A stretch of DNA of 64,000 nucleotides. It comes from Sanchytrium tribonematis. Its lineage: Eukaryota > Sanchytriomycota > Sanchytriomycetes > Sanchytriales > Sanchytriaceae. Positions 1-64,000 of the stretch are shown piece after piece. Each line of letters starts with the position of its first letter. Position 1 is the stretch's first letter. The notes under the pieces are model-generated. The model was not told the DNA's origin and did no database searches. It saw only the letters and a program-made list of their open reading frames with translations. A program made the position numbers and the translations under genes. The stretch is from contig JADGIG010000007.1 of the NCBI GenBank assembly GCA_018985235.1, forward strand, positions 1 through 64,000. The letters are read 5' to 3'.

Positions 1-116
1 TCTTCAGCAACATGCTTAATTTGAGATGATATTGTTGAGACACTATTCCAGAAAGACCAACCACCTTGATTGTCAGCATTTTCTATTGGAGGAATTTGTT
101 TGTCATTTTCATTCAT
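1..116 (-). CDS. N-terminus of an unrecognised protein, cut by the left edge
   Basis: An ATG at 116 on the minus strand opens a frame that runs off the left edge without a stop, giving 38 codons. The peptide begins MNENDKQIPPIENADNQGG and is followed by a Trp-rich WSFW stretch and a Ser/Thr-rich segment. The W-x-F-W followed by small polar residues faintly recalls the start of FAM114/NOXP20-type proteins, but the fragment is too short to name. An in-frame TAA lies just upstream of the ATG, which supports this start. Confidence 0.5.
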   Translation of the reverse strand, partial: MNENDKQIPPIENADNQGGWSFWNSVSTISSQIKHVAE

Positions 117-505
117 TTATCAAATGTATCAAAAATAAAGTCGGGGAGTTGTACTTGAAAATTTAATTCTTGGACCATGGACAAAATCTGCGTCCGCTTA
201 TGCTTCCTATTAAGAATTTATTTACAAATTGACTATCTGATTCGATAGCGTTATTTATTTCTCCGTCCAAAAAGGAATTTCCAAATGACACTGGCAATGA
301 CTAAAGATAAGGTAATTTTCGAATTGGAAGTTTTTCGCCATTGCGTTGAAGTTAGTAGAATAATTCTTCTCGGCAACAACTTCAATTTTAGCCTAAACTA
401 AGAAGAGATAATTTCGGGGATCTTATTGAGTAAAGGTACTCAGAATGCACAATCGCTATTCACTATATATTGCATTGAGTAAACTTGTCAAATTGAATAC
501 CCCAA
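117..505. other. Divergent intergenic region, no supported gene
   Basis: This 389 bp stretch separates two divergent genes and is one of the two largest gaps in the window. It contains a 38-codon open frame at 285..401 and a 23-codon frame from 445, neither with a recognisable product. A GT..AG pair 19 nt apart lies at 312..330 but lacks the A found six bases from the 3' end in all accepted introns. I see no tRNA or repeat. It probably holds both promoters. Confidence 0.5.
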
Positions 506-1180
506 ATGTTACATGAAATTCGAGATTCTAAAGAATGGTTTCAATCAGATAGTACAGTTGATGTTCCATCCAGCAAAATTCTAGAAGTTGGGGTAGGAAC
601 GCCATTCATTGGCTTTACTGAACTGAAAGAGACAATTATTAAGTTTAATAAGATAATAATTAATGGAGCTAGTGGTGTTGGCAAAAATTTATTGGCTAGA
701 TATTATTGTGAATTTTATTCAGATTACAACATTTATAAATTTGATCCAAGCAAAATATCAAAGTTTGTGGGTCAAACTGAAGAATACTTACACAACTTAT
801 TTGCAAACAAAAAGAAAAAAATCATCATTGTCGATCACATGGAAACAATTTTGCCCGATCGAACAACAAATACTAGCCCAATAATGAACCGAATTATCTT
901 GCAATTTCTTGTACATTTAGATGGAATTGTCGAATACGATTGCAAATTTATTGGTATAACAAATAATATAAACAAAGTTGATTCAGCTATACGTCGCCCT
1001 GGTCGAATTGAGCGCATCTTAACCATGGAGCATCAAGACGAAGATGCAATATGGGATCATTATTGCGACTATTACAATTATAAAATAAAAAAGACTAGAC
1101 CATTTAAATGTGGTGCGGAAGTTCAGCAATATATATATAACAAATGTTTAAGTCATTTAAGCGAACAATGCTCTGACTAA
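506..1180 (+). CDS. Short, degenerate AAA-family ATPase
   Basis: The 224-residue protein looks like a single AAA module. A P-loop reads GASGVGKNLLAR near residue 53, with Asn where Thr or Ser normally follows the Lys. A pore-region SKFVGQTEEYLHNLF follows, then a Walker B-like IIIVDHMETI in which the usual Asp-Glu pair is Asp-His. A sensor and arginine-finger-like segment GITNNINK..IRRPGRIERI comes last. This resembles the second AAA domain of the CDC48/AFG2/PEX1 group, but the N-domain and a second ATPase domain are absent. The missing catalytic Glu suggests weak or no hydrolysis. The 3' end overlaps the convergent PP2C gene by 24 bp. An in-frame stop upstream at 494 supports this ATG unless an upstream exon was missed. 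Confidence 0.7.
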   Translation: MLHEIRDSKEWFQSDSTVDVPSSKILEVGVGTPFIGFTELKETIIKFNKIIINGASGVGKNLLARYYCEFYSDYNIYKFDPSKISKFVGQTEEYLHNLFANKKKKIIIVDHMETILPDRTTNTSPIMNRIILQFLVHLDGIVEYDCKFIGITNNINKVDSAIRRPGRIERILTMEHQDEDAIWDHYCDYYNYKIKKTRPFKCGAEVQQYIYNKCLSHLSEQCSD

Positions 1181-2950
1181 GTACTCTCCTCTGGAAGAAT
1201 TGACAAAAGGGATGTCTTGAGGTTGAATATCCGAGTTTCTACTAATGATACTCGGCGGCGTTTTTGGAGAATTGAGTTGGGATGATGATTTGTTTAGTTG
1301 ACCTATACTTTTCCCCGCCAGAGAACTATTGATAATATCTTGTATAGGTGAAAAGTTGTCGCTATTGCTTAGTAACTCCACTTCAACTTTATCATCTGAT
1401 GCAACACTCACTTCAGAATGTACTTTTTCGAAATGGGAAAGAGTTGTTATGGGATGAGCAATATCAATAATCTTTTTGTGAGAATGCAACTCATGTCCCA
1501 CATATTCGGGTCGATTTTCTGACGAATGCATCAAATTAGCTTGCGAACCACTTTGAAAATACTCTTGAGTTAGTAAGTCAATAACGACAACGGTGCAGTC
1601 GTCTCTTTTGCTTTTTGTTTTGGGATATTCCATATTGAGTTGCTCTGTAACATGCTCATCATCTGCACCCAATACATATCGAAGAACAGCAACAGCAGGA
1701 TTTGAATCTAGTAAACAAGGATGAATTTTATCGGTCTTTTCAGGATTGCAAAAATCTGGTATATTTTTCAAAGATTGCACTTTTATCATATTTCTTTCAA
1801 CTGCCATCTTTTTTTTAGTAGCTTCTTGTACTCTGACCGCATTAATCACTAAATAACTAGCCATTTCAGGACTGATTTTATCCCAAATCCCATCTGTGCC
1901 AAGAATTGCATATTTATCTTTAATTCTATCAGAATTTTCGATATTGCGAATGTAAATTTCAGGTTTGGCTGTGACATAAGGCGGCGTAAGCATGTTCTCT
2001 TCTAAGCCGTCGGTGATGGTGGATCTTTTCACATTGGACGTGTAAACATAAGCATTTTTATCTAAAAGCTTGTTAATTTTTTTGCTTTGCTTGATATCCC
2101 ATTTCAACGTACAGTCACCAAATGATCGAGTGGGTATCAAAACACCTAATAGACGCATTTCCCCGTACATATTTACGCCCGCTAAAGTTTTTTCCTCATT
2201 TGGGTGTTCCCGAATAAGCCTTTCATATTCTTTTGTACTTTTTGCTGTGTGGGAAGTGGTTAATTTATAGGCACTATATTCTCCATTGTGATGTAGTCGA
2301 ACTAAAATAGCACTGCTATCACCCAAATTAGCTGCATATAACTTTCTCACACCTTCTTCCTCAGTTATCATCGCTGTGAGTGATGTAGCGCCACTCAATG
2401 ATATCCCAACAGCATTGAGGTCCATTTTCAGAACTGGGCAAAACTGATCCTTACTTGTCCTAGTAGTGCCCATTCTCAGTGGCGTATCGATTGAGCCAAT
2501 TTGCATTTCTAAGTTATAATGGTTTTTAAAGTCGGTAATGTCAAGATAAAATGGCAAATTCAAAATAAATTCATCCAAAATCAAATGGGATATCTCTAAA
2601 GCTTTTGTAGGTGGCATATGATCTAATAAGTAACCAAGAACATCATGCAAAACACTTATTGTAAAGTGGGCACACTCTGCTCCATGATGGCCATCTGCTA
2701 CTGTAGCTAATACTACATCCTTTGTCTTGCTTATTTTATACACATCTTCAATCGGACAGTATGAAGGGCAAAGAGCTGTAAATATACCAGGAAAATAAGA
2801 ACTTAATTTGATAAGATCATTTTGATTTAAATTTTCATCTGGATACTCCTGCAGATAATAGTGAATTGGGTTGACGTTTAAATGTTTTTCTGGTTCTGAA
2901 TGCCTTATTTTTTTAAATAGGCAAAAAACGCTGGAAAATATATTCCCCAT
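1157..2950 (-). CDS. PP2C-family Ser/Thr phosphatase (PTC5/PDP-like), probably N-myristoylated
   Basis: This is a metal-dependent PPM phosphatase of 597 residues. Visible motifs are VADGHHGAE (about residue 86), the GDSSAIL strand, LGTDGIWDKI, and KRDDCTVVVI near the end of the catalytic domain. The insert before the last motif (NPAVAVLRYVLGAD) resembles pyruvate-dehydrogenase-phosphatase/Ptc5 types. The longest frame begins with a GTG, so the ATG at 2950 is preferred. It gives MGNIFSSVFCLF, a good N-myristoylation signal with nearby Cys for palmitoylation. This points to a membrane rather than a mitochondrial-matrix location, unlike classical PDP. The C-terminal 120 residues are low complexity. 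The 3' end overlaps the AAA gene. Confidence 0.88.
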   Translation of the reverse strand: MGNIFSSVFCLFKKIRHSEPEKHLNVNPIHYYLQEYPDENLNQNDLIKLSSYFPGIFTALCPSYCPIEDVYKISKTKDVVLATVADGHHGAECAHFTISVLHDVLGYLLDHMPPTKALEISHLILDEFILNLPFYLDITDFKNHYNLEMQIGSIDTPLRMGTTRTSKDQFCPVLKMDLNAVGISLSGATSLTAMITEEEGVRKLYAANLGDSSAILVRLHHNGEYSAYKLTTSHTAKSTKEYERLIREHPNEEKTLAGVNMYGEMRLLGVLIPTRSFGDCTLKWDIKQSKKINKLLDKNAYVYTSNVKRSTITDGLEENMLTPPYVTAKPEIYIRNIENSDRIKDKYAILGTDGIWDKISPEMASYLVINAVRVQEATKKKMAVERNMIKVQSLKNIPDFCNPEKTDKIHPCLLDSNPAVAVLRYVLGADDEHVTEQLNMEYPKTKSKRDDCTVVVIDLLTQEYFQSGSQANLMHSSENRPEYVGHELHSHKKIIDIAHPITTLSHFEKVHSEVSVASDDKVEVELLSNSDNFSPIQDIINSSLAGKSIGQLNKSSSQLNSPKTPPSIISRNSDIQPQDIPFVNSSRGEYLVRALFA

Positions 2951-3087
2951 TTGTAAGAAAAGCAAATGGAATTCTGCAACCACTCCAGCAAATGAATCGA
3001 ATATGAAGATTTATTTTAATAATTAATAAGCTCTGCAAATGCTCAAAAGTTATTATACAAACAGTCAAAAGAGGAGATCCCCCTCTG

Positions 3088-4482
3088 ATGAAAGTCAAAG
3101 TTTTGCAACATGCTCCCACAAGAGAAAGAGCGCAAGATCACCACATAATTCAAAGGTCACTGAGCAAAAATGTTCATCCTTTCCAAAAAGAAAGAGAATT
3201 CAAAAGAGCATTAAATTGCGCCAAAACAGAAAGGTTGTTAGCAAAACCTTTTGTTGCTTCAATGGCTTTGGACGACAGAATTTTGAGTATTGATACGCAC
3301 AAAAGAGATTTAAGTATATTGGTTGCTAATTCTTTAGAAGAGGTTGTGATATGGGATACACAATTAAATAGAGTATTAAATCGTTACAAAAATCCTCATG
3401 ACGGAATTTGCAAAAATATAGCATGTATTCCTTATGACATGCAAGGTACACATTTTTTGACTTGTGGGACTGATCAATTTGTGAAATTATGGTCCCAAAA
3501 TAGCATTGAACCATTAAAAATATTTAATGCAGATAGTGGTTTAAATAGTATTGATTGTCATTTTTCAAAGAGAATATTTGCTACTGCTGGTGATGATCTA
3601 AATTTGTGGGATTTTGAGAGAGACTCTCCGATATCCATTCTGAAATGGGGCTCAGATACACTTCATAGTGTTAAATTTAACCCTTGCGAACCACATTTAT
3701 TAGCAGCTACTGGAAAATCCCGCTCAGTGGTCATATATGATACGAGAACAAATCACCCTATACACAAGGTTATATTGAATATGAGTGTTAATAATTTATC
3801 TTGGAATCCAATGGAGGCTATGAATTTTGTAGTTGCGAACGAGGACCATAATTCATATTTGTTTGATATTAGAAAACTAAATAGAGCATTTAATATTTAT
3901 AAGGGTCACGTTAATGCTGTTATGGATGTGGATTTTTGTCCAAGCGGAAAAGAAATCGCGACCTGCTCTTTTGATAAGAGTATTCGAATATTCCCGACTA
4001 ATAGTGGAAGATCCAGAGATATTTACCACACTTCGCGGATGCAAAGATGTTTTGCAATTAGATATGCCAGAGATGGAAAATTTATTTACAGTGGAAGTGA
4101 CGACACTAACATAAGAGTTTGGAAATCTAACGCTTCGGAAAAATTTAATGTTACTGGTAGAGAACGAGCACATATTAATTACGTGCAGTCATTAAAGCAA
4201 AAATACAAAGAAGTCCCCGAACTGAAAAAAGTTGACCAACATCGCAGACTTCCTAGGTATGTTTACAAAGAAGCAGCCAAAAAATTTGAAATGGAGCAGT
4301 CTCGCAAAAAGAAAATTAAAAATATTGTTCAGCATTCTAGTGCCAAACACTTATTGGACTTGGACCAAGTTCAAGAAGCAGACAGGATACTAGTTCAAAC
4401 GGGTGATAAGTATCAGGAACATGTAATTGAGAATTTCCGAAAGAGCGAACGAACTACTGTTGTGGAAAAGATTGTTGAATAA
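3088..4482 (+). CDS. SOF1: SOF1/DCAF13, U3 snoRNP-associated WD40 protein
   Basis: The 464-residue protein has the DCAF13/Sof1 N-terminus ([40 protein letters not shown]), then about seven WD40 repeats. The Sof1-specific tail [22 protein letters not shown] follows. Sof1 acts in the small-subunit processome with U3 snoRNA during 18S rRNA maturation in the nucleolus. Length matches the family (about 450-490). The stop codon is embedded in AATAAA (GAATAAAAT), so cleavage probably occurs very close to the stop. Other ribosome-biogenesis genes nearby are RPL11 immediately downstream and RRP5 farther on. Confidence 0.95.
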
Positions 4483-4579
4483 AATTAATGAAACTTATTT
4501 CCGATCTCCTTTATTTTTTTATTTTTCACGTGGTAATTTGATTTGTTTACAACAGTTTTCACTATTATACACATTCAAA

Positions 4580-5098
4580 ATGGCAACTGAGAATCCAATG
4601 AGAGAGCTTCAATTAAAGAAATTGTGTCTGAACATTTCTGTTGGTGAATCTGGAGACAGACTTACCAGAGCTGCAAAAGTTTTAGAACAATTGACTGGTC
4701 AAACTCCAGTTTTTTCAAAAGCAAGATACACTGTTAGATCTTTTTCCATTAGAAGAAACGAAAAAATTTCAGTGCACTGTACAGTCAGAGGTGCAAAAGC
4801 ATTAGATATTCTTGAAAGAGGACTTAAAGTTAAAGAATATGAACTTGTCAAAGGTAATTTCGCACAAAATGGTAATTTCGGATTTGGACTTGATGAACAT
4901 ATCGATTTAGGAATTAAATATGATCCATCTATCGGTATCTACGGAATGGACTTTTTCTGTGTTATGGGTAGACGTGGTGAAAGAGTCGGAAAGCGTAAGA
5001 AGTGTCAATCTCGTGTAGGCGCGTCTCACCGTGTTAAAAGAGAAGAAACTGTAGAATGGTTTAAAAAGAAATTTGACGGAATGGTATTAAACAAATAA
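4580..5098 (+). CDS. RPL11: 60S ribosomal protein L11 (uL5)
   Basis: The 172-residue product has family-wide motifs: [48 protein letters not shown], and [21 protein letters not shown]. It is full length for eukaryotic L11, which sits on the central protuberance of the large subunit with 5S rRNA. A longer frame starts upstream inside SOF1, but the conserved start is the ATG at 4580. The gene lies 97 bp after SOF1 on the same strand. Its stop codon lies inside an AATAAA hexamer, and the convergent TAN1 gene stops only 3 bp beyond it. Confidence 0.98.
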
Positions 5099-5106
5099 AT
5101 TTTATT
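5094..5106. terminator. Back-to-back poly(A) hexamers shared by convergent genes
   Basis: A plus-strand AATAAA at 5094..5099 contains the RPL11 stop codon. A minus-strand AATAAA (plus TTTATT, 5101..5106) contains the TAN1 stop codon. Both 3' ends must therefore run antisense into the neighbouring gene. The hexamers are seen directly; their use as polyadenylation signals is inferred. Confidence 0.65.
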
Positions 5107-5962
5107 CCAAAAATCTTTCTTTTGCAACTGACTGAATGTTATATTTTCTATATTTTCTGTAATTAGATAAAGTAGATACACATGCCACCGTTTTAAAGAC
5201 ATCTACGTTGACCATGCACTTTGGATTTTCAAGATTAACTTTCAATTTTCCATTTAAAATCGGTACTTGAACCAATTCATCTGGATTATCTATTTCTTTA
5301 TCATTTTTAATTTCAATACCTCGTTTCTTCAACTTTGCATGTTTTTCTTCAATGTATTCTTTTTTAGTGATTTCTTTGCTTCCATTGTGTTCAGTTAACA
5401 AAGTATCGACAATTTTAAGCATGTTCTTATTCTTTTCCTTAAACTTTTCACAATACCTAGAATTAAAAGTCACAGCAAAGGTAACTTCTTTATCGTCAAA
5501 TTGAAGTAATGCGTTAATTTTTCTCATTATTTCTTCCATATTTGCACTGATGGTGACACAAGGAATGATTCTCCCAATATTTTGAATAAATCTGTGTCCA
5601 GTGCCACTCATGCTTTCAAAAATCGAGTTGCAGATCAATGTGGGATCCCACTCTTTCAACTCACAAAAGAATAAGCATTTGATCCCTAAATCTACAATTT
5701 GGAAAGGAAGATTGATTTCATCGTACTCTAATTTCAGGTCTTCCGCTGCATCTAGAATTAAATTGAAAAGCTCTTTGTGAGCTGACTTGTATCTCCCTTG
5801 TGTAAATGTGATTAAAAGGCCTTTCTTATTTAGCAATTCATCAGCACTACCTAAGTTTTTAAAGGCTGTCTTTTTGTAGGCAGACTTTTTACGCTTCCTC
5901 GCCTCTTCTTGCTCTGCAGTTCGCTTCATGGTGGTAGACTTTTCAGTGGCAATTTCTGTCAT
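5102..5962 (-). CDS. TAN1: TAN1/THUMPD1, tRNA acetylation adaptor
   Basis: The 286-residue protein matches the Tan1/THUMPD1 family. It has an early GLLITFTQGRYK strand, TGHRFIQNIGRIIPC, the THUMP-type VTFAVTFNSRYCEKFK segment, then NPKCMVNVDVFKTVACVSTL and YRKYRKYNIQ at the C-terminus. The family partner is the acetyltransferase Kre33/NAT10, and the product is ac4C12 in tRNA-Ser and tRNA-Leu. A Lys/Arg-rich N-terminus (EEARKRKKSAYKK) may be a nuclear signal. Length is as expected. It converges on RPL11 with a 3 bp gap. Confidence 0.9.
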   Translation of the reverse strand: MTEIATEKSTTMKRTAEQEEARKRKKSAYKKTAFKNLGSADELLNKKGLLITFTQGRYKSAHKELFNLILDAAEDLKLEYDEINLPFQIVDLGIKCLFFCELKEWDPTLICNSIFESMSGTGHRFIQNIGRIIPCVTISANMEEIMRKINALLQFDDKEVTFAVTFNSRYCEKFKEKNKNMLKIVDTLLTEHNGSKEITKKEYIEEKHAKLKKRGIEIKNDKEIDNPDELVQVPILNGKLKVNLENPKCMVNVDVFKTVACVSTLSNYRKYRKYNIQSVAKERFLE

Positions 5963-6089
5963 CCCTTGTTAGATCCTTAAGAATCAGCGCTTCAATAAAT
6001 TGGCAAAACTTTAAACTCCAAATAGCTATACAATCTAGTCCAGCTTCCGCATATCTATTGGATGTCTGACCTTGTGGAACAAAATTTAT

Positions 6090-6983
6090 TTAAAATTTAG
6101 ACGACTTCAATATTTGAACATTTTTTTTGTAGCTGTATACTACTGTTGACTTTTCTGATAGAATTCTGATGCACTCTTTCTTCCATAAATCAAAATACTG
6201 ATTTCGATATTTTTTCTTGTACATTTCAAACACCTCCTTACCTTCCTTAATTGCTGCACTAAATTTAAGCTGAAAAGAAATCCGCAACAAATCAAGGGCG
6301 GGGCCATCGTAATTCTCGTTTGTACAAAACATGAAAATTTGGTATAATTCGAATGATATCGCTCCCAAAAAAAATGCTGGTTCTTGTTTCCATTTCTCAC
6401 CATCTTTTAAAATAGTTTCTAGCAGGGATATTCCGATATAAAAGTTTGATTCATCCGTCCATCCGTGCAAATGTAATATAGCGAGATAGAGAAGCTCGTA
6501 ATTACTTTGTTCTGTTTTTTCATTGCATTTCAACAACAATGTCTTAGTAATCAGTTCGTCAAATCTTATGTCTACGTAACTCTTCAATTCGCAGCCATCT
6601 TTCACAGGAATAGGATCTACTGGTGATGCAAATGTAATACGAAGGCCGTCTTCTTGAGCAATCATTTGTCTAAATCTTTGCAAATAAGAGTTATATACCT
6701 CCAGCAGTTCTTTCTTGTATTGAACCCTGACTGCATTTCTGTCTACAATAAAAAATGATTTAGGTAAATTAACCTTGTTTGGATAAATGTCATGCAAAAT
6801 ATCCACAAATCGTTTCAACATATGACAAATTTCATCATAATCCATGTTTTTCTTGAATTTGAAAATGTGTTTGTCAGTAAATAATTGCGTGAATGGCCAG
6901 TACCATTTTACTCTCCCTCTTTTCCTTCTAAGAACTTCTTTTCTAGGTTTTCTGTCTTTGGGAAAACCTGAAATTTGGGACAT
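6090..6983 (-). CDS. Unrecognised protein, 297 residues
   Basis: I do not recognise this family. The preferred start is the ATG at 6983, which follows the upstream gene by 31 bp. An ATG at 7058 would overlap that gene. The N-terminus is very basic (PKDRKPRKEVLRRKRGRVKW). The rest is mixed helical with no obvious transmembrane segment, and includes an HLHGWTDESNFYIGISLLETIL stretch. The basic start could bind nucleic acid or be a targeting signal. No intron with the local signature joins it to the upstream gene. Sequence composition is like its neighbours. Confidence 0.65.
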   Translation of the reverse strand: MSQISGFPKDRKPRKEVLRRKRGRVKWYWPFTQLFTDKHIFKFKKNMDYDEICHMLKRFVDILHDIYPNKVNLPKSFFIVDRNAVRVQYKKELLEVYNSYLQRFRQMIAQEDGLRITFASPVDPIPVKDGCELKSYVDIRFDELITKTLLLKCNEKTEQSNYELLYLAILHLHGWTDESNFYIGISLLETILKDGEKWKQEPAFFLGAISFELYQIFMFCTNENYDGPALDLLRISFQLKFSAAIKEGKEVFEMYKKKYRNQYFDLWKKECIRILSEKSTVVYSYKKNVQILKSSKF

Positions 6984-7014
6984 TATGAAAGAAATTAACT
7001 TTTTATCATTTATT

Positions 7015-7719
7015 CTACAATACAAAGCCTTCTTCAATTCCTTTTTGTAAGGTATCATTCACAATCTTTACCCTATCATCTTCTTTAAAGCAATCTATTG
7101 CTTCGCATGCCTTATATAGCCTCTTAACGAAATATGGAACATATATTTGAAGGGCCAAATTGCAAACAGATTCAGGAATATAAGTATCTGGATCGTGGTA
7201 TTTAACATAAACGAAACTGATATTGTCACTTTGTTGTATTAATACCGCCTGTTGATAATAATTAAATACTTGGTAGGCAAAATAAGATATTGGAACTGAG
7301 TAGTCAACAGATTCATTAGTTATTACAAAAGCCTTTCTGTTGTCAGCCAAAGACAATTCTTCTCCACTGCGTTTATATGCATAGGTACGTGTTCTCAGAA
7401 AAGGTACAGTGATTGACCATGTCGTCACAGGATTTCCATCGGGTATATTTTCCATATTTGGTGAATTCTTAGGTACATCAGGGTCCGATGATGTTCCCCA
7501 TAAAATAGCCGAAGTTAATATTTCGTTTAAAGATGAAATCAGATCCTTGTGATCATTACTCATGTAGTGGTCGTATAATTTACAAGCATTCAATTCTACA
7601 ACTCCTTTACAATAATATGTCTTACCATCGTAATATACTGAAATTCCTTCATATTGACATATTCTCTTCATACCATCGCCATTAAAAGAGTTCGCCTCTA
7701 TAAGGGACGGGTGATTCAT
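7015..7719 (-). CDS. Possible START-like lipid-binding protein
   Basis: This 234-residue protein opens with GISVYYDGKTYYCKGVVELN, followed by ILWGTSSDPDVPK and TWSITVPFLRTRTYAYKRSGEE. That order (helix, strand, YxxxK/R-rich strands) recalls START-domain proteins, which bind a single lipid in a helix-grip fold, but it is not diagnostic. The C-terminal half (ALQIYVPYFVKRLYKACEAI) fits the long closing helix of a START domain. No signal peptide or transmembrane segment is evident. It precedes an unrecognised gene on the same strand. The alternative is an unrelated protein. Confidence 0.45.
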   Translation of the reverse strand: MNHPSLIEANSFNGDGMKRICQYEGISVYYDGKTYYCKGVVELNACKLYDHYMSNDHKDLISSLNEILTSAILWGTSSDPDVPKNSPNMENIPDGNPVTTWSITVPFLRTRTYAYKRSGEELSLADNRKAFVITNESVDYSVPISYFAYQVFNYYQQAVLIQQSDNISFVYVKYHDPDTYIPESVCNLALQIYVPYFVKRLYKACEAIDCFKEDDRVKIVNDTLQKGIEEGFVL

Positions 7720-7879
7720 TTTTACCCCAGACGTTTCTTCATTACTTCGTTTTTCCGCTTAACATTTAGAATTGATTGCATAATTTAATAAAATCATGAA
7801 AATTAAATTGGCAAATCAGTAGACCAGGGCTAAAAGGCGACAATGTTGCTTAGAAGGGGACTGTAAAACATTTACACCA

Positions 7880-9061
7880 ATGATAGGCTTAATTATACGA
7901 ATTCTATTTTTGTTTATGTTTGTACATATATTTCCAGAATTCGATGTTATTCTGAAAGTGTTTATGCTTCTCAGTCTGTATTTGTCTCCTTTTTTATTAC
8001 CAATTAATGAAGCGGGATTAAATTATTTCTTCAGTACATGCATTTTTATAACTGTCACAAGATTGCTTAAATTGACTCTTGGTTATCAAGTAAATGATCC
8101 GGTTTATCAAATTTACAGAGAAAAATTAGCAGAAGATGTTGCGCTTCCGAAAAGTAAAGTTCTAACACATTTAAAATTAAGAGATTACACAAAATTGTCC
8201 AGCTGGAAAACTTTTTTGGATGACATCAAGAATGCGCAATGTCTTTTAAGTACTCATTTTTTGCTTCCTTGGAGACCAAGTCTAACGCAATTGATTTCTC
8301 ATCTCATTATATCCAATATTAAGGTTAGTTTCTTCTATGTGATTACCCAATATTGTTTAAAATCCCGTAATATACTTCTCAAGCATATAGTAGCTAGATA
8401 CACTTTCTCTTGTGTAGTACTTTACATATTACAATTTGCAGCTGATGTTGTTGCACTTTTAGGCTATCTTTATTCCAAGATTTTGATAGATTATTATAAG
8501 AAAAAATTATTGGCTCTGAACTGGAAAGAACTAAAACCTAAACAACATGATGCCTTGTTCATGATTCTTTATTGGCAAGACATGAATTGTCTCGATGTTT
8601 TTGGAACCAATACTCTTACAAAACCAAAAAGTTTAAGAGATTTTTGGGGCAAAAATTGGCATCAAGCATTTAGATCTGCGTTTATATTCACTCCTAAAAA
8701 CTGGTCCAAACACCGCGTAAAGCAGTATATTTCATTTATTTGTGCCTTTTTTGTGAGTGGAATATTTCATGAATATGAAGCATGTGCAGGTGCCTCCCTG
8801 AATGCATTTAAAGGTTGCGATGGACGCTCTTTTACTTTTTTTATGATTCAGTGTCTGCTTGTCATAATAGAAGTTACTTTTACAAAAAACAAGTTAAAAT
8901 ACGACTCAAGTTCTGAACAAACGCGTTCTTTGTGGTCAGTGCTTACATTTATATCATTGATTGTGACTTTGCCATATTTTATGGACCCTTTAATCGAAAG
9001 TCATGTTTTTTTAGGAATTGGTCAACTACCCGGAATTCATTTATTTCTCGATAAGATTTGA
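7880..9061 (+). CDS. Wax-synthase-domain membrane O-acyltransferase
   Basis: This polytopic protein of 393 residues has the conserved SLRDFWGKNWHQAFR block near residue 250. A second block, FFVSGIFHEYEA, carries the presumed catalytic His near residue 300. Both are hallmarks of the wax synthase/MBOAT_2 family that esterifies alcohols or sterols with acyl-CoA at the ER. Many hydrophobic helices flank these motifs. Fungal homologues include secondary-metabolism acetyltransferases, so the acyl acceptor cannot be set from sequence. It is divergent from the MBOAT-type sterol acyltransferase at 52263, which has different motifs. Confidence 0.8.
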   Translation: MIGLIIRILFLFMFVHIFPEFDVILKVFMLLSLYLSPFLLPINEAGLNYFFSTCIFITVTRLLKLTLGYQVNDPVYQIYREKLAEDVALPKSKVLTHLKLRDYTKLSSWKTFLDDIKNAQCLLSTHFLLPWRPSLTQLISHLIISNIKVSFFYVITQYCLKSRNILLKHIVARYTFSCVVLYILQFAADVVALLGYLYSKILIDYYKKKLLALNWKELKPKQHDALFMILYWQDMNCLDVFGTNTLTKPKSLRDFWGKNWHQAFRSAFIFTPKNWSKHRVKQYISFICAFFVSGIFHEYEACAGASLNAFKGCDGRSFTFFMIQCLLVIIEVTFTKNKLKYDSSSEQTRSLWSVLTFISLIVTLPYFMDPLIESHVFLGIGQLPGIHLFLDKI

Positions 9062-9169
9062 CTCGCCAGTGCGTTTGCTACAATATAGTCACGAGAAACC
9101 AGTAAAAAAAATTTTATTATTTGTACAAAAAAAGGGGAGGCACCTGAAATCGCGACGTGAAATATTTTC

Positions 9170-10069
9170 ATGACAGAAAAAAATACTGATAATTTTCTGC
9201 AAGATTTTGAAGCATTCGAATTTCAACCAATTCTTAGTTATCAAGAGCAAAATGAAATCGACCAATTTCTTAATCAACTAGTGACTGAGGATTACAACAC
9301 TCCTCCATTCTCAAATTATTCAAATTACCCTCTTCAACCCTATCCTCGCATGAATCCGCCAACTCCATATCTCATGAACGCAAGCCAGCATCAAATCCAA
9401 CCCCCAGTTCCTCACGGGCCACTCATTCAAACTGGCACTCCTCTATTTCAACAAAATCACCTCTTCAGTTCTCCCAAAATGAATTCATCGCATTTAGATA
9501 CCCAATTTAGAAGACCACAAATGAATGACTCTAAATCCGGGCAATTATTGGAAAAACCACTACAATCTCCTAATTTTACTTTAGGCACCAACCAATCACC
9601 GACAATAACAAGTTTTCATTCTACTACTCCGTCGAATGTATATCCCATTCCAGCTGCTAGCGAACTTACAGAAGATCAAAAGAAGGCGAATCATATCAAA
9701 TCCGAGAAAAAGCGAAGGCAAATAATTCGCCAAGGGTTTGGAAAATTGGAATATTTCCTTTTTGAAAAACAGCCTGGTGTTCAATTTACACAATCGCAAC
9801 AGATAAAAAGTAGATCAGAAGCTACCATGCTTAAATTGACTGTAGAATACATTCAACATTTAATTGTATCTCACAAAGATGAATATATTAAACTTTTGCG
9901 AAACGAGTTTTTGTTGGGTTTAAAAACAGAAGAGGAAATCAAATCAGAATTGGAAAAATTATCAAGAGATCCTACTTTTAATATATCTTATAAAACTCAG
10001 CAAAAAATTAGAACCTACAAAAGAGTTGTTTATAACAATAACAAAGTAGTTAGTACCAAGTCAGAATAA
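9170..10069 (+). CDS. bHLH transcription factor, Ino4-like
   Basis: The 299-residue protein has a long Pro/Asn/Gln-rich N-terminus (about residues 1-155) and a basic helix-loop-helix at about 163-245. The basic region KKANHIKSEKKRRQIIRQGF carries the H-x3-E-x2-R-R pattern of E-box (CANNTG) binders. It is closest in style to fungal Ino4-like and Mlx/Max-group proteins. Helix 1 is GKLEYFLFE, and helix 2 begins at SRSEATMLKLTVEYIQHL. A leucine-zipper-like extension is weak. It likely dimerises and regulates transcription; the targets are unknown. The stop codon sits in AATAAA. Confidence 0.85.
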   Translation: MTEKNTDNFLQDFEAFEFQPILSYQEQNEIDQFLNQLVTEDYNTPPFSNYSNYPLQPYPRMNPPTPYLMNASQHQIQPPVPHGPLIQTGTPLFQQNHLFSSPKMNSSHLDTQFRRPQMNDSKSGQLLEKPLQSPNFTLGTNQSPTITSFHSTTPSNVYPIPAASELTEDQKKANHIKSEKKRRQIIRQGFGKLEYFLFEKQPGVQFTQSQQIKSRSEATMLKLTVEYIQHLIVSHKDEYIKLLRNEFLLGLKTEEEIKSELEKLSRDPTFNISYKTQQKIRTYKRVVYNNNKVVSTKSE

Positions 10070-10079
10070 AATAGATTTA

Positions 10080-10885
10080 TCATTGTAAATTTTGCATTTT
10101 TTCAAGGTCTAATTGTAAATCACTTTTTTTCTGCCGCAGCTGTGTTAATAATTGAAAATCCAAACCACGCTCTTTCATTAATTTTGTTTGCCTATTGTTG
10201 ATCGTGACATTTGAAAGTTCATCATATGAAAATTCTCTACGATATAAAGCAAAAAATAAATAGCCAAAGATTGCTGTACCAAAGCCCAGAAAATAAGCTA
10301 TGGGTTCCATAACATCTAAATTAATAAAAATTTACCCCAAGACAAATCCCAAAAAGTCAGCCTTGCCATAACAAAAAATTGCGCGGTCAATCCTATAAGT
10401 CCGGCCCATACGTATCTATTTGCAGATTTACTGGCTTCCTTGATAATCAAGTCATATTTTTGTTCCAATGGGACCAGCTCCTTCTCTACAGCTGCAATTT
10501 GATTAACTATAGGTAAAGTAAGATCATCCATGCTTGGAAGCGTACAAAAAACCATCGAGGGTCCAACCGGAGTAGTTCCATCCGTTTCTTTTCCGATATA
10601 AAAGCCGCCTTCTTTCATACATTCTTTTAAAACAAATTCCAAGGAAGTTAAAGATGAAAGTATAGTCTTTGTATCAGCCAAATAAATTTGAGGTTTGCTA
10701 TTAGAGTCCATGATGCCGTCTAATTTCAATTTTTCAAAAATAGTAAGGATTGGGTACGTCTTTTTAATTGGATACTGGTATGTTTGATTTGCATTCTTAA
10801 AATTGAAAGTAAATATATTGTCGTTCACAGGTTTTAATTCCAAATTTGAAAACTGTCGTCTGGTTACCCTTAAGAATTGATTCAT
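10080..10885 (-). CDS. MCU: Mitochondrial calcium uniporter pore subunit MCU (two exons)
   Basis: Exons are 10885..10336 and 10315..10080, giving 261 residues. The N-terminus MNQFLRVTRRQFSN fits a mitochondrial presequence. The first hydrophobic helix (WAGLIGLTAQFFVMARLTFW) leads into LSWDVMEPIAYFLG, the DIME-type selectivity filter. A second helix (TAIFGYLFFALYRREFSYDEL) and a C-terminal coiled coil follow. Removing the 20-nt intron creates the pore-filter Asp codon (G|AT), so the assignment and the intron support each other. The pore works in the inner mitochondrial membrane with MICU1, encoded at 22953-24027. The protein is shorter than human MCU (351 residues) because its N-domain is small. 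No EMRE was seen here. Confidence 0.93.
10316..10335 (-). other. 20-nt intron in MCU
   Basis: Reads GTAAATTTTTATTAATTTAG on the minus strand. It is phase 1 and splits the Asp codon of the WDVME pore motif. An A lies six bases from the 3' end. Unspliced reading stops at the intron's own TAG. Confidence 0.93.
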
Positions 10886-10918
10886 TTTTAATAATGTTTC
10901 AAAAAATTCAAAATTTAT

Positions 10919-12082
10919 TCAACAATGCATTCCATTTTTCTCGCAAAGCCACGGTGCGATTAATATTGCTGAAAAACCAGCACAAGTGATGCCAAAAGTG
11001 TCAGCTAGTGATACAGCTCCCATTAGAAATTCTTTAACATTTTTAGTTCCAGAACTAGCAGAATTCTGTGAAATATCATCCTCATCAGCCAATACCTCAT
11101 ATTCAAGTACTGGATCAAACTTGAGCAAGCAGGCAAATGCGTTGGCATATGTGGAACCACCCAGGAGACCTTCATATAAAACAAATAGACACACAGGTAT
11201 AAAACCAAAAACTTTGTCTAATGACTGACCAATGAAAAGAAAAACGTTAATAAATTGTAGCCCTGCTAATATAAAAAGATATTTGTGATGTGGAATAGTA
11301 TAAAAAGCTACACTTGATCGGCTTAAGAAGACGCCAACTTGATATAGCATCTGAAAAACAACGTAATAATCACGATTACTTTTAAAAAATGAGTCTTCTG
11401 ATACATCAAAAACAATTGTTGGTAGTATTCCTTGATTTATAACATATTCGGAGTAATAAACTAAAAACAAAGGTAGCATAAAAGGAATCACCGCTTTGGA
11501 AACTATTCTTAATTTATCAGATATTGTCTCCATTTTCATTCCTGTCAGATTTACCGACGAACTTTCGACACTTCCTAAAGATCCTCTTCTTAATCCAAAA
11601 TGGTAAGCGAAGTATAGCAATAATGGAAATGGAGAGATGAGCAACATCGTTTGTGCTTTAGTTAATCTAAAGACCGTAGTTAGTAAAAAATACAAAAAAC
11701 TACCACCAAGTCCCGCCATCCCAGTACCACTAAACCACCCTGTAATGTCCTTTGGAAATTGAGAGCTAAGTGCCAGAAAAGACGCTTCACCAAGTCCTGA
11801 GGAAAAGCTTGCTAAAACAACACCACTCAAACTTGCATCAACATTTGAAAATGTATTGAGCAAAAGAGCTGAAATACTTAAAACAACACATATTCTAAAC
11901 CGCATGTCATAACTCATTTCAATGTAAGGCGATATTGATTTTGAAAATAGTCCCGGTACTATGTCTGCAACTAATACCAGACCTTCTAACCCATGGAATA
12001 TATCTGAGGCAGCACTTAAAAAAATGACGTATATAATATTGTTGATTATCCCACAAATGAAAAACGCTAGAGTGGGCTTCAT
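10919..12082 (-). CDS. BTN1: CLN3/battenin-like lysosomal (vacuolar) membrane protein
   Basis: The 387-residue polytopic protein matches CLN3. Early segments are FFICGIINNIIYVIFLSAASDI and ADIVPGLFSKSISPY. The family signature GLGEASFLALSSQFPK..TGWFSGTGMAGLGGSFLYF follows. Roughly ten to eleven hydrophobic helices are visible. CLN3 family proteins act in vacuole/lysosome pH, basic amino-acid and glycerophosphodiester handling. The ATG at 12082 is preferred because the longer frame starts with GTG. It lies 33 bp upstream of MCU on the same strand. Confidence 0.92.
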   Translation of the reverse strand: MKPTLAFFICGIINNIIYVIFLSAASDIFHGLEGLVLVADIVPGLFSKSISPYIEMSYDMRFRICVVLSISALLLNTFSNVDASLSGVVLASFSSGLGEASFLALSSQFPKDITGWFSGTGMAGLGGSFLYFLLTTVFRLTKAQTMLLISPFPLLLYFAYHFGLRRGSLGSVESSSVNLTGMKMETISDKLRIVSKAVIPFMLPLFLVYYSEYVINQGILPTIVFDVSEDSFFKSNRDYYVVFQMLYQVGVFLSRSSVAFYTIPHHKYLFILAGLQFINVFLFIGQSLDKVFGFIPVCLFVLYEGLLGGSTYANAFACLLKFDPVLEYEVLADEDDISQNSASSGTKNVKEFLMGAVSLADTFGITCAGFSAILIAPWLCEKNGMHC

Positions 12083-12264
12083 TCCAGTCGCTTTGAAACA
12101 AATCACGTTTTTGGAGGGAATCTTTTTTTATACCAATGAGACTATTTTAAATAAATTTTAAGTATCTTAGATTCGAGTTTCCGATAAATTATATAGTCTA
12201 TGACCATTTGGAATTTAAGATTATTATAATAAATGTTTCAGCTAATTCGCTCCAAAGTTTCACA

Positions 12265-12915
12265 ATGGAAATACATATTTCTTCCCAAAATGCCAGTGGA
12301 TGGCACACTTTCTCTCCCAATATGCTTATTTCAGAGTTTCAGCATAGGCTAGAATTAATAACTGGGATAAGAGCTGTGAATCAGACCATAGTGACTGATA
12401 GTCGTCAATTAGCAATTGAGCAAAATCTTGGAGTGATATCTGACATATTTAAAAGCAATCAGCAAATACTTGTCAAAGGCGCAGTTGAATTTGATGAAAA
12501 TGTCGAGAAATATGAAATATCAGATGAGCATTACTCAAAATTGAATGGAACTGTGCAATCTTTTTTAAAAGAAAATAAGTTAGGAAAATACAAAGAGGGA
12601 CAAGAAGTAGAAAACGTGAAAGACTTCTCTGAATTCCAATTGAATTGCAGATGCTTTGTAGAAGGTTTGGAAAAGTATGGCACCATTAGATACTTGGGCA
12701 CATTCCATTTAAAGCCCAACAAAATATTTGTAGGCATCGAATACGATGAGCCAGTTGGTAAACATAATGGCACAGTCGATAAAAAGACATATTTTACTTG
12801 TGCCGAAAAGCACGGCGCTTTGCTAAGGCCTAGCTCTGTACTTTTAGAGATGCCGAATGGATCAAAAATTCCTTCGGCTAATGAGTTATTTGAACGCGAG
12901 CTTGAAGAAATGTAG
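12265..12915 (+). CDS. TBCB: Tubulin-folding cofactor B (TBCB/Alf1)
   Basis: The 216-residue protein has an N-terminal ubiquitin-like domain (about 1-85). A linker resembling TBCB (KYEISDEHYSKLNGTVQSFL) follows, then a CAP-Gly domain with GTIRYLGTFHLKPNKIFVGIEYDEPVGKHNGTVDKK. TBCB hands alpha-tubulin through the chaperone pathway with TBCE. The longer frame starts at a TTG, so the first ATG at 12265 is used. The TAF2 start follows 48 bp downstream. The acidic end (ELEEM) lacks the usual aromatic terminal residue of CAP-Gly ligands. Confidence 0.93.
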   Translation: MEIHISSQNASGWHTFSPNMLISEFQHRLELITGIRAVNQTIVTDSRQLAIEQNLGVISDIFKSNQQILVKGAVEFDENVEKYEISDEHYSKLNGTVQSFLKENKLGKYKEGQEVENVKDFSEFQLNCRCFVEGLEKYGTIRYLGTFHLKPNKIFVGIEYDEPVGKHNGTVDKKTYFTCAEKHGALLRPSSVLLEMPNGSKIPSANELFERELEEM

Positions 12916-12963
12916 CTTCTGAAGTAAATGATTTATTTTCTTTTTAATAATCTCCTAATTGCC

Positions 12964-15900
12964 ATGAAACACATACTGCTCAACGATCAATTGCAAATCG
13001 TTGATGAAGGCACCGGTATCATAGATGGCGAGCTGGTCACTTGTCCAACACAAAAGCAATTTCCCGGGTTTAAGCAAAAAGCAAAATACAATCCACAATC
13101 ACTACCTTACTTTATTAATGGGCCATTTCCAATTGAAGTTACCTTTCCCCATTTTAAGAACAATTACCACACTTTAGATGATATTTATGTATTATATGGA
13201 CAGTTCGAAAGTCATCGATTTTACAACAAGGAGCTATATTTGCCAGCAGCGGATAAGCCTTCGACCGGAGAAGACAAGCTATTTCACGGATACACTATAC
13301 AATCGTTTTTATCATTTATACACACTCTGAGCGAATTGCCATTTACATTGGTATTGCTCCCCGAAGTTAAAATCGAAAACGAAAAAGAAGACGAAGTCAA
13401 TCACGAATTTCCGTTAGAGCAGGGACTGGTCTCATCTTCTAATGTCATTTTTGTAACATGGCCTGACACAGTGGAGTCCATGAATGCGTTTTTAATGGGG
13501 CTTTGTTGGCATGTTGCAGGAATCACATTTGGATATTTTATTCGATGTCCTTTGGCTAGGAACCCTTACGTAAAACTTGACGCAAAAAATGACGAGAAGC
13601 ATGTTGAAGCAACTGTTCCCTTAATAGAATATCAACTGAATCATTTGTGGGTCATCGTTGGGTTACGAGGTTATCTTTATATAAAACTATTGAAACAGAT
13701 ATTTGGACCATCATTTGTTCAGTATTATACTTTTAAATCAATAGAAATGATTTTAGAAATTGAAGAAGCTGGCAATATTCCATCTGTTGCCGAATTTTAT
13801 GTTAAACGTGTTAATGGCAGCCATGTAGTGAATAATTTGGATTGTACAACCGCCCACCGATATTTTGTCTCAAAATGTACTTTGATAATGTATGGCCTTT
13901 CGAAAAGGGTTGGTGATCAAGCCATGGACCAATTTACATCAAATTTATTGAAAAAATGCTCCAAGTTTGACAAGAAACAAAACAATCCAGACGACCTTGC
14001 TTCTAGTGAAAGGTCCATATATGATGCTTTTGAGGAAAGCAAAACAAATAATTTTACTAGTTTTCTGCACACTCTCAATTCTAACGAGTTTATCAAAAAA
14101 CTTCAAAAGCTGACTACCTACAATTTTCAAGATTATTTAAAGCAATATATTTTTTACCCTGGGTTACCAATTTTGGAAATATCGTATCAATATAATAAGC
14201 GGAAAGGTGCTATTGAAATTGATATTAGTCAATCCAAAACTATCCCAGGGGGCCCAATTTTCACGGGACCTTTGGCAATCAAAATACAAGAACCAGATGG
14301 CAGTTATGAACATGTTTTGGATGTCCAGAAGCAAGTTCAGCAATTTGAAGTACGTTACAATACAAGATACAAGCGTGTGAAGCGATTTAGAAATGTCGAT
14401 ACAGAAGATGTAATGTTTCACCGAGACATCAATAGCATTGTAGTTTCGGAATATGCCAAGCCCGAGGATGAGGCCATGGAATATTTGCGTGTGGATTGTG
14501 ACAATCTTTGGATTGGCAGGATTGTTTTACAACAATCTGAATACATGATCGCTCAAATGGTTTTGAAAGAAGTTGATGTCCGAACACAGATTCAAGGAAT
14601 TAAGGTCTTAAAAGCAAGTAAAGAACCTCCAGCAGCGACCGTTTTATTTCGAATTTTATGCAATCACCGATTTCATCCTTTGGTTAGGAGCGAAGCCGCA
14701 TTTGCCCTTAAAGAACATCACCTGTTAGGTATGTATTATTTGTTACAATATATAAAAAGATTTTGGTGTGAAAATGATAATGTGGATCCGTTTAATAGTC
14801 CGCACACTATTCTAAATTATTCTCTATTTATTCATGGGAATGAATTAGGGGTCAAACTGGAATTAGAAGTCAAAAAACCACAACTTTACAAATATCTATT
14901 TTTTACTCCATTGGTTTTAAAACTGAATGACTTTTGTAATTTTGGTCAATATACGGTTGCAGTGAGTGCTATACAAGCCTTATCGATGATAAGGATTGAT
15001 AGGAAACAAATCACAATTCCTGCTATTCGAGAAAATTCATTAGGAATGTCTTCTGCTATTGCTCAGAGGCTGAACGCAGTTCAAAACCAAAATTTTAATA
15101 GAGCCGAAACCACGCAACAAGCTGGCATCAATTCCCTGCAATCGAATCTCGCAAGTCCTCTTCAATCCCCTCCAAATTTGTTGAGTTATCAGCATCAACA
15201 GTTACAAGCTTATCATCAACAGATGAGTCTACAGACTATGAGCGTTTTAGAATTGCCTTCTATGCTTGAAGGTGTCGCGCCACCTTTAATTAGAAAATTA
15301 AGCATAGATATGCTCAAATTATCAGATAATAGAAGCAACCAATTTCACGACGATGATTACCTTGCCTCCTTAGTGAACGCTATATACAATGCGTTTATTC
15401 CGAAGCTACAGCCAGATGCTGCTGATGATTCTGAAAATATCGATAATGAAGAGATAATTGGCGATCACATTCACCATGCAAATTTTTTGGAGATTGTTGA
15501 TATTGTTGGTAAAGCCTACAGAGGGAAACATGATCTTGCAAGTATACACCCTCCACATATTGACTATCATTTATTTAAACGAGCTATATTTCAAGTAGAC
15601 TCAGTAAGAGTTCGATTTGAAGGAAAATTACGTTATTCGAAAACTGTTTCTGCGTGTATCAAATTTCTTAGCCACTCCATGCTTTTAGATTTGCTAGATG
15701 TAGATTTGTCAAGGATATTACCTCACACATTATCAACAAATCATATCCTAGTCAGACTCCAATCCTTTGAATCCCTGATGTTATTGAACGCATTTGAGTA
15801 CAAGTCTTTTTTAAACTATTTTTTGATGACGCTTTGTAGCGACAAAGATTTGGAATTAAAAGAATCTTTAGCTCAAATGCTAATATCTTTTTCAAGAATT

Positions 15901-18210
15901 CTCGTATTTCAGAATGGAAAAGAAGAATATAGCCACGGCATTTATAAAATTTTAAAGACAGATGTTAGTAAGCAGTTGCCATTATTTGTTTATCTTGATG
16001 ATTATTTTAACAAATATGAATTTATGCATCTGATACAACAAGTTTTAACTTGTAATATATCAAACACAATGAAGAAGAATATTAATGAAGTGAAACAGCT
16101 TGTCTGTGAACCACGAAATATAATAACCTCCGACTTAGACTTACAAAAGGATGTTGTGCCTGCTCCTCAAATTAAGAAATTAAAGATAAAGTTATCATCA
16201 AATATTGTCAATAAGGTCGAAAAAGAGCATGAAAGTGTTAGAAAAGCTCACATTTATATAACTGAATTGCGAACGCATCCTAAATCTGGCTTTTTACTGG
16301 CTCCTGCTGATGAAGTTAATTTCTTTTCTGTTGAAAGTGAACTTAAGGGGAAATCTGAAGTGGATATAGTCGACTTTGTATCCAAAATTCGTGGATTGTT
16401 TTTTAAATATTTGGACCACTATAAAGGCAGTGATACATATTCCGACATTTTTATAATATACAAAGATTTTGAATTAAGAGTCTTGGTGATCAATAGAATT
16501 GGTTTAAAAATGGACCCCTTCAACGTTGAAATGTTAAAAACCATACTTATAGCCTGTTACGAAAACCATCTGCCATTGGACTTTAAGGCATTATTCAGGC
16601 AGGTCGATGACGAAAGTTTAAAGATTGGACCTTTGAAAGACCTTATATTCGAACTTCCACCTGCCGATTTAGAGAAAATTCAACCTGTTATAGACCAGTA
16701 CAATTTATCGGACATTCAAAATGAACTTATATCCTTAGCTGAATTAAATGAAGATGAATCTGACAAACCAATGGTGAATCAAGTCCTGTTAGACATATGG
16801 AATTCCCTCAATGATCATGATAGAAGCTTGTGTTTTAGGGAACCTATAGATCCAGTTGCTCTTGGAATTCCAGATTATTTTAATGTCATAAAACAACCAA
16901 TGGATTTGCAAACAATTTATACGAGGCTAAACAACAACGAATACGGCGAGGTCACAAAATTTCGAGATGACGTAATTTTAATGTTGCAAAATTGTTACAC
17001 TTTTAATTCTCCAGGAATTCAAGTTTATCAAGATGCCAATACATTAGAATCTTTTTTTCGTCAAAAATGGTTGAGTTACTATCCACAAATTCCCGTGCCC
17101 CGATTAGCTAGTGAAAAAGTAGTCCACAAACCAATTCCTAAAGACTCTCTAGTCACGTCCGCTATGCAGCAAACCCTATGCTCTGATTTTAATGTTAGAC
17201 AAGTCCTAAATAATCTTAAAAAGAGAAAGGAAGCCGCATTGTTTTTGAAACCGGTAGATCCTGTTGCACTTAATATCCCAACTTATCCTGAAATTGTCAA
17301 AAATCCGATGGATTTCCAGACTATAAATGATAAAATTGGAAACGATGAGTATGAGTACTTGAGCGAATTTGTTGAGGATGTGGAATTGGTATTTTCCAAT
17401 TGCTGGCTATTCAATCCTCCTGGAAGTTATATACATGGAGCTGCAATTGAGTTGAAAAAACAATTGAAAATTGAATTAAGTAGGTCAAACCTCTCTTCAA
17501 AGCCCAAAAAGGTTCAATCGGTCCCAAAGCCCGCTATAGACATTTCAGTGGTTGACGATATGAATGACCTTGAGATTGGAATCTTAGAAATTCAAGTTAT
17601 TGAGAGTGCAATACGAAAGGAAATGGCGAAGAAAGCTGCGATTCCATTTCTTGAGCCTGTAGATGTTGTCCGTCTAAACATACCCCAATACAAGACAATC
17701 ATTAAAACGCCAATGGACTTTTCAACCCTTCTTAAGAAATTGAATGGTGGTTATTATCAAATACTGAGCCAATTTTTTGAAAACTTATTCCTGATTTTTG
17801 AAAATTGTTATACCTTTAATACCACAAATCATCCTGTGTCAGTTCTTGCAAAACAGATTGAGCAGGGATGCGTGAAAGCTCGAGTATCTATTGTTCAAAA
17901 TATTATTAAAAGACATGAAAAATTGAAAGCTACAACTTATGAAGAATCAGGAAAATCTGATATTTACAAGTCAATTTCTAAACTATCCTATCCTTTGAGC
18001 GAAATGGAACAAATTTACGAGACAGTTTCCGATGATCACGAGAATCTGTTTGAAATTCGGTGCAAGATTTTCGAATATGCAAAAGATAAGCAACATCGAT
18101 TCAATATTATTAAAGCATTTGACAATGTTGCAAAGGAGTTAAGTGGTATCGATTCTAAGAAAAGAAAGAAAGCAGACAGTGATCCAAAAAGAAAGAAATC
18201 AAAGTATTAA
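12964..18210 (+). CDS. TAF2: TAF2 (TFIID subunit) fused to three C-terminal bromodomains
   Basis: The 1748-residue protein carries TAF2 M1-aminopeptidase-like and HEAT segments. Examples are GLRGYLYIKLLKQIFG, then LRVDCDNLWIGRIVLQQSEYM and ATVLFRILCNHRFHPLVRSEAAFALKEHH. Three bromodomains follow at about residues 1270-1372, 1409-1502 and 1546-1639. Each has the PMD motif (KQPMDLQ, KNPMDFQ, KTPMDFS) and the acetyl-lysine Asn, in the form NCYTFN, NCWLFN or NCYTFN. The tail is a basic nuclear signal (KKRKKADSDPKRKKSKY). The zinc-binding H-E-x-x-H is absent, as in all TAF2. The N-terminal beta-sandwich half of the M1 fold seems shortened. TAF2 contacts initiator DNA; bromodomains would add acetylated-histone reading within TFIID. 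An in-frame ATG at 12928 is possible but crowds the TBCB stop. Confidence 0.9.
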   Translation: MKHILLNDQLQIVDEGTGIIDGELVTCPTQKQFPGFKQKAKYNPQSLPYFINGPFPIEVTFPHFKNNYHTLDDIYVLYGQFESHRFYNKELYLPAADKPSTGEDKLFHGYTIQSFLSFIHTLSELPFTLVLLPEVKIENEKEDEVNHEFPLEQGLVSSSNVIFVTWPDTVESMNAFLMGLCWHVAGITFGYFIRCPLARNPYVKLDAKNDEKHVEATVPLIEYQLNHLWVIVGLRGYLYIKLLKQIFGPSFVQYYTFKSIEMILEIEEAGNIPSVAEFYVKRVNGSHVVNNLDCTTAHRYFVSKCTLIMYGLSKRVGDQAMDQFTSNLLKKCSKFDKKQNNPDDLASSERSIYDAFEESKTNNFTSFLHTLNSNEFIKKLQKLTTYNFQDYLKQYIFYPGLPILEISYQYNKRKGAIEIDISQSKTIPGGPIFTGPLAIKIQEPDGSYEHVLDVQKQVQQFEVRYNTRYKRVKRFRNVDTEDVMFHRDINSIVVSEYAKPEDEAMEYLRVDCDNLWIGRIVLQQSEYMIAQMVLKEVDVRTQIQGIKVLKASKEPPAATVLFRILCNHRFHPLVRSEAAFALKEHHLLGMYYLLQYIKRFWCENDNVDPFNSPHTILNYSLFIHGNELGVKLELEVKKPQLYKYLFFTPLVLKLNDFCNFGQYTVAVSAIQALSMIRIDRKQITIPAIRENSLGMSSAIAQRLNAVQNQNFNRAETTQQAGINSLQSNLASPLQSPPNLLSYQHQQLQAYHQQMSLQTMSVLELPSMLEGVAPPLIRKLSIDMLKLSDNRSNQFHDDDYLASLVNAIYNAFIPKLQPDAADDSENIDNEEIIGDHIHHANFLEIVDIVGKAYRGKHDLASIHPPHIDYHLFKRAIFQVDSVRVRFEGKLRYSKTVSACIKFLSHSMLLDLLDVDLSRILPHTLSTNHILVRLQSFESLMLLNAFEYKSFLNYFLMTLCSDKDLELKESLAQMLISFSRILVFQNGKEEYSHGIYKILKTDVSKQLPLFVYLDDYFNKYEFMHLIQQVLTCNISNTMKKNINEVKQLVCEPRNIITSDLDLQKDVVPAPQIKKLKIKLSSNIVNKVEKEHESVRKAHIYITELRTHPKSGFLLAPADEVNFFSVESELKGKSEVDIVDFVSKIRGLFFKYLDHYKGSDTYSDIFIIYKDFELRVLVINRIGLKMDPFNVEMLKTILIACYENHLPLDFKALFRQVDDESLKIGPLKDLIFELPPADLEKIQPVIDQYNLSDIQNELISLAELNEDESDKPMVNQVLLDIWNSLNDHDRSLCFREPIDPVALGIPDYFNVIKQPMDLQTIYTRLNNNEYGEVTKFRDDVILMLQNCYTFNSPGIQVYQDANTLESFFRQKWLSYYPQIPVPRLASEKVVHKPIPKDSLVTSAMQQTLCSDFNVRQVLNNLKKRKEAALFLKPVDPVALNIPTYPEIVKNPMDFQTINDKIGNDEYEYLSEFVEDVELVFSNCWLFNPPGSYIHGAAIELKKQLKIELSRSNLSSKPKKVQSVPKPAIDISVVDDMNDLEIGILEIQVIESAIRKEMAKKAAIPFLEPVDVVRLNIPQYKTIIKTPMDFSTLLKKLNGGYYQILSQFFENLFLIFENCYTFNTTNHPVSVLAKQIEQGCVKARVSIVQNIIKRHEKLKATTYEESGKSDIYKSISKLSYPLSEMEQIYETVSDDHENLFEIRCKIFEYAKDKQHRFNIIKAFDNVAKELSGIDSKKRKKADSDPKRKKSKY

Positions 18211-18231
18211 GCTTATTTATATAAATTCATT

Positions 18232-18675
18232 TCATCTTCTACATTTTTCCTTGTAAAGACTGTCATAAAATAATTTAGAATCCTTTTTAGCTTTCTCCTT
18301 GAAAAGATCCTCGCCTAAATTTGGATTTGTGGCCCTATATGCCATGCATTTCATCAAATGATTTCTTAGAATATCTGGCCTACCAAATAATCTTAATTTT
18401 TTTGAGCACGAAAATGGACAATTTGTCGGACAACAATGGGTGTTTTTGAAATGACGCAAGGCAGTCGAATTATCCTTAAATTTTCTTTCACAGATCGGAC
18501 AAATTCCATTTTTTACCCTATTCAAAGGAACTCTTTCGCTTGTTAATAAACCAAAAGCCAAAAAATTTCCCGTAAGTTCCGTCGACCTATTCCACTGACT
18601 CAAATTACCTGCGCTCATTTCACTGATCATATTTGTGCAATCGAGCCCCACATTGGTATCTTGAAATTTATTCAT
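18232..18675 (-). CDS. Small zinc-finger protein with a CPIC and FGRxDxLRxHLMxC motif
   Basis: The 147-residue protein has a first finger, CPICERKFKDNSTALRHFKNTH (C2H2 spacing). A second Cys-rich segment follows: CCPTNCPFSCSKKLRLFGRP, then DILRNHLMKC. The same two-part layout occurs in the unlinked gene at 38495, which carries C-F-F-C-KKELKTFGRSD and LRSHLMTC, so the two are paralogues. I infer DNA binding from the finger pattern, with unknown targets. The C-terminus is Lys-rich. It converges on TAF2 with 21 bp between stops. It is not a family I can name. Confidence 0.75.
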   Translation of the reverse strand: MNKFQDTNVGLDCTNMISEMSAGNLSQWNRSTELTGNFLAFGLLTSERVPLNRVKNGICPICERKFKDNSTALRHFKNTHCCPTNCPFSCSKKLRLFGRPDILRNHLMKCMAYRATNPNLGEDLFKEKAKKDSKLFYDSLYKEKCRR

Positions 18676-18808
18676 TATTGGAATCTATTGATATATGTTT
18701 CAAACACACGTATTTAACTGAGCAACTTTATGGAATCAGTATGCGTGAAATTCTTTTTCATTTGAAAAACAAACAAATAAAATCCCAAAAGGGAAAAATG
18801 GGTCAAAC

Positions 18809-21800
18809 ATGCAAAGTGCCACAATAGTTCAAAAATTGGATTATGGGTATTTGGTCAAAATTGAGGACGAAAACGAGTTGTTTCTAGATTCAAAACAGAC
18901 ATACTCTCTAAATGCTTCCATTAATGTATACAAGTTGGGCGAAAAATGTGTCGACCATTGTGTTGTTGAGAAGCAATTGTGTGAAGGATTTGTAGTTGCT
19001 AAAAATAAAAAAGGCTGCTATGTCGTTGATAATAAAGAGCTGATTATAGTAGGCCCGGGAGACGTCGAAAAGTATGCTGGTGTAATGGTTTCAAAATTTG
19101 GAGACTACTTTGTTGGTAGGTTAATTGTCAACAAAGGCAAAATATTATCTGATACTAAGTCAGAATCGGTCAAAATGGAAATCCAAAGTATTAATTTAAA
19201 TAGTCTCGAATTATTTGAACCTCAGGTAGACCCTAAAAATGCTGTTATAGTTGAAAAATATGTGAATTTTTGCAAAGAATTTAGTCTCAGTGTTTTATCT
19301 TCCGAAAAAATTCAATTTTTTGCTTCTAAATCTATAGACAGAAATATAAAGTGCTTTTCTCATAATATGAAATATGGCCTACTTTTAGATAATACTCAAT
19401 TTCACAAATTTAACGAAGTTTGTAGAGGAATTCCATGTACATTTCAAGTTTCCGAAATATGTTTTCAAAAGAAGAAAAAGGCTGGGCACTGGTGCAAAAT
19501 TGGTGAATTTAAAGCCTTTTTGCCAATACACCATTCAGTTGATAATATCAAGATTGATGATACATATGAAGGGAAAATATGGGATATTCAACAAGATATC
19601 ATTGTTGTTTCTTTGAAAAATATATCGTCTATAAAATTTTCCACGTTATCTGACGTAAAACAATATGCACTATCCAAAGACTCTATTGACGTCGTTGTCA
19701 GGGCAGCCGAAACTGGACGAGTACAAGTTGATTATTTTGGTATTAGGAGTTGGATCGACGGTAAACACAAATTGGGTAATACTATAAGTTGCGTTGCAAC
19801 AGGCACATTAGATAATGTCCACTTTAGAAATATTTGGTCGGAAGTACCAGTTATTCCTATGACAAGGGGATTTCAGTGTGAAGGCCGACTCTTTGAAGAC
19901 AATGTATGGACTAAAGATGTAATTTATAAGGAATCTAGAATTGGACTTTATGGGCCTCCATTGATCGTAAAACCTTTGATATTCGAACAGAGACCTTTAG
20001 AAATTGGATACATTTTCCCCTTTTGGATCCAAAAAATTGACAACAACTCTTTACATTTACTTTCTTGGCACGATTCTCGATTAGTCAAGGGAATAGCTTT
20101 TAAACGAAACATCTCAGAATATTTTATTTCAAATTTAAATATGTTTAAATGCGGGCAAACGGTTCTTGCATGTATTGAAGAGCTGAATGAACACGGATAT
20201 GTGGTTAGTCTAAAATGGCACAAAATTGTTGAGTCGGTCGGAAAATTGGGATTTGAAAGCAAAGTGGTTGAGTTAATTAATGGCATTCCTGATTATGTGC
20301 TTTCTAAATTGGTTATGCTTCCAAGAAACCTAGTCGGAACTGAAGTTAATTGCCAACTGATAAAAACTGTTGCAAGTGGGCTTCATGTCCAATTCATGCT
20401 AGAAGATTCGCGTAAAGAGGGCTTCATAGCAACAAGTAGAATTCCAACTGAAGGTAATTTTGAATGCGTAATTATCAATCACGATACGCCTTTATTTGAT
20501 TTAATATTAAAAGAAGAGTATTCATCAAAGCGTAAGTCTTCAAAACATGCTACCGTACTCTCTATAAAGAGTGACTATGCTATTTGCATCGACGAGCAAG
20601 GGCAAATTGGTTACACTCCAACTCGAAACTTTAATTATGCTTTACAACATGGTCTATCCCCTGGTAAAGTCATTCAGATAGAGTCACAAATTCACTCTGG
20701 CGTAAATATATACAAAATTTCGATTGTCAATCACAAGCGAGCAAAAGCTGATGAGTTTAAGCTGATAAATCCAATTGATAACATTACCAATTTAAAAGCG
20801 AATCAGCTTATAAAAGTGAAGGTGACTCAAGTTAAACAGTTACAGGTTCATGTTAAAATCGCTGATAATTTATTTGGCAGAATCTTGGGCAACTTTGCTG
20901 TTTCCGAACCCACTTTGCAGCTTAAGAATATTTACAAGAAAGATGACACGATTTTAGTTAAAATCATCACTACTAGAGATAACAAATCTGGCCGCTATTT
21001 GCCGTTAAGCCATGTAAATTCTTTCAGAGGTTCAATGCTAGAATGTTCAATTCCAGGTGCACCTGAATTTGATTTTGATTCGCCTCAGTTAGAAATTAAT
21101 CGTCAATATTTGGTCAGTGTTGCTGAAATAATGGAAGATAAATTTATGGTTCAGATAATTCCGGGGAAGAAGGCTCTAGTTTATGACATTGGCTATTCAG
21201 GTGATATTAATAAGCTCCAAATTGGACAAATTTTACAGTTAACTCTCAGTTATATGAGAAATGATAAGCTCTATATGAGCGACGTCAAAAACAGAGCTAA
21301 AATAATGGCTGACAAGACATTGGAGTACCAAGTGCTCTTAAGTTATGGTGAAACAGGTTTTCTTCACAAATGTCATTCTCATTCATTAGAAATTGGCTCT
21401 ATCGTTGATGTAACATCAAAAACTATGCATAAATCAAGGCTTTTTATTAATACTAAATCTGAACCTATCGAAGTTGGTTTGACTTGTCATGGCATTGTCA
21501 AAAATATTCAAAATAATGGAGTTTTTGTTCAAATTTGTCACGATAAAGTAGGAAGAGTTAAAATTAAAGATTTAAGCGATGACTATGTTAAAGATTGGAA
21601 GTCTCTGGTCTCTCTTTATCAATCTGTACAAGTGAAAGTCGTGAAAATGGAAGCAGAAAATATCGATTTGTCAATGAAATCTTCTGACATTTACAATGTC
21701 AACTTGGATAATTATTTTGATATGATAAACATAGAAGCAATTTTTAAAGCCAAGGTTTTAAACATTACTAACAATCATATTTTTTATAATATACAACTCG

Positions 21801-22861
21801 GTCAGCCAAAAGCAGTTATTATAAAAGCTATTGGTGATAAATCTGATACCTTAAGTAAAGGTGACACATGCAGAGTAAAAGTCACAAAAAAGAGTGGTGT
21901 CAAAATTCAAGTAGACCTTTGCACAGATTTGAATATACAAGAGACCGTAGAAATAAGCGAATCTGAATCTGAAATGGAAATTGATTTACCTACTTTAGAC
22001 CAAAATGTAAAGGTATCTAAGAATTTGCCAGAATTGCAACATGAATTCACATCAAGGCCTTTTGTTGAAAATCCAGAGTTTGAGAAAAGATTGATTGAAA
22101 ACCCTAATGATTCCATGATTTGGTTGGAATATATGGCTTTTGTTTTAAAAACATCCAGTATGGAGAACGCACGTCTATTAGCAAAGCGAGCCTTAAAATC
22201 AATTAATTTTAGGGAGGAATCAGAGACTTATAATATACATGTTGCCATTCTAAATATGGAATTGGAATTTGGTTCCAAAGCTTCTTTTGAAGAGGCTCTG
22301 AAATCCAGTTTGCTCGTAAATAGTCATAAACTGATTTTACTTCATTGTATGTCAGTGTGTTTAAAAATGCAAAAGTACGAATTTATTGAAAATTTAATTT
22401 CAATGATTTTAAAAGAGTATAAGCAAAGTTGCAAGGTTTGGATTAAAATCATCGAATATTATTTTGTTGTTGATCTTAAACGAGCAAGACTAGAATTACA
22501 GCGATCTTTGAAGAGTTTGCCGAAACACAAGCACATCAAAATTATTCAAAAGTTTGCACAAATGGAATTTCAGAACGGCGATCCTGAAAGAGCCAGAACT
22601 ATTCTAGAGGGAATTTTAAATGAATATCCCAAAAGATTGGATCTATGGAGTATCTATGTCGATATGGAAATTAAGGGGAAACACTACGAGCAAGCTAGGC
22701 AAGTGTTTGACAAAATGCTGAGAATACAATTTAAGCCAAAGCAAATGAAATTCATTTTTTCCAAAAACCTGAAGTTTGAGCAAGATCATGGATCTAAAAC
22801 TTCAATTGCAAAAGTACAGCAGAAAGCAGCTGATTATGTTAAAGAAGTAAATATGAAATAA
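18809..22861 (+). CDS. RRP5: RRP5, rRNA-processing S1/HAT-repeat protein
   Basis: The 1350-residue protein consists of many S1-like OB folds across the first 1050 residues, for example GLTCHGIVKNIQNNGVFVQICHDKVGRVKIKDLSDDY. An acidic linker (ISESESEMEIDLP) follows. Then come HAT/TPR-like repeats at about 1085-1345 (NPNDSMIWLEYMAFVLKTSSMENARLLAKRAL and GDPERARTILEGILNEYPKRLDLWSIYVDME). This order defines Rrp5/PDCD11, needed for both 18S and 5.8S/25S maturation. It is shorter than yeast Rrp5 (1729), apparently with fewer S1 repeats and no basic N-terminal leader. The preceding 130 bp hold no other gene that I can support. Confidence 0.93.
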   Translation: MQSATIVQKLDYGYLVKIEDENELFLDSKQTYSLNASINVYKLGEKCVDHCVVEKQLCEGFVVAKNKKGCYVVDNKELIIVGPGDVEKYAGVMVSKFGDYFVGRLIVNKGKILSDTKSESVKMEIQSINLNSLELFEPQVDPKNAVIVEKYVNFCKEFSLSVLSSEKIQFFASKSIDRNIKCFSHNMKYGLLLDNTQFHKFNEVCRGIPCTFQVSEICFQKKKKAGHWCKIGEFKAFLPIHHSVDNIKIDDTYEGKIWDIQQDIIVVSLKNISSIKFSTLSDVKQYALSKDSIDVVVRAAETGRVQVDYFGIRSWIDGKHKLGNTISCVATGTLDNVHFRNIWSEVPVIPMTRGFQCEGRLFEDNVWTKDVIYKESRIGLYGPPLIVKPLIFEQRPLEIGYIFPFWIQKIDNNSLHLLSWHDSRLVKGIAFKRNISEYFISNLNMFKCGQTVLACIEELNEHGYVVSLKWHKIVESVGKLGFESKVVELINGIPDYVLSKLVMLPRNLVGTEVNCQLIKTVASGLHVQFMLEDSRKEGFIATSRIPTEGNFECVIINHDTPLFDLILKEEYSSKRKSSKHATVLSIKSDYAICIDEQGQIGYTPTRNFNYALQHGLSPGKVIQIESQIHSGVNIYKISIVNHKRAKADEFKLINPIDNITNLKANQLIKVKVTQVKQLQVHVKIADNLFGRILGNFAVSEPTLQLKNIYKKDDTILVKIITTRDNKSGRYLPLSHVNSFRGSMLECSIPGAPEFDFDSPQLEINRQYLVSVAEIMEDKFMVQIIPGKKALVYDIGYSGDINKLQIGQILQLTLSYMRNDKLYMSDVKNRAKIMADKTLEYQVLLSYGETGFLHKCHSHSLEIGSIVDVTSKTMHKSRLFINTKSEPIEVGLTCHGIVKNIQNNGVFVQICHDKVGRVKIKDLSDDYVKDWKSLVSLYQSVQVKVVKMEAENIDLSMKSSDIYNVNLDNYFDMINIEAIFKAKVLNITNNHIFYNIQLGQPKAVIIKAIGDKSDTLSKGDTCRVKVTKKSGVKIQVDLCTDLNIQETVEISESESEMEIDLPTLDQNVKVSKNLPELQHEFTSRPFVENPEFEKRLIENPNDSMIWLEYMAFVLKTSSMENARLLAKRALKSINFREESETYNIHVAILNMELEFGSKASFEEALKSSLLVNSHKLILLHCMSVCLKMQKYEFIENLISMILKEYKQSCKVWIKIIEYYFVVDLKRARLELQRSLKSLPKHKHIKIIQKFAQMEFQNGDPERARTILEGILNEYPKRLDLWSIYVDMEIKGKHYEQARQVFDKMLRIQFKPKQMKFIFSKNLKFEQDHGSKTSIAKVQQKAADYVKEVNMK

Positions 22862-22952
22862 GTTATTAAATCCTTAAACTTAAATTTTACTAGTCGTCAA
22901 AAAGGACCAAATTGACTAGTTTTTGAAGATGAAAAAGAGAACAATCATAAAT

Positions 22953-24027
22953 TTATTGTTTCAAACATTCAATAAAATTTGAAAAGAATCTAGTAAAGCC
23001 AGTATCTCTATGCTCATTCAAGCCTCGAAATCTGCGTCTCACAAAAGTATTGATGAGAAGCTGGGAGTCGAACCCATCATTTTGAAACACAGAATACAAC
23101 ATTTCGGCCTCTGCATCTACCAATTCCCTATTTGTGGTAACCTGAAATATATGGACCAAATCGGTTTTTGTTATTTTATCAGAATTTTTACTCTACATGA
23201 ATAAAAAATACTTTTGAAAAAAGTTTAATAGCATAATTAAATTCATCAATATTACTTAGTGCTTCATTAAAAGACAAGAACTCGTCTAATTTCATTTTAA
23301 AATTTGATTCAGGTAGTTTCTGAATTCTTTCACCTAACTCAATTTGTTTGGTTGGATGTGCATAATTAGTTATAATGTAAGCAAAATCTTTTAAATTTAT
23401 AGTCCCATTTTTGCTGTACAAGTCAAATTCTATTTTTAGTAAATCTGATTTAATAGATTTAACAAAGTTTTCAAAATCTCTAAATTTAACAACGTCCGTG
23501 TCACCAAAAAGACTCTTTATCACATCAGTTGGATGAACAGCTTGTTTGGATCCAATTCTCTGAGAAAATCCTGCGCTTTGTCTTGAAAATGTCAAAAGCA
23601 TTTCTTGTAATTCTTCGTCATCTACACCACCAGAATTATTTTTGTCAAACAAATTGAACGCACTTTTTAGACTTCTCAGAGGTATTGTCAATAAAGAAAG
23701 GTAGAATACATATTCGTCAAAACTTATCTTTCCATCTTTGTTTAAGTCTGCCAATAAAAGTGAAGAAGTTTTAGGTATATTAATTTTCGTATTTCTTGTT
23801 ACATGATCCTTACTGTTGTATGGAATTAAAGATCTAACAAAGTCTTCCATAGTCATATATTCGTTATTGAGACTGGCAAAATATTGAAATACTTTTAAAG
23901 GATGGCTGTAGGCTCTAACTCTATTTTCGTAATTTCCGAGTATTTGCTCCCGGTATCCATCGCACTGGACGACAAGTCCACCTAAAGCCAATGCTCCAAA
24001 TCCTTTTCGTAAAATTGGTCGAAACAT
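22953..24027 (-). CDS. MICU1: MICU1-like mitochondrial calcium uptake regulator (two exons)
   Basis: Exons are 24027..23212 and 23192..22953, giving 351 residues. A short basic/hydrophobic N-terminus (MFRPILRKGFGALALGGLVV) fits mitochondrial import. MICU1 hallmarks follow: ENRVRAYSHPLKVFQYFASL, YMTMEDFVRSLIPYN and PLRSLKSAFNLFDKNNSG. EF-hand loops are DLNKDGKISFDE and DKNNSGGVDDEE. After splicing, FSKSKNSDKITKTDLVHIFQVTTNRELVDAEAE matches the MICU1 C-lobe. The last EF-loop (QNDGFDSQLL) looks degenerate. The MICU1-type ending RGLNEHRDTGFTRFFSNFIECL is present. It gates MCU (encoded at 10080-10885) from the intermembrane space. Confidence 0.92.
23193..23211 (-). other. 19-nt intron in MICU1
   Basis: Reads GTATTTTTTATTCATGTAG, phase 0, with A six bases from the 3' end. 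Splicing joins ..KLFSK to SKNSDKITK.. and restores the MICU1 C-terminal lobe. Confidence 0.92.
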
Positions 24028-24197
24028 GCAATCCGCGTTTCACTCGAATTCCTAATTACGCTTGTATTCTAAAACTATGGCGCAGAATTGTAATACCATT
24101 CGCTTACATTATTCTGCCGTGTCGATCTAAAAATTTTTTGATCGCCTGAAAGCCAATAATTTTATTAACGCGAATTCCTGAAACAGCTAACTTTTAA

Positions 24198-27159
24198 ATG
24201 TCTTTTCAACTCAGAGCTCTCACGCGAAAGCAACTGATTCAAGAAAAAAGAAGATGGAAAACAAGTTTATGTTGCGTTGGTTTATGTCCGTTTTTGATGG
24301 TTTTGATCGCAGGTGGAGTAGGTATATTTCTCCAACAATTACTGGCCAGCCAATTGAAATACCAGGAAACCTTGGTATGCTCAAATAGCAATGCTACTGA
24401 TTCCAATGGCTTGTATACCCAGGCTGGTGTGACTTTGGATAAATCAAAAGTTTATGGTGCTACGATCGATGTAATTGCTACAAATTATTACACTGCCCCA
24501 TTTAAATTTTCAAAGAATGGTCCACCAACTGGTGGATCCCAAAGTAGCTGTGTTCGATGGCATACCCAAAATACGCCAGATCAATTCCCTTACAGTAGAC
24601 AAACCAATCAAAGTACATGGTTGGCTGGTGGTGATACATTATTTATACCCGCACCAGCTGGCGGGTGGCTTAATGTTCAGAAATTCGCAAACCAAACCTA
24701 TGCTTTTAAATTGACGCAGTTGCAAACCTATCCTTGGTGGATTGTATCAGGTGATGATCAAGCAAAACTTGGATCAAGAGGTAGCCGACAATATTCGTTT
24801 ACAAATGTATCCGACTTTACAGCAACCAATCCACCTAGTAGAAATGATGCTTCTGGCATTTTTAAAACTATGGGTGAACAGGTTTACATTAATGTTGATA
24901 CGACGAATAAAACCAATCCATTTAGTTATTATGGTGTACCGTTTGCCAAGACAAGCAGTGGAAGTGTTAGCGAGGTAGATGATGCTTTTCAGGCTATCAT
25001 AGCTGATGTACTGGATAAGATCTCCAGAGTTGTAGACAAACCTGACAGTCCAACTTTCCAATCTGATCGATCAATTGCAGACAGAATTAAAATTCAAACA
25101 TCCGCCAACAAGATCGTTCAATCATTACCATGGGGAACTATGATTGTTAATTCTTTTATTCCGAATTCGGTTGTGGATATGGTGCTTCAAGTGGGACATG
25201 ATACGCGAATTGACCAAGCTGCACAGTATACCTCATTAGGACTTCGAAGATTTATGAGTTGGGCTTATGTTGCTCAAGGTGCATTGAAACAAATCGACAA
25301 TTCAGCAGATTTGAATCACGGAATTAGAAACTTTCCGCAATTGGTTAACAACAAAATTGATTTCAATTTTGATTCCTTTTTAGCGGATATCCTATTTCCT
25401 TTTGCTCTTTCCTTTTTGTTCCCTATTTTTGTAGTTACTCTCGTTCGTGAGAAAGAGGACCGTATTGCAATTATGATGAAAATGAATGGGTTAAAGACAA
25501 GCACGTATTATTTCACTCATGCCATCACTTTCTTCATTTTGCATGTTTTGGCATGCGTCGTCTTCACGGTGACTGGTATTGCATTTCGACTAAAGTTTTT
25601 TGTTAATACTGACCCTGGTGTTTATATCTTGTTGTTCTTATTTTGGGGTCTCGTTCAAATTGCAATGGCATTTTTCTTTGCAACAATTTTCGATAAAAGT
25701 CGTCTAAGTCTGATTGTTTCTTTCTTCACCGTGTTGGTTAATATTATTATTAGCTTGGCTTTGGATAGATTGCAAGTCAACGGATACAATACGTTCTTTT
25801 TTATATGGCCACCATTTGCATTTTATAGAGCACTATCGTTGATAAATGCTGGGAGCTACGATTCAGATCTCACTCCTTATACGCTTGCTAATGCAAATCC
25901 CCCTGACAATGTTGGGCTGGCCTTGATTGCATTGAGCTTAGAAACCATTGCTTATATATTTATGGCTTATTATGCAAGTCAAGTTCTCCCATCAGAATTT
26001 GGAACTCAGAAACCTTGGTATTTTCCTTTCGAGTATCTGAAAAATAAAATGAAGAAGAATTCAACCACGGAGGAGGGTACATATACTGCGATAGAAATTG
26101 ATGATAAGGAGTTAACCCAAGAAGACAATGACGTCAAAAATGAAAGAGCGAGAATTGATAAGGGTGAATATGATCCTGAATGTCCACTAATCGTCAAACA
26201 TATGAGAAAGGTTTATCCGAATGGAAAGCTTGCTGTGCGCGATGTCACTTTCGCTGTTGAAAAGAACAGCATTATGGGATTACTTGGGCCAAATGGTGCA
26301 GGAAAAAGTACTTTAATAAGCATTTTAACTGGACTTTATCCACCCAGTCATGGTCAAGCCAAATTAGGCGGCTTTGACATTCACACAGAACAAGACAAGG
26401 TCTTTCAAGTTACTGGTATTTGCCCACAACATGATATATTGTGGCCTGATCTTACGGTGGAAGAACATCTTTACTTTTATGCTAGATTAAAGGGAGTTCC
26501 ACCAGCTAAGGAAAAGGAAGCTGTTACGACTGCTATTGAAAGTGTGAAACTAGCAGCTTTTACCAAAAGACAAAGTGGTGGACTTAGTGGTGGCGAAAAG
26601 CGTAGGTTGAGTATCGCCATTAGTCTGATTGGAGACCCTAGAATTATATTTCTAGATGAGCCAACAACTGGTATATAATTTTTACTTAGGACTGGATCCA
26701 GAAGTTAGAAGAATTATTTGGGATATCATTAGTAAAGCAAGACACGGTAGAACTGTCATTTTAACAACTCACAGTATGGAAGAAGCGGAAAGTCTTTGTC
26801 AAAGAATTGGGATCATGGCAAATGGTAGTATGAGATGTATTGGTGCTCAAGCCAGATTAAAGCAGCAATATGGTAGTGGGTTCCGTATTACATTCAGTAT
26901 GAAAGCGGAGCACCATACTGAAGCTACTGAATTTGTCAAGTCGCTTTTAAAAGAAACGGGATTTCAAATTTTAGATGATTTTGACACATTATGCAATTAC
27001 GAGTTTCCATATTCTCCCGGGATTGTTAGTCATCTTTTTGAGAAAATGGGTGATTCCAAAGAGCATTTCATAGTGGATTGGGGAATTAGTCAAACCAGTC
27101 TTGAGGATGTCTTTCTTCGAATCGTAAAAGAAAGCGACGCAGCAGCTTATGCAGATTAA
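24198..27159 (+). CDS. ABCA-type half-size ABC transporter (two exons)
   Basis: Exons are 24198..26670 and 26690..27159, giving 980 residues. One transmembrane helix near the N-terminus (about 25-50) is followed by a large extracytosolic loop with several N-x-S/T sites. Six helices follow at about 395-600, with the ABCA signature VREKEDRIAIMMKMNGL. The single nucleotide-binding domain has Walker A GPNGAGKST (about 697), the LSGGEKRRLS signature, and Walker B IIFLDEPTTG. After splicing comes GLDPEVRRIIW (D-loop) and the LTTHSMEEAE switch His. The layout is like half-size ABCA proteins of protists and plants. It probably dimerises to move lipids; the substrate is unknown. Confidence 0.9.
26671..26689 (+). 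other. 19-nt intron in the ABCA transporter
   Basis: Reads GTATATAATTTTTACTTAG, phase 1, placed inside the Gly codon between Walker B and the D-loop (DEPTTG|LDPE). It has A six bases from the 3' end. Confidence 0.95.
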
Positions 27160-27162
27160 AAT

Positions 27163-27174
27163 AATAAATTTATT
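27163..27174. terminator. Palindromic AATAAATTTATT at a convergent junction
   Basis: A perfect 12-bp palindrome puts an AATAAA on each strand between the ABCA gene (stop at 27157-27159) and the convergent minus-strand gene, whose stop codon lies inside the palindrome. A dual poly(A) signal is inferred. Confidence 0.55.
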
Positions 27175-28489
27175 TCAAAAAAATTATTGTTTCTTCGAGT
27201 TCGTCCTTTATTTTGCTAGATTGTTTGTCGTATTCATCTGGCCCGAGAGACTCTTCAAAGCATCTTAAAAAAGTAGATAGATTCGACAATCTTAAGTCTA
27301 AGAAATATTCCCTGACATGTAAATTTGTCGAGGCAGCAATTTCAACAAAATTAAACTGGATATTCAAATCAAAGTCGATTTCTAGTTCTTTTAAAATTGC
27401 ATCTGCTTTAGATTTTTGTCCAAGCTCATAAGAATTACAAAAAATTTCAGCTTGTGATATGTTGTGGTAAACATGGAGCTCTATCCATTCTGTGATTGAC
27501 TTGATATAGCACAACGATTGCGAAACTGCTTCCATAAAAACTAATTTGATTAAATTATCACAGGGTAACTTTTGTCGACAAGTTTTCCATCTTTCAAATG
27601 ATTTGCGAGTTTCTTCAATGATTTCGACACTTCTGTAAATTTTCTGTAATTTATCATCGGATTTAAGCTTTTTGGCGAAATTATAGAAGGTGGTGAAGTC
27701 CTTTTTAAGTGTGGTGCACCATTGCTTTTTCCATATCAAACAATTAAGGATTAGTTCACTTTGCAAATCAGCGTTTGCTTTGATGTGATCAAATAATGTT
27801 CGGCCTTGTATTATAATTTCATTTTCTGATTCAATGAGAAATTTTGACATAGCATTGAATGTACCCTTTACATTAGCACCTCCAGGAGACTTTTCTATGA
27901 TTGCAAGTATCGACTTGAAAATCGAGGAATGCATCTCCGTCATATTTCTTTTCTGAGATAAGCACAAATCTTGTAAGTCGGACAGTGCACTAGCTTTTGT
28001 TTCAATTTCATGCATTTTGTGCATAATGTGGTGTTCTTCTAAAATCTCGAATGACTTTATCGAATGGTTTATATTGTTGTTTAAATTGCGGAGCTTTTCA
28101 AACTTCTTTTTATTATTCGAATCAATCTCTCTAGAATTTTTGAAATTTTTTTCAGATATTCGAAGTTTTTCTATTAAATTGCAAATTAAAAAATCTTGAA
28201 TTTCAAAAACTGTTGAAAAAAGTTGCTCTAAGCAAGAGGAAATTTCCCCAAATAACGATTTGGATTTTTGATAGTCTGTGTATAAGAAAGTCGATTGGAA
28301 TATTTCAAGGCTTGATAAGAACAAGTCAGGCAATTCACATTTTTTTAATAAATTCGAATCTACGAACCTTTTCATTATATTGAGCCTATGCACTTCTATT
28401 GGATTTAAGGATTTTTTGTCCATTAATGCACCGAAATCGATAAATTTGATTTTTCCGATTTCACTAGTAAAAGTTGGAGGAATTGACAT
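27170..28489 (-). CDS. Unrecognised helical protein, 439 residues
   Basis: I cannot assign this family. The first ATG in frame is at 28489 (MSIPPTFTSEIGKIKFIDFG); the open frame extends only to a TTG upstream. After a 30-residue start, the rest is almost entirely predicted helical and rich in Lys, Glu, Leu and Ser, with coiled-coil-like stretches (KKFEKLRNLNNNINHSIKSF, IEKLRISEKNFKNS). The pattern resembles BAR-type sorting-nexin dimerisation domains, but no PX domain is visible, so this is only a guess. No transmembrane segment is seen. Confidence 0.65.
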   Translation of the reverse strand: MSIPPTFTSEIGKIKFIDFGALMDKKSLNPIEVHRLNIMKRFVDSNLLKKCELPDLFLSSLEIFQSTFLYTDYQKSKSLFGEISSCLEQLFSTVFEIQDFLICNLIEKLRISEKNFKNSREIDSNNKKKFEKLRNLNNNINHSIKSFEILEEHHIMHKMHEIETKASALSDLQDLCLSQKRNMTEMHSSIFKSILAIIEKSPGGANVKGTFNAMSKFLIESENEIIIQGRTLFDHIKANADLQSELILNCLIWKKQWCTTLKKDFTTFYNFAKKLKSDDKLQKIYRSVEIIEETRKSFERWKTCRQKLPCDNLIKLVFMEAVSQSLCYIKSITEWIELHVYHNISQAEIFCNSYELGQKSKADAILKELEIDFDLNIQFNFVEIAASTNLHVREYFLDLRLSNLSTFLRCFEESLGPDEYDKQSSKIKDELEETIIFLK

Positions 28490-28649
28490 TTGGCCGAGAC
28501 CAAATTTCAAGTTTTCACGATAGAAATGCAAATTACTTATAATTCAAATGCGAGATGCTTAGCAATTGATAAGTCATGAACGTCCTGAAATTTCAAGAGC
28601 TAAAGATTGAAAATTCGTACGAATAAAAATAATTTTTATTATTTTTTGA

Positions 28650-28935
<286 letters not shown>

Positions 28936-28952
28936 ACGTTTATAAATCTATT

Positions 28953-29237
28953 TTAATTTCGTAATTGTTCATAGTTAGAGTCCATATAGTCTTCTTTAAA
29001 TATTTTAAACAATGATGTGATGACTAAAATTGTTGTTAGAATTATGAACGTACTAATTATAATTTCATCTTTAAGGCTTTCCCTATGAAAACATTCGCCC
29101 ATTAGCTGAGGAATGTCGGTATTGTTTTGAAAATGGTTACAATCTGGCTGTTGTAAACATAGCATCTTGTCACAGCTGTCACAATTATGAACTGGAACCG
29201 TCACAGTTTTTGGGAAACATGTACATAAACAATGCAT
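28953..29237 (-). CDS. Small Cys-rich single-pass membrane protein
   Basis: The 94-residue product has about nine Cys in its first 50 residues (CLCTCF, NCDSCDKMLCLQQPDC, ECF). One hydrophobic helix follows (IIISTFIILTTILVITSLF, about 60-78), then a short acidic tail. The Cys-rich part could form disulfides in the lumen or bind metal. The helix could be a stop-transfer or tail-type anchor. No cleavable signal peptide is clear. I do not recognise it. It lies 17 bp after the truncated Rac copy on the opposite strand and 22 bp from the LAMTOR5-like gene. Confidence 0.55.
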   Translation of the reverse strand: MHCLCTCFPKTVTVPVHNCDSCDKMLCLQQPDCNHFQNNTDIPQLMGECFHRESLKDEIIISTFIILTTILVITSLFKIFKEDYMDSNYEQLRN

Positions 29238-29259
29238 TTCAAGGAGTCAATTGAAGAAT

Positions 29260-29523
29260 TTATTTTAATTTCTCGTACAATGCAAATATGTAACCATTTT
29301 TCTTGGCAATATGTATCGGTTGGTCACCAAAAATGGAAACGCTTAAAGTGCTACTATTTTTTACCAAGGCCGAACTTGCGTGCATAATAGACGAGATAAA
29401 TGGAGCACTTGGATTAGGTATTGATTTCGACTGATAGATTATGTGGCCATCGTCATCACAAATTAAAACACTCTGTGATTGCTGTTCATATTCTTTTGCC
29501 AATTGCGTAATGTCAGGTTTCAT
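29260..29523 (-). CDS. Roadblock-fold protein resembling LAMTOR5 (Ragulator)
   Basis: The 87-residue protein begins with a helix (MKPDITQLAKEYEQQSQSVLI). A strand and turn follow (VLICDDDGHIIYQSK), then a central helix (FISSIMHASSALV), and two strands (LSVSIFGDQPIHIAKKNGYIFALYEKL). Length and order match LAMTOR5/HBXIP (91 residues), where the turn reads VLCTDSQGL and the end reads IQKHDGITVAVHK. LAMTOR5 is part of the lysosome-tethered Ragulator that places Rag GTPases for TORC1. The MIOS gene in this window belongs to the same pathway. Other roadblock or longin-type small proteins cannot be excluded. Confidence 0.5.
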   Translation of the reverse strand: MKPDITQLAKEYEQQSQSVLICDDDGHIIYQSKSIPNPSAPFISSIMHASSALVKNSSTLSVSIFGDQPIHIAKKNGYIFALYEKLK

Positions 29524-29687
29524 CCATAAAATAATTTAAAATCTAGAGGAACCTTAATTAAGCACTCATTTTTTCCAGGATTTTAAAATTGACAAGAATT
29601 TCTGAAATGAATAAAATATGCATTTATCATTGGAAAATTTTTTGGCCACGTGTTTTGATATATCTTGAGCGCGAATCACTCCTTGAA

Positions 29688-31011
29688 ATGGCAAATCAAA
29701 CTTATAAAGTCAAAGATATTAACCAATGGGAATATGGTCGAAAAGAAATCGAAATCGCAGAAAACGAAATGCCTGGTTTAATGGCAATCCGAAATAAGTA
29801 TGCTAAAGAACAACCTCTGAAAGGAGCAAGAATTGCGGGATGTCTTCATATGACCATCCAAACAGCAGTCTTAATTGAAACTTTAGTTGCCCTGGGTGCT
29901 GAGGTCACTTGGTCCTCATGTAACATTTACTCCACGCAAGACCATGCTGCTGCTGCAATCGCTAAGACAGGAGTACCAGTTTTTGCTTGGAAAGGTGAAA
30001 CCGATGAAGAGTACTTGTGGTGTATTGAACAATCTTTGCTTTCATTTAAGGATGGTAAGCCTCTCAATATGATCTTGGATGATGGTGGGGATTTGACCCA
30101 ATTGGTTCACGACAAATATCCTCAATTAATGAAGGACGTTAAAGGTGTATCTGAAGAAACCACAACTGGTGTACACAACTTGTACAAGATGTTTAAAAAG
30201 GGTCAATTAAGATGTCCTGCTATAAATGTTAATGACTCTGTCACAAAAAGCAAATTTGACAATCTTTATGGCTGTCGTGAGTCTTTGATTGATGGGATCA
30301 AAAGAGCCACTGATGTCATGATTGCTGGTAAAACAGCCGTTGTTGCTGGATATGGTGATGTTGGAAAAGGATGCGCAATGGCCTTGAGAGGTATGGGTGC
30401 TAGAGTTCTTATTACTGAAATCGATCCGATTAATGCATTGCAAGCAGCTATGGAAGGATATAAGATCATGACTATGGAGGAAGCTGTTAAAGAAGCTCAA
30501 ATTGTTGTAACAACTACTGTATCTATTAATAATTTAGGGGTGTAGAGATATTGTCACTGCTAAGCACTTTGAAGCTTTGCAAGACGACTCAATTGTCTGC
30601 AACATTGGGCATTTTGATATTGAAATCGATGTCGCATGGTTGAAAAAGAATGCTAAATCAGTTTCTAATATTAAACCGCAAGTTGATCGATACACTCTAG
30701 CCAACGGAAAGAGAATCATTTTACTTGCTGACGGAAGACTTGTTAATCTCGGATGTGCCACTGGACATCCATCTTTTGTCATGTCAAATTCATTTTGCAA
30801 TCAAGTTCTTGCTCAAATTGCATTATGGAAAGCGCAACCTGGAGATTATGCTATTGGAGTGCATGTCTTACCAAAACATTTGGATGAAGAGGTTGCTAGA
30901 TTGCATTTGGAGAAATTGGGAATGAAATTGACAAAATTGTCTGATGTACAAGCTGAATACTTGGGAATCCCTCAAGAAGGCCCTTACAAGCCAGATCACT
31001 ATAGATATTAG
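29688..31011 (+). CDS. SAH1: S-adenosylhomocysteine hydrolase (two exons)
   Basis: Exons are 29688..30518 and 30538..31011, giving 434 residues. The enzyme splits S-adenosylhomocysteine into adenosine and homocysteine and keeps methylation running. Conserved blocks are [52 protein letters not shown] and DDGGDLT. Then come [13 protein letters not shown], the NAD-binding [10 protein letters not shown] (about 221), NIGHFD, and the terminal KPDHYRY. The spliced VTTTGCRDIV is the expected sequence. The start is the ATG at 29688 ([10 protein letters not shown]); the longer frame upstream has no family match. The enzyme is a cytosolic homotetramer. Confidence 0.97.
30519..30537 (+). other. 19-nt intron in the SAHH gene
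   Basis: Reads GTATCTATTAATAATTTAG, phase 0, between the third Thr and the Gly of VTTTGCRD. It has A six bases from the 3' end. Confidence 0.95.
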
Positions 31012-31045
31012 TAAATTTTATCAAGCAATGCTTTACTTAAAAAAT

Positions 31046-31757
31046 TCAAAAGAGCCAACTACCAATGAGAAAACTCATTACCATTAGTACTAAGACCATA
31101 GACATAGGTATACCTTTTTGCTCAACTTGTTTGTATACTTTGGGTGATTTAGGGGACGAAGCTGAAGATTTGGCGAGTTGTGCCTTATAATCTTCAATTT
31201 TTAATTGCAACTCTAAAACTATATAAATGATGACTACCTTCATCTTCTGACCTTTCTGTTTTGCTAGTAGTATTAGTATTCCTTTGAGTTGCTATGTTAT
31301 TTTGGGACAGAGCGGTTGTGACTGCAGCGTCTTTACTTGGAACCATATTGGATTTTGGAATTGTCAAAGCTGGAGAAGTTGTCGGATTGATAGTTTTTGG
31401 CTGTAAAGTGTTACTTGCAGAATCGGGAGATGGCTCTGACTTTTCAATATCTAGAAATTTAACTCTTAATTTATGCTCGTGTGAGGTTCCATCATCCCAT
31501 AATTTGGACCTTGTAGACATTATTAAAAATTTATCTTTATGGCTAGATGGTGGGTGATAGTCTATGGAAATCTCAATGTTAGATTTGGGAGGTATTTCGC
31601 CGCTTGCAGGCTTGACTGTGTATGTTTTTGGAGCAGTGGTGCGTACTTTAAAATGAACAATAGAATCATGTGGATTCTCCAAATTCAAACTAGAGGTTGA
31701 CTCGATGGTGGAATTTCTAAACTCTATATAATGATCCGGTGAAATTGTGAGTGACAT
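31046..31757 (-). CDS. VAP/Scs2-like ER membrane contact protein (two exons)
   Basis: Exons are 31757..31238 and 31218..31046, giving 230 residues. An MSP domain (about 1-115) shows YIEFRNSTIESTSSLNLENP, VHFKVRTTAPKTYTVKPASG and DKFLIMSTRSK. A Ser/Thr/Pro-rich linker follows. After splicing comes a short coiled coil (SEDEVLELQLKIEDYKAQL) and a C-terminal anchor helix (MSMVLVLMVMSFLIGSWLF). This is the tail-anchored VAP layout. VAPs bind FFAT motifs at ER contacts. The start at 31757 is the first ATG; the longer frame begins with GTG. Confidence 0.93.
31219..31237 (-). other. 19-nt intron in the VAP gene
   Basis: Reads GTAGTCATCATTTATATAG, phase 1, with A six bases from the 3' end. It joins the linker to the coiled coil and membrane anchor. 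Confidence 0.9.
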
Positions 31758-31802
31758 ACAAAGTTTCAAAAAACATCGTAATAAATTTATTCTCACGCTT
31801 AA

Positions 31803-32604
31803 TTAATTTTTCCGCTTCTTTTTGATAATACCCATTTCTAGTTGCAACTCGTATTCATCTTCCTTCTTTCCTATCCTTGAACTAAATTAAAAGAAATTAC
31901 CTTCTGGCTTCCTCCCGCTTAATATCTTCTGCTGTGGCCTCCATATCGTCTAAATCATCATCAGAAAAATAGCTGTAGTTTCTCTTACGCCCATATAAAC
32001 CCTGAACTATATCAGTTATGCTTTCTTCATTGTTTGGGGAAGGTGACATATCAGTATCATTGTGATTTTCATGCTGTTTTTTCGACGAGGTATCTTTATA
32101 AATTTGAGTCTTCGTTGGTCTGTCTTTAAAAGCGTAATCAACTTGAGGAGGAATCCTTTTTTCGATGTCCCTATTAGGATTCACTTTTTGCTCTATTTTT
32201 TTCTTGTTCAAAATGGTCTTTTCTTTTAGTATTTCATCATAATGGTCATCCTCGTCTGGTATTGACTGCAAAATTTCTTTGGGCTTGGGTGGAGGGAGGT
32301 ATTCCCCTTTTTCCAATTTCCGCTCTAATTCTTTCTTGTCAACAATATGAAAAGACTCAATCGGCTGACTTAGATTTGAGTTTCCTTTAAGCGCCTCCAT
32401 TAGCTGCTTATCTGTCTCGCTCAATGTAGGTGGTTTAGCTCTTCGAATTTTCGGTTTATTACTTAATTCACCTTTTTCCTTTCTTGGTGGTATATTTACT
32501 GATTTCTTCTTTTGGGGCTGTTGGATCGGCACTTTTTCCTGCTTAATATTTGAAAAGAGTCCATTCATTCTATTCTTGAAGTTTTTCAGTTGATTTGAAG
32601 ACAT
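31803..32604 (-). CDS. SPT2: SPT2-like chromatin protein (two exons)
   Basis: Exons are 32604..31901 and 31881..31803, giving 260 residues. Most of the protein is disordered and Lys/Glu/Pro-rich. The recognisable part is the C-terminal SPT2 histone-binding region: SDDDLDDMEATAEDIKREEARSSRIGKKEDEYE, continuing to a basic end (KKKRKN). SPT2 binds H3-H4 and recycles histones during transcription. The intron lies within the conserved C-terminal block and removing it extends the match by 25 residues. The middle GLYGRKR segment is also typical. Confidence 0.87.
31882..31900 (-). other. 19-nt intron in SPT2
   Basis: Reads GTAATTTCTTTTAATTTAG, phase 2, with A six bases from the 3' end. Splicing gives EEARSSRIGKKEDEYE. 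Confidence 0.9.
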
Positions 32605-32629
32605 TTTTTGTTTCGTCCCAATATTAAAT

Positions 32630-32812
32630 TTATTTAGATTTTAGTATCTGATAGACCATAGATATTATAGAAAATGACAAGATAAACACGCTGGTGAACC
32701 CAAGAAGCTTTGGTAAAATATTTTCCTGCTTAGTCGCTAAAACTCGTTTAACATCATCAAAGAACATGTTGATCAAAATATGTTTCAGGAATTTTAAGCG
32801 TGACACTTGCAT
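32630..32812 (-). CDS. Small single-helix membrane protein, unrecognised
   Basis: The 60-residue product has an amphipathic basic N-terminus (MQVSRLKFLKHILINMFFDDVKRVLATK) and a hydrophobic helix (LLGFTSVFILSFSIISMVYQIL) followed by KSK. An internal Met at residue 16 is an alternative start. It sits between SPT2 and a long helical protein with about 30 bp on either side, as expected for a real gene in this compact genome. Size and layout are like small ER or mitochondrial outer-membrane subunits. No family is recognised. Confidence 0.5.
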   Translation of the reverse strand: MQVSRLKFLKHILINMFFDDVKRVLATKQENILPKLLGFTSVFILSFSIISMVYQILKSK

Positions 32813-32845
32813 CTCATGTAGAAAGCAGTTTATTGGCAGTAGATT

Positions 32846-34942
32846 TTAACTGCGGTGCTTTAATCTGAAATATAGAAGCTTACTTCTAATTTGAACTTGA
32901 TTCGTACATATTATCAATTCTTTCTCTTGTCTCCAGTCTACTTGTACAGTTTCCAGGTCTAAAATTGTAAAAACGTAGGGCATTATTTCAATAAATTTGC
33001 CGTTTTGAATAAATTCGCTTAAGATAATGTTGGATAGTTCGCGAACAAAAGATTCTTCTTGTTTATGGACCATAAAATGACTGTATACATATTTTAAGCC
33101 TTCCTCTATTTCTGAGTATTTAGCGAAAGCCAGAATAATTTGAAGCAATGAACGATTGAACAGAAATGAGACATTGAAACACAGCAATTCATTAATACTC
33201 AGCAATAGCTTTTGAAGAAGTTTTAAGTCCAATATGTAGGAGACATCTATAACTAGCAGAAGCCTCACGAGTTGATCCATTACAGATTCTTTTTGCAAGC
33301 TATCTCTTCTGCTTATGTTAGATAACAATAAGCTCATACAATCAATTCCATCGTCCACGTGGTCCAAGCTATTTTCTCTTGCTCTTAAAACTTGATAAAC
33401 AATATGTGAGTACGTATTCAGCAGATGATGAACGAGCAATAAAGAATTGTCGTTTTCTATTTTAGAGGTCAACTCAAGGCATTTAAGAACAATGAATGGA
33501 TCATCATTAATAAATTTTTCTTTGGCAATAAATTCAAGTATTAGAATATTGAGTTGCTGATTATCCACTTTAAGTACACCCTCTATAATATCTAATAACG
33601 GCAGCATTGGCAAGTCAATATTTAATATTGTATTAAGCTTCCTGGGATTATTTGTAAACCATTTGCCTAAAATACATCCAACAGTGACCAGATTTTCAGA
33701 ACTCAGTTTTAAACTCAAAATTTTAATGGATCTATATAATTTAGACACTATAAACGATGTGTCCAGATTAGTCATTGAAAGGACACCTAAAACACCATTC
33801 ATTACTTGCGGCTCATTTGCGTAATGATCAATATAGTGTACCGCTAGTTCTATGAGTTCATGTGGATGATTTGAGGTGAGAGCATAACTGTTCCAAATAT
33901 GAGAGGCTAGAAATAACGATTCAAAATTACTTACTTGTGAGATTATGTGAATTGCTTGTGGTTGTGGTGGATAATCAAAAATCATGTCATTCGATAAGGC
34001 ATACATAATGGCCCAATGAAACCAAATAAATTTTTCATTTTCAGCACTCCAATTGTAGACATGATAATGACAAAGGATTTGAGACAAATTAATTAAAACT
34101 CCCAGTAATGTCTCGCTTAACAATCCACTACTATTAGGATCGTCTTCTTCATGTTCCAAGAGTATGTCTACAGTTTTTCCAATCAAAACGTTGATAAAAT
34201 TTGGATCCAAATGAAATTTTGTACAAAATATCACGATGCTTAAAAAATCTTCTAAATCTTCAAATTCTATATCAAATCGATACAGAGTTTGAATGTCTGA
34301 ACTATTCAAAGCATCTTTAAAATATCTGTAACCATAAATTATGTCTTTAAAAGCCAAATTGGCTGTCTTCATCTCATTCAAGCTATTTCTCTTTACTTCA
34401 ATTGGGGCATATTGTAATATATCAATAACAAGTACAGAAAAAGAGCTTAAATACGGTATAACAGCATTCAAATCAAGATCAAGCCTGAGTTCCTTACATT
34501 GTAATAAACAATTGAGACCTTGTTCTGCATTAAAGTTTAATCTTTCAAGAATTATCCGGCACATCACTTCCAAATCCTGTTTATGAATCATTTCAGAATG
34601 TTCTTCTACCAAATAAAACAAAGTCGGGATTTCAATTGTTGTCCATTCGATAGTTGTATTTTGATAAATTTTGAAAATACATTCTCCATGTAATTGGTGT
34701 AGCTTGTTGTTGATATACTGAGGCCTATTATGCAAAATGATTCCGAGATATTCTTGGATCTTGCTATCGGTTTGATGATGAACCACCGACTTGAGTCTAT
34801 TTAAAATTATGTAGAGTAACGGATCTGAACAGCCGAGTAAATTATAATAATGAGCATCGATGTATGGATAATAATTGACAATTTCTTGCTGAGAATGTTG
34901 CATGTCGCTGGCAAGCAATTCTAAATGCATTGGCACATCCAT
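32846..34942 (-). CDS. Long helical-repeat protein, unrecognised
   Basis: The 698-residue protein is almost all Leu/Ile-rich amphipathic helices. It has no transmembrane run and no catalytic motif, as in HEAT/ARM-type scaffolds and exportins. I cannot name it. The first ATG outside the divergent AIM41 gene is at 34942 (MDVPMHLELLASDM). Only 34 bp separate it from the AIM41 start. Near the 3' end a GTAAGCTTCTATATTTCAG (32865..32883) could be spliced, which would end the protein at QIRN. It lacks the A at six bases from the 3' end seen in every supported intron, so the unspliced form is preferred. Confidence 0.7.
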   Translation of the reverse strand: MDVPMHLELLASDMQHSQQEIVNYYPYIDAHYYNLLGCSDPLLYIILNRLKSVVHHQTDSKIQEYLGIILHNRPQYINNKLHQLHGECIFKIYQNTTIEWTTIEIPTLFYLVEEHSEMIHKQDLEVMCRIILERLNFNAEQGLNCLLQCKELRLDLDLNAVIPYLSSFSVLVIDILQYAPIEVKRNSLNEMKTANLAFKDIIYGYRYFKDALNSSDIQTLYRFDIEFEDLEDFLSIVIFCTKFHLDPNFINVLIGKTVDILLEHEEDDPNSSGLLSETLLGVLINLSQILCHYHVYNWSAENEKFIWFHWAIMYALSNDMIFDYPPQPQAIHIISQVSNFESLFLASHIWNSYALTSNHPHELIELAVHYIDHYANEPQVMNGVLGVLSMTNLDTSFIVSKLYRSIKILSLKLSSENLVTVGCILGKWFTNNPRKLNTILNIDLPMLPLLDIIEGVLKVDNQQLNILILEFIAKEKFINDDPFIVLKCLELTSKIENDNSLLLVHHLLNTYSHIVYQVLRARENSLDHVDDGIDCMSLLLSNISRRDSLQKESVMDQLVRLLLVIDVSYILDLKLLQKLLLSINELLCFNVSFLFNRSLLQIILAFAKYSEIEEGLKYVYSHFMVHKQEESFVRELSNIILSEFIQNGKFIEIMPYVFTILDLETVQVDWRQEKELIICTNQVQIRSKLLYFRLKHRS

Positions 34943-34976
34943 TTGAGTAAAAATTTCGCAACTTAGGGGATTGCTA
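34943..34976. promoter_or_regulatory. 34-bp divergent promoter region
   Basis: Only 34 bp lie between the ATG of the helical-repeat gene and the ATG of AIM41. The promoters and 5' leaders must overlap each other's coding sequence. No specific factor site is identified. Confidence 0.4.
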
Positions 34977-35378
34977 ATGCGACAACAAATACAAACCGCT
35001 TTTAAAGAAGCATTTAAAAGCAAAGATAAATTAAGACTAAATGCAATCAAGCAAATAAATGCGCAACTCCAGCTCGCAGATAAGAAAAAACACCTAAGTG
35101 ACTCTGAAATTCAAGACTTAATTTTAAAATTGGTGAAGCAAAGGGAAGAATCTATACAACAGTTTTCTAAATCTGATCGCGAGGATCTCAAGGAAATTGA
35201 GGTTCGAGAAAAAAATGTCTTTCTTGAATTTTTGCCAAAGCAATTGACAAAATCAGAAATCGTCCAAATTTTGGAAACAATGAAAGGCAAATCCATTAAA
35301 GACATAATGAAAGAATTTCCTTATTCCAACTCAGTGGCACCTAGAAAACTCATAAAGCAAATATTAGATGAAAAGTAA
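34977..35378 (+). CDS. AIM41: GatB/YqeY-domain protein, AIM41-like
   Basis: The 133-residue protein matches the YqeY/Aim41 family. It has the N-terminal helix FKEAFKSKDKLRLNAIKQINAQLQLADKK, then LSDSEIQDLILKLVKQREESIQQF, REKNVFLEFLPKQLTKSEI, and MKEFPYSNSVAPRKLIKQIL. The domain is related to the tail of GatB amidotransferase subunits. Yeast Aim41 is mitochondrial. The start is the ATG at 34977; the open frame has a TTG two codons earlier. It converges on YKT6 with 11 bp between stop codons. No clear presequence is visible. Confidence 0.85.
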   Translation: MRQQIQTAFKEAFKSKDKLRLNAIKQINAQLQLADKKKHLSDSEIQDLILKLVKQREESIQQFSKSDREDLKEIEVREKNVFLEFLPKQLTKSEIVQILETMKGKSIKDIMKEFPYSNSVAPRKLIKQILDEK

Positions 35379-35389
35379 ATTTATTAATT

Positions 35390-35939
35390 TTACATCAAAT
35401 GGCAGCAGCTATTGGTTTTTTGAGCTTGTTTATAAAAAGTCTTTGATGTGTTTGACAGAACCTCCGATTTGGTTACCAAATCGTCTAATCTACGTAAATT
35501 TTAAATACTTTTGGCCTCTTTCAAGAACTGAATTTATAGTGTCATGTAAAACAACTTTAGTCTCATCCAACTCTTTTTGCACTCCTAATAATTGATCTAC
35601 TTGCTCTGGTTTCTGGTATTCTTTCAGAAGTGCCTCAATTTGACTCGCTGTCAAGGCTTTTGTAAGCAAATGATATGCCACTCTTGATGGATAGGACTGA
35701 TCTGTAATGCATACAGCCACATCTCCAGATTGACAATAACAATGGATCATGTAAGTGTCTTGCTTCACGGATTGTCTCTGGCCAGGTAGGGTCCTGTCAG
35801 CAATAGTTTTCGCAGCAAAATTCATAAATTCTTGAACACTTGATCTTTGAAAGTAAGAAAAATCATAGAGGTCGAATGCAGATTGCTTCACTTTGCAGTC
35901 TGGTTTTGGAGAAAATGTTATCACACCATATAATTTCAT
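35390..35939 (-). CDS. YKT6: YKT6 R-SNARE with longin domain (two exons)
   Basis: Exons are 35939..35509 and 35489..35390, giving 176 residues. A longin domain (about 1-110) includes [16 protein letters not shown] and [11 protein letters not shown]. An R-SNARE motif follows ([25 protein letters not shown]), continuing after splicing as [24 protein letters not shown]. The end NSCCHLM holds the lipidated Cys pair (a Cys-Cys CAAX-like box for double prenylation/palmitoylation). Ykt6 serves in ER-Golgi, vacuolar and autophagosome fusion. ATG9 is the next gene. Confidence 0.95.
35490..35508 (-). other. 19-nt intron in YKT6
   Basis: Reads GTATTTAAAATTTACGTAG, phase 2, inside the SNARE motif (RGQK|LDDL). 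It has A six bases from the 3' end. Confidence 0.94.
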
Positions 35940-36014
35940 TATGAAACAGGGATTTGCATTGTTTTGGATTTATAAAATTAAGAGTTACCCAATCATACGG
36001 AGATATATATATTA

Positions 36015-37763
36015 CTACCGTTTGGCTGGATTTTTTACTTCGGACTCGCTAAGATTGAATGGCTTCTGTATATCTCTTCTAACTGGAGTTTTGTATTGTG
36101 CTTGGATTTGTGCAAAAGGAAGATCCAGAGTTTCATTGATTAGCAATGGGTCTGTGATAGACCTTCGAGAAATTGGATTTGGATTTGGTTTTTGGTATGG
36201 CTTTTGTTCTTTTCCTTTATTCTCTGGGCTTGGTTGAAAGACCTTCGAATGTTTTGGAACTTCCAAGTGAATAGATTGCTTTAATAAACTTAAGACTTTG
36301 TCATTATTTTCAGCCTTCAAATGTTCTTCATCAAGCTCCCACTGAGGATAATCTTTTTTGAAATTAAGCATACTGGCAACCATTTTGTTATCCTGCTCCG
36401 CTTCGGACATCTCAAAGCAAGCAAATTTGCACACAATTCCCAAATCTTGGTGATCAATCGCTATGTTCCGTAAAAAATCAATGATTTCTTCGGATTTGTC
36501 GTGAAAAGTGGTCCATAAAATGTAGGGTGTAGCCAATAAACTCAGAATTTCATGAAACAGAACCTCGAATTTTAGTGGGAACAGAGTGCAAAATTCTCTA
36601 AATGTTTTCTTAGTATGAAGTTGATTATTCCACCTCTTTGGGCAATACTGTATATTCTCAACGACTTTTAAAATATGCTGATCAGGCGAAAATGAGATGT
36701 GCTCTGCTGGTATCATATTTCTGGTAATAGCTATTAAACTTCCAAGTAAGCCAATATAAAATAATGGCGTTTGATCATATATGATTACATGAGTTAGAAA
36801 TTCTTGATTTAAAAAAGCTAAAAATAAAATTATTGTTAGCAAGGCACTGCAAACAAATGCAAAAAATCTTGCTAGAGCAATTGTAAATTCATTTGGAAAT
36901 TGGCTGACGTACTCAACGGCATGCTCAAACGAATTGTTTAGACGTTGCTGGAATAAATGTGGCAATTCGTTGTACTGACGAAGAAGATATTTAGAGTATC
37001 GAGAGTATTGACGAGATAAGACCGTCCCGGGAGAGCGCTTGATTTCTTCTGCATATCTAAAAAATATATACATCAAAAGAAATACAGCAATCAATGGCAG
37101 TAAAATACCATTTATAACAGCCATAGCTTTAAATCTCTTCTTCAATTTTTCTGTGAGTTGATCTTCAGATTGATGAAGAAAAGCGTTGTTACCCAAAAGC
37201 CCTAAAATGCAGGCAGTCAAATTCCATTCCAATGATAATCCGAAAATAGACATATTTCCAACTTTCATTGAAGGATCCATGTGATTAAATAGTGCGATCA
37301 TAAAATTTTCCTTCTTCATGATTGACTGAACAAGAAAATCTTCTGTTTGGTCTTTCGCAGCAAATTCAGCATGATTGTTTACAACATGAATTATCTTTTT
37401 AGCCACAAAATCCCAAGATACAGTGCTCAAATCTTCATCCGGAATGTTCAAATAGTCATTATAAAAATCGTGCATTCGAAGAGTAGTAGGAATATTTTGC
37501 AAAAATTGTATAACTTGTAAAATAAAGAATATAAAAAATGACCATAGAAACATAAGCCATATCACTGGTATTTTATACCAGCATTGCTCAATAAGTATAG
37601 ATTTGTCGTCCAAATGAAGCAAGTGCTTATAATCGATGCACGAGATAAGAAATGTACTGCAAGCCATAATGAAAACCAGGACGCATAGTTCTAAAAACAT
37701 GCTTAAAAGTTTGACTCTGCCTCTTTTCAAGTAATATTCGTAGGCAGCCAAGTAAATGTCCAT
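36015..37763 (-). CDS. ATG9: ATG9, autophagy lipid scramblase
   Basis: The 582-residue polytopic protein carries Atg9 core features. These are MDIYLAAYEYYLKRG, the first helices, then LSTVSWDFVAKKII. MKKENFMIALFNH and EWNLTACILGLL follow, then PNEFTIALARFFAFVCSALLTIILFLAF. The C-terminal FPLKFEVLFHEILSLLATPYILW and the DIVGxxC-like DLGIVCKFACFEM complete the match. Atg9 vesicles seed the phagophore, and the trimer scrambles lipids supplied by Atg2. The cytosolic N-tail is missing and the C-tail is short relative to yeast Atg9 (997 residues). It sits 33 bp downstream of PEX14 on the same strand. Confidence 0.93.
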   Translation of the reverse strand: MDIYLAAYEYYLKRGRVKLLSMFLELCVLVFIMACSTFLISCIDYKHLLHLDDKSILIEQCWYKIPVIWLMFLWSFFIFFILQVIQFLQNIPTTLRMHDFYNDYLNIPDEDLSTVSWDFVAKKIIHVVNNHAEFAAKDQTEDFLVQSIMKKENFMIALFNHMDPSMKVGNMSIFGLSLEWNLTACILGLLGNNAFLHQSEDQLTEKLKKRFKAMAVINGILLPLIAVFLLMYIFFRYAEEIKRSPGTVLSRQYSRYSKYLLRQYNELPHLFQQRLNNSFEHAVEYVSQFPNEFTIALARFFAFVCSALLTIILFLAFLNQEFLTHVIIYDQTPLFYIGLLGSLIAITRNMIPAEHISFSPDQHILKVVENIQYCPKRWNNQLHTKKTFREFCTLFPLKFEVLFHEILSLLATPYILWTTFHDKSEEIIDFLRNIAIDHQDLGIVCKFACFEMSEAEQDNKMVASMLNFKKDYPQWELDEEHLKAENNDKVLSLLKQSIHLEVPKHSKVFQPSPENKGKEQKPYQKPNPNPISRRSITDPLLINETLDLPFAQIQAQYKTPVRRDIQKPFNLSESEVKNPAKR

Positions 37764-37796
37764 TTATAATATTAGAAACAGGAGTATCGCAATCAT

Positions 37797-38342
37797 TTAT
37801 TCCAGATTTGCATTTTCCGGATTCTTGTTTTTAGAAAGCATATCTTTCAGCTGATTTATATCAGAAATAAGCTCCTTAACAATCTTATCTTGCTCAGTCG
37901 CATTTCTGGTGACAGATTCTTCAAGTTTTTGAAATTCGATAGTCATATCATTTATATTTTTGTTGTTCTCTATTATATTATTATTGATTGTTGATATGAC
38001 ATTATCTACATCATTTGACATCTCCTCTAGTTCTTTTTGCATTTGTCCAATTTGATTATTAGCTTGACCAATATGTTCATCAATTGATTGTTGAATAGGC
38101 TTCACAATCTGATTAAGCGTGTATTGAAATAACGCATATCCAGCGTATATTATTCCTCCTCCTAAAAGAAGTGATACAAAATAATTGTATTTTAAAGGAA
38201 CATAAATTCCAGCCTTTAACAAAGCGTAATAAATTTCCTGTGGTGTAAGTCCTTTTTCCTCCAAGAACCTAACTTGATCCCTAATGTCGTTCTTCTCAGA
38301 CAAAAACTCTATTGCTTGTTTTAATTCAGCTGCGTTGACCAT
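37797..38342 (-). CDS. PEX14: PEX14-like peroxisomal docking protein
   Basis: The 181-residue protein starts with the PEX14 N-domain (AIEFLSEKNDIRDQVRFLEEKGLTPQEIYYALLKAGI), which binds WxxxF motifs of the receptor PEX5. A hydrophobic segment (YFVSLLLGGGIIYAGYALFQY, about 54-74) and a long coiled coil (about 85-170) follow. The order N-domain, membrane segment, coiled coil is that of PEX14. It is about half the usual length, lacking the C-terminal disordered tail. The partner PEX13 is encoded 4.2 kb away. Two docking components therefore suggest functional peroxisomes. Confidence 0.88.
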   Translation of the reverse strand: MVNAAELKQAIEFLSEKNDIRDQVRFLEEKGLTPQEIYYALLKAGIYVPLKYNYFVSLLLGGGIIYAGYALFQYTLNQIVKPIQQSIDEHIGQANNQIGQMQKELEEMSNDVDNVISTINNNIIENNKNINDMTIEFQKLEESVTRNATEQDKIVKELISDINQLKDMLSKNKNPENANLE

Positions 38343-38494
38343 GTTTTGACATTCTCCATGTTATTGGCAAAATTTTCATTTTTGATGAATATTCTAGGCA
38401 ACAAATGTATGACGCTATTGATGTAACAATTTGCTTGGAAAGACAATTTTGATATTAAAATAATTTACAGTAAGGGGTAAAGTTAATACACAAA

Positions 38495-39116
38495 ATGGAC
38501 GACGAATTTGTGGATATAGTTGGCGACACGGATGAAGAAATCATAGATGTAGTAACAATAGACAAAAATCCACCAGACGCTATCCGACCATTAATAAAAT
38601 TCCAGGGATTTACCTGTAAAATTTGTGAGAAGGTCATGAGAGACAAAGCAGGATTAACGAGGTATTTTATTTTTACTCAGACATATGAAAAATCTTCATA
38701 CTAAAAAAGTACCATGCTTTTTTTGTAAAAAAGAATTAAAAACTTTTGGACGATCCGATAGTTTAAGAAGCCATTTGATGACTTGTCAGAGTTTCGTAAA
38801 AATAGTACGACACTACTATGGGGGTGATATTTCAAAGGAAGATTTTAAAACAATAACCTGGAGGTATAGCCTTGAATCTGGAAAGAAAAACCGGTTGCCA
38901 CGGAATTTTGATGAAAGCGATTTACAACAAGTTTGCCAAATTGAATGTGTTTATGATGCTCCCGTCACTGACGTAGAATTATTTCAATTAAACAACCTTG
39001 TCAATCAATATAAATTAACCAAATCTCAATCTAACAATTTTAATCCAAATATACAAAATACTTTATGTGATAACCAAAAATCTACATACTTGAGCATTGA
39101 AAAATCAAATGATTAA
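38495..39116 (+). CDS. Zinc-finger protein, paralogue of the 18232 gene (two exons)
   Basis: Exons are 38495..38661 and 38681..39116, giving 200 residues. An acidic start (MDDEFVDIVGDTDEEIIDV) precedes a C2H2 finger that only appears after splicing: CKICEKVMRDKAGLTRHMKNLH. A second Cys-rich unit follows (CFFCKKELKTFGRSDSLRSHLMTC). The pair FGRxDxLRxHLMxC and its spacing match the gene at 18232. The remaining 110 residues are Asn/Gln-rich and unstructured. The role is probably in DNA binding; I do not recognise the family. Its intron lies early in the CDS (28%), unlike all the others. Confidence 0.78.
38662..38680 (+). other. 19-nt intron in the zinc-finger gene
   Basis: Reads GTATTTTATTTTTACTCAG, phase 2, with A six bases from the 3' end. 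Removing it completes the His ligands of the first finger (LTRHMKNLH). Confidence 0.9.
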
Positions 39117-39141
39117 ATGTTCCAATAAAGGTTATGTCTTA

Positions 39142-41474
39142 TTATTCTTCTAATTTTCCATTCATGCAAACGCAATCGCAACCAACTACCGCACAGCTCT
39201 TGTGATGGGCAAACCATTCCATCAAATGATTATAATGTCCCCCGTGTCTACCTAAATTATTAAACATATACAGAGTTGACACCAAACGTAAAATTGGTCG
39301 GTGCTCAGCCCCATCGAATTTGTGTCGACTGGCAAGGAACACAAGCTGCAAAGTGGCAATGATTGCCCGCAATTAGAACAAGCCCCAAACCGTATAGGGT
39401 GTCCCACTTGCTGCTGACGCTGGCCAAAAAATCTACTAGTATTTCTCATAAATTGGTTTGTAGAAAGCAAAGAAAGACCACAAAATTGACATTTCAAGTG
39501 AACCTTACTGGCTTTTACACTCTCAGGATATTTAGCACCATAAATGATATCAAATGAGGCTCTTTGATCATAAAGCTCCCATTTGTTTAAGAAAGACCTA
39601 TATTTCTCAATCCAAGACTTGCAAATATCTAAATGGCTCGATGGTATAGAATCTACTTGGAGACAAGCTAAAACAACAGTTTGCAAATCGCCTGTGTAGT
39701 CCACATAATTCTGAAATAAACGAAATGCATCTTCTGAACTAGTACCCGTCAGAAATAATCCAAATAGACTACCCTGCTGTATTTTCAGTTCTGTTTCTCG
39801 TTTTAGATAAAGATTTAAACTTTCATTGTCGAGATATCTCATTGCAATGTAAATTTTGTCAACTAAAGGTAAATTAGGTATATCAAGCACCGGTATCCAA
39901 TTAAATTCATACAAGAAAATCAACATTGCTTTCAGAAAAGGACAAGACGCTCTATCTGCCAAAACTTTAAGATTGGCTGAAGCTGGGCTTTTTAGCGAGT
40001 AGCCTAATATGACAGTCCCAATCAATTGCAAATTAGAGTCATTGCTATTTATCAAACAGTTTGTGCATGAATATAAATCACTGGCAAAAAAGTATCGCGC
40101 AGCGGCCTCTGCGATTCTTCCATGATCAACCAGTTCTTCGAGAGACTTGGAAAAAAGAGTTTCTGTATCTGGATAGCCCAAAAACAAAAGCGCTCTTAGT
40201 CTTACAGATGATGTAATGATATTATCAAATGGAGCATCCAACAAAGTTAATTCTTCATCATTGGCATCCTGGCTTGATTGCATCATTCCAATTAATCCAC
40301 TGTTGATATATTTAAATTCGTCCAAATCTTTCATCGATGATAGATAGGCCATCCAATTCCAGAAATGGACTACTTGGCTATCGCTAGATCCAAAAATTGG
40401 ATGAGAATACATACCGATATCATTCTCTTTATTCATAATACGGGCGTTAATCATAGCACTAGGCCCGTATCCAGACACTGCTCTTTCTTTCATGACTAAT
40501 TGAATATCTTTAATTTCATTTTCAATCAAAAATTTTGTCATTGATGTCGGACATATTGCTTGAGACGATTTAAATGAACAAACTAAGGGTTCTTGATCCC
40601 AGCTGATTTTTTGGACAAGTTCATATTCATTGGCGAGGGACAATTTTTTCTCACAAATAAATAATGGATGCTTGGATGAAATTTTGGAAACACCAAAACT
40701 GAAAGACAATATTGTAGAATTTTTGTGTTTTTCTTCGTAAGATTGATAAAGCTTGAGAATGGGCTCATTGTCAACTCTGTGAATGTCCCAGAATTTCATT
40801 GATTTTGTGTCTTTTGAAAGGGCTCCTACTATAGAACTTCTGCTTTTCGAGTAATCCATTTTTACACAGTTTCTAAAATTTAAAGAATACACTTCTTGTA
40901 ATGGATTACGGATATCCCATATTTTAATTGCATCGTCATTTCGACTCATAAATCCAAAATCACAAAACGGATCTTTTTGAATACCAAAACATGCTTTTGT
41001 CGAGTAGGTTACAGCTGGATCGTCTTTTCTTGTATCGTAAATTCTAACAAACTTGTTATTTAGACCAGATATGATAACGCTTGCATCTCTCCATGCTGCC
41101 GAGCAACAGTGGTCAGATATCCCAAATTCGAATTCTTTTAAACCATCATACGTCGATACCACAACACTCGGCTCATTGCGACTTCTTTCAAAAGCGATCA
41201 CCAATTTCCCGTTTAAGTCAACTGTGGATATAGGGCGTGGTGTGCCCGAAATAGCTTTTATCATTTCAAATTTTTTGGACAGATCATATATCATCACCGT
41301 TCCATTACTTAATCCTGTTGCAAATATGTTTTCAGTAAGAGCTGTTGTTCTTGTCAAGGCGTGCAACGGGTAAGATGATATTTTTGCCTCATTTTGATAT
41401 TGATCCAACCTATGAGAAGATACTACAAAAACGGAATCATCAGTACAATGCAGATTTAATTTCCTGTAGTTCAT
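39142..41474 (-). CDS. MIOS: MIOS/Sea4, GATOR2 (SEACAT) subunit (two exons)
   Basis: Exons are 41474..39272 and 39251..39142, giving 770 residues. A WD40 propeller occupies about residues 1-310 (FATGLSNGTVMIYDL, RNDDAIKIWDIRNP, SMKFWDIHR). A helical alpha-solenoid follows. The C-terminal zinc domain has CQFCGLSLL, CSNCGQSLPLCSLC, VWCQLCRHGGHYNHLMEWF, then CAVVGCDCVC, with the last part restored by splicing. This matches MIOS, which in GATOR2 antagonises GATOR1 to activate TORC1 in response to amino acids. The length is close to human MIOS (875). A LAMTOR5-like gene in the window belongs to the same pathway. Confidence 0.92.
39252..39271 (-). other. 20-nt intron in MIOS
   Basis: Reads GTATATGTTTAATAATTTAG, phase 1, splitting the Cys codon of a zinc-binding CxxC (QL C|RHGGH). 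It has A six bases from the 3' end. Confidence 0.94.
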
Positions 41475-41832
41475 GGTTTCAAAAATTCAAAATTGTGATC
41501 CTTTAAAATTGGCACTTTTCCTCACTAATTCTAGTTGCCAATGTAATTTTAACCCGTGGTTCCTGTATAGTATCAATAGATCACTGAATCAAATTAAAAC
41601 CTAGAAAAAACGACGTAATGCCACAACAGCATAGATAGGTTTTCAATTATTTAATAATTAATTTAGAGTAAATAAATCGACAGTGAGGCTATTGCTACAA
41701 AAAAATCTGAAGTATAAAATACAGTTCTTTGGAGCAATTATAGGAATTTAATAAGAAAGCGTCAGCTGATTGGCTCCTACGCTTATTGGTTTTATTTCAA
41801 TTGAAGGGACCAAAACAACCAAAAAAACAAAT
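41475..41832. promoter_or_regulatory. 358-bp divergent promoter region with two inverted CCAAT boxes
   Basis: This gap lies between the MIOS start and the ATG at 41833. Two ATTGG pentamers (CCAAT on the minus strand) start at 41769 and 41784, 15 bp apart, close to the downstream gene. An A/T-only tract (41647-41663) is also present. An NF-YC gene at 45520 shows that the CCAAT-binding complex exists here. Function is inferred only. No other gene is seen in the gap. Confidence 0.4.
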
Positions 41833-42549
41833 ATGAAATTCTTCAAGTCGAAAAAACCCAAAACAACAACCGAAAGCATCCAAACACAAACCGAAGATAA
41901 AAAACTTTCAAATTGCTGTGTACAGACAGACTCCTATATTTTGGAGCCAAATTTGTTTTTCGAGGAAAATGAAAGAGGCAAGAGGGTGTCTTTTAGCGAC
42001 TCAAAGAATTATTTGTCAAGTGATTCTCTTCCTTCTAAAATTGACCAAAATCCCAACATTCCAGCTATGCAAAAGAAATTGACTCGGTCAACACTTGCAT
42101 TGGAGCCTTTGAGTGAAACCAGTGAGTCTCTCAATGACGAGGATGAAACTGTTGATTCGTTTAACAAAATTACCAATGTTTTTGATCAGTGTGAACAGCT
42201 TTTCATAAAAGCGATTGCAGATGAAGACGATAAGCCCCTAATAAGTGACCCAAGGATGTTGTCTCCGGTGTCCTCTTTTAAATCAACGCCTTATCCAAAT
42301 CTTTCAAGATCCAAAAGCGCGCGTCTTCCAAAATCAAATTTAATTAGCCAGATTGACGTTAAAAAAAAACAGGGACAATTAAATCGTGTCAATTCTCTTC
42401 GAATTCCATCTACTTCACACAAGCACAATAGCATAAATAGATCAAATTCCCTTTTGGTCGCCAAGAAGCGCGATTCGGCAAATTCCTTGCTTACACCAGA
42501 AAAGAATGACTACATCAGAAATTGGGCATTGAAGTCAACTTATGATTAA
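41833..42549 (+). CDS. Disordered protein with PP1- and LC8-type docking motifs
   Basis: The 238-residue protein is Ser/Lys/Asn-rich with no folded domain evident. The first ATG is at 41833; the open frame extends to a TTG upstream. Short motifs stand out: KRVSFSD near residue 58 fits the RVxF consensus for protein phosphatase 1, and SIQTQTED near residue 16 fits the TQT type of dynein light chain LC8 sites. Repeated basic-Ser patterns (RSKSARLPKS, NRVNSLRIP, NRSNSLL) look like kinase sites. A regulatory or scaffold role is possible. I do not recognise the family. Confidence 0.6.
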   Translation: MKFFKSKKPKTTTESIQTQTEDKKLSNCCVQTDSYILEPNLFFEENERGKRVSFSDSKNYLSSDSLPSKIDQNPNIPAMQKKLTRSTLALEPLSETSESLNDEDETVDSFNKITNVFDQCEQLFIKAIADEDDKPLISDPRMLSPVSSFKSTPYPNLSRSKSARLPKSNLISQIDVKKKQGQLNRVNSLRIPSTSHKHNSINRSNSLLVAKKRDSANSLLTPEKNDYIRNWALKSTYD

Positions 42550-42554
42550 ATTTA

Positions 42555-43340
42555 TTATCCAGTCAAGTCATAGCAATCCTGGGGAATCTTAATTGACCTT
42601 CCTTGCCACCTAGCTAAAGATTGCGGGATGGGATTTTCAACGTCAATGAGTTTTTGTGATAAAATTCCAACCACATCTCCTTCCTTTAGTCCAAGGTGCT
42701 GAATTTCCGGCGTCGACTTAGAAATTTTAGCGATTGGAATATGTAATAAATAATTAGCAATTCGTCGAATAAAGTATATGGTACCTATAATGCTAAGTAA
42801 TAATTTGAATGTGTTCCAATTTTTATCTTTGTTTTTAATATATTTTTTAAACTCTTCTTTGTTTATAATTGGCTTGTTGCCATATAATTCTTTGAAAGCA
42901 TTTTTAAAATTTAAATTTTTAAGCTGCAAAATAGCATTTCTAGCATTATCTCCAAACTCAAAAAGCTTACTCTTGGCAGATTCAATCTGAGAATGCATAC
43001 CTATGAAAATATAAACAATATTCATAATAAACTGATACGAACTTTCCAATACATGAGCAGTTGAATAAAAAGTTGATATTATAGCTTGAAATGTTTGCAA
43101 TTTTGCTAGCACAGGACTTCCAGCATTGAAGTTAGTATTTAAGCCGTACCCCCCATAATTGTTGAAAGAGTTGTAACCACCTCCGAAATTAGAGAAAGAA
43201 TTTAATCCTCCATTTAAGCCAATTGGATTAGAGTAACCTGAGGCATAGTTGGAATGATTATATGTCACATCTCTTGTATTTAAGTTCGAAGTCGTAGGGC
43301 CGAGATGGTCTGATTCCCATGGTTTTGCAGGACTTGCCAT
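42555..43340 (-). CDS. PEX13: PEX13-like peroxisomal docking protein
   Basis: The 261-residue protein begins with a PEX13-type N-terminus (MASPAKPWE). A Gly/Asn/Tyr-rich segment follows (FGGGYNSFNNYGGYGLN), then helices with ESSYQFIMNIVYIFIGM and FKLLLSIIGTIYFIRRIANYL. The C-terminus (LGLKEGDVVGILS, then LARWQGRSIKIPQDCYDL) looks like the second half of an SH3 domain without the usual ALYDF start, so the SH3 appears degenerate. PEX13 and PEX14 form the docking pore, and the YG-rich part can form a meshwork for import. It converges on the preceding gene with a 5 bp gap. Confidence 0.85.
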   Translation of the reverse strand: MASPAKPWESDHLGPTTSNLNTRDVTYNHSNYASGYSNPIGLNGGLNSFSNFGGGYNSFNNYGGYGLNTNFNAGSPVLAKLQTFQAIISTFYSTAHVLESSYQFIMNIVYIFIGMHSQIESAKSKLFEFGDNARNAILQLKNLNFKNAFKELYGNKPIINKEEFKKYIKNKDKNWNTFKLLLSIIGTIYFIRRIANYLLHIPIAKISKSTPEIQHLGLKEGDVVGILSQKLIDVENPIPQSLARWQGRSIKIPQDCYDLTG

Positions 43341-43487
43341 TTCGTTTCAAGATGTACAATTTAGAATGTAATTGGTCGAAGACAAAACAGACTTTTGAGT
43401 TCTAATTTTAAGACAATGCCATTGGCTTAAAAACCTGGTATCAGACAAAATTTATTATAAAGTTGGAAAGAACCTCACATTTCATCA

Positions 43488-43883
43488 ATGACTACTGACA
43501 ACAAACCAAAATCATTACAAAATGAGGAAAAACTAATTGTGGGTCAAAAAGACTTGCCGAGTCAAGAATCTGGGACCAAAAAGAAAGCGGAATCCAATAA
43601 GCCTATTGAAAATGAAGAAAAAGTGGAAGACATTGCAGTCGGTACAGAGAAAAAGGAAAAAGATGCAGAAGATACAGAAGATACTGTTGAGAAGAAAGTT
43701 GAGAAAAAGGAAGAATTGAGTGAAATCACGGCAGAGGAATCCAAGCAAGGAGGCCAGCAGGACGATGACATTGCAATTGGGAAAGAAACTATTAAAGCTC
43801 CTTCATTGGAAGAGAAGTCTCAAAATAAGCGAAAAGTTGAAGAATCTGCTTCAAACACTAAGAAAATCAAATTAGAGGAATAA
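43488..43883 (+). CDS. Acidic/Lys-rich disordered protein with NLS-like tail
   Basis: The 131-residue protein is composed mainly of Glu, Lys, Asp, Ser and Gln, with no hydrophobic core. Near the C-terminus KRKVEESASNTKKIKL resembles a bipartite nuclear signal. The stop codon lies in AATAAA as in several confident genes here, and the frame is clean from the first ATG. Low-complexity proteins are hard to assign; histone chaperone-like or HMG-tail-like functions are only guesses. Other frames across this Lys-rich DNA are shadows. Confidence 0.55.
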   Translation: MTTDNKPKSLQNEEKLIVGQKDLPSQESGTKKKAESNKPIENEEKVEDIAVGTEKKEKDAEDTEDTVEKKVEKKEELSEITAEESKQGGQQDDDIAIGKETIKAPSLEEKSQNKRKVEESASNTKKIKLEE

Positions 43884-43911
43884 AAGATTAAATTTAATTT
43901 CTTTTTCAATA

Positions 43912-45403
43912 TCACCGCAAACTGTTTGGTGACATTCTTGCCACGAGAACCCCGATTTGCTCACAAGCAACTCTAGACTTAAGCCACTCATGACTAATTA
44001 ATTCTCCAGAAGACCATCTACAATTAACATCCACTTCTAGACAGCAAGCTAAAAATTCTTTTGTTAGAACCCCAGTGAGATTCGATTTTTTTAATCGAGG
44101 TGTCCCATTTGTTACAATTAGATAGAGTGCTTTTAATGGTTCTTCTGACAAATAAGGTGGCTCTCCTTCTAGCATCTCTATAAGCATGATACCAAGCGAC
44201 CAACAATCAACTTTAAACCCATAATTTTTCTGTTTGATAACCTCGGGAGCCATCCAATATGGAGTTCCTACCATTGTGGCTCTCCTGTCTTGCCGATTGA
44301 CGCGAGCACAAAAGCCAAAGTCCGCTAAATAAAATTAAAATACTTAATTTGATATGCCCAGTTTTGTCCAGCAGAATATTGTCACTTTTTATGTCTCTAT
44401 GTATCACTTCTTTAGAATGCAAAAAAGATATACCCTGCAATGTTTCGTATATAATACATGCCATTTCGTTTTCCTTAAAAGAGGTTTTAATGTTCTTTGT
44501 GTGGTAATCAATTAAATTAGTTAAAGAGCAATTCATGTACTCCATGACGACGTATAAATCGCCTTTCAAATAATGAGAATCTACAAATTCGACTAAGTTC
44601 GGGTGACGAAAGGTTTTTATAATATTCAGCTCGTTAATGATAAGCTCCTTTCTGGGCTGATTCTTTAAATGTATTCTTTTGATGGCCATATAAATTGAAT
44701 TTGCGCGATTTGAATATTTTGCAAGATAAACACTACCACTTGCCCCTTGGCCAAGCTTCTTAATTAAAGTATAGCATTTGTGAGGGTCTGTCGGATTACA
44801 AAGTGGAACAAGTTGATCGACCATTTCTTCAAAAGTCATTTTTCTACGTTTCTTCGGCAAGTCGGGTTTGATATTTTCCTTAAGGTCGGGTTTTTGTGGA
44901 CGATCTTTTTTCAAAATTTTATAGTCATTGTCTTTAGTAGATGTATAAAATTCAAGAACATTAAGTACATTTTCAGGATCTTTCTCAACATCGGCTTTGT
45001 TGATTTTAGAACCCTTTAACAATTGATGCCAATGTGCCGGCAAACCGGTGAATTCACCTTTTTCATGATTATATCCAACATGGCATAGATGTTTGAATTG
45101 ACTAGGTTTTGAAATCTCGCTTTTACAATCCATAATACGGAAAACATCATCATCCTCTTCAAAAATTAGGGAAATTTTTTTCTCGCCTCCTTTTTCTCTA
45201 TAATGTACCGATACATCGAGCTGGTCGGTTCTTTCCACCCGCTCTATGTCTTCAAAAAAAATTAAATAATTAGGATGGTCAACACAGTCACGTCTTTTAT
45301 GAATAGTAAGAGAATCGTGTTTGAGAAGCACAAATCTTTTTTGAGCCAACCCTAGAATGCCAGATTTAACAGCGCATGATATGCTTTTATTTTCAGCTAA
45401 CAT
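43912..45403 (-). CDS. CLA4: p21-activated kinase, Cla4-like with PH, CRIB and kinase domains (two exons)
   Basis: Exons are 45403..44344 and 44324..43912, giving 490 residues. A small PH domain occupies about 9-95. The CRIB motif [20 protein letters not shown] comes next (about 97). The kinase domain (about 208-480) has [12 protein letters not shown], the catalytic Lys in [23 protein letters not shown], and [10 protein letters not shown]. The PH-CRIB-kinase order defines fungal Cla4-type PAKs, which bind Cdc42/Rac-GTP and act in polarity and cytokinesis. The start ATG at 45403 begins just before the PH domain. It is a likely effector of the intact RAC1 at 54221-54818. Confidence 0.95.
44325..44343 (-). 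other. 19-nt intron in the PAK gene
   Basis: Reads GTATTTTAATTTTATTTAG, phase 1, splitting the Thr codon before the DFG motif (KLT|DFGFCAR). It has A six bases from the 3' end. Confidence 0.96.
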
Positions 45404-45519
45404 CTCACTCCCTGTTTTGAATGAGTCCACAACATTAACCACGAAAATGTCCGTGTTACAAAGTACACAAATAAGGAACGTTACACTATTGCGCGAAAAA
45501 GAATCAAAGACATACCAAA

Positions 45520-46248
45520 TCATTCATTTATTTGACTATTTTGATCAGACTCGCTAGCTACAAAAAATTGGTCATTTGGGGGTGCTACCGGAAATCTATT
45601 GGAATCTTGAAGTGGGTCGTCTCGAAGCCCAGTTGAAAACGGCTGACTATCAACAGGGTTTGCATCTCTGTTTTGCTGATGTGATTGCTGTTGGTCCCAA
45701 TAATATCCATATTGTTGAGGTGCTTGTGTTACCTGGTTTGGTAAGAAATTGTACTGCGCCGGTACATTTGGTTGGTGGTTAATAAACGGTCCTTCTTCTT
45801 TCATTACCTGAAATCCTTTTATATCGTCCCGAGGTACAATATCAATCAGAAAATCATATTGATCTGATTTTGATATAGCAGAAGATATATCACTACGTTG
45901 TAATGTCCTTCTTTTATTCTCTTCAGCGTGCATCCACGCCCGGGTTGTCAATTCTGCGATGAATATGTCACAAGCTTTAGCAAACAGCATAGGGCCTTCA
46001 GACGATATCATCAATTTTAAATCATCATCCAGTTTCATTACTCTCTTTACTCTTGCTAAAGGGAACGCGTGTAATTTGAAATCCATATTTCCGTGTTCTA
46101 TTTCAAAAATAACCGTACTCCAAAAATTGGATACAATTTGTTGAGTCACTAGTTGCGGGTGAACTATTTGCTGAGCTTGCATTTGCATTGTTTGATGGAC
46201 CGTGTTGTTTGGTTGGCCAGTACCTTGAGCTGCTAACTGGTTGGACAT
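45520..46248 (-). CDS. HAP5: NF-YC/HAP5, CCAAT-binding complex subunit
   Basis: The 242-residue protein has a histone-fold domain at about 45-130. It includes FKLHAFPLARVKRVMKLDD, MISSEGPMLFAKACDIFIAELT, WMHAEENKRRTLQRSDI and YDFLIDIVPRDD, which match NF-YC/Hap5. The N- and C-terminal parts are Gln/Pro/Asn-rich, as in activation domains. It pairs with NF-YB and then NF-YA to bind CCAAT. Its length is typical. Start at the only plausible ATG (46248). CCAAT pentamers occur in at least one promoter region of this window. Confidence 0.95.
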   Translation of the reverse strand: MSNQLAAQGTGQPNNTVHQTMQMQAQQIVHPQLVTQQIVSNFWSTVIFEIEHGNMDFKLHAFPLARVKRVMKLDDDLKLMISSEGPMLFAKACDIFIAELTTRAWMHAEENKRRTLQRSDISSAISKSDQYDFLIDIVPRDDIKGFQVMKEEGPFINHQPNVPAQYNFLPNQVTQAPQQYGYYWDQQQSHQQNRDANPVDSQPFSTGLRDDPLQDSNRFPVAPPNDQFFVASESDQNSQINE

Positions 46249-46430
46249 TGATCAAAAAATTTGTTTCAAGCCACGAATTTCTCTAGAAATGGAAAATTGA
46301 AATTTTTAAAATCCAAACAGATGCAAAATCGATAATATCAATTAAGAGTACAACGTAGAGATCTTTAACAATATAAAAAAATATCAAATATGAAAGTCAA
46401 TTTAAATAAAGGGGCTAATTTTGTAACAAA

Positions 46431-47547
46431 ATGCCAAGTGAGATAAAGTCTGTCTTGATTACGGGAGGAACTGGCTTTGTAGGCCGACACTTAGTAGATT
46501 ATCTATTAGACTCAGGAATTACTGATATCAAAGTAGTTGACAAGTCATTACCTTCATTGTCTTGGCTAAATGAAAAACACAAATCTGCCTTGGGCAAAGT
46601 GCAGTTCGTTCAAGCAAATTTATGTTTAGACAGCGGCGTAGCAAAAGTTTTTGATAAAAGTTACGATTTGGTTGTAAACTTAGCCTCGGAAACTAAATAT
46701 GGCCAATCAGAAGAAATTTATAAAGAAAAAGTCCTTGATGTGGCTCTGAGAATAGCTAATGCAGCCGTCGGAAAGACGAAGGTATTTGTAGAGCTTTCTA
46801 CCGGACAGGTTTATGACCCAAAAGACAAGCCGGTAAAGGAAAGTGGAAAAACTAAACCTTGGACAAAATTAGCAGAGTACAAATTACAAACCGAACAAGA
46901 GCTCTCCAAATTAGACTTAAATTTAGTGATTTTAAGACCAGCCATTATCTATGGTGTTGCTGATATTTATGGAATTACTCCCAGACTCATTATTGGTAAA
47001 GTCTATCAGCACATCAAGGAAACTATGGAATTGTTATGGACTGGTGATTTGGCAATCAACACGGTTCATGTTACTGATGTTGTCCGTGCTATTTTGTTCA
47101 CAGCCAGATACCACATGCAGAAATTAGCAAAGGGAGAAATTTACAATTTAGCAGACAAAAGTAATTCTACGCAAGAAACTATTAATGCTCTATTGCAAAA
47201 TATTTTCGGTATTAAAACTTCGTTTGTTGGATCTGTTGCTTCTCAGTTCGCTAAATTGAATTTGACTACTGTTGTTCAAGATGTGAACGAAAAACACATG
47301 GCACCATGGAGTGAATTGTTGAAGAAGGAAGATTTAAACAGTTTTTAATTTTCATTTAGGTCATCTGACTCCATATTTGGATAAGGAGCTGCTTTATAAC
47401 CACAGTTTATCTATTGACGGGTCAAAAATTGAAGACTTGAAATTGGATGGGGAATCATTTAAACTTAAGCATCCAAACATCAATGAGGCGTTACTTAAAG
47501 AAGTTGTGGATGACTTTAAACAATGCAAATTATGGCCAAGTGCTTAG
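46431..47547 (+). CDS. Extended SDR (NAD-dependent epimerase/dehydratase-like), two exons
   Basis: Exons are 46431..47340 and 47360..47547, giving 365 residues. The Rossmann motif TGGTGFVGRHL lies near residue 11. NLASETKYG and LSTGQVYDP follow; a Tyr and Lys of an atypical catalytic site may lie in LAEYKLQTE. LRPAIIYGV then resembles the 3-beta-HSD/epimerase family. After splicing the C-terminus continues DLNSHLTPYLDKELLYNHSLSIDG. Substrate and pathway cannot be told from sequence. Related fungal proteins are annotated simply as NAD-dependent epimerases. It converges on TOM22 with 12 bp between stops. Confidence 0.8.
47341..47359 (+). other. 19-nt intron in the SDR gene
   Basis: Reads GTTTTTAATTTTCATTTAG, phase 1. 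It is the only supported intron starting GTT rather than GTA. It has A six bases from the 3' end. Confidence 0.82.
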
Positions 47548-47559
47548 GAATAAATTTGT

Positions 47560-47871
47560 TTATTCATTAGACAACAAAAGATCTGATGAATCAGCGTCAG
47601 GCAATTGCTCTTTTAAAGTAGCGTCTTTCTCCATTTCAAATGCAATAGGAAGTGCGACAAGAATCATCGAGGACGCCAATACATACCCAAATTGCCCAAG
47701 ATAATACCCGAGTGATTTTGCGTGATCTGTACCTACGGTAATTATTTTTTCCATTCTATATCTTTTCATTGGTGAAACAATATCTTTTAGCGCCACAATT
47801 CTTTGCAATATTGTTTCATTGAATTCATCGTAATCAATATCTAAACGAGAATCTTCTCTCTGTCCTTTCAT
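47560..47871 (-). CDS. TOM22: TOM22-like mitochondrial import receptor
   Basis: The 103-residue product begins with an acidic cytosolic segment (REDSRLDIDYDEFNE). The Tom22 signature ILQRIVALKDIVSP follows, then a hydrophobic anchor (YVLASSMILVALPIAFEM, about 58-75) and an acidic intermembrane tail. Tom22 is the central receptor of the outer-membrane TOM complex. ATGs at 47940 and 47988 would overlap the divergent MTG1 gene. The ATG at 47871 leaves 36 bp between them and fits family length better. Confidence 0.78.
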   Translation of the reverse strand: MKGQREDSRLDIDYDEFNETILQRIVALKDIVSPMKRYRMEKIITVGTDHAKSLGYYLGQFGYVLASSMILVALPIAFEMEKDATLKEQLPDADSSDLLLSNE

Positions 47872-47907
47872 GATTGGTTTGAAGGGGTTCACAGTTGTAC
47901 TCTTTAA

Positions 47908-48825
47908 ATGTTTAGTCCTAGTTGGCGTCGCTTGAATCATTTTCCGTTTGAACTGTACCAGAAACCCGTGCATTCGTACCCTGGACATATTTATAAAGCC
48001 AGGTGGGAGCTTAAGAAAATTCTAAATCTTAAAGACACTCATCATGTAATTATTGAAGTACGAGACTCACGGGTGGCCACGATCGTACACCCAGACTTGG
48101 AACTTAATTATAATAACTGTAAAAAAATTGTTTTATTTAATAAGTTGGATCTTATTGATGATACTTCTATTGCCAGTCTAAAAAGGAGATATCCAGACGC
48201 GATATTTATTTCAAAAATAAGAAGTTCAATGATAGATAGCATTGTTGATGTTAAAAATTCGATTTTCTCCCTAATGAATTGCTCGGATGAAGATCAAATA
48301 CATGAGTTACCCTTAAAAAGATTAGTTCATGTTGTTGGGTATCCAAACGTTGGGAAAACCACTATTGTCAATCAGCTAAGAACATTGGCTTTGAAAAAGG
48401 GAAAGCAAAGAACTGCGAATAGCCCCGGAACGACAAGAATGATAGAAAAATTGAGGTTTTTCGAAAATCCCAAAATAGATCTCGTCGATTTTCCCGGAGT
48501 ACTAGTTCCTCCAAAAGAAATGAGCCCCGATGAATCTCTAAAATTGTGCCTTGTGAATTCTTGTACACTTTCTGAACCCAACTTGGAGCTTTTGGTCCAT
48601 TTTCTGTTGTATCATATAAAATGCTACGATTCAATGGCTTTAAGTCATTTAAAGATACCATTCGACACCTCGTCTATTAATTTTGATGATATCATGGAGA
48701 GCGTTGCAAATAGCCATGGGTTTCTAATCAAAGGAGGTAGACCAAATGTTCAAAAGGCGATGACTTTTATTTTAAATAAGTACCGATCGGGATCAATGAC
48801 GAAAATTCCATTGACTTCGGTCTAA
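47908..48825 (+). CDS. MTG1: MTG1-like mitochondrial ribosome-assembly GTPase
   Basis: The 305-residue protein is a circularly permuted GTPase. G4 (LFNKLDLID) comes before G1 (GYPNVGKTTIVNQL), followed by G3 (DFPGVLVPP). The order, the VRDSR segment and the SYPGHIYKARWELKK N-terminus match MTG1/YlqF, which acts in large mitochondrial ribosomal subunit assembly. G2 Thr lies in NSPGTTRM. The C-terminus carries GGRPNVQKAMTFILNKYRSG, also typical. It starts 36 bp from the divergent TOM22 start. It is another mitochondrial-ribosome gene alongside MRPL1. Confidence 0.92.
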   Translation: MFSPSWRRLNHFPFELYQKPVHSYPGHIYKARWELKKILNLKDTHHVIIEVRDSRVATIVHPDLELNYNNCKKIVLFNKLDLIDDTSIASLKRRYPDAIFISKIRSSMIDSIVDVKNSIFSLMNCSDEDQIHELPLKRLVHVVGYPNVGKTTIVNQLRTLALKKGKQRTANSPGTTRMIEKLRFFENPKIDLVDFPGVLVPPKEMSPDESLKLCLVNSCTLSEPNLELLVHFLLYHIKCYDSMALSHLKIPFDTSSINFDDIMESVANSHGFLIKGGRPNVQKAMTFILNKYRSGSMTKIPLTSV

Positions 48826-48904
48826 GCTTTATTCATTTCAATAAACGAATGCTCTTTTTTGCTCTTTTTTGAACTTGTAGCAATAATCTCCAGTTTCAAT
48901 TCTA

Positions 48905-49844
48905 ATGGCAACTTCGCAAACAATCGAAGTAATTGAAGTCGCATTTTCCGGAGGCCAAGGCAGAGATGGAGTCGAGTTTGGACCAGAGACACTTATTAAT
49001 CATGGTTTGTTAAATCAACTAAAAGGTCTTGGTTACAACGTTCAACACAATAAGTCTTTTAAAAATATTCCTAAACCCGAAAACGATCCAATTGTTGCTG
49101 GCTGTAAAAATTCAAAGTATGTATCCGCTGCAAACAAGAGTCTTTTCTCTGCTGTTAAACAAGCTTGTGAAGTTCATAAAACTACACTTGTAATCGGCGG
49201 AGACCATTCACTTGCTATAGGCTCAATTGCAGGCTCCGCAGCAGTTTATCCTGATATCTGTGTTATTTGGGTTGATGCACATGCTGATATTAATACTCCA
49301 GATACCAGTGGTAGTGGGAATCTACATGGGTGTCCATTGTCCTTCTTATTAAAGCTGCCATCTACGGAAAAAGTACCAGAATTGAGTTGGGTCCCAAAAT
49401 GTTTATCTCCAGACCGACTGGTGTATATTGGACTCAGAGATGTAGATGAAGGCGAAAGAAAAATTTTAAAAGAGCACAAAATCAAGGCTTTTAGCATGCA
49501 TGATGTTGACAAATATGGCATAGGAAGAGTTGTTGAAATGGCATTGGACCACGTCAATCCGAAAAGGGATCTTCCTATTCATATGTCGTATGATGTGGAT
49601 GCTTTAGACCCTACAGTAGCGCCAGCAACTGGTATATCTAATTTATTTAGGAACACCTGTAAGAGGTGGTTTGACTTTCCGCGAGGGTCACTATATAGCA
49701 GAGGCTATAGCAGAAACCGGGAAATTAGTTGTAATGGACATCATGGAAGTCAATCCAATTTTGGCAATTCAAAAAACCGACGAACCTACCGCGACTGTAG
49801 CTTGTTCTTTAATTCGAGCGGCATTTGGTGAAACGTTGCTTTGA
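48905..49844 (+). CDS. CAR1: Arginase (two exons)
   Basis: Exons are 48905..49631 and 49651..49844, giving 306 residues. The binuclear manganese site is complete: IGGDHSLAIG, WVDAHADINTPDTSGSGNLHG, and SYDVDALDPTVAPATG. After splicing TPVRGGLTFREGHYIAEAIAETGKLVVMDIMEVNP follows, as in ureohydrolases. The enzyme makes ornithine and urea from arginine. Without the intron the frame ends in unrelated sequence, so the splice is secure. The length matches family members (about 300-330). The gene ends 9 bp before the stop of the next, convergent gene. Confidence 0.97.
49632..49650 (+). other. 19-nt intron in the arginase gene
   Basis: Reads GTATATCTAATTTATTTAG, phase 1, within the Gly codon of PATG|TPVRGG. 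It has A six bases from the 3' end. Confidence 0.96.
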
Positions 49845-49853
49845 TTCATAAAT

Positions 49854-50258
49854 CTATAAAATATGAGTAACTTGGGGCTTTTTCTTCTTAAAAATTGTAA
49901 ATCTAAATAGCGATAGCATAATTGTCACGATGGACGCAACGAAGTGGATGCATACAAATGCCAAATAATACTTATTCAACCAAAATTTAAGCTCTGCGTT
50001 TGTTGTAAAGTTCTCAATAAATTCTTGATATGTTATAGTCATGTACAATTCGTATCCAATAGACAACAATCCCGCGGCCAAGTACACATATTGAAAGGCT
50101 TTTTTCCCTTCAAATATAATTGCTATAGCAAATATTGTCAATAGCAGCATCCAACTCAAAGCTGTAAAGAAAAAGGTCTGATAAATGAATAGGCTGCTCC
50201 CTATTTGAAAAAAATGCATCATGAAGAGAAGCATAGTATAAATTGCAGTTGTCGTCAT
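49854..50258 (-). CDS. Small four-helix membrane protein, unrecognised
   Basis: The 134-residue protein has about four hydrophobic helices (residues about 5-30, 32-50, 55-72, 97-118) and a basic cytosolic end (FKKKKPQVTHIL). The helices contain many Phe, Ile and Leu. One polar loop between helices 3 and 4 carries an N-x-T site (ENFTTN). The pattern could be a MARVEL-like or tetraspan protein, but no diagnostic motif is visible. The frame and Met start are clean. It converges on arginase. Confidence 0.55.
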   Translation of the reverse strand: MTTTAIYTMLLFMMHFFQIGSSLFIYQTFFFTALSWMLLLTIFAIAIIFEGKKAFQYVYLAAGLLSIGYELYMTITYQEFIENFTTNAELKFWLNKYYLAFVCIHFVASIVTIMLSLFRFTIFKKKKPQVTHIL

Positions 50259-50369
50259 CTAATCACGATGGGTAGTCTGTGATCTTTTGATCTTAGGCAA
50301 ATATTTGCTGCCAATCACATCAACAAACAGAACCTTGGATGATTGCACAAATGTTTTTTGCAACAAACT

Positions 50370-51755
50370 ATGGAATTTTCCAATACTTCCATTTATGTAG
50401 ATGAAGACTCAATTGATTTCATGCATTTAAATGGATGGCGTTTCACTAACTGCATATTTCATGACATTCAGTTTGAAAATTCCGGACTTAATCGAATGAA
50501 TGATGCTATTGTTAGTGTCACTAACCGAACAAGATCAAATGTACTTGAGTTGCGTACAAATGATGAGGTTGACATATATACAGGAGAACCAGAGGATGGA
50601 GGATTTTACGTCAAAGATTTGGCTTTCGTAAAAATTTGTCACACTATATACCTAGTTCCCAGAAATCAATGGAGATCCAAATTAAAGCATTTCGCAAGAA
50701 ATAATCTATTTTTGTTTGATTTTACCGAAAAATTTCCATTTACCTTAGATTATTCACCGTCAGAGCCCGGAAATACTGCATTAATTTTAATGAGAAGAGA
50801 ATTTGATGGTCTGCCTTTTTTACTGGAGCCCCTATCTTTATTAAGTTGTATCTTTAAAAATCTGAGAGTGGGAAGATACAACGTTACGCGGCAATTACAA
50901 AATAATGAACAAGCTACATTACAAGGCATCAATAATGATATTATTTGGGAAATATTAGAGGAGTTGTTGGAAAATGACACGACGTCATTACTAAATTATC
51001 CCTCTAAGGTCCAGTCGCAGTTGACCAAGTTGCGGAAGTGGATTATTGATAACGCGCAAATAGTAGGTGCAGATATTAAAGTTCCTAAAATATTAGCCAA
51101 GGTTTCCATATCTCAGCTTAAGAAATTTTCTCTGTATTTATATGGAAAGAACCACTTCAATACATTGTATCCTATGTCTAGCTTAGTTTTACTAATAATT
51201 GAAAGTTTCGAATATATACTGGAGGAAGAAGTATCAAATGAGAAATCTTTATTACAAATATTCAACACTGAACCCTCAAAACTGATTGATTTTTCCATGA
51301 ATAATACAAAATTGAGAAATTTGGCTTCTCACTTATTGTGTTTACCTCTTCCGGGTTGTGATTACAATACAAAAGTTTTATTGGAGACGGAGCATGAGCT
51401 CAAAATTAATCTAGATTTTAATCAAAGGTCCAATTTTTTAGTATCACAGTGGTATTCATTGCTCTGCCAATACCAGTGTATTAACGACATTACTTCCGAA
51501 AGCACTTATATTTGGGAACGAATTCAAAAATATCTATGTAAATCTTTCGTTTCACCAAATTCAATAAGAGATATAGCACACAATTTTGCATCTTATTTGT
51601 CGACACCTCAAGTGGCATTGCCTAAAAAATTTGACAAAGTGATATTTGTTTTTGAGAACGGAATGAGTATCGATGAAGCCCACTCCTTAAAGGAAATTTC
51701 GAAAAAATACAGTTTGTCTGAACAACTTATATGCATTACTGACCAGATACTATAG
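50370..51755 (+). CDS. Unrecognised protein, 461 residues
   Basis: I do not recognise this family. The first ATG is at 50370 (MEFSNTSIYVDEDS); the open frame extends to a TTG. The first 150 residues look like mixed beta strands (GWRFTNCIFHDIQFENS, DLAFVKICHTIYLVPR, LALILMRREF-type). The rest is mainly helical. No transmembrane segment or catalytic motif stands out. It is the first of three plus-strand genes before the sterol acyltransferase, with a 58 bp gap to the next. Confidence 0.65.
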   Translation: MEFSNTSIYVDEDSIDFMHLNGWRFTNCIFHDIQFENSGLNRMNDAIVSVTNRTRSNVLELRTNDEVDIYTGEPEDGGFYVKDLAFVKICHTIYLVPRNQWRSKLKHFARNNLFLFDFTEKFPFTLDYSPSEPGNTALILMRREFDGLPFLLEPLSLLSCIFKNLRVGRYNVTRQLQNNEQATLQGINNDIIWEILEELLENDTTSLLNYPSKVQSQLTKLRKWIIDNAQIVGADIKVPKILAKVSISQLKKFSLYLYGKNHFNTLYPMSSLVLLIIESFEYILEEEVSNEKSLLQIFNTEPSKLIDFSMNNTKLRNLASHLLCLPLPGCDYNTKVLLETEHELKINLDFNQRSNFLVSQWYSLLCQYQCINDITSESTYIWERIQKYLCKSFVSPNSIRDIAHNFASYLSTPQVALPKKFDKVIFVFENGMSIDEAHSLKEISKKYSLSEQLICITDQIL

Positions 51756-51813
51756 TCTAAAAATAATTTACTCTATAATTAAAACTTCAATAAAAATCAT
51801 TATCAAACAAGGG

Positions 51814-52251
51814 ATGAGATTTCCATCTGTACAATTATTAGCTAAAAAATACAACATAGATTTAAGCAAGGTCAAAGCAAGCGGATTCAAAAATTCTTTG
51901 AATAAGGGAGATATATTATCATACATAGATCAAAATAATCTTTTACCAACTTTTAAATTGACAAATGACCATTCCGAATACTATCGTATATCACGAAATA
52001 GACGAGTAAGCCCATTAGAAATTAATTCTTTTGAAAAATCGACAAATTCCAAGGTCAAGATTAGATATAACAATTATTCGTTTGCGGATATTCCGTTGCA
52101 ATTACAAAAACAAAATTGGTTTTCAATTTTAACAAGCCCCAAAAATCCAAAATATGAGCAGCCTAGCTCAGTTGAAACAATTTTGATGATTGACAGCCAA
52201 TATAAGAATGTAGCAGAAGAGGTTTTTGTAGAACACAAAATAAAAAATTAA
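51814..52251 (+). CDS. Stand-alone E3-binding (PSBD) domain protein
   Basis: The 145-residue protein starts directly with a peripheral subunit-binding domain: FPSVQLLAKKYNIDLSKVKASGFKNSLNKGDILSYI (residues 3-37). This matches the domain of 2-oxo acid dehydrogenase E2 and E3BP chains (P-x-V-x-x-L-A.., GI-D-L-x-K-V-x-G-x-G). No lipoyl domain precedes it and no acyltransferase domain follows. The remaining 105 residues are Asn/Lys-rich, with an aromatic FSILTSPKNP segment. It may be a reduced protein-X-like adaptor for dihydrolipoamide dehydrogenase. No clear mitochondrial presequence is seen. It lies 11 bp upstream of the next gene. Confidence 0.7.
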   Translation: MRFPSVQLLAKKYNIDLSKVKASGFKNSLNKGDILSYIDQNNLLPTFKLTNDHSEYYRISRNRRVSPLEINSFEKSTNSKVKIRYNNYSFADIPLQLQKQNWFSILTSPKNPKYEQPSSVETILMIDSQYKNVAEEVFVEHKIKN

Positions 52252-52262
52252 GAAACCCTGAT

Positions 52263-53624
52263 ATGAAACTTGATTCTAAATCTAGCAAAATTTTTAGCAG
52301 GAGATATTTATTACGCCCTACTCAACTTGATTTAAGAATACTGGCACAGCAACCTAACTCATTGTGGGGCTTCTATGTACTATTTTGGTTTTCTGGAGTT
52401 CTATTAATTTGTTTGACAATGTATAGTAATTTAAAGCTAGAGAAATCTATAATAGGATCTTACTTATTTAAATTAAGCTTGAGCAATTTTCCAGAGGTAG
52501 TTTTATTCGATTTGGTGATGGTTTTAAGTACCAGTTTTTGTTTTTTCTTACAAAAACTAATTGCTACTCAAACAATAAGCACAAAAGGGGGATCCTTTTT
52601 GCAAAGGGTTTTTGAAATTTCTTTTATTGGTTGTTTTAATTATTATATATATAAACAAAATTGGAATTGGGCAAGTTCTGGCGCAACTTGCGTACATTCT
52701 ATAAGTATTTTGTTTAAGATGCACTCCTACAACATTGTGAACATTAGACTCATGGAGCAATACAACTTAAAAAAAAAGTTGATACAGGCGGAAAAAAAGG
52801 AAGATGCTAATGTAGCAGAGCAAATTGCCGAGATAGACAAAATACTTACAATAGAAGTTCCACACGACCTGGAATTTAATGGGTTTGATGCTTCACCAAT
52901 TAGTGAAGAATCAGTGAAATTTAGGATATGTTATCCTGAAAATGTGAATATCTCAAATTTTGTAGACTATTTGATAGTTCCCACACTGTCATATGATATC
53001 GCGTATCCCAGAATGAAATATGTACGTCCTTTATACATTTTCGAAAAGGTGGTAGAGTTTATAGGCACGTGCTTCTGTTTATACGTAATTCTAGAGAACT
53101 ACACAATCCCACCATTTTCGGAATCACACAGGTCATTTGTTGATCTGCTACTAGTTTTATGTACGCCTTTCATGGCTTGCATGCTTCTCACATTCAATAT
53201 TATCTTTGAAGTAATTTGTAATGTATGTGCTGAGGTCACAAAATTTGCAGATCGCGGTAATTTTTACAGCGACTGGTGGAATAGTGTTAACTATTTAGAG
53301 TTTAGTAGAAAATGGAACAAACCCGTCCATAATTTTTTATTTCGACATGTGTACCTCGAATGTTTACAAGTGATGGGATTTTCAAAAGGTCTCTCAAGAT
53401 TTATAACTTTTTTTATTTCTGCACTATTTCATGAGCTAGTTTTTGTTGTACTTTTTAAAGAAATCAAATGGTACATGTTTGTAATTCAAATGCTCCAAAT
53501 TCCATTAATAGCTTTTCAAGAACTCCCTCCGATTAAAAAATTTCCAGTCGCTGGTAACGTTCTATTTTGGTTTGGGATGTACTGTGGACTACCTTTATTA
53601 TGTGTTGCATATAACAAACTTTAA
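52263..53624 (+). CDS. Sterol O-acyltransferase (ARE/SOAT-like MBOAT)
   Basis: The 453-residue polytopic enzyme has the SOAT/DGAT1 motifs FYSDWWN near residue 337 and SALFHELVF with the catalytic His near residue 394. RFRICYPEN-type and MKYVRPLYIFEKVVEFIG segments also match this family. It esterifies sterol (or diacylglycerol) with acyl-CoA in the ER. The spread of motifs favours SOAT over DGAT1, but that is not settled. The N-terminal regulatory part is short compared with yeast Are2 (642 residues). The upstream gene ends 11 bp before. Confidence 0.88.
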   Translation: MKLDSKSSKIFSRRYLLRPTQLDLRILAQQPNSLWGFYVLFWFSGVLLICLTMYSNLKLEKSIIGSYLFKLSLSNFPEVVLFDLVMVLSTSFCFFLQKLIATQTISTKGGSFLQRVFEISFIGCFNYYIYKQNWNWASSGATCVHSISILFKMHSYNIVNIRLMEQYNLKKKLIQAEKKEDANVAEQIAEIDKILTIEVPHDLEFNGFDASPISEESVKFRICYPENVNISNFVDYLIVPTLSYDIAYPRMKYVRPLYIFEKVVEFIGTCFCLYVILENYTIPPFSESHRSFVDLLLVLCTPFMACMLLTFNIIFEVICNVCAEVTKFADRGNFYSDWWNSVNYLEFSRKWNKPVHNFLFRHVYLECLQVMGFSKGLSRFITFFISALFHELVFVVLFKEIKWYMFVIQMLQIPLIAFQELPPIKKFPVAGNVLFWFGMYCGLPLLCVAYNKL

Positions 53625-53633
53625 ACATAAAAT

Positions 53634-54191
53634 TTACTTTAAAATCAGTAAATGTCTTTTCTCTGTGTCCAGTTGCCTCTGAATATTCATTGCCTCAAAG
53701 ACAAATAGACGAAATTCTTCAATATCCAGTTCTTTGTTTCCACTGACATCAAATTCCTGATAAATTCTTTTCACTGCCTCATTTGAGAACCCGAACAAGT
53801 ACCCTAAAGTAATAAATTCTTGTCGCGATACAGATTTACCTCCGTCCTCGTCAAGTAACTCAAAGCAGGTCCTCCAATGGCGGTAAAGGAATGCCTGAGC
53901 TTCGCTGTGTTGGGTGGCAACCATTATACATACAAGAACATAAAACTCATTGAATTCAACCATGCCAGATTTGTCCAAATCAAAAATGTCAAATATATGA
54001 CTTGCTTGATCAGGACTAAGGTCAGTACATTCCAGTAGGAAGCTGCAGAATTGAATATCGTCTAACCCATCTTTATTGTTAAAATCTAATAAGTTGAAAA
54101 TATCAAGTACTGCACAAGCATTTTCAGCGCTTAGAACACAAAAAGATGGAATTATTTTCATTCTTTGTAGAAAAGTAGAAGTTATTTTCAT
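53634..54191 (-). CDS. Four EF-hand calcium-binding protein
   Basis: The 185-residue protein has four EF-hand-like units. Loops are DFNNKDGLDDIQ, DLDKSGMVEFNE, DEDGGKSVSRQE and DVSGNKELDIEE; the second and fourth look competent for calcium. The overall layout resembles calcineurin-B/EFCAB-type proteins, without a myristoylation signal. An ATG at 54236 lies inside the RAC1 3' end, so the ATG at 54191 (or 54161) is preferred. A calcium-sensor role is inferred; the partner is unknown. Confidence 0.72.
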   Translation of the reverse strand: MKITSTFLQRMKIIPSFCVLSAENACAVLDIFNLLDFNNKDGLDDIQFCSFLLECTDLSPDQASHIFDIFDLDKSGMVEFNEFYVLVCIMVATQHSEAQAFLYRHWRTCFELLDEDGGKSVSRQEFITLGYLFGFSNEAVKRIYQEFDVSGNKELDIEEFRLFVFEAMNIQRQLDTEKRHLLILK

Positions 54192-54220
54192 TGAAGTTGG
54201 TGTTTTAAAGTGCCAATTTA

Positions 54221-54818
54221 TTACAAAATAATGCATTTTTTCTGGGCCTTCGCTTTTTGTGGAGGAGCAAGAACAGCACGGATAGCTAAATTAATAACAA
54301 GTACCTTCATCAAAGACGTTTTTTAATCCTTTTTGGGTAAGAGCAGAGCACTCCAAATATTTAACACTTCCTATTTCTTTTGCCATTTGAAGCCCTTGTG
54401 GGTATGTAATTGGAGACATTCTTTTCTCTCTCAACTTTTCAATTGTCTCTCTATCTTCTCTCAAATCCAGCTTAGTTCCTACTAGAATAATAGGGACTCC
54501 AGGTGCATGATGAGATATTTCAGGATACCATTTGGTTCGAACATTTTCAAATGATGGGGGACTGACCAGTGAAAAACATATCAAAAACACATCTGTTTGA
54601 GGATAAGACAATGGCCGTAGACGATCATAATCTTCCTGACCAGCAGTATCCCATAATCCCAAATTAATCGGTTTTCCGTCAACCATCACATTAGCTGAGT
54701 AGTTATCAAAAACCGTAGGAATATACTCTCCTGGAAACGCATTTGTAGTATATGAAATTAATAAGCAGGTCTTTCCAACAGCTCCATCTCCAACAACAAC
54801 ACATTTTATAGCTTGCAT
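54221..54818 (-). CDS. RAC1: RAC1-type Rho GTPase (two exons)
   Basis: Exons are 54818..54305 and 54285..54221, giving 192 residues, exactly the size of animal Rac1. All G motifs are present: [10 protein letters not shown], switch [30 protein letters not shown], and GTKLDLRED. The Rho insert [19 protein letters not shown] and [11 protein letters not shown] also match. The spliced tail [21 protein letters not shown] ends in CAAX box CIIL (geranylgeranyl type). It is a membrane-bound switch for actin and PAK. The truncated copy at 28656 shares this coding sequence. Confidence 0.98.
54286..54304 (-). other. 19-nt intron in RAC1
   Basis: Reads GTACTTGTTATTAATTTAG, phase 1, with A six bases from the 3' end. 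Identical to the intron of the truncated Rac copy. Confidence 0.96.
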
Positions 54819-54960
54819 TTTATGAAGACTGGTGTTTCAGATTATTTTGGAGAAATTTTCTACTCTCTATATGATAAAAAATGTTCTCTTTTTGGCTGAT
54901 TAATAAGAATTTGAATTATTTAAATTCGATCATAATCTTTTTTTTGAAATTCTTTTGTCC

Positions 54961-55972
54961 ATGTTTCGCCCTGATGAGATTCTTAATCAATTTTTATCCA
55001 ATACAGGTCAGATAACTAGCGACTGGGTCCTTCCAAGCTTTGGAGCTATTCCTAAAAAGACTCTACATACTCCTGATGATATAAATAAATGGAGCAAGAG
55101 TAAAGGCCTTGGCTTATTATTGACAACCTTATTACAATTTACTGATTCTGTTGAAGGTGTGACTGAAATACCTGCTAAATTATCGGAAGAAACTAAAATT
55201 ATTCTTGACTTCTTCCACAAGATTAATTTGATGACTTTAAAATTGGGAAATCAAGTAGAATCAAGCGACGACATCAGATTTGGGAATCCAAAGGTGATGG
55301 ATCTTTACAAATGGATTTATGACAACACTCCGGTACATTTAAACAGTTTATCTACTGTTAAAACAGCATTAAAAGAGGAACTATTTTATTATTTCAATAA
55401 TTCATTTGGTTCATCTCGATTAGACTTTGGAAGTGGTCATGAACTTTCTTTTTTGGCATTTATGACTATTATTTATAAATCAAACGAAAACGCAGACTTT
55501 TCACGCGAGCTTGTTCTTGTGATTTACTCGCAATACATCACTCTGATCCGCGGCATCATTAAAATATTTCATTTAGAGCCTGCAGGTACTACTATCTTAA
55601 TTAGGGAGTCATGGAGTGTGGGGAGTTGATGATTATTACTTATTACCATACTTATTAGGTGCCTCACAATTATGCAACTCAAGGCTAAAGCCATCGGATA
55701 TCCACAATCCCGAAATTTTATCACATTTTCAAACTAAAGATACAAAATTATATTTATATTTCGATGCTATAAGATATATAAAGAGTAACAAAACTGGACC
55801 ATTTTTCGAGCATTCGCCCATGCTCAATGATATTTCAAATTCAAAAAATTGGGTCAAGGTAAGACAGGGAATGTTGCGCTGGTATATCATGGAATGCTGC
55901 ACTAAATTTGTAGTTGTACAACACTTCTTCATGGGTCAAATTTTTACTCTCGAAGAATATGTGCGAAAGTAA
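54961..55972 (+). CDS. PTPA: PTPA/Rrd, PP2A phosphatase activator (two exons)
   Basis: Exons are 54961..55585 and 55605..55972, giving 330 residues. PTPA motifs include [66 protein letters not shown] (joined by splicing), and GPFFEHSPMLNDIS. The protein is a peptidyl-prolyl isomerase-like chaperone that activates protein phosphatase 2A and loads its metals. The longer frame starts at a TTG two codons upstream; the ATG at 54961 (MFRPDEIL) is used. Confidence 0.95.
55586..55604 (+). other. 19-nt intron in PTPA
   Basis: Reads GTACTACTATCTTAATTAG, phase 1, within the Gly codon of [10 protein letters not shown]. It has A six bases from the 3' end. Confidence 0.95.
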
Positions 55973-56024
55973 ATTGGTTTTGTACTTTTTGTGATGTGAA
56001 CTTTTTAAGGAGTAAACACAAAAT

Positions 56025-56591
56025 ATGTCGGATATTGAATCAAATGAAAACGATTTTGAACTAATGCAAAAAGAAGCGAAATACATCCCACCGATTTTAA
56101 AAACAGACGTAATTGAAGGTATTGGCAAAATTCAAAACATCATCGGAAACCTATTTACTATCATTGGTGAATTGAATGAAAGCATCTACGAGGATGCAGT
56201 GATAGTGAATGCTGAAAAGCAAGTAATTGGCCATATAGTAGATATTTTTGGTTCATATGATGGTGCTTGCAATTATTGCTGTGCAAGGGCTTCTAACTGC
56301 GAAAATATAGTGTGGGATTCATTGATCGATTCAATTAAATGTAATAAAGAGGTATTACTCTATGCGGTCCAGTCTCTGTCAATTAAACTAGATAAATTAG
56401 AGATAAAAGAGAAACAAATTGAGGATGAAGGCTTCTTTCAAAATATAAGCGAAGATAGTGAAGAAGAATCAATTCATTCTGATGTGCAATCCACGTTTCA
56501 TTTCGATAACCTCACAGCGCAAGACTATCAATCAATTTTAGACAATGTAAATAAGATGAGTGGTGTCGGATTAGATCAAAATCTTAGCTGA
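56025..56591 (+). CDS. NAF1/GAR1-fold protein, probable H/ACA snoRNP assembly factor
   Basis: The 188-residue protein has a central region GIGKIQNIIGNLFTIIGELNESIYEDAVIVNAEKQVIGHIVDIFGSYD. It fits the Gar1/Naf1 six-strand fold (G-x-I/V..., L-x-E/D-x-S/A, x-x-x-IG-x-V-x-D-x-FG). The expected P-x-Y-x-V strand after FG is poor, reading DGACNYCCARAS instead. An acidic Ser-rich stretch (SEDSEEESIHSD) follows. NAF1 assembles H/ACA pseudouridylation snoRNPs. It is much shorter than yeast Naf1 (492). GAR1 is less likely because the RGG tails are missing. The alternative is an unrelated protein. Confidence 0.55.
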   Translation: MSDIESNENDFELMQKEAKYIPPILKTDVIEGIGKIQNIIGNLFTIIGELNESIYEDAVIVNAEKQVIGHIVDIFGSYDGACNYCCARASNCENIVWDSLIDSIKCNKEVLLYAVQSLSIKLDKLEIKEKQIEDEGFFQNISEDSEEESIHSDVQSTFHFDNLTAQDYQSILDNVNKMSGVGLDQNLS

Positions 56592-56631
56592 TAGTATTTA
56601 TAGACACTCAATAATAAATTCAGTGCAATTG

Positions 56632-57360
56632 CTATAGCAGGTTGTTTTTATTTAAATTTAATTCATCTGTGTGGAAAGGTTTAAACGCGTAAGGTAAATT
56701 AATGGAATTGTATGCGAATTTCGGACCTTTGGTTGCCAAGAGTTCCTCAGCAGTCAAAGAATTCTCACTTAGTTGATTGGAATATAGCATAGGGTACACT
56801 TTAGATACCAAATCTACAAAGACTGCGATCATTTTGGCGTTACTTTTTCGATCGCCCTTTTTAATGAGCTTTTTGGTATCTTCCCATAATATTGGAAATT
56901 TCTCAGAGAAAAGAAATCGATGGCATTGTGCCAGTGGTGTTGGTAAAAATCTATCGACGTTAGGGTGTAAATTATTTAAGAAATCCTGAACGCTGAGACG
57001 ATAATAATAATAACAATCAATATTATCATAGGGTATGATACATTCTAATGGAAAAAGTTGGATTTTGTCGATATATTCTCGCATATAGGTCCATTTTAAA
57101 GTCAACTTTTTTTCCTTTACTGGAGACGATAACAAAGACTTGCGCCTAATCTCGAGATGGGTCAGATAGTATGTTCCAGGTTCTCCCAAGGTAAATGGTT
57201 GTGACTCATCTTGCCATTCAATTGTGAACTCGAACAATTCTGAACGGAGCAAAAAATGCTTACCTTCTTTTTGATGTTTTTTTGATATGATAGTACAATG
57301 ATCATCTGATTCGATCTGGATGGTGTATTTGGGAACTTTTGGTTTAATGTAGAAGTCCAT
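56632..57360 (-). CDS. Unrecognised protein, 242 residues
   Basis: I do not recognise this family. The start ATG is at 57360 (MDFYIKPKVPKYTIQIESD), only 38 bp from the divergent VID27 start. The N-terminal half looks beta-rich (YTIQIESDDHCTIISKKH, FEFTIEWQDESQPFTLGEPGTYYLTHLEIRR); the second half is mixed helical. No transmembrane segment, metal site or P-loop is visible. The frame is clean and its length stable. Confidence 0.6.
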   Translation of the reverse strand: MDFYIKPKVPKYTIQIESDDHCTIISKKHQKEGKHFLLRSELFEFTIEWQDESQPFTLGEPGTYYLTHLEIRRKSLLSSPVKEKKLTLKWTYMREYIDKIQLFPLECIIPYDNIDCYYYYRLSVQDFLNNLHPNVDRFLPTPLAQCHRFLFSEKFPILWEDTKKLIKKGDRKSNAKMIAVFVDLVSKVYPMLYSNQLSENSLTAEELLATKGPKFAYNSINLPYAFKPFHTDELNLNKNNLL

Positions 57361-57398
57361 CAAATTTAATATATAGCAGTAATTTCAAGGAGTTGCAA

Positions 57399-59313
57399 AT
57401 GTTAAATTATTTGTCTGCGGCTTTTAACGCATTTGGTATAGGCAATTTTAAAAGCCAAGTAGTTGGCACTCTCTATGAAAAAATCAACAAGCTATCTGTA
57501 AAATTCAAAGATTGCGAGTTAGAAGTTCAACAGCATTCAAATAATCTTTATCAGTTGGTTATCAGCAAAATTTATGATCAAGATGAAGAGTTTTCAGATT
57601 TTGATGAGTATGTTATCCTTCTTCGCTCTGAAATAGAATTAAAAGAGACTTCGGGAGGCTTCACTTGGATTGATGATGGGATTGAAATGGTTTTTATGAC
57701 AAAAGACTCCAGTATCCTTCAAAAGCTTCAAAATCACATAAATATTTATGAGGATGATAAAATGAAAAGCAAGTCAATTTATATTGAAAGTGCTCAAAAT
57801 ACGGCTCCTTTAAATATATCTGGAGACGTCATGCTCTCTTGCGGTATTAATTTATTTACCTTTAACGTGAAAGATTCACTATTTGAGCCAATATCAGAAA
57901 AAGAATTCAAATTAGAAGTCGTAAAAAGTCAAACAGGATCTTTTATGAAAATCAGTGGCGAACATGACATCTGCACCAAAATTGAACATTCTATGAATCC
58001 CTACTTCAGTCAAGAAAAGTGGTGCTTTTTGTGGAACCATTTTGATAAAGTCTTGGTGAGTATGGCGGCTGTCTTCTCACCTAAGGATTACTCAACGTTT
58101 AGATCCATACTACAGAGAGTCTTAATTGAACAACAAAATCTGTTAATCACTCCAGATGAGATCCAGTACGCTCAGTCTGCTCTAATTGCTGAAGATATGG
58201 CATATGAAGAAGGAGTTACTGCAGATGATAGCTCTAGCTCTGAGACTGAGTCCGAGCCTGATTTGATCGGAGAGGCCAATGTTGCAAAAGATAGAAATAA
58301 CAAGCTTACAACTTCTCTCAGAAATTATAAAGCATTTGTTAGCAGGGGTGATAAAATTGACTCGTACGACACAAATTCTAAAGTTCAGAAATTAAGGACA
58401 AATTCTTCCAATTTTACTCCTGACAACATACATCTGCATGAAAATGAACGGAAGCTTCTAATGTTTGACAAAAATCGCGTCTCTTCTATGGATTTGGAGA
58501 CCGGAAAAGTGGTTGAGGAATGGGATGCTCCTAAAAATTTGAGAGGAATTAGTTCTTTGACCAAATCGTCTCAATTAACCAATGAACAACAATTTTATGG
58601 AATAACCAATAATGATGTGTTACTAATGGACCCTCGATCAAGAAATTTGGCTTCACAGACCACATCTTACAAGTCAAACCCAAATTTCACTGCAATTAAG
58701 ACAGGCGGCAAGGATGATCAGATTGCAGTGGCAAATGAGCAAGGAGAACTCAAATTATACAACAAGTTAGGAATTCGTGCTAAGACAAATCTAAAGCTAG
58801 CTGGAGGTATTTATTTTTAATGAAGAACCAATATTAAGTTTAGATATATCAGAGAATGGGGCTTGGATAGTAGCGACTTGCAAGACTTTTCTAATGTTGA
58901 TAGAGGCTGATCACGAATCCACAAGTGGTTTTTCAAAATCAATTCCAGTTAAACACAGGAAACCACCTATTAGACTTACCATTCGACCTGATCATGCAAT
59001 GCAGCTAGGCCTTCAGAAAGTCAATTTTACTCCGGCCAGATTTGATACAATTAATGGCAAGGAAGAGAAATACATCGTAAGTAGCACAGGAAATTATCTT
59101 ATAGCATGGTCGCTAAAGAAAGCGAAGTTAGGTAGGAATGATTATCAAATCAAAAAATATTCAGAAACAATAGTCGGAGAACAATTTCACAAACCAGGAC
59201 AAGTTGTCGTGGCCTTATCGAATCAATTGGTACTAGCCAACAAACGAAATTTTATGACCCCAAAAAAGATTTTTGCGGATCGTGACAGCGTCACTAAATC
59301 TTATAATAAATAA
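57399..59313 (+). CDS. VID27: VID27-family protein (two exons)
   Basis: Exons are 57399..58806 and 58826..59313, giving 631 residues. The N-terminal half has a PH-like region. An acidic segment (SSSSETESEPD) follows, then the VID27 C-terminal beta-propeller. It contains MDLETGKVVEEWDAP, NDVLLMDPRSR, and GRELKLYN-like GELKLYNKLG. After splicing PILSLDISENGAWIVATCKTFLMLIEA follows. Yeast Vid27 was named from vacuolar import and degradation of fructose-1,6-bisphosphatase. The start ATG is at 57399; the longer frame begins with a TTG. Confidence 0.9.
58807..58825 (+). other. 19-nt intron in VID27
   Basis: Reads GTATTTATTTTTAATGAAG, phase 1, with A six bases from the 3' end. It is the only one ending GAAG rather than N-TAG or TCAG. 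Confidence 0.9.
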
Positions 59314-59316
59314 TTA

Positions 59317-60003
59317 CTAACTTAATAATTTTTTTATTTCGTTCCTATTCAAAGGAACCGCTGGACTTTGCGTTGATTTGATAAAAATTTGCTTAATAAA
59401 ATTATTTTCCAGTGTGGTTCCACTGAGCTCATTAACATATTTAAACAAGGAAGAAAGATTACTCTTGATTTTTTGAAAATCCAAATTAGTGTCACCCAAT
59501 ACAACATCAACTATGCCATTATTGTCTATCATTTTGGAAGATTTCCTAGAAATATCGATGGCCGCTTGAAGGTCTCTAGTCACTGTACCTTTCTTGGTGC
59601 TCGGCATTAAATTTTTTGTACCAAGATATTTACCCAATTTGGTGAGTTCTTTAAAGTTGCTTTCATAACAAATCAAGTTTGTAAATTCATGTTTAGACAC
59701 ATCATCCAAATCAGATATTTTAATTTCAGCATCAGTCTTATTTATAACATCCAGTGGCCCATACACCGCTACAACTGATTTTTTCGCTTTAAAATATTCC
59801 AGAGGGAGTGTACTAGTCAATTTTATCCTTTTGAACATTTTTGTATTGTACATAAAAGTCACATTTACCACTTCAGTATCAGTCGCGAAAGCCTTGACCA
59901 TCAAGTAAGCATCCTCGATGGTCGCGTTTGGTTTATCTAACTTCTTCAGAAGTCTACTTCTGCTCCTGTGTCCACGTAATAAATTAAATTTTCGAAGAAA
60001 CAT
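59317..60003 (-). CDS. MRPL1: Mitochondrial ribosomal protein L1 (uL1m)
   Basis: The 228-residue protein has uL1 motifs: a KLGKYLGTKNLMPSTKKGTVTRD block and the ending NFIKQIFIKSTQSPAVPLN. The basic N-terminus MFLRKFNLLRGHRSRSRLL fits a mitochondrial presequence. The longer frame starts from a TTG. uL1 forms the L1 stalk at the E site. It converges on VID27 with a 3 bp gap. Together with MTG1 it shows a bacterial-type mitochondrial translation system. Confidence 0.9.
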   Translation of the reverse strand: MFLRKFNLLRGHRSRSRLLKKLDKPNATIEDAYLMVKAFATDTEVVNVTFMYNTKMFKRIKLTSTLPLEYFKAKKSVVAVYGPLDVINKTDAEIKISDLDDVSKHEFTNLICYESNFKELTKLGKYLGTKNLMPSTKKGTVTRDLQAAIDISRKSSKMIDNNGIVDVVLGDTNLDFQKIKSNLSSLFKYVNELSGTTLENNFIKQIFIKSTQSPAVPLNRNEIKKLLS

Positions 60004-60018
60004 GGAGGTTTTCAAAAT

Positions 60019-61881
60019 TTATTGAATATTTCTCGACGATAGATATTTGATAATAAATTCATTTATGTCGCTTGGATTATCGATCCATTTTGATTCATCC
60101 ATAGATACACAGCGCCAGCCAGAAATCCCATAAAATTTAGGTCTGGGATAGTTCAGATTCGTTATTTCACCATAATCTTGGTAACCTTGAAAATTGCTCG
60201 ATGAGATTTCTCCTGCATATTTTATGAGGTTTGCATGAAAGAAGGAAGCCTCGCCGTCCATATAATGCACCATGGCATGTCCGCATTTATACTGCTTGTA
60301 AACAAAGCCATACGATTTCATGAAGGATGGCTCTATGAATATTGTGTTCATTAGGTACTTTGCAGACCATCTCACTACATCCTTGTCACCAAAAAAGAAA
60401 TCCATCCAAAATTTATGGTCCATCAAGATCAAATAAGAGAGAACTAAAGTCTGTAAATGTTGACTTTTGTTAACCAGCCATTGCCCAGCCTCAATTTCCA
60501 ATTCATTCATACATTGTACCTCAAATATATCGAAAATAGGATTTTCAAAGTTGGTTTTCCACATATCTTGAAATAATACGAGCCCGTGCTCCAGGTAATT
60601 TCTATTTAGAAAAAGAGATGAAGGGTCTTTAATAGGGGTGCAATCTGAATCCAGATACAAAATGTTTTCGAAATTGCTTGCCAAAATGGCGGCAAGTTTG
60701 TAGTGATAGTTATTTTTAGCCTCTGAAGTTAATTCAATTCCAAGAAGCCCAATTTTCGAGAGAGAAATTACATTAACATTGGAAACTTGTTCCAGACTTT
60801 TTTGGTTGGTTGAGTTGATTTCATTAAAATGAAAGACTTGAATTGGCAGAGTAGATTTAAGTTGCTCACGAATAAATTTTACATTAAAATAAGTTTCATT
60901 GAAAACATTGTCGTACGAAAGCATTACAATTCCTTGTTCTCTCGTGCTTTTGGGTAATGACTGTAAGGAATCCTTGTTCAGCAAACTCAAATATTTTTTC
61001 AGCCTTATTTTACCTTCAAAAATAATTTCATCTCTATTTCTCCATAAATACGAAGATGGCTTTCCATCAATTTGGTACGAAGGTACATTTCCACAGCCAT
61101 TGATACACAAGTTAGACTTTTGTTTAAGAATTCTGAGATAAAATTCCGGTAAAGAAAGTGCTTCACTTTCAAAGTCATTACAACTTTTGCTTGAATTAAA
61201 ATTCATGTAACCTTTTGGTATCTTCTTAAACGAATTCACAGAGCCAATATGTTCATTCGAAAGCCCAGTAATTTGCTGAATTATTAATGGTTTCGAATTT
61301 AACATATATACCATAGAAAATCCACAAAATTTTAATACATGCCTTCCAACCAAATGAGAAGGCTCCAAAATTGGAGTGACCAAAGATTTTAAAAATTCGT
61401 TATATGTCATACTACTTTTGAATTCTCTTTCAAAAATTTCAATGTCCAGAACGATTGAATACTGGCCTTCTAGAATCCCAAATCTTATTGAACGTTTTTT
61501 GCTGAATAGTTCATGCTGAATTATTACTCTTGGATTTCCAAGAAATTGAAAATTAGGACTTAAAATAAAAAGCTGTGAGCATTTTTTTTCAATTGCCCTA
61601 GAATACAAATTTATAATTTCTATAAACTCTATGCTATGTGCATCAAACGTGTCAGTTCTTAAAGGATGGCCATTTGGTAATACAAATGCATGATCAATAT
61701 AATTTGCTAGAAAGTAATCGTTTAGATAATTGAAAAGGTAAGAATTATTTTCTTGAACCAAACATAAGACTTGTTTCTTCCTTCTTAGGAAAGAATTCGA
61801 TTCTTTCTCAGCCATGTTTTGTGGTAATAATGCCATAATTGATAAAATAATGACTATGGAATAAAGGATTTTAGTATACAT
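60019..61881 (-). CDS. Golgi alpha-mannosyltransferase, MNN2/GT71-like
   Basis: The 620-residue type II membrane protein has one N-terminal anchor (ILYSIVIILSIMALLP) and a lumenal domain. The catalytic region shows KLAAILASNFENILYLDSDCTPIKDPSSLF with the DxD-type DSD, VLFQDMW, and the EAGQWLVNKSQH motif that GT71 enzymes share (ESGQ). HYMDGEASFFHANLIKY near the end also fits. Members extend N-glycan outer chains with alpha-1,2- or alpha-1,3-linked mannose in fungi. Several N-x-S/T sites lie in the lumenal part. The ATG at 61881 is preferred over the GTG at 61896. Confidence 0.82.
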   Translation of the reverse strand: MYTKILYSIVIILSIMALLPQNMAEKESNSFLRRKKQVLCLVQENNSYLFNYLNDYFLANYIDHAFVLPNGHPLRTDTFDAHSIEFIEIINLYSRAIEKKCSQLFILSPNFQFLGNPRVIIQHELFSKKRSIRFGILEGQYSIVLDIEIFEREFKSSMTYNEFLKSLVTPILEPSHLVGRHVLKFCGFSMVYMLNSKPLIIQQITGLSNEHIGSVNSFKKIPKGYMNFNSSKSCNDFESEALSLPEFYLRILKQKSNLCINGCGNVPSYQIDGKPSSYLWRNRDEIIFEGKIRLKKYLSLLNKDSLQSLPKSTREQGIVMLSYDNVFNETYFNVKFIREQLKSTLPIQVFHFNEINSTNQKSLEQVSNVNVISLSKIGLLGIELTSEAKNNYHYKLAAILASNFENILYLDSDCTPIKDPSSLFLNRNYLEHGLVLFQDMWKTNFENPIFDIFEVQCMNELEIEAGQWLVNKSQHLQTLVLSYLILMDHKFWMDFFFGDKDVVRWSAKYLMNTIFIEPSFMKSYGFVYKQYKCGHAMVHYMDGEASFFHANLIKYAGEISSSNFQGYQDYGEITNLNYPRPKFYGISGWRCVSMDESKWIDNPSDINEFIIKYLSSRNIQ

Positions 61882-61925
61882 AAATTTAAAGGTCACGTCG
61901 CTAAAAAGTTACAGTTTATTTTGAT

Positions 61926-64000
61926 TCAATTGGCCGACCCTGGAGTTCTAAGCTCTATCACACAGTCATCGGATATAGTTTCAGGAAGTAAAGGAATATC
62001 TTTAGACTCAAAAATTTTGTCAAAATTTTCAATCAAGAATGTCACAAAGTCATTTGGCTGATTGTCGAAAAAATTGTTAGGATCGTCCTTGAGCTTTATA
62101 AGTGTTGGCCCAAAAACAATGCCGATATTCCTAGGATTCATTTTATTATATTCTTCAAAAGAAGCTACCCTAAATTAGATCAATTTACCTTTGCAGATGT
62201 TGAATAAGGTAGTATAATGTATAGTAATGAGATGGTAGTAATTTTTTAATGGAATTTTTAAAAAAGATTAACGAATCATCGGAAGGTTTAGGTTCCTTGA
62301 GAATATATACTGTTGTTTCATATATGTCTGTAGAAATAAGTGGGATTTTCAAATCTCGGAAATAAGCTTTTAAAAGAGACGATACTGAAAGAACGTCGAT
62401 GAGATCATGCGCCATGTCAATGGTGTTACCTTGTTCCCACTCATCTTGCATATTCTTCATTTCCTTCATCGCACCAGCCCTTCGATAAATTCCCTCAGTT
62501 TTTAAACCTTTTTCATCAACAACTCTCAAACAAGCAGTTACAATATTAGGAATTGGTTTGCCCTCGAAGTCCGCTCTTTCTTGCAAAAATCCACCGAAGA
62601 GGACAACTTTTTGTTTCTTTAACTTAGCAATAGCCAAGCCTTTCAATTGTTTTGCACGCAAAGATCCCTCCATGAGTCTTAAAGTTTTAGCTCTGTTAAT
62701 ATCTTGTGGTTGATCGTCTTCATCTTGTTTTTGCTTTTTGATAAGATTATTTGCTTTGTCTCTCCAAAACTCTTTCTTGCCTTTATCTTCAGCTAAATTA
62801 CTGTTTGAAACATTCTCGAGACTTTCCCTAGAGCCTTTGGCGTCTATATCATGTTCTCTTGGTGATTCAGGACTTGTTGGTTGCTGAAATTTTTCAGATT
62901 TTTTAGCTGTACTTACTACTTCATTTTGTCTGAACTTACAGACTTCGTATTCCTTTACTTTTTCACGAATTTCTGTCAGAATTGTGGCTTTGTCGGCAAT
63001 CAAGGATTTAATTTCGCTAGTTAAAGTATTTTTTTGCTCTTCCAATGGTGCCAGTAACGATAACAATTTCGCTATTTCGGAGTCGGATGCGATAACTCCA
63101 TTTTCAGCTCTCTTTCTCAACATTTCTTGTAAGACTTTACACTGCTTCTCAGACTGATTTCTCAAATTTTCCTCATATTTAGAGTCAGATTTTTGTTTTT
63201 CAAGTTCTGAAAGCTTGACATGCAATTCACCAATGAGTAGCTCATATTTGAGCTTCAAATTATTGTAATCGGAGGACTTGTCTTCTTTTTCTTTAGCTAT
63301 AATTTCATGTTGTTTTTTTATTCCACTGATATTTATTTCCAACGACCTTAATTTCTCCAAGTCAAACCTATGCTCTTCTCTTTCTTTATCCAAATCTTTT
63401 ACTACTTTAATAAATTCGTTGTCCAAAGTTGATAATTGCATTTGAAGCCTAGAGACTTTTTCTAATTGGATTTGTAAGGATATTTCTAAATCTTTCTTTG
63501 ATTGAGTTAATTGCTTGAGTTCTTTGCCAATTTCTGAATTAAAAGAACTCAGTTGCTGTTTCGTTTTGGTTTCTGACTCGGCAGTGTTTTTAAATCCCGA
63601 TAATTGTAGTTCATAAGAATGAATTATTTGTCTTGATTCATCAAGTTGTTTTTCAACTTGAATTTTAGACTGTCTTACCAACATTAATTCATCTTTTAGC
63701 TCTTGCAACTGGTCTTCCAAGTAGGATTTAGTTTGCTGAAGTTCTGAAAATTCCTCAATTGTGCAAGAATTTTTTTTCAATTCATCAAGATGATACAATG
63801 CTTCTCTGTATCGAACTTTCTCTAATTCCATGCTATGTTTATAATGATCGAAATCCTCTAAAGCCTTACGACTCAAGTCTTTCAATTTTTTCAGCTGTTC
63901 TTGGAGCTCTATATTCAAGGCTTGTGATTTTTGAAGTTCTTTTTTAGCATGTTCGTGCTCCTCATTGCGAGATTGCTTCGGAACCTCTGTTGTTTTAAGA
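61926..64000 (-). CDS. Coiled-coil RhoGAP, cut by the right edge (two exons)
   Basis: Exon 1 runs from beyond 64000 to 62189 and exon 2 from 62169 to 61926. About 450 residues of heptad-rich coiled coil come first. A linker with SPESPREHD follows, then a RhoGAP domain with VLFGGFLQE, the arginine-finger GIYRRAGAMKEM, SLLKAYFRDLKIPLI, and [40 protein letters not shown] (across the splice). RhoGAPs stimulate GTP hydrolysis by Rho, Rac or Cdc42. The 5' end is not in the window; the frame stays open to 64000. It is a plausible negative regulator of RAC1 in the same window. Confidence 0.9.
62170..62188 (-). other. 19-nt intron in the RhoGAP gene
   Basis: Reads GTAAATTGATCTAATTTAG, phase 2, inside the Arg codon of [15 protein letters not shown]. 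It has A six bases from the 3' end. Confidence 0.95.

Follow-up and report, generated by a model that had tools for sequence, protein, structure and literature searches.

Probable uniform class of 19- to 20-nt spliceosomal introns in the sanchytrid Sanchytrium tribonematis

The window, that is, the whole 64,000-nt stretch of Sanchytrium tribonematis DNA that was analysed, carries 17 genes that are each interrupted by a segment of 19 or 20 nt (Table 1). An earlier note on this DNA had placed 17 introns between 10316 and 62188. Combining a consensus-plus-frame scan with an unbiased scan, we recover all of them at the coordinates given there, with the outermost two agreeing with the start and end of the claimed range. 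The lengths are also as claimed, 15 introns of 19 nt and two (MCU and MIOS) of 20 nt, and when all junctions are printed every one of the 17 has GT..AG termini. Some of the protein names need to be relaxed: the gene called MICU1 can be described as encoding an EF-hand protein on the strength of its EF-hand domains, the one called YKT6 as encoding a YKT6-like SNARE with longin and synaptobrevin domains, and VAP, a name of the note's own, as an MSP-domain protein with a Motile_Sperm match. One of the two Rac copies, at 28650-28935, appears internally deleted.

Table 1. Introns of the window. A slash marks the splice junction in the restored protein; scores are Pfam bits for the exon-1 frame and for the spliced protein.
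Gene	Length (nt)	Position	Strand	Observation at the junction
MCU (mitochondrial calcium uniporter)	20	10316..10335	-	restores LSW/DVMEP; MCU 51.4 to 128.8 bits
EF-hand protein (earlier name MICU1)	19	23193..23211	-	frame restored; EF-hand domains off junction
ABCA-type transporter	19	26671..26689	+	restores DEPTT/GLDPE; exon 1 has ABC_tran and ABC2_membrane_3
Rac, internally deleted copy	19	28849..28867	+	restores NVFDE/AIRAVL; intron identical to that of full-length Rac at 54286
S-adenosylhomocysteine hydrolase (SAHH)	19	30519..30537	+	restores VVTTT/GCRDI; NAD-binding domain 157 to 285 bits
MSP-domain protein (earlier name VAP)	19	31219..31237	-	frame restored; Motile_Sperm domain within exon 1
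SPT2 chromatin protein	19	31882..31900	-	SPT2 domain match crosses junction
YKT6-like SNARE	19	35490..35508	-	longin and synaptobrevin domains; synaptobrevin crosses junction
C2H2 zinc-finger protein	19	38662..38680	+	zf-C2H2 match crosses junction
MIOS	20	39252..39271	-	frame restored, Cys/His-rich C-terminus; exon-1 MIOS_WD40 match barely above cut-off
PAK kinase	19	44325..44343	-	restores GHIKL/TDFGF; Pkinase 118 to 230 bits; PBD domain present
SDR/epimerase protein	19	47341..47359	+	frame restored; Epimerase domain within exon 1
Arginase	19	49632..49650	+	restores VAPAT/GTPVRGG; 189 to 254 bits; junction gapless versus 5ynl
Rac, full-length copy	19	54286..54304	-	restores NVFDE/AIRAVL; Ras domain match crosses junction
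PTPA	19	55586..55604	+	restores LEPA/GSHGVWG; 109 to 271 bits; junction gapless versus 2ixn
VID27	19	58807..58825	+	frame restored; exon 1 alone covers VID27 profile positions 2-184 of 356
RhoGAP protein	19	62170..62188	-	frame restored; exon 1 alone covers RhoGAP profile positions 1-120 of 148

For 12 of the 17 genes, full-length Rac among them, we scanned the protein in its spliced form against Pfam; for ABCA, MIOS, VID27 and RhoGAP the scan covered exon 1 alone. A domain match crosses the junction in nine of the 12 (MCU, SPT2, the YKT6-like SNARE, the zinc finger, arginase, PTPA, Rac, PAK and SAHH), and for the EF-hand protein, the MSP-domain protein and the SDR, in which no domain spans the junction, the support is the restored frame alone. 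In all five genes that were scanned both ways, MCU, PTPA, arginase, PAK and SAHH, splicing raises the score. Arginase and PTPA were also aligned with PDB structures, and both alignments are gapless at the junction. The earlier note had seen no need for a longer intron in the window. One sign of a further or longer one would be a domain divided between two adjacent frames; a Pfam scan of 20 other window frames revealed no such division among the 12 with a match, the eight matchless frames being uninformative; nor does any of the 17 exceed 20 nt.

If the class is general, a genome-wide length histogram should peak at 19 nt, as the earlier note had predicted. We scanned 288,258 bases of the 6.34-Mb assembly with no length fixed, requiring frame support and GT..AG ends at each length from 10 to 200 nt; this set leaves out locus L004, which overlaps the window, and all 20 contigs sampled for size exceed 10 kb. 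The predicted peak is there: 52 frame-supported GT..AG candidates at 19 nt versus 12.9 expected (z 10.9). The runner-up among the 191 lengths reaches z 2.5, and within these 288 kb no length from 10 to 200 nt other than 19 has an excess of GT..AG. Among dinucleotide pairs compared at 19 nt, GT..AG shows the strongest excess (ratio 5.4); GG..TA (3.1) and TA..GG (2.7) describe these removals again, displaced by one base. Other dinucleotide pairs score highly at lengths above 70 nt because counts rise with length, and for GT..AG such scores vanish when the pooled pairs serve as the reference at every length.

Adding the intron consensus to the frame requirement leaves 40 matches at 19 nt, six at 20 nt and none at either 18 or 21 nt. 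With 19 and 20 set aside, 184 lengths remain in the range 15-200 nt; they hold 59 matches in total, or 0.32 per length, which look like background although individual longer introns may be among them. Two patterns were searched genome-wide, and among the first 100 of 136 and the first 100 of 207 matches 81 and 58, respectively, fall at 19 nt, with eight and eight at 20 nt. Reversed-pattern controls total 95 (versus 136) and 248 (versus 207), so the evidence is the length distribution and not the totals. Reading frames give a further measure: 62 of the 75 consensus hits at 19 or 20 nt in the 288 kb are frame-consistent, as compared with 4/11, 5/10, 4/10, 5/11, 6/29 and 6/14 at six control length pairs, and judged by these control pairs some five of the 62 could have arisen by chance. 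The 13 hits that fail comprise three with a long downstream and a short upstream frame, three with the reverse, and a remainder that looks like chance. We estimate 1,250 introns in the 6.34 Mb of contigs. The gene for eIF2-gamma carries a 19-nt intron, and that for an HBS1-like elongation factor (locus L038, outside the window) needs a 19-nt removal that ends in AT, that is, GT..AT and not GT..AG.

The introns have the form GTA..YTNAY..AG, with a weak YTNAY and the branch A at position 14. Among the unpruned 19-nt candidates of the unbiased scan, T occupies position 12 in 45/52 and A position 14 in 48/52; nine of the 11 candidates of 20 nt have A at position 15. In 19-nt introns the branch adenosine lies 13 nt past the first G and 5 nt ahead of the last one, and 20-nt introns carry their extra base on the 5' splice site side of the branch point, which keeps the branch-to-3' spacing constant. 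The last exon base is G in 26/42 of the consensus set, from which 10 of the 52 candidates at 19 nt were left out as off consensus. A G at +5 is almost absent from the introns. A histogram built on the textbook 5' site motif GTAAGT shows no 19-nt peak in the window, which at first seemed contrary evidence; the peak is missing because the introns almost never have the +5G. Frame-consistent consensus hits (8 of the 62 were cut by a locus edge and left out) lean towards gene 3' ends, opposite to what is usual in intron-poor genomes.

One alternative accepts the introns, mostly of 19-20 nt, as real but holds that many longer ones, forming a second class, went unnoticed. The scan was limited to 200 nt and required good coding evidence on both sides, so that it would miss introns of great length or exons of tiny size; its extent was 288 kb out of 6.34 Mb, and eight of the 20 further window frames have no Pfam match. 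Against this, 19 nt is the one length in the scanned range at which GT..AG is in excess, the window offers neither a longer intron nor a split domain among its 12 matched further frames, and PRP8 (a 2,224-residue record), CLN3 and a 1,760-codon TAF2/bromodomain frame run uninterrupted. We consider a second class of this kind improbable.

Less credible still is a misreading, by way of convenient GT..AG pairs, of pseudogenes or of frameshifts that assembly errors or single-cell amplification introduced. Judging from the organism, the genome was probably obtained from amplified sporangia, and the apparently internally deleted Rac copy would suit a pseudogene. However, errors would not pile up at 19 nt under one consensus, GT..AG outdoes all other dinucleotide pairs at that length with all other lengths to 200 nt acting as controls, and conserved proteins are complete after splicing.

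Components of the splicing machinery were sought among snRNAs (U1, U2 and U6) and proteins (PRP8, U1-70K and the branchpoint-binding protein, BBP). U2 scores 115.9 bits and has the pairing box GUAGUA, and U6 scores 61.8 bits with the pairing box ACAGAGA. The U1 candidate, at 43.7 bits, is below the Rfam gathering score of 69.5, and its pairing box ACUUACCU is canonical. Genes for PRP8 and U1-70K were found, as was that for BBP, which was located via its KH domain and carries a 19-nt intron of its own; a genome search run without a positive control did not find the SF1-HH domain of BBP. With U1, U2, U6, PRP8 and BBP encoded, GT..AG ends, and a branch-like YTNAY at a fixed distance from AG, we see hardly any chance that the segments, short and uniform as they are, are mobile mini-insertions or, like the internal eliminated sequences of ciliates, are cut out of the DNA: the sequence between the splice signals varies from intron to intron, which rules out copies of a single element, and fungi are not known to excise internal DNA in the ciliate manner.

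The segments are thus, very likely, typical GU-AG introns that the major (U2-type) spliceosome removes and that have shrunk to one fixed size, as judged from sequence. Here the earlier note's claim of uniform tiny spliceosomal introns stands; its suggestion of a structurally unusual spliceosome can be refined, since a spliceosome working at this size has precedent in Stentor, mikrocytids and chlorarachniophyte nucleomorphs. What is new is the lineage, together with this apparently normal U1, U2 and U6. Splicing would yield a lariat whose ring measures about 14 nt and whose tail measures 5 nt. The fixed length itself may contribute to intron recognition, because the 5' splice site carries little information at +4 to +6; with 19 being 3n+1, any retained intron would shift the frame. 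The class may have originated in a compact parasite genome whose introns, under a deletion bias, shrank as far as splicing allows, which is the explanation proposed for mikrocytids in PMC10245619, and would have arisen independently of the other known ultrashort-intron lineages.

A broader reading, which we put forward tentatively and rate at slightly less than even, extends the class to all sanchytrids, which would splice by a molecular ruler. Under this single claim a normal snRNA set would recognise introns by two fixed spacings, 13 nt separating the 5' splice site from the branch point and 5 nt separating the branch point from the 3' splice site; length would replace most of the 5' splice site sequence, with +5G nearly lost, only 19-20 nt would be removable, and the introns that persist would mostly lie towards the 3' ends of their genes. 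Among proteins of the sister sanchytrid, CLN3 and PRP8 were recognisable in the matches obtained, and both genes lack introns in S. tribonematis.

The size ranking of the earlier note is borne out: the introns, among the shortest known, are similar to those of chlorarachniophyte nucleomorphs, for which PMC10245619 gives 18-21 nt, and longer than those of Stentor (15-16 nt). A nucleomorph is the relic endosymbiont nucleus of an alga, whereas that of S. tribonematis is a free-standing fungal nucleus; in nucleomorphs introns of 18-20 nt are efficiently removed and those of 21-27 nt much less so, according to PMC5014332. The mikrocytids Mikrocytos mackini and Paramikrocytos canceri (Rhizaria), as described in PMC10245619, resemble S. 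tribonematis in being parasites with a nuclear, uniform ultrashort class, and their intron sequence is highly conserved. They differ in length (16 nt in 217 of 224 introns and 17 nt in 7, as compared with 19-20 nt), in number (224 introns versus the 1,250 estimated for the S. tribonematis contigs) and in belonging to another supergroup; only U2, U4, U6 and 17-19 spliceosomal proteins are identified in that text, and U1 is therefore not identified there.

With the heterotrich Stentor coeruleus, going by PMC9505925, the introns share a fixed length, a stringent GUA start, AU-richness, a canonical U1 ACUUACCU and the U2 box GUAGUA. In both the branch A lies 5 nt before the end, at A10 of 15 in Stentor and A14 of 19 in S. 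tribonematis. Besides having shorter introns, Stentor is a giant free-living cell, its introns are biased to the 5' and not the 3' end of genes, and its last exon base is usually non-G, unlike the frequent G seen here (PMC9505925). Closer by kinship, microsporidia are also fungal-side parasites, with introns that are few and relatively short. Cryptococcus neoformans has many introns under 60 nt, including some in the 20-40 nt bin, with a mean of 56 nt and a wide range, and 'ultra-short' in that work denotes introns under 60 nt (PMC11913375). No uniform 19-nt class was seen in microsporidia or Cryptococcus in the partial texts consulted.

In the open-licence literature searched we found no report of uniform ultrashort introns in a fungus, or of spliceosomal introns in sanchytrids. 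Ultrashort introns locked to one length have thus apparently arisen once more, independently, in S. tribonematis, a member of a kingdom for which this search returned no earlier such case. As U1, U2 and U6 are kept with textbook pairing boxes, intron shrinkage is separable from loss of the U1 snRNP. The organism provides a fungal case in which to ask for the minimum substrate of the spliceosome, and an alga-infecting fungus becomes a natural test of the smallest piece of RNA that a normal splicing machinery can excise. In the published sanchytrid set, proteins were called as open frames on the contigs. Genes with introns are therefore likely to appear there in pieces or cut short, and this may explain some of the large proportion of sanchytrid-specific proteins that the sanchytrid genome paper lists as unannotated.

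The gene content, which the earlier note had called fungal-side, is indeed so, and the placement can be refined: in all probability it belongs to the true fungi, within Sanchytriomycota. A PRP8 tree of 47 of the 120 listed matches gives a fungal-side position, near a chytrid and not beside Blastocladiomycota, and a SAHH tree (the query with 33 of the 120 listed matches) gives no resolved position within fungi. The best SAHH match among those listed, setting aside two relatives and a 674-residue pseudoscorpion record, is Sorochytrium, presumably a blastocladiomycete. The COX1-bearing mitochondrial contig measures 24,986 bp, and no exact terminal overlap, a possible source of its 237-bp excess over the published mitochondrial genome of 24,749 bp, was found in it. 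In GC content and mitochondrial length the fit is better with S. tribonematis than with Amoeboradix gromovi: the contigs have a GC content of 34.6-35.0%, and published values are 34.64% for S. tribonematis (genome 11.2 Mb, N50 11.9 kb) and 36.27% for A. gromovi, whose mitochondrial genome is 27,055 bp.

Introns of 19-20 nt had been placed by the earlier note at 17 sites between positions 10316 and 62188 of the window, which sits in a 66,115-base contig of a gene-dense assembly (6.34 Mb analysed, 311 contigs). Combining a consensus-plus-frame scan with an unbiased scan, we recover all 17 predicted introns, 15 of 19 nt and two of 20 nt, and the junction sequences were inspected in every case. 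Direct reading of the frames around the broken genes shows that taking 20 nt out of MCU brings back the DVMEP motif, and that intron removal puts DEPTTGLDPE of the ABC transporter and VVTTTGCRDI of S-adenosylhomocysteine hydrolase (SAHH) back in frame. The further claim that splicing restores recognisable proteins was examined with Pfam: among the 12 of 17 genes scanned in spliced form, the match crosses the junction in nine (MCU, SPT2, YKT6-like, zinc finger, arginase, PTPA, Rac, PAK and SAHH) and does not cross it in the EF-hand, MSP-domain and SDR genes. Pfam sees the domains behind the names MICU1 and VAP; the names themselves come from the earlier note only. Splicing raised the Pfam score in all five genes scanned in both states: MCU from 51.4 to 128.8 bits, PTPA from 109 to 271, arginase from 189 to 254, the protein kinase from 118 to 230 and the SAHH NAD domain from 157 to 285. 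In the two genes aligned with structures, arginase (5ynl) and PTPA (2ixn), the spliced protein aligns without gaps across the junctions VAPAT|GTPVRGG and LEPA|GSHGVWG (the bar marks the exon junction).

To look for longer introns in the window, we scanned 20 additional frames with Pfam, including same-strand neighbours that abut or overlap. Twelve gave matches, e.g. ribosomal L5, ATG9 (entire profile), MBOAT, CAP-Gly and AAA, and eight gave none. No domain in the 12 matched frames runs on into a neighbouring frame, in agreement with the view that no longer intron is needed. Several individual loci are collected in the table. We read the S1/HAT frame as RRP5-like; the shorter Rac copy could be a recent duplicate, a pseudogene or an amplification chimera.

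Individual loci in the window and on other contigs of the assembly
Feature	Position	Observation
TAF2-like frame	12928-18210	single uninterrupted frame of 1,760 codons; TAF2-like domains joined to bromodomains
S1/HAT frame	18749-22861	uninterrupted frame of 1,370 codons; S1 domain and HAT/Suf repeats
Rac copy	28650-28935	DNA 100% identical over 98 nt and 98.7% over 157 nt to full-length Rac; lacks ~320 nt of its middle
MMR_HSR1 GTPase frame	47908-48822	only profile positions 2-58 of 113 matched; divergent or with an unrecognised break
Full-length Rac	54224-54836	
HBS1-like elongation factor	L038 (excerpted locus) ~490-508; C164:36089-36107	removing 19 nt restores the frame (by-eye reading); GT start, AT end; GTAATCTATTCTAATTTAT
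COX1	L040 (excerpted locus); C311:14333-19348	24,986-bp contig; matched in four separate pieces; in-frame TGA

The 19-nt class extends beyond the window. The unbiased scan took in 288,258 bases of 6.34 Mb (the window, seven short loci and one 10-kb stretch from each of 20 contigs) and counted all dinucleotide pairs 10-200 nt apart whose removal links two well-supported frames, with a codon score trained on 152 long open frames. For GT..AG at 19 nt there were 52 cases against 12.9 expected (z 10.9); the runner-up among the 191 lengths, 151 nt, had 46 against 31.9 (z 2.5), and 20 nt had 11 against about 8. When the consensus GTA..YTNAY..AG is combined with frame, 40 cases fall at 19 nt, six at 20 and none at 18 or 21, while the remaining 184 lengths between 15 and 200 total 59, or 0.32 per length. 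Frame consistency is seen in 62 of the 75 consensus matches of 19 or 20 nt, against 4/11, 5/10, 4/10, 5/11, 6/29 and 6/14 for six control length pairs. Genome-wide, GTAN{6,14}TTAATTTAG has 136 matches (among the 100 listed, 81 of 19 nt and eight of 20) and GTAN{6,36}TTTATTTAG has 207 (among the 100 listed, 58 of 19 nt, eight of 20, two of 18 and 32 scattered over 23-48). Since the reversed-pattern controls gave 95 and 248 matches, respectively, these totals prove nothing by themselves, and the evidence is the length peak. A peak at 19 nt is present in the 288-kb frame scan and, among the matches listed, in both genome-wide patterns. The excess of consensus matches, ~57 per 288 kb, extrapolates to roughly 1,250 introns in 6.34 Mb.

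The 42 consensus introns start with GTA in 40 cases and end with AG, with T12 and the predicted branch-point A14 in all 42 and Y11 in 40; these counts were taken after pruning and are biased towards the consensus. The 52 unpruned 19-nt candidates have GTA in 42, T12 in 45 and A14 in 48. A15 is found in nine of 11 unpruned 20-nt candidates, which places the extra base upstream of the branch point. G is the last exon base in 26 of the 42, and phases are even (13, 15 and 14). A G at +5, the usual pairing partner of U1 and U6, occurs in 0/42 consensus introns, 3/52 unpruned candidates and, among the genome-wide matches listed, 3/81 of 19 nt (p 1.7e-4 versus 17.5% G), the patterns constraining only GTA and the 3' end. 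The GT..AT segment of the HBS1-like gene is possibly a non-AG 3' splice site or a base or sequencing error.

Single genes were found for U6 (61.8 bits, ACAGAGA intact in the alignment), U2 (115.9 bits, GUAGUA intact) and U1 (43.7 bits, below the gathering score of 69.5, AUACUUACCU intact). PRP8 is a single long open frame of 2,239 codons, and U1-70K is present. The PRP8 protein matches one EukProt record exactly and is 68% identical to that in a second, which would belong to the sister species. The gene for the branchpoint-binding protein (BBP/SF1), located via its KH domain, carries a predicted 19-nt intron of its own, as does that for eIF2-gamma; by eye, removal gives ..DADLDQ|HVTIMASSWDKIKKA.. 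and LMATM|LNGAAVMD, respectively.

At the level of sequence, the predicted introns have a fixed length, a fixed branch-to-end spacing and a weak 5' site, and the snRNA boxes are canonical. We propose that U1 and U6 would touch little beyond GUA, that U2 and BBP would touch YTNAY, and that the 13-nt spacing between these contacts would form part of recognition. At fixed length the consensus carries 15.6 bits; ~12.3 are required to pick out 1,250 sites on one strand of 6.34 Mb. Matches at the right length number 69 against a background of ~12. Allowing all lengths from 15 to 80 enlarges the background ~65-fold, so the signal would drown without a length rule. Stentor fits the same logic: its branch A likewise precedes the intron end by five nt, and its introns are described as having a stringently conserved GUA start (PMC9505925).

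The introns lean to the 3' ends of genes. Among the 54 introns of the 288-kb set uncut by a locus edge, 42 lie beyond the gene midpoint (p 5e-5; median relative position 0.75), and the coding frame extends a median of 240 codons before the intron and 88 after it (Wilcoxon p 4e-6). If three excluded matches that have a long frame downstream are treated as 5' introns, the figure becomes 42/57 (p 5e-4); introns behind very short first exons might escape detection. Intron-poor genomes generally show a 5' bias, the opposite of this lean. Stentor introns are also biased towards the 5' end (PMC9505925).

Sizes compare with other lineages as the earlier note had it: larger than the 15-16 nt of Stentor (PMC9505925) and comparable to the 18-21 nt of chlorarachniophyte nucleomorphs (PMC10245619, PMC5014332). 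Mikrocytids have uniform introns of 16-17 nt and no identified U1 (PMC10245619), whereas a normal-looking U1 is found here. The 'ultra-short introns' of Cryptococcus are <60 nt, 56 on average (PMC11913375). In the sanchytrid genome paper (PMC8371127) the only word beginning with 'intron' belongs to the title of a cited reference, and 'splic' does not occur; the sanchytrid TPPP paper has 'intron' once, in a reference. In the open-licence literature, partly abstracts, we found no report of sanchytrid introns or of shortest or tiny introns in fungi. We therefore class these introns as a new lineage and length class within a known kind: what is new is the lineage, the length and the normal-looking U1, uniform ultrashort introns as such being known already.

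Gene trees are consistent with a fungal-side position, with no finer placement, and genome GC is 34.6-35.0%. According to PMC8371127, the published S. tribonematis genome (SPAdes, TransDecoder) has 11.2 Mb, GC 34.64%, an N50 of 11,874 and a mitochondrial genome of 24,749 bp; for Amoeboradix gromovi, GC is 36.27% and the mitochondrial genome 27,055 bp. Because the published sanchytrid proteins are open-frame predictions (same source), genes that contain introns have probably been cut short or broken up in public protein sets. The separate COX1 pieces and their TGA are consistent with organellar introns and with TGA decoded as an amino acid.
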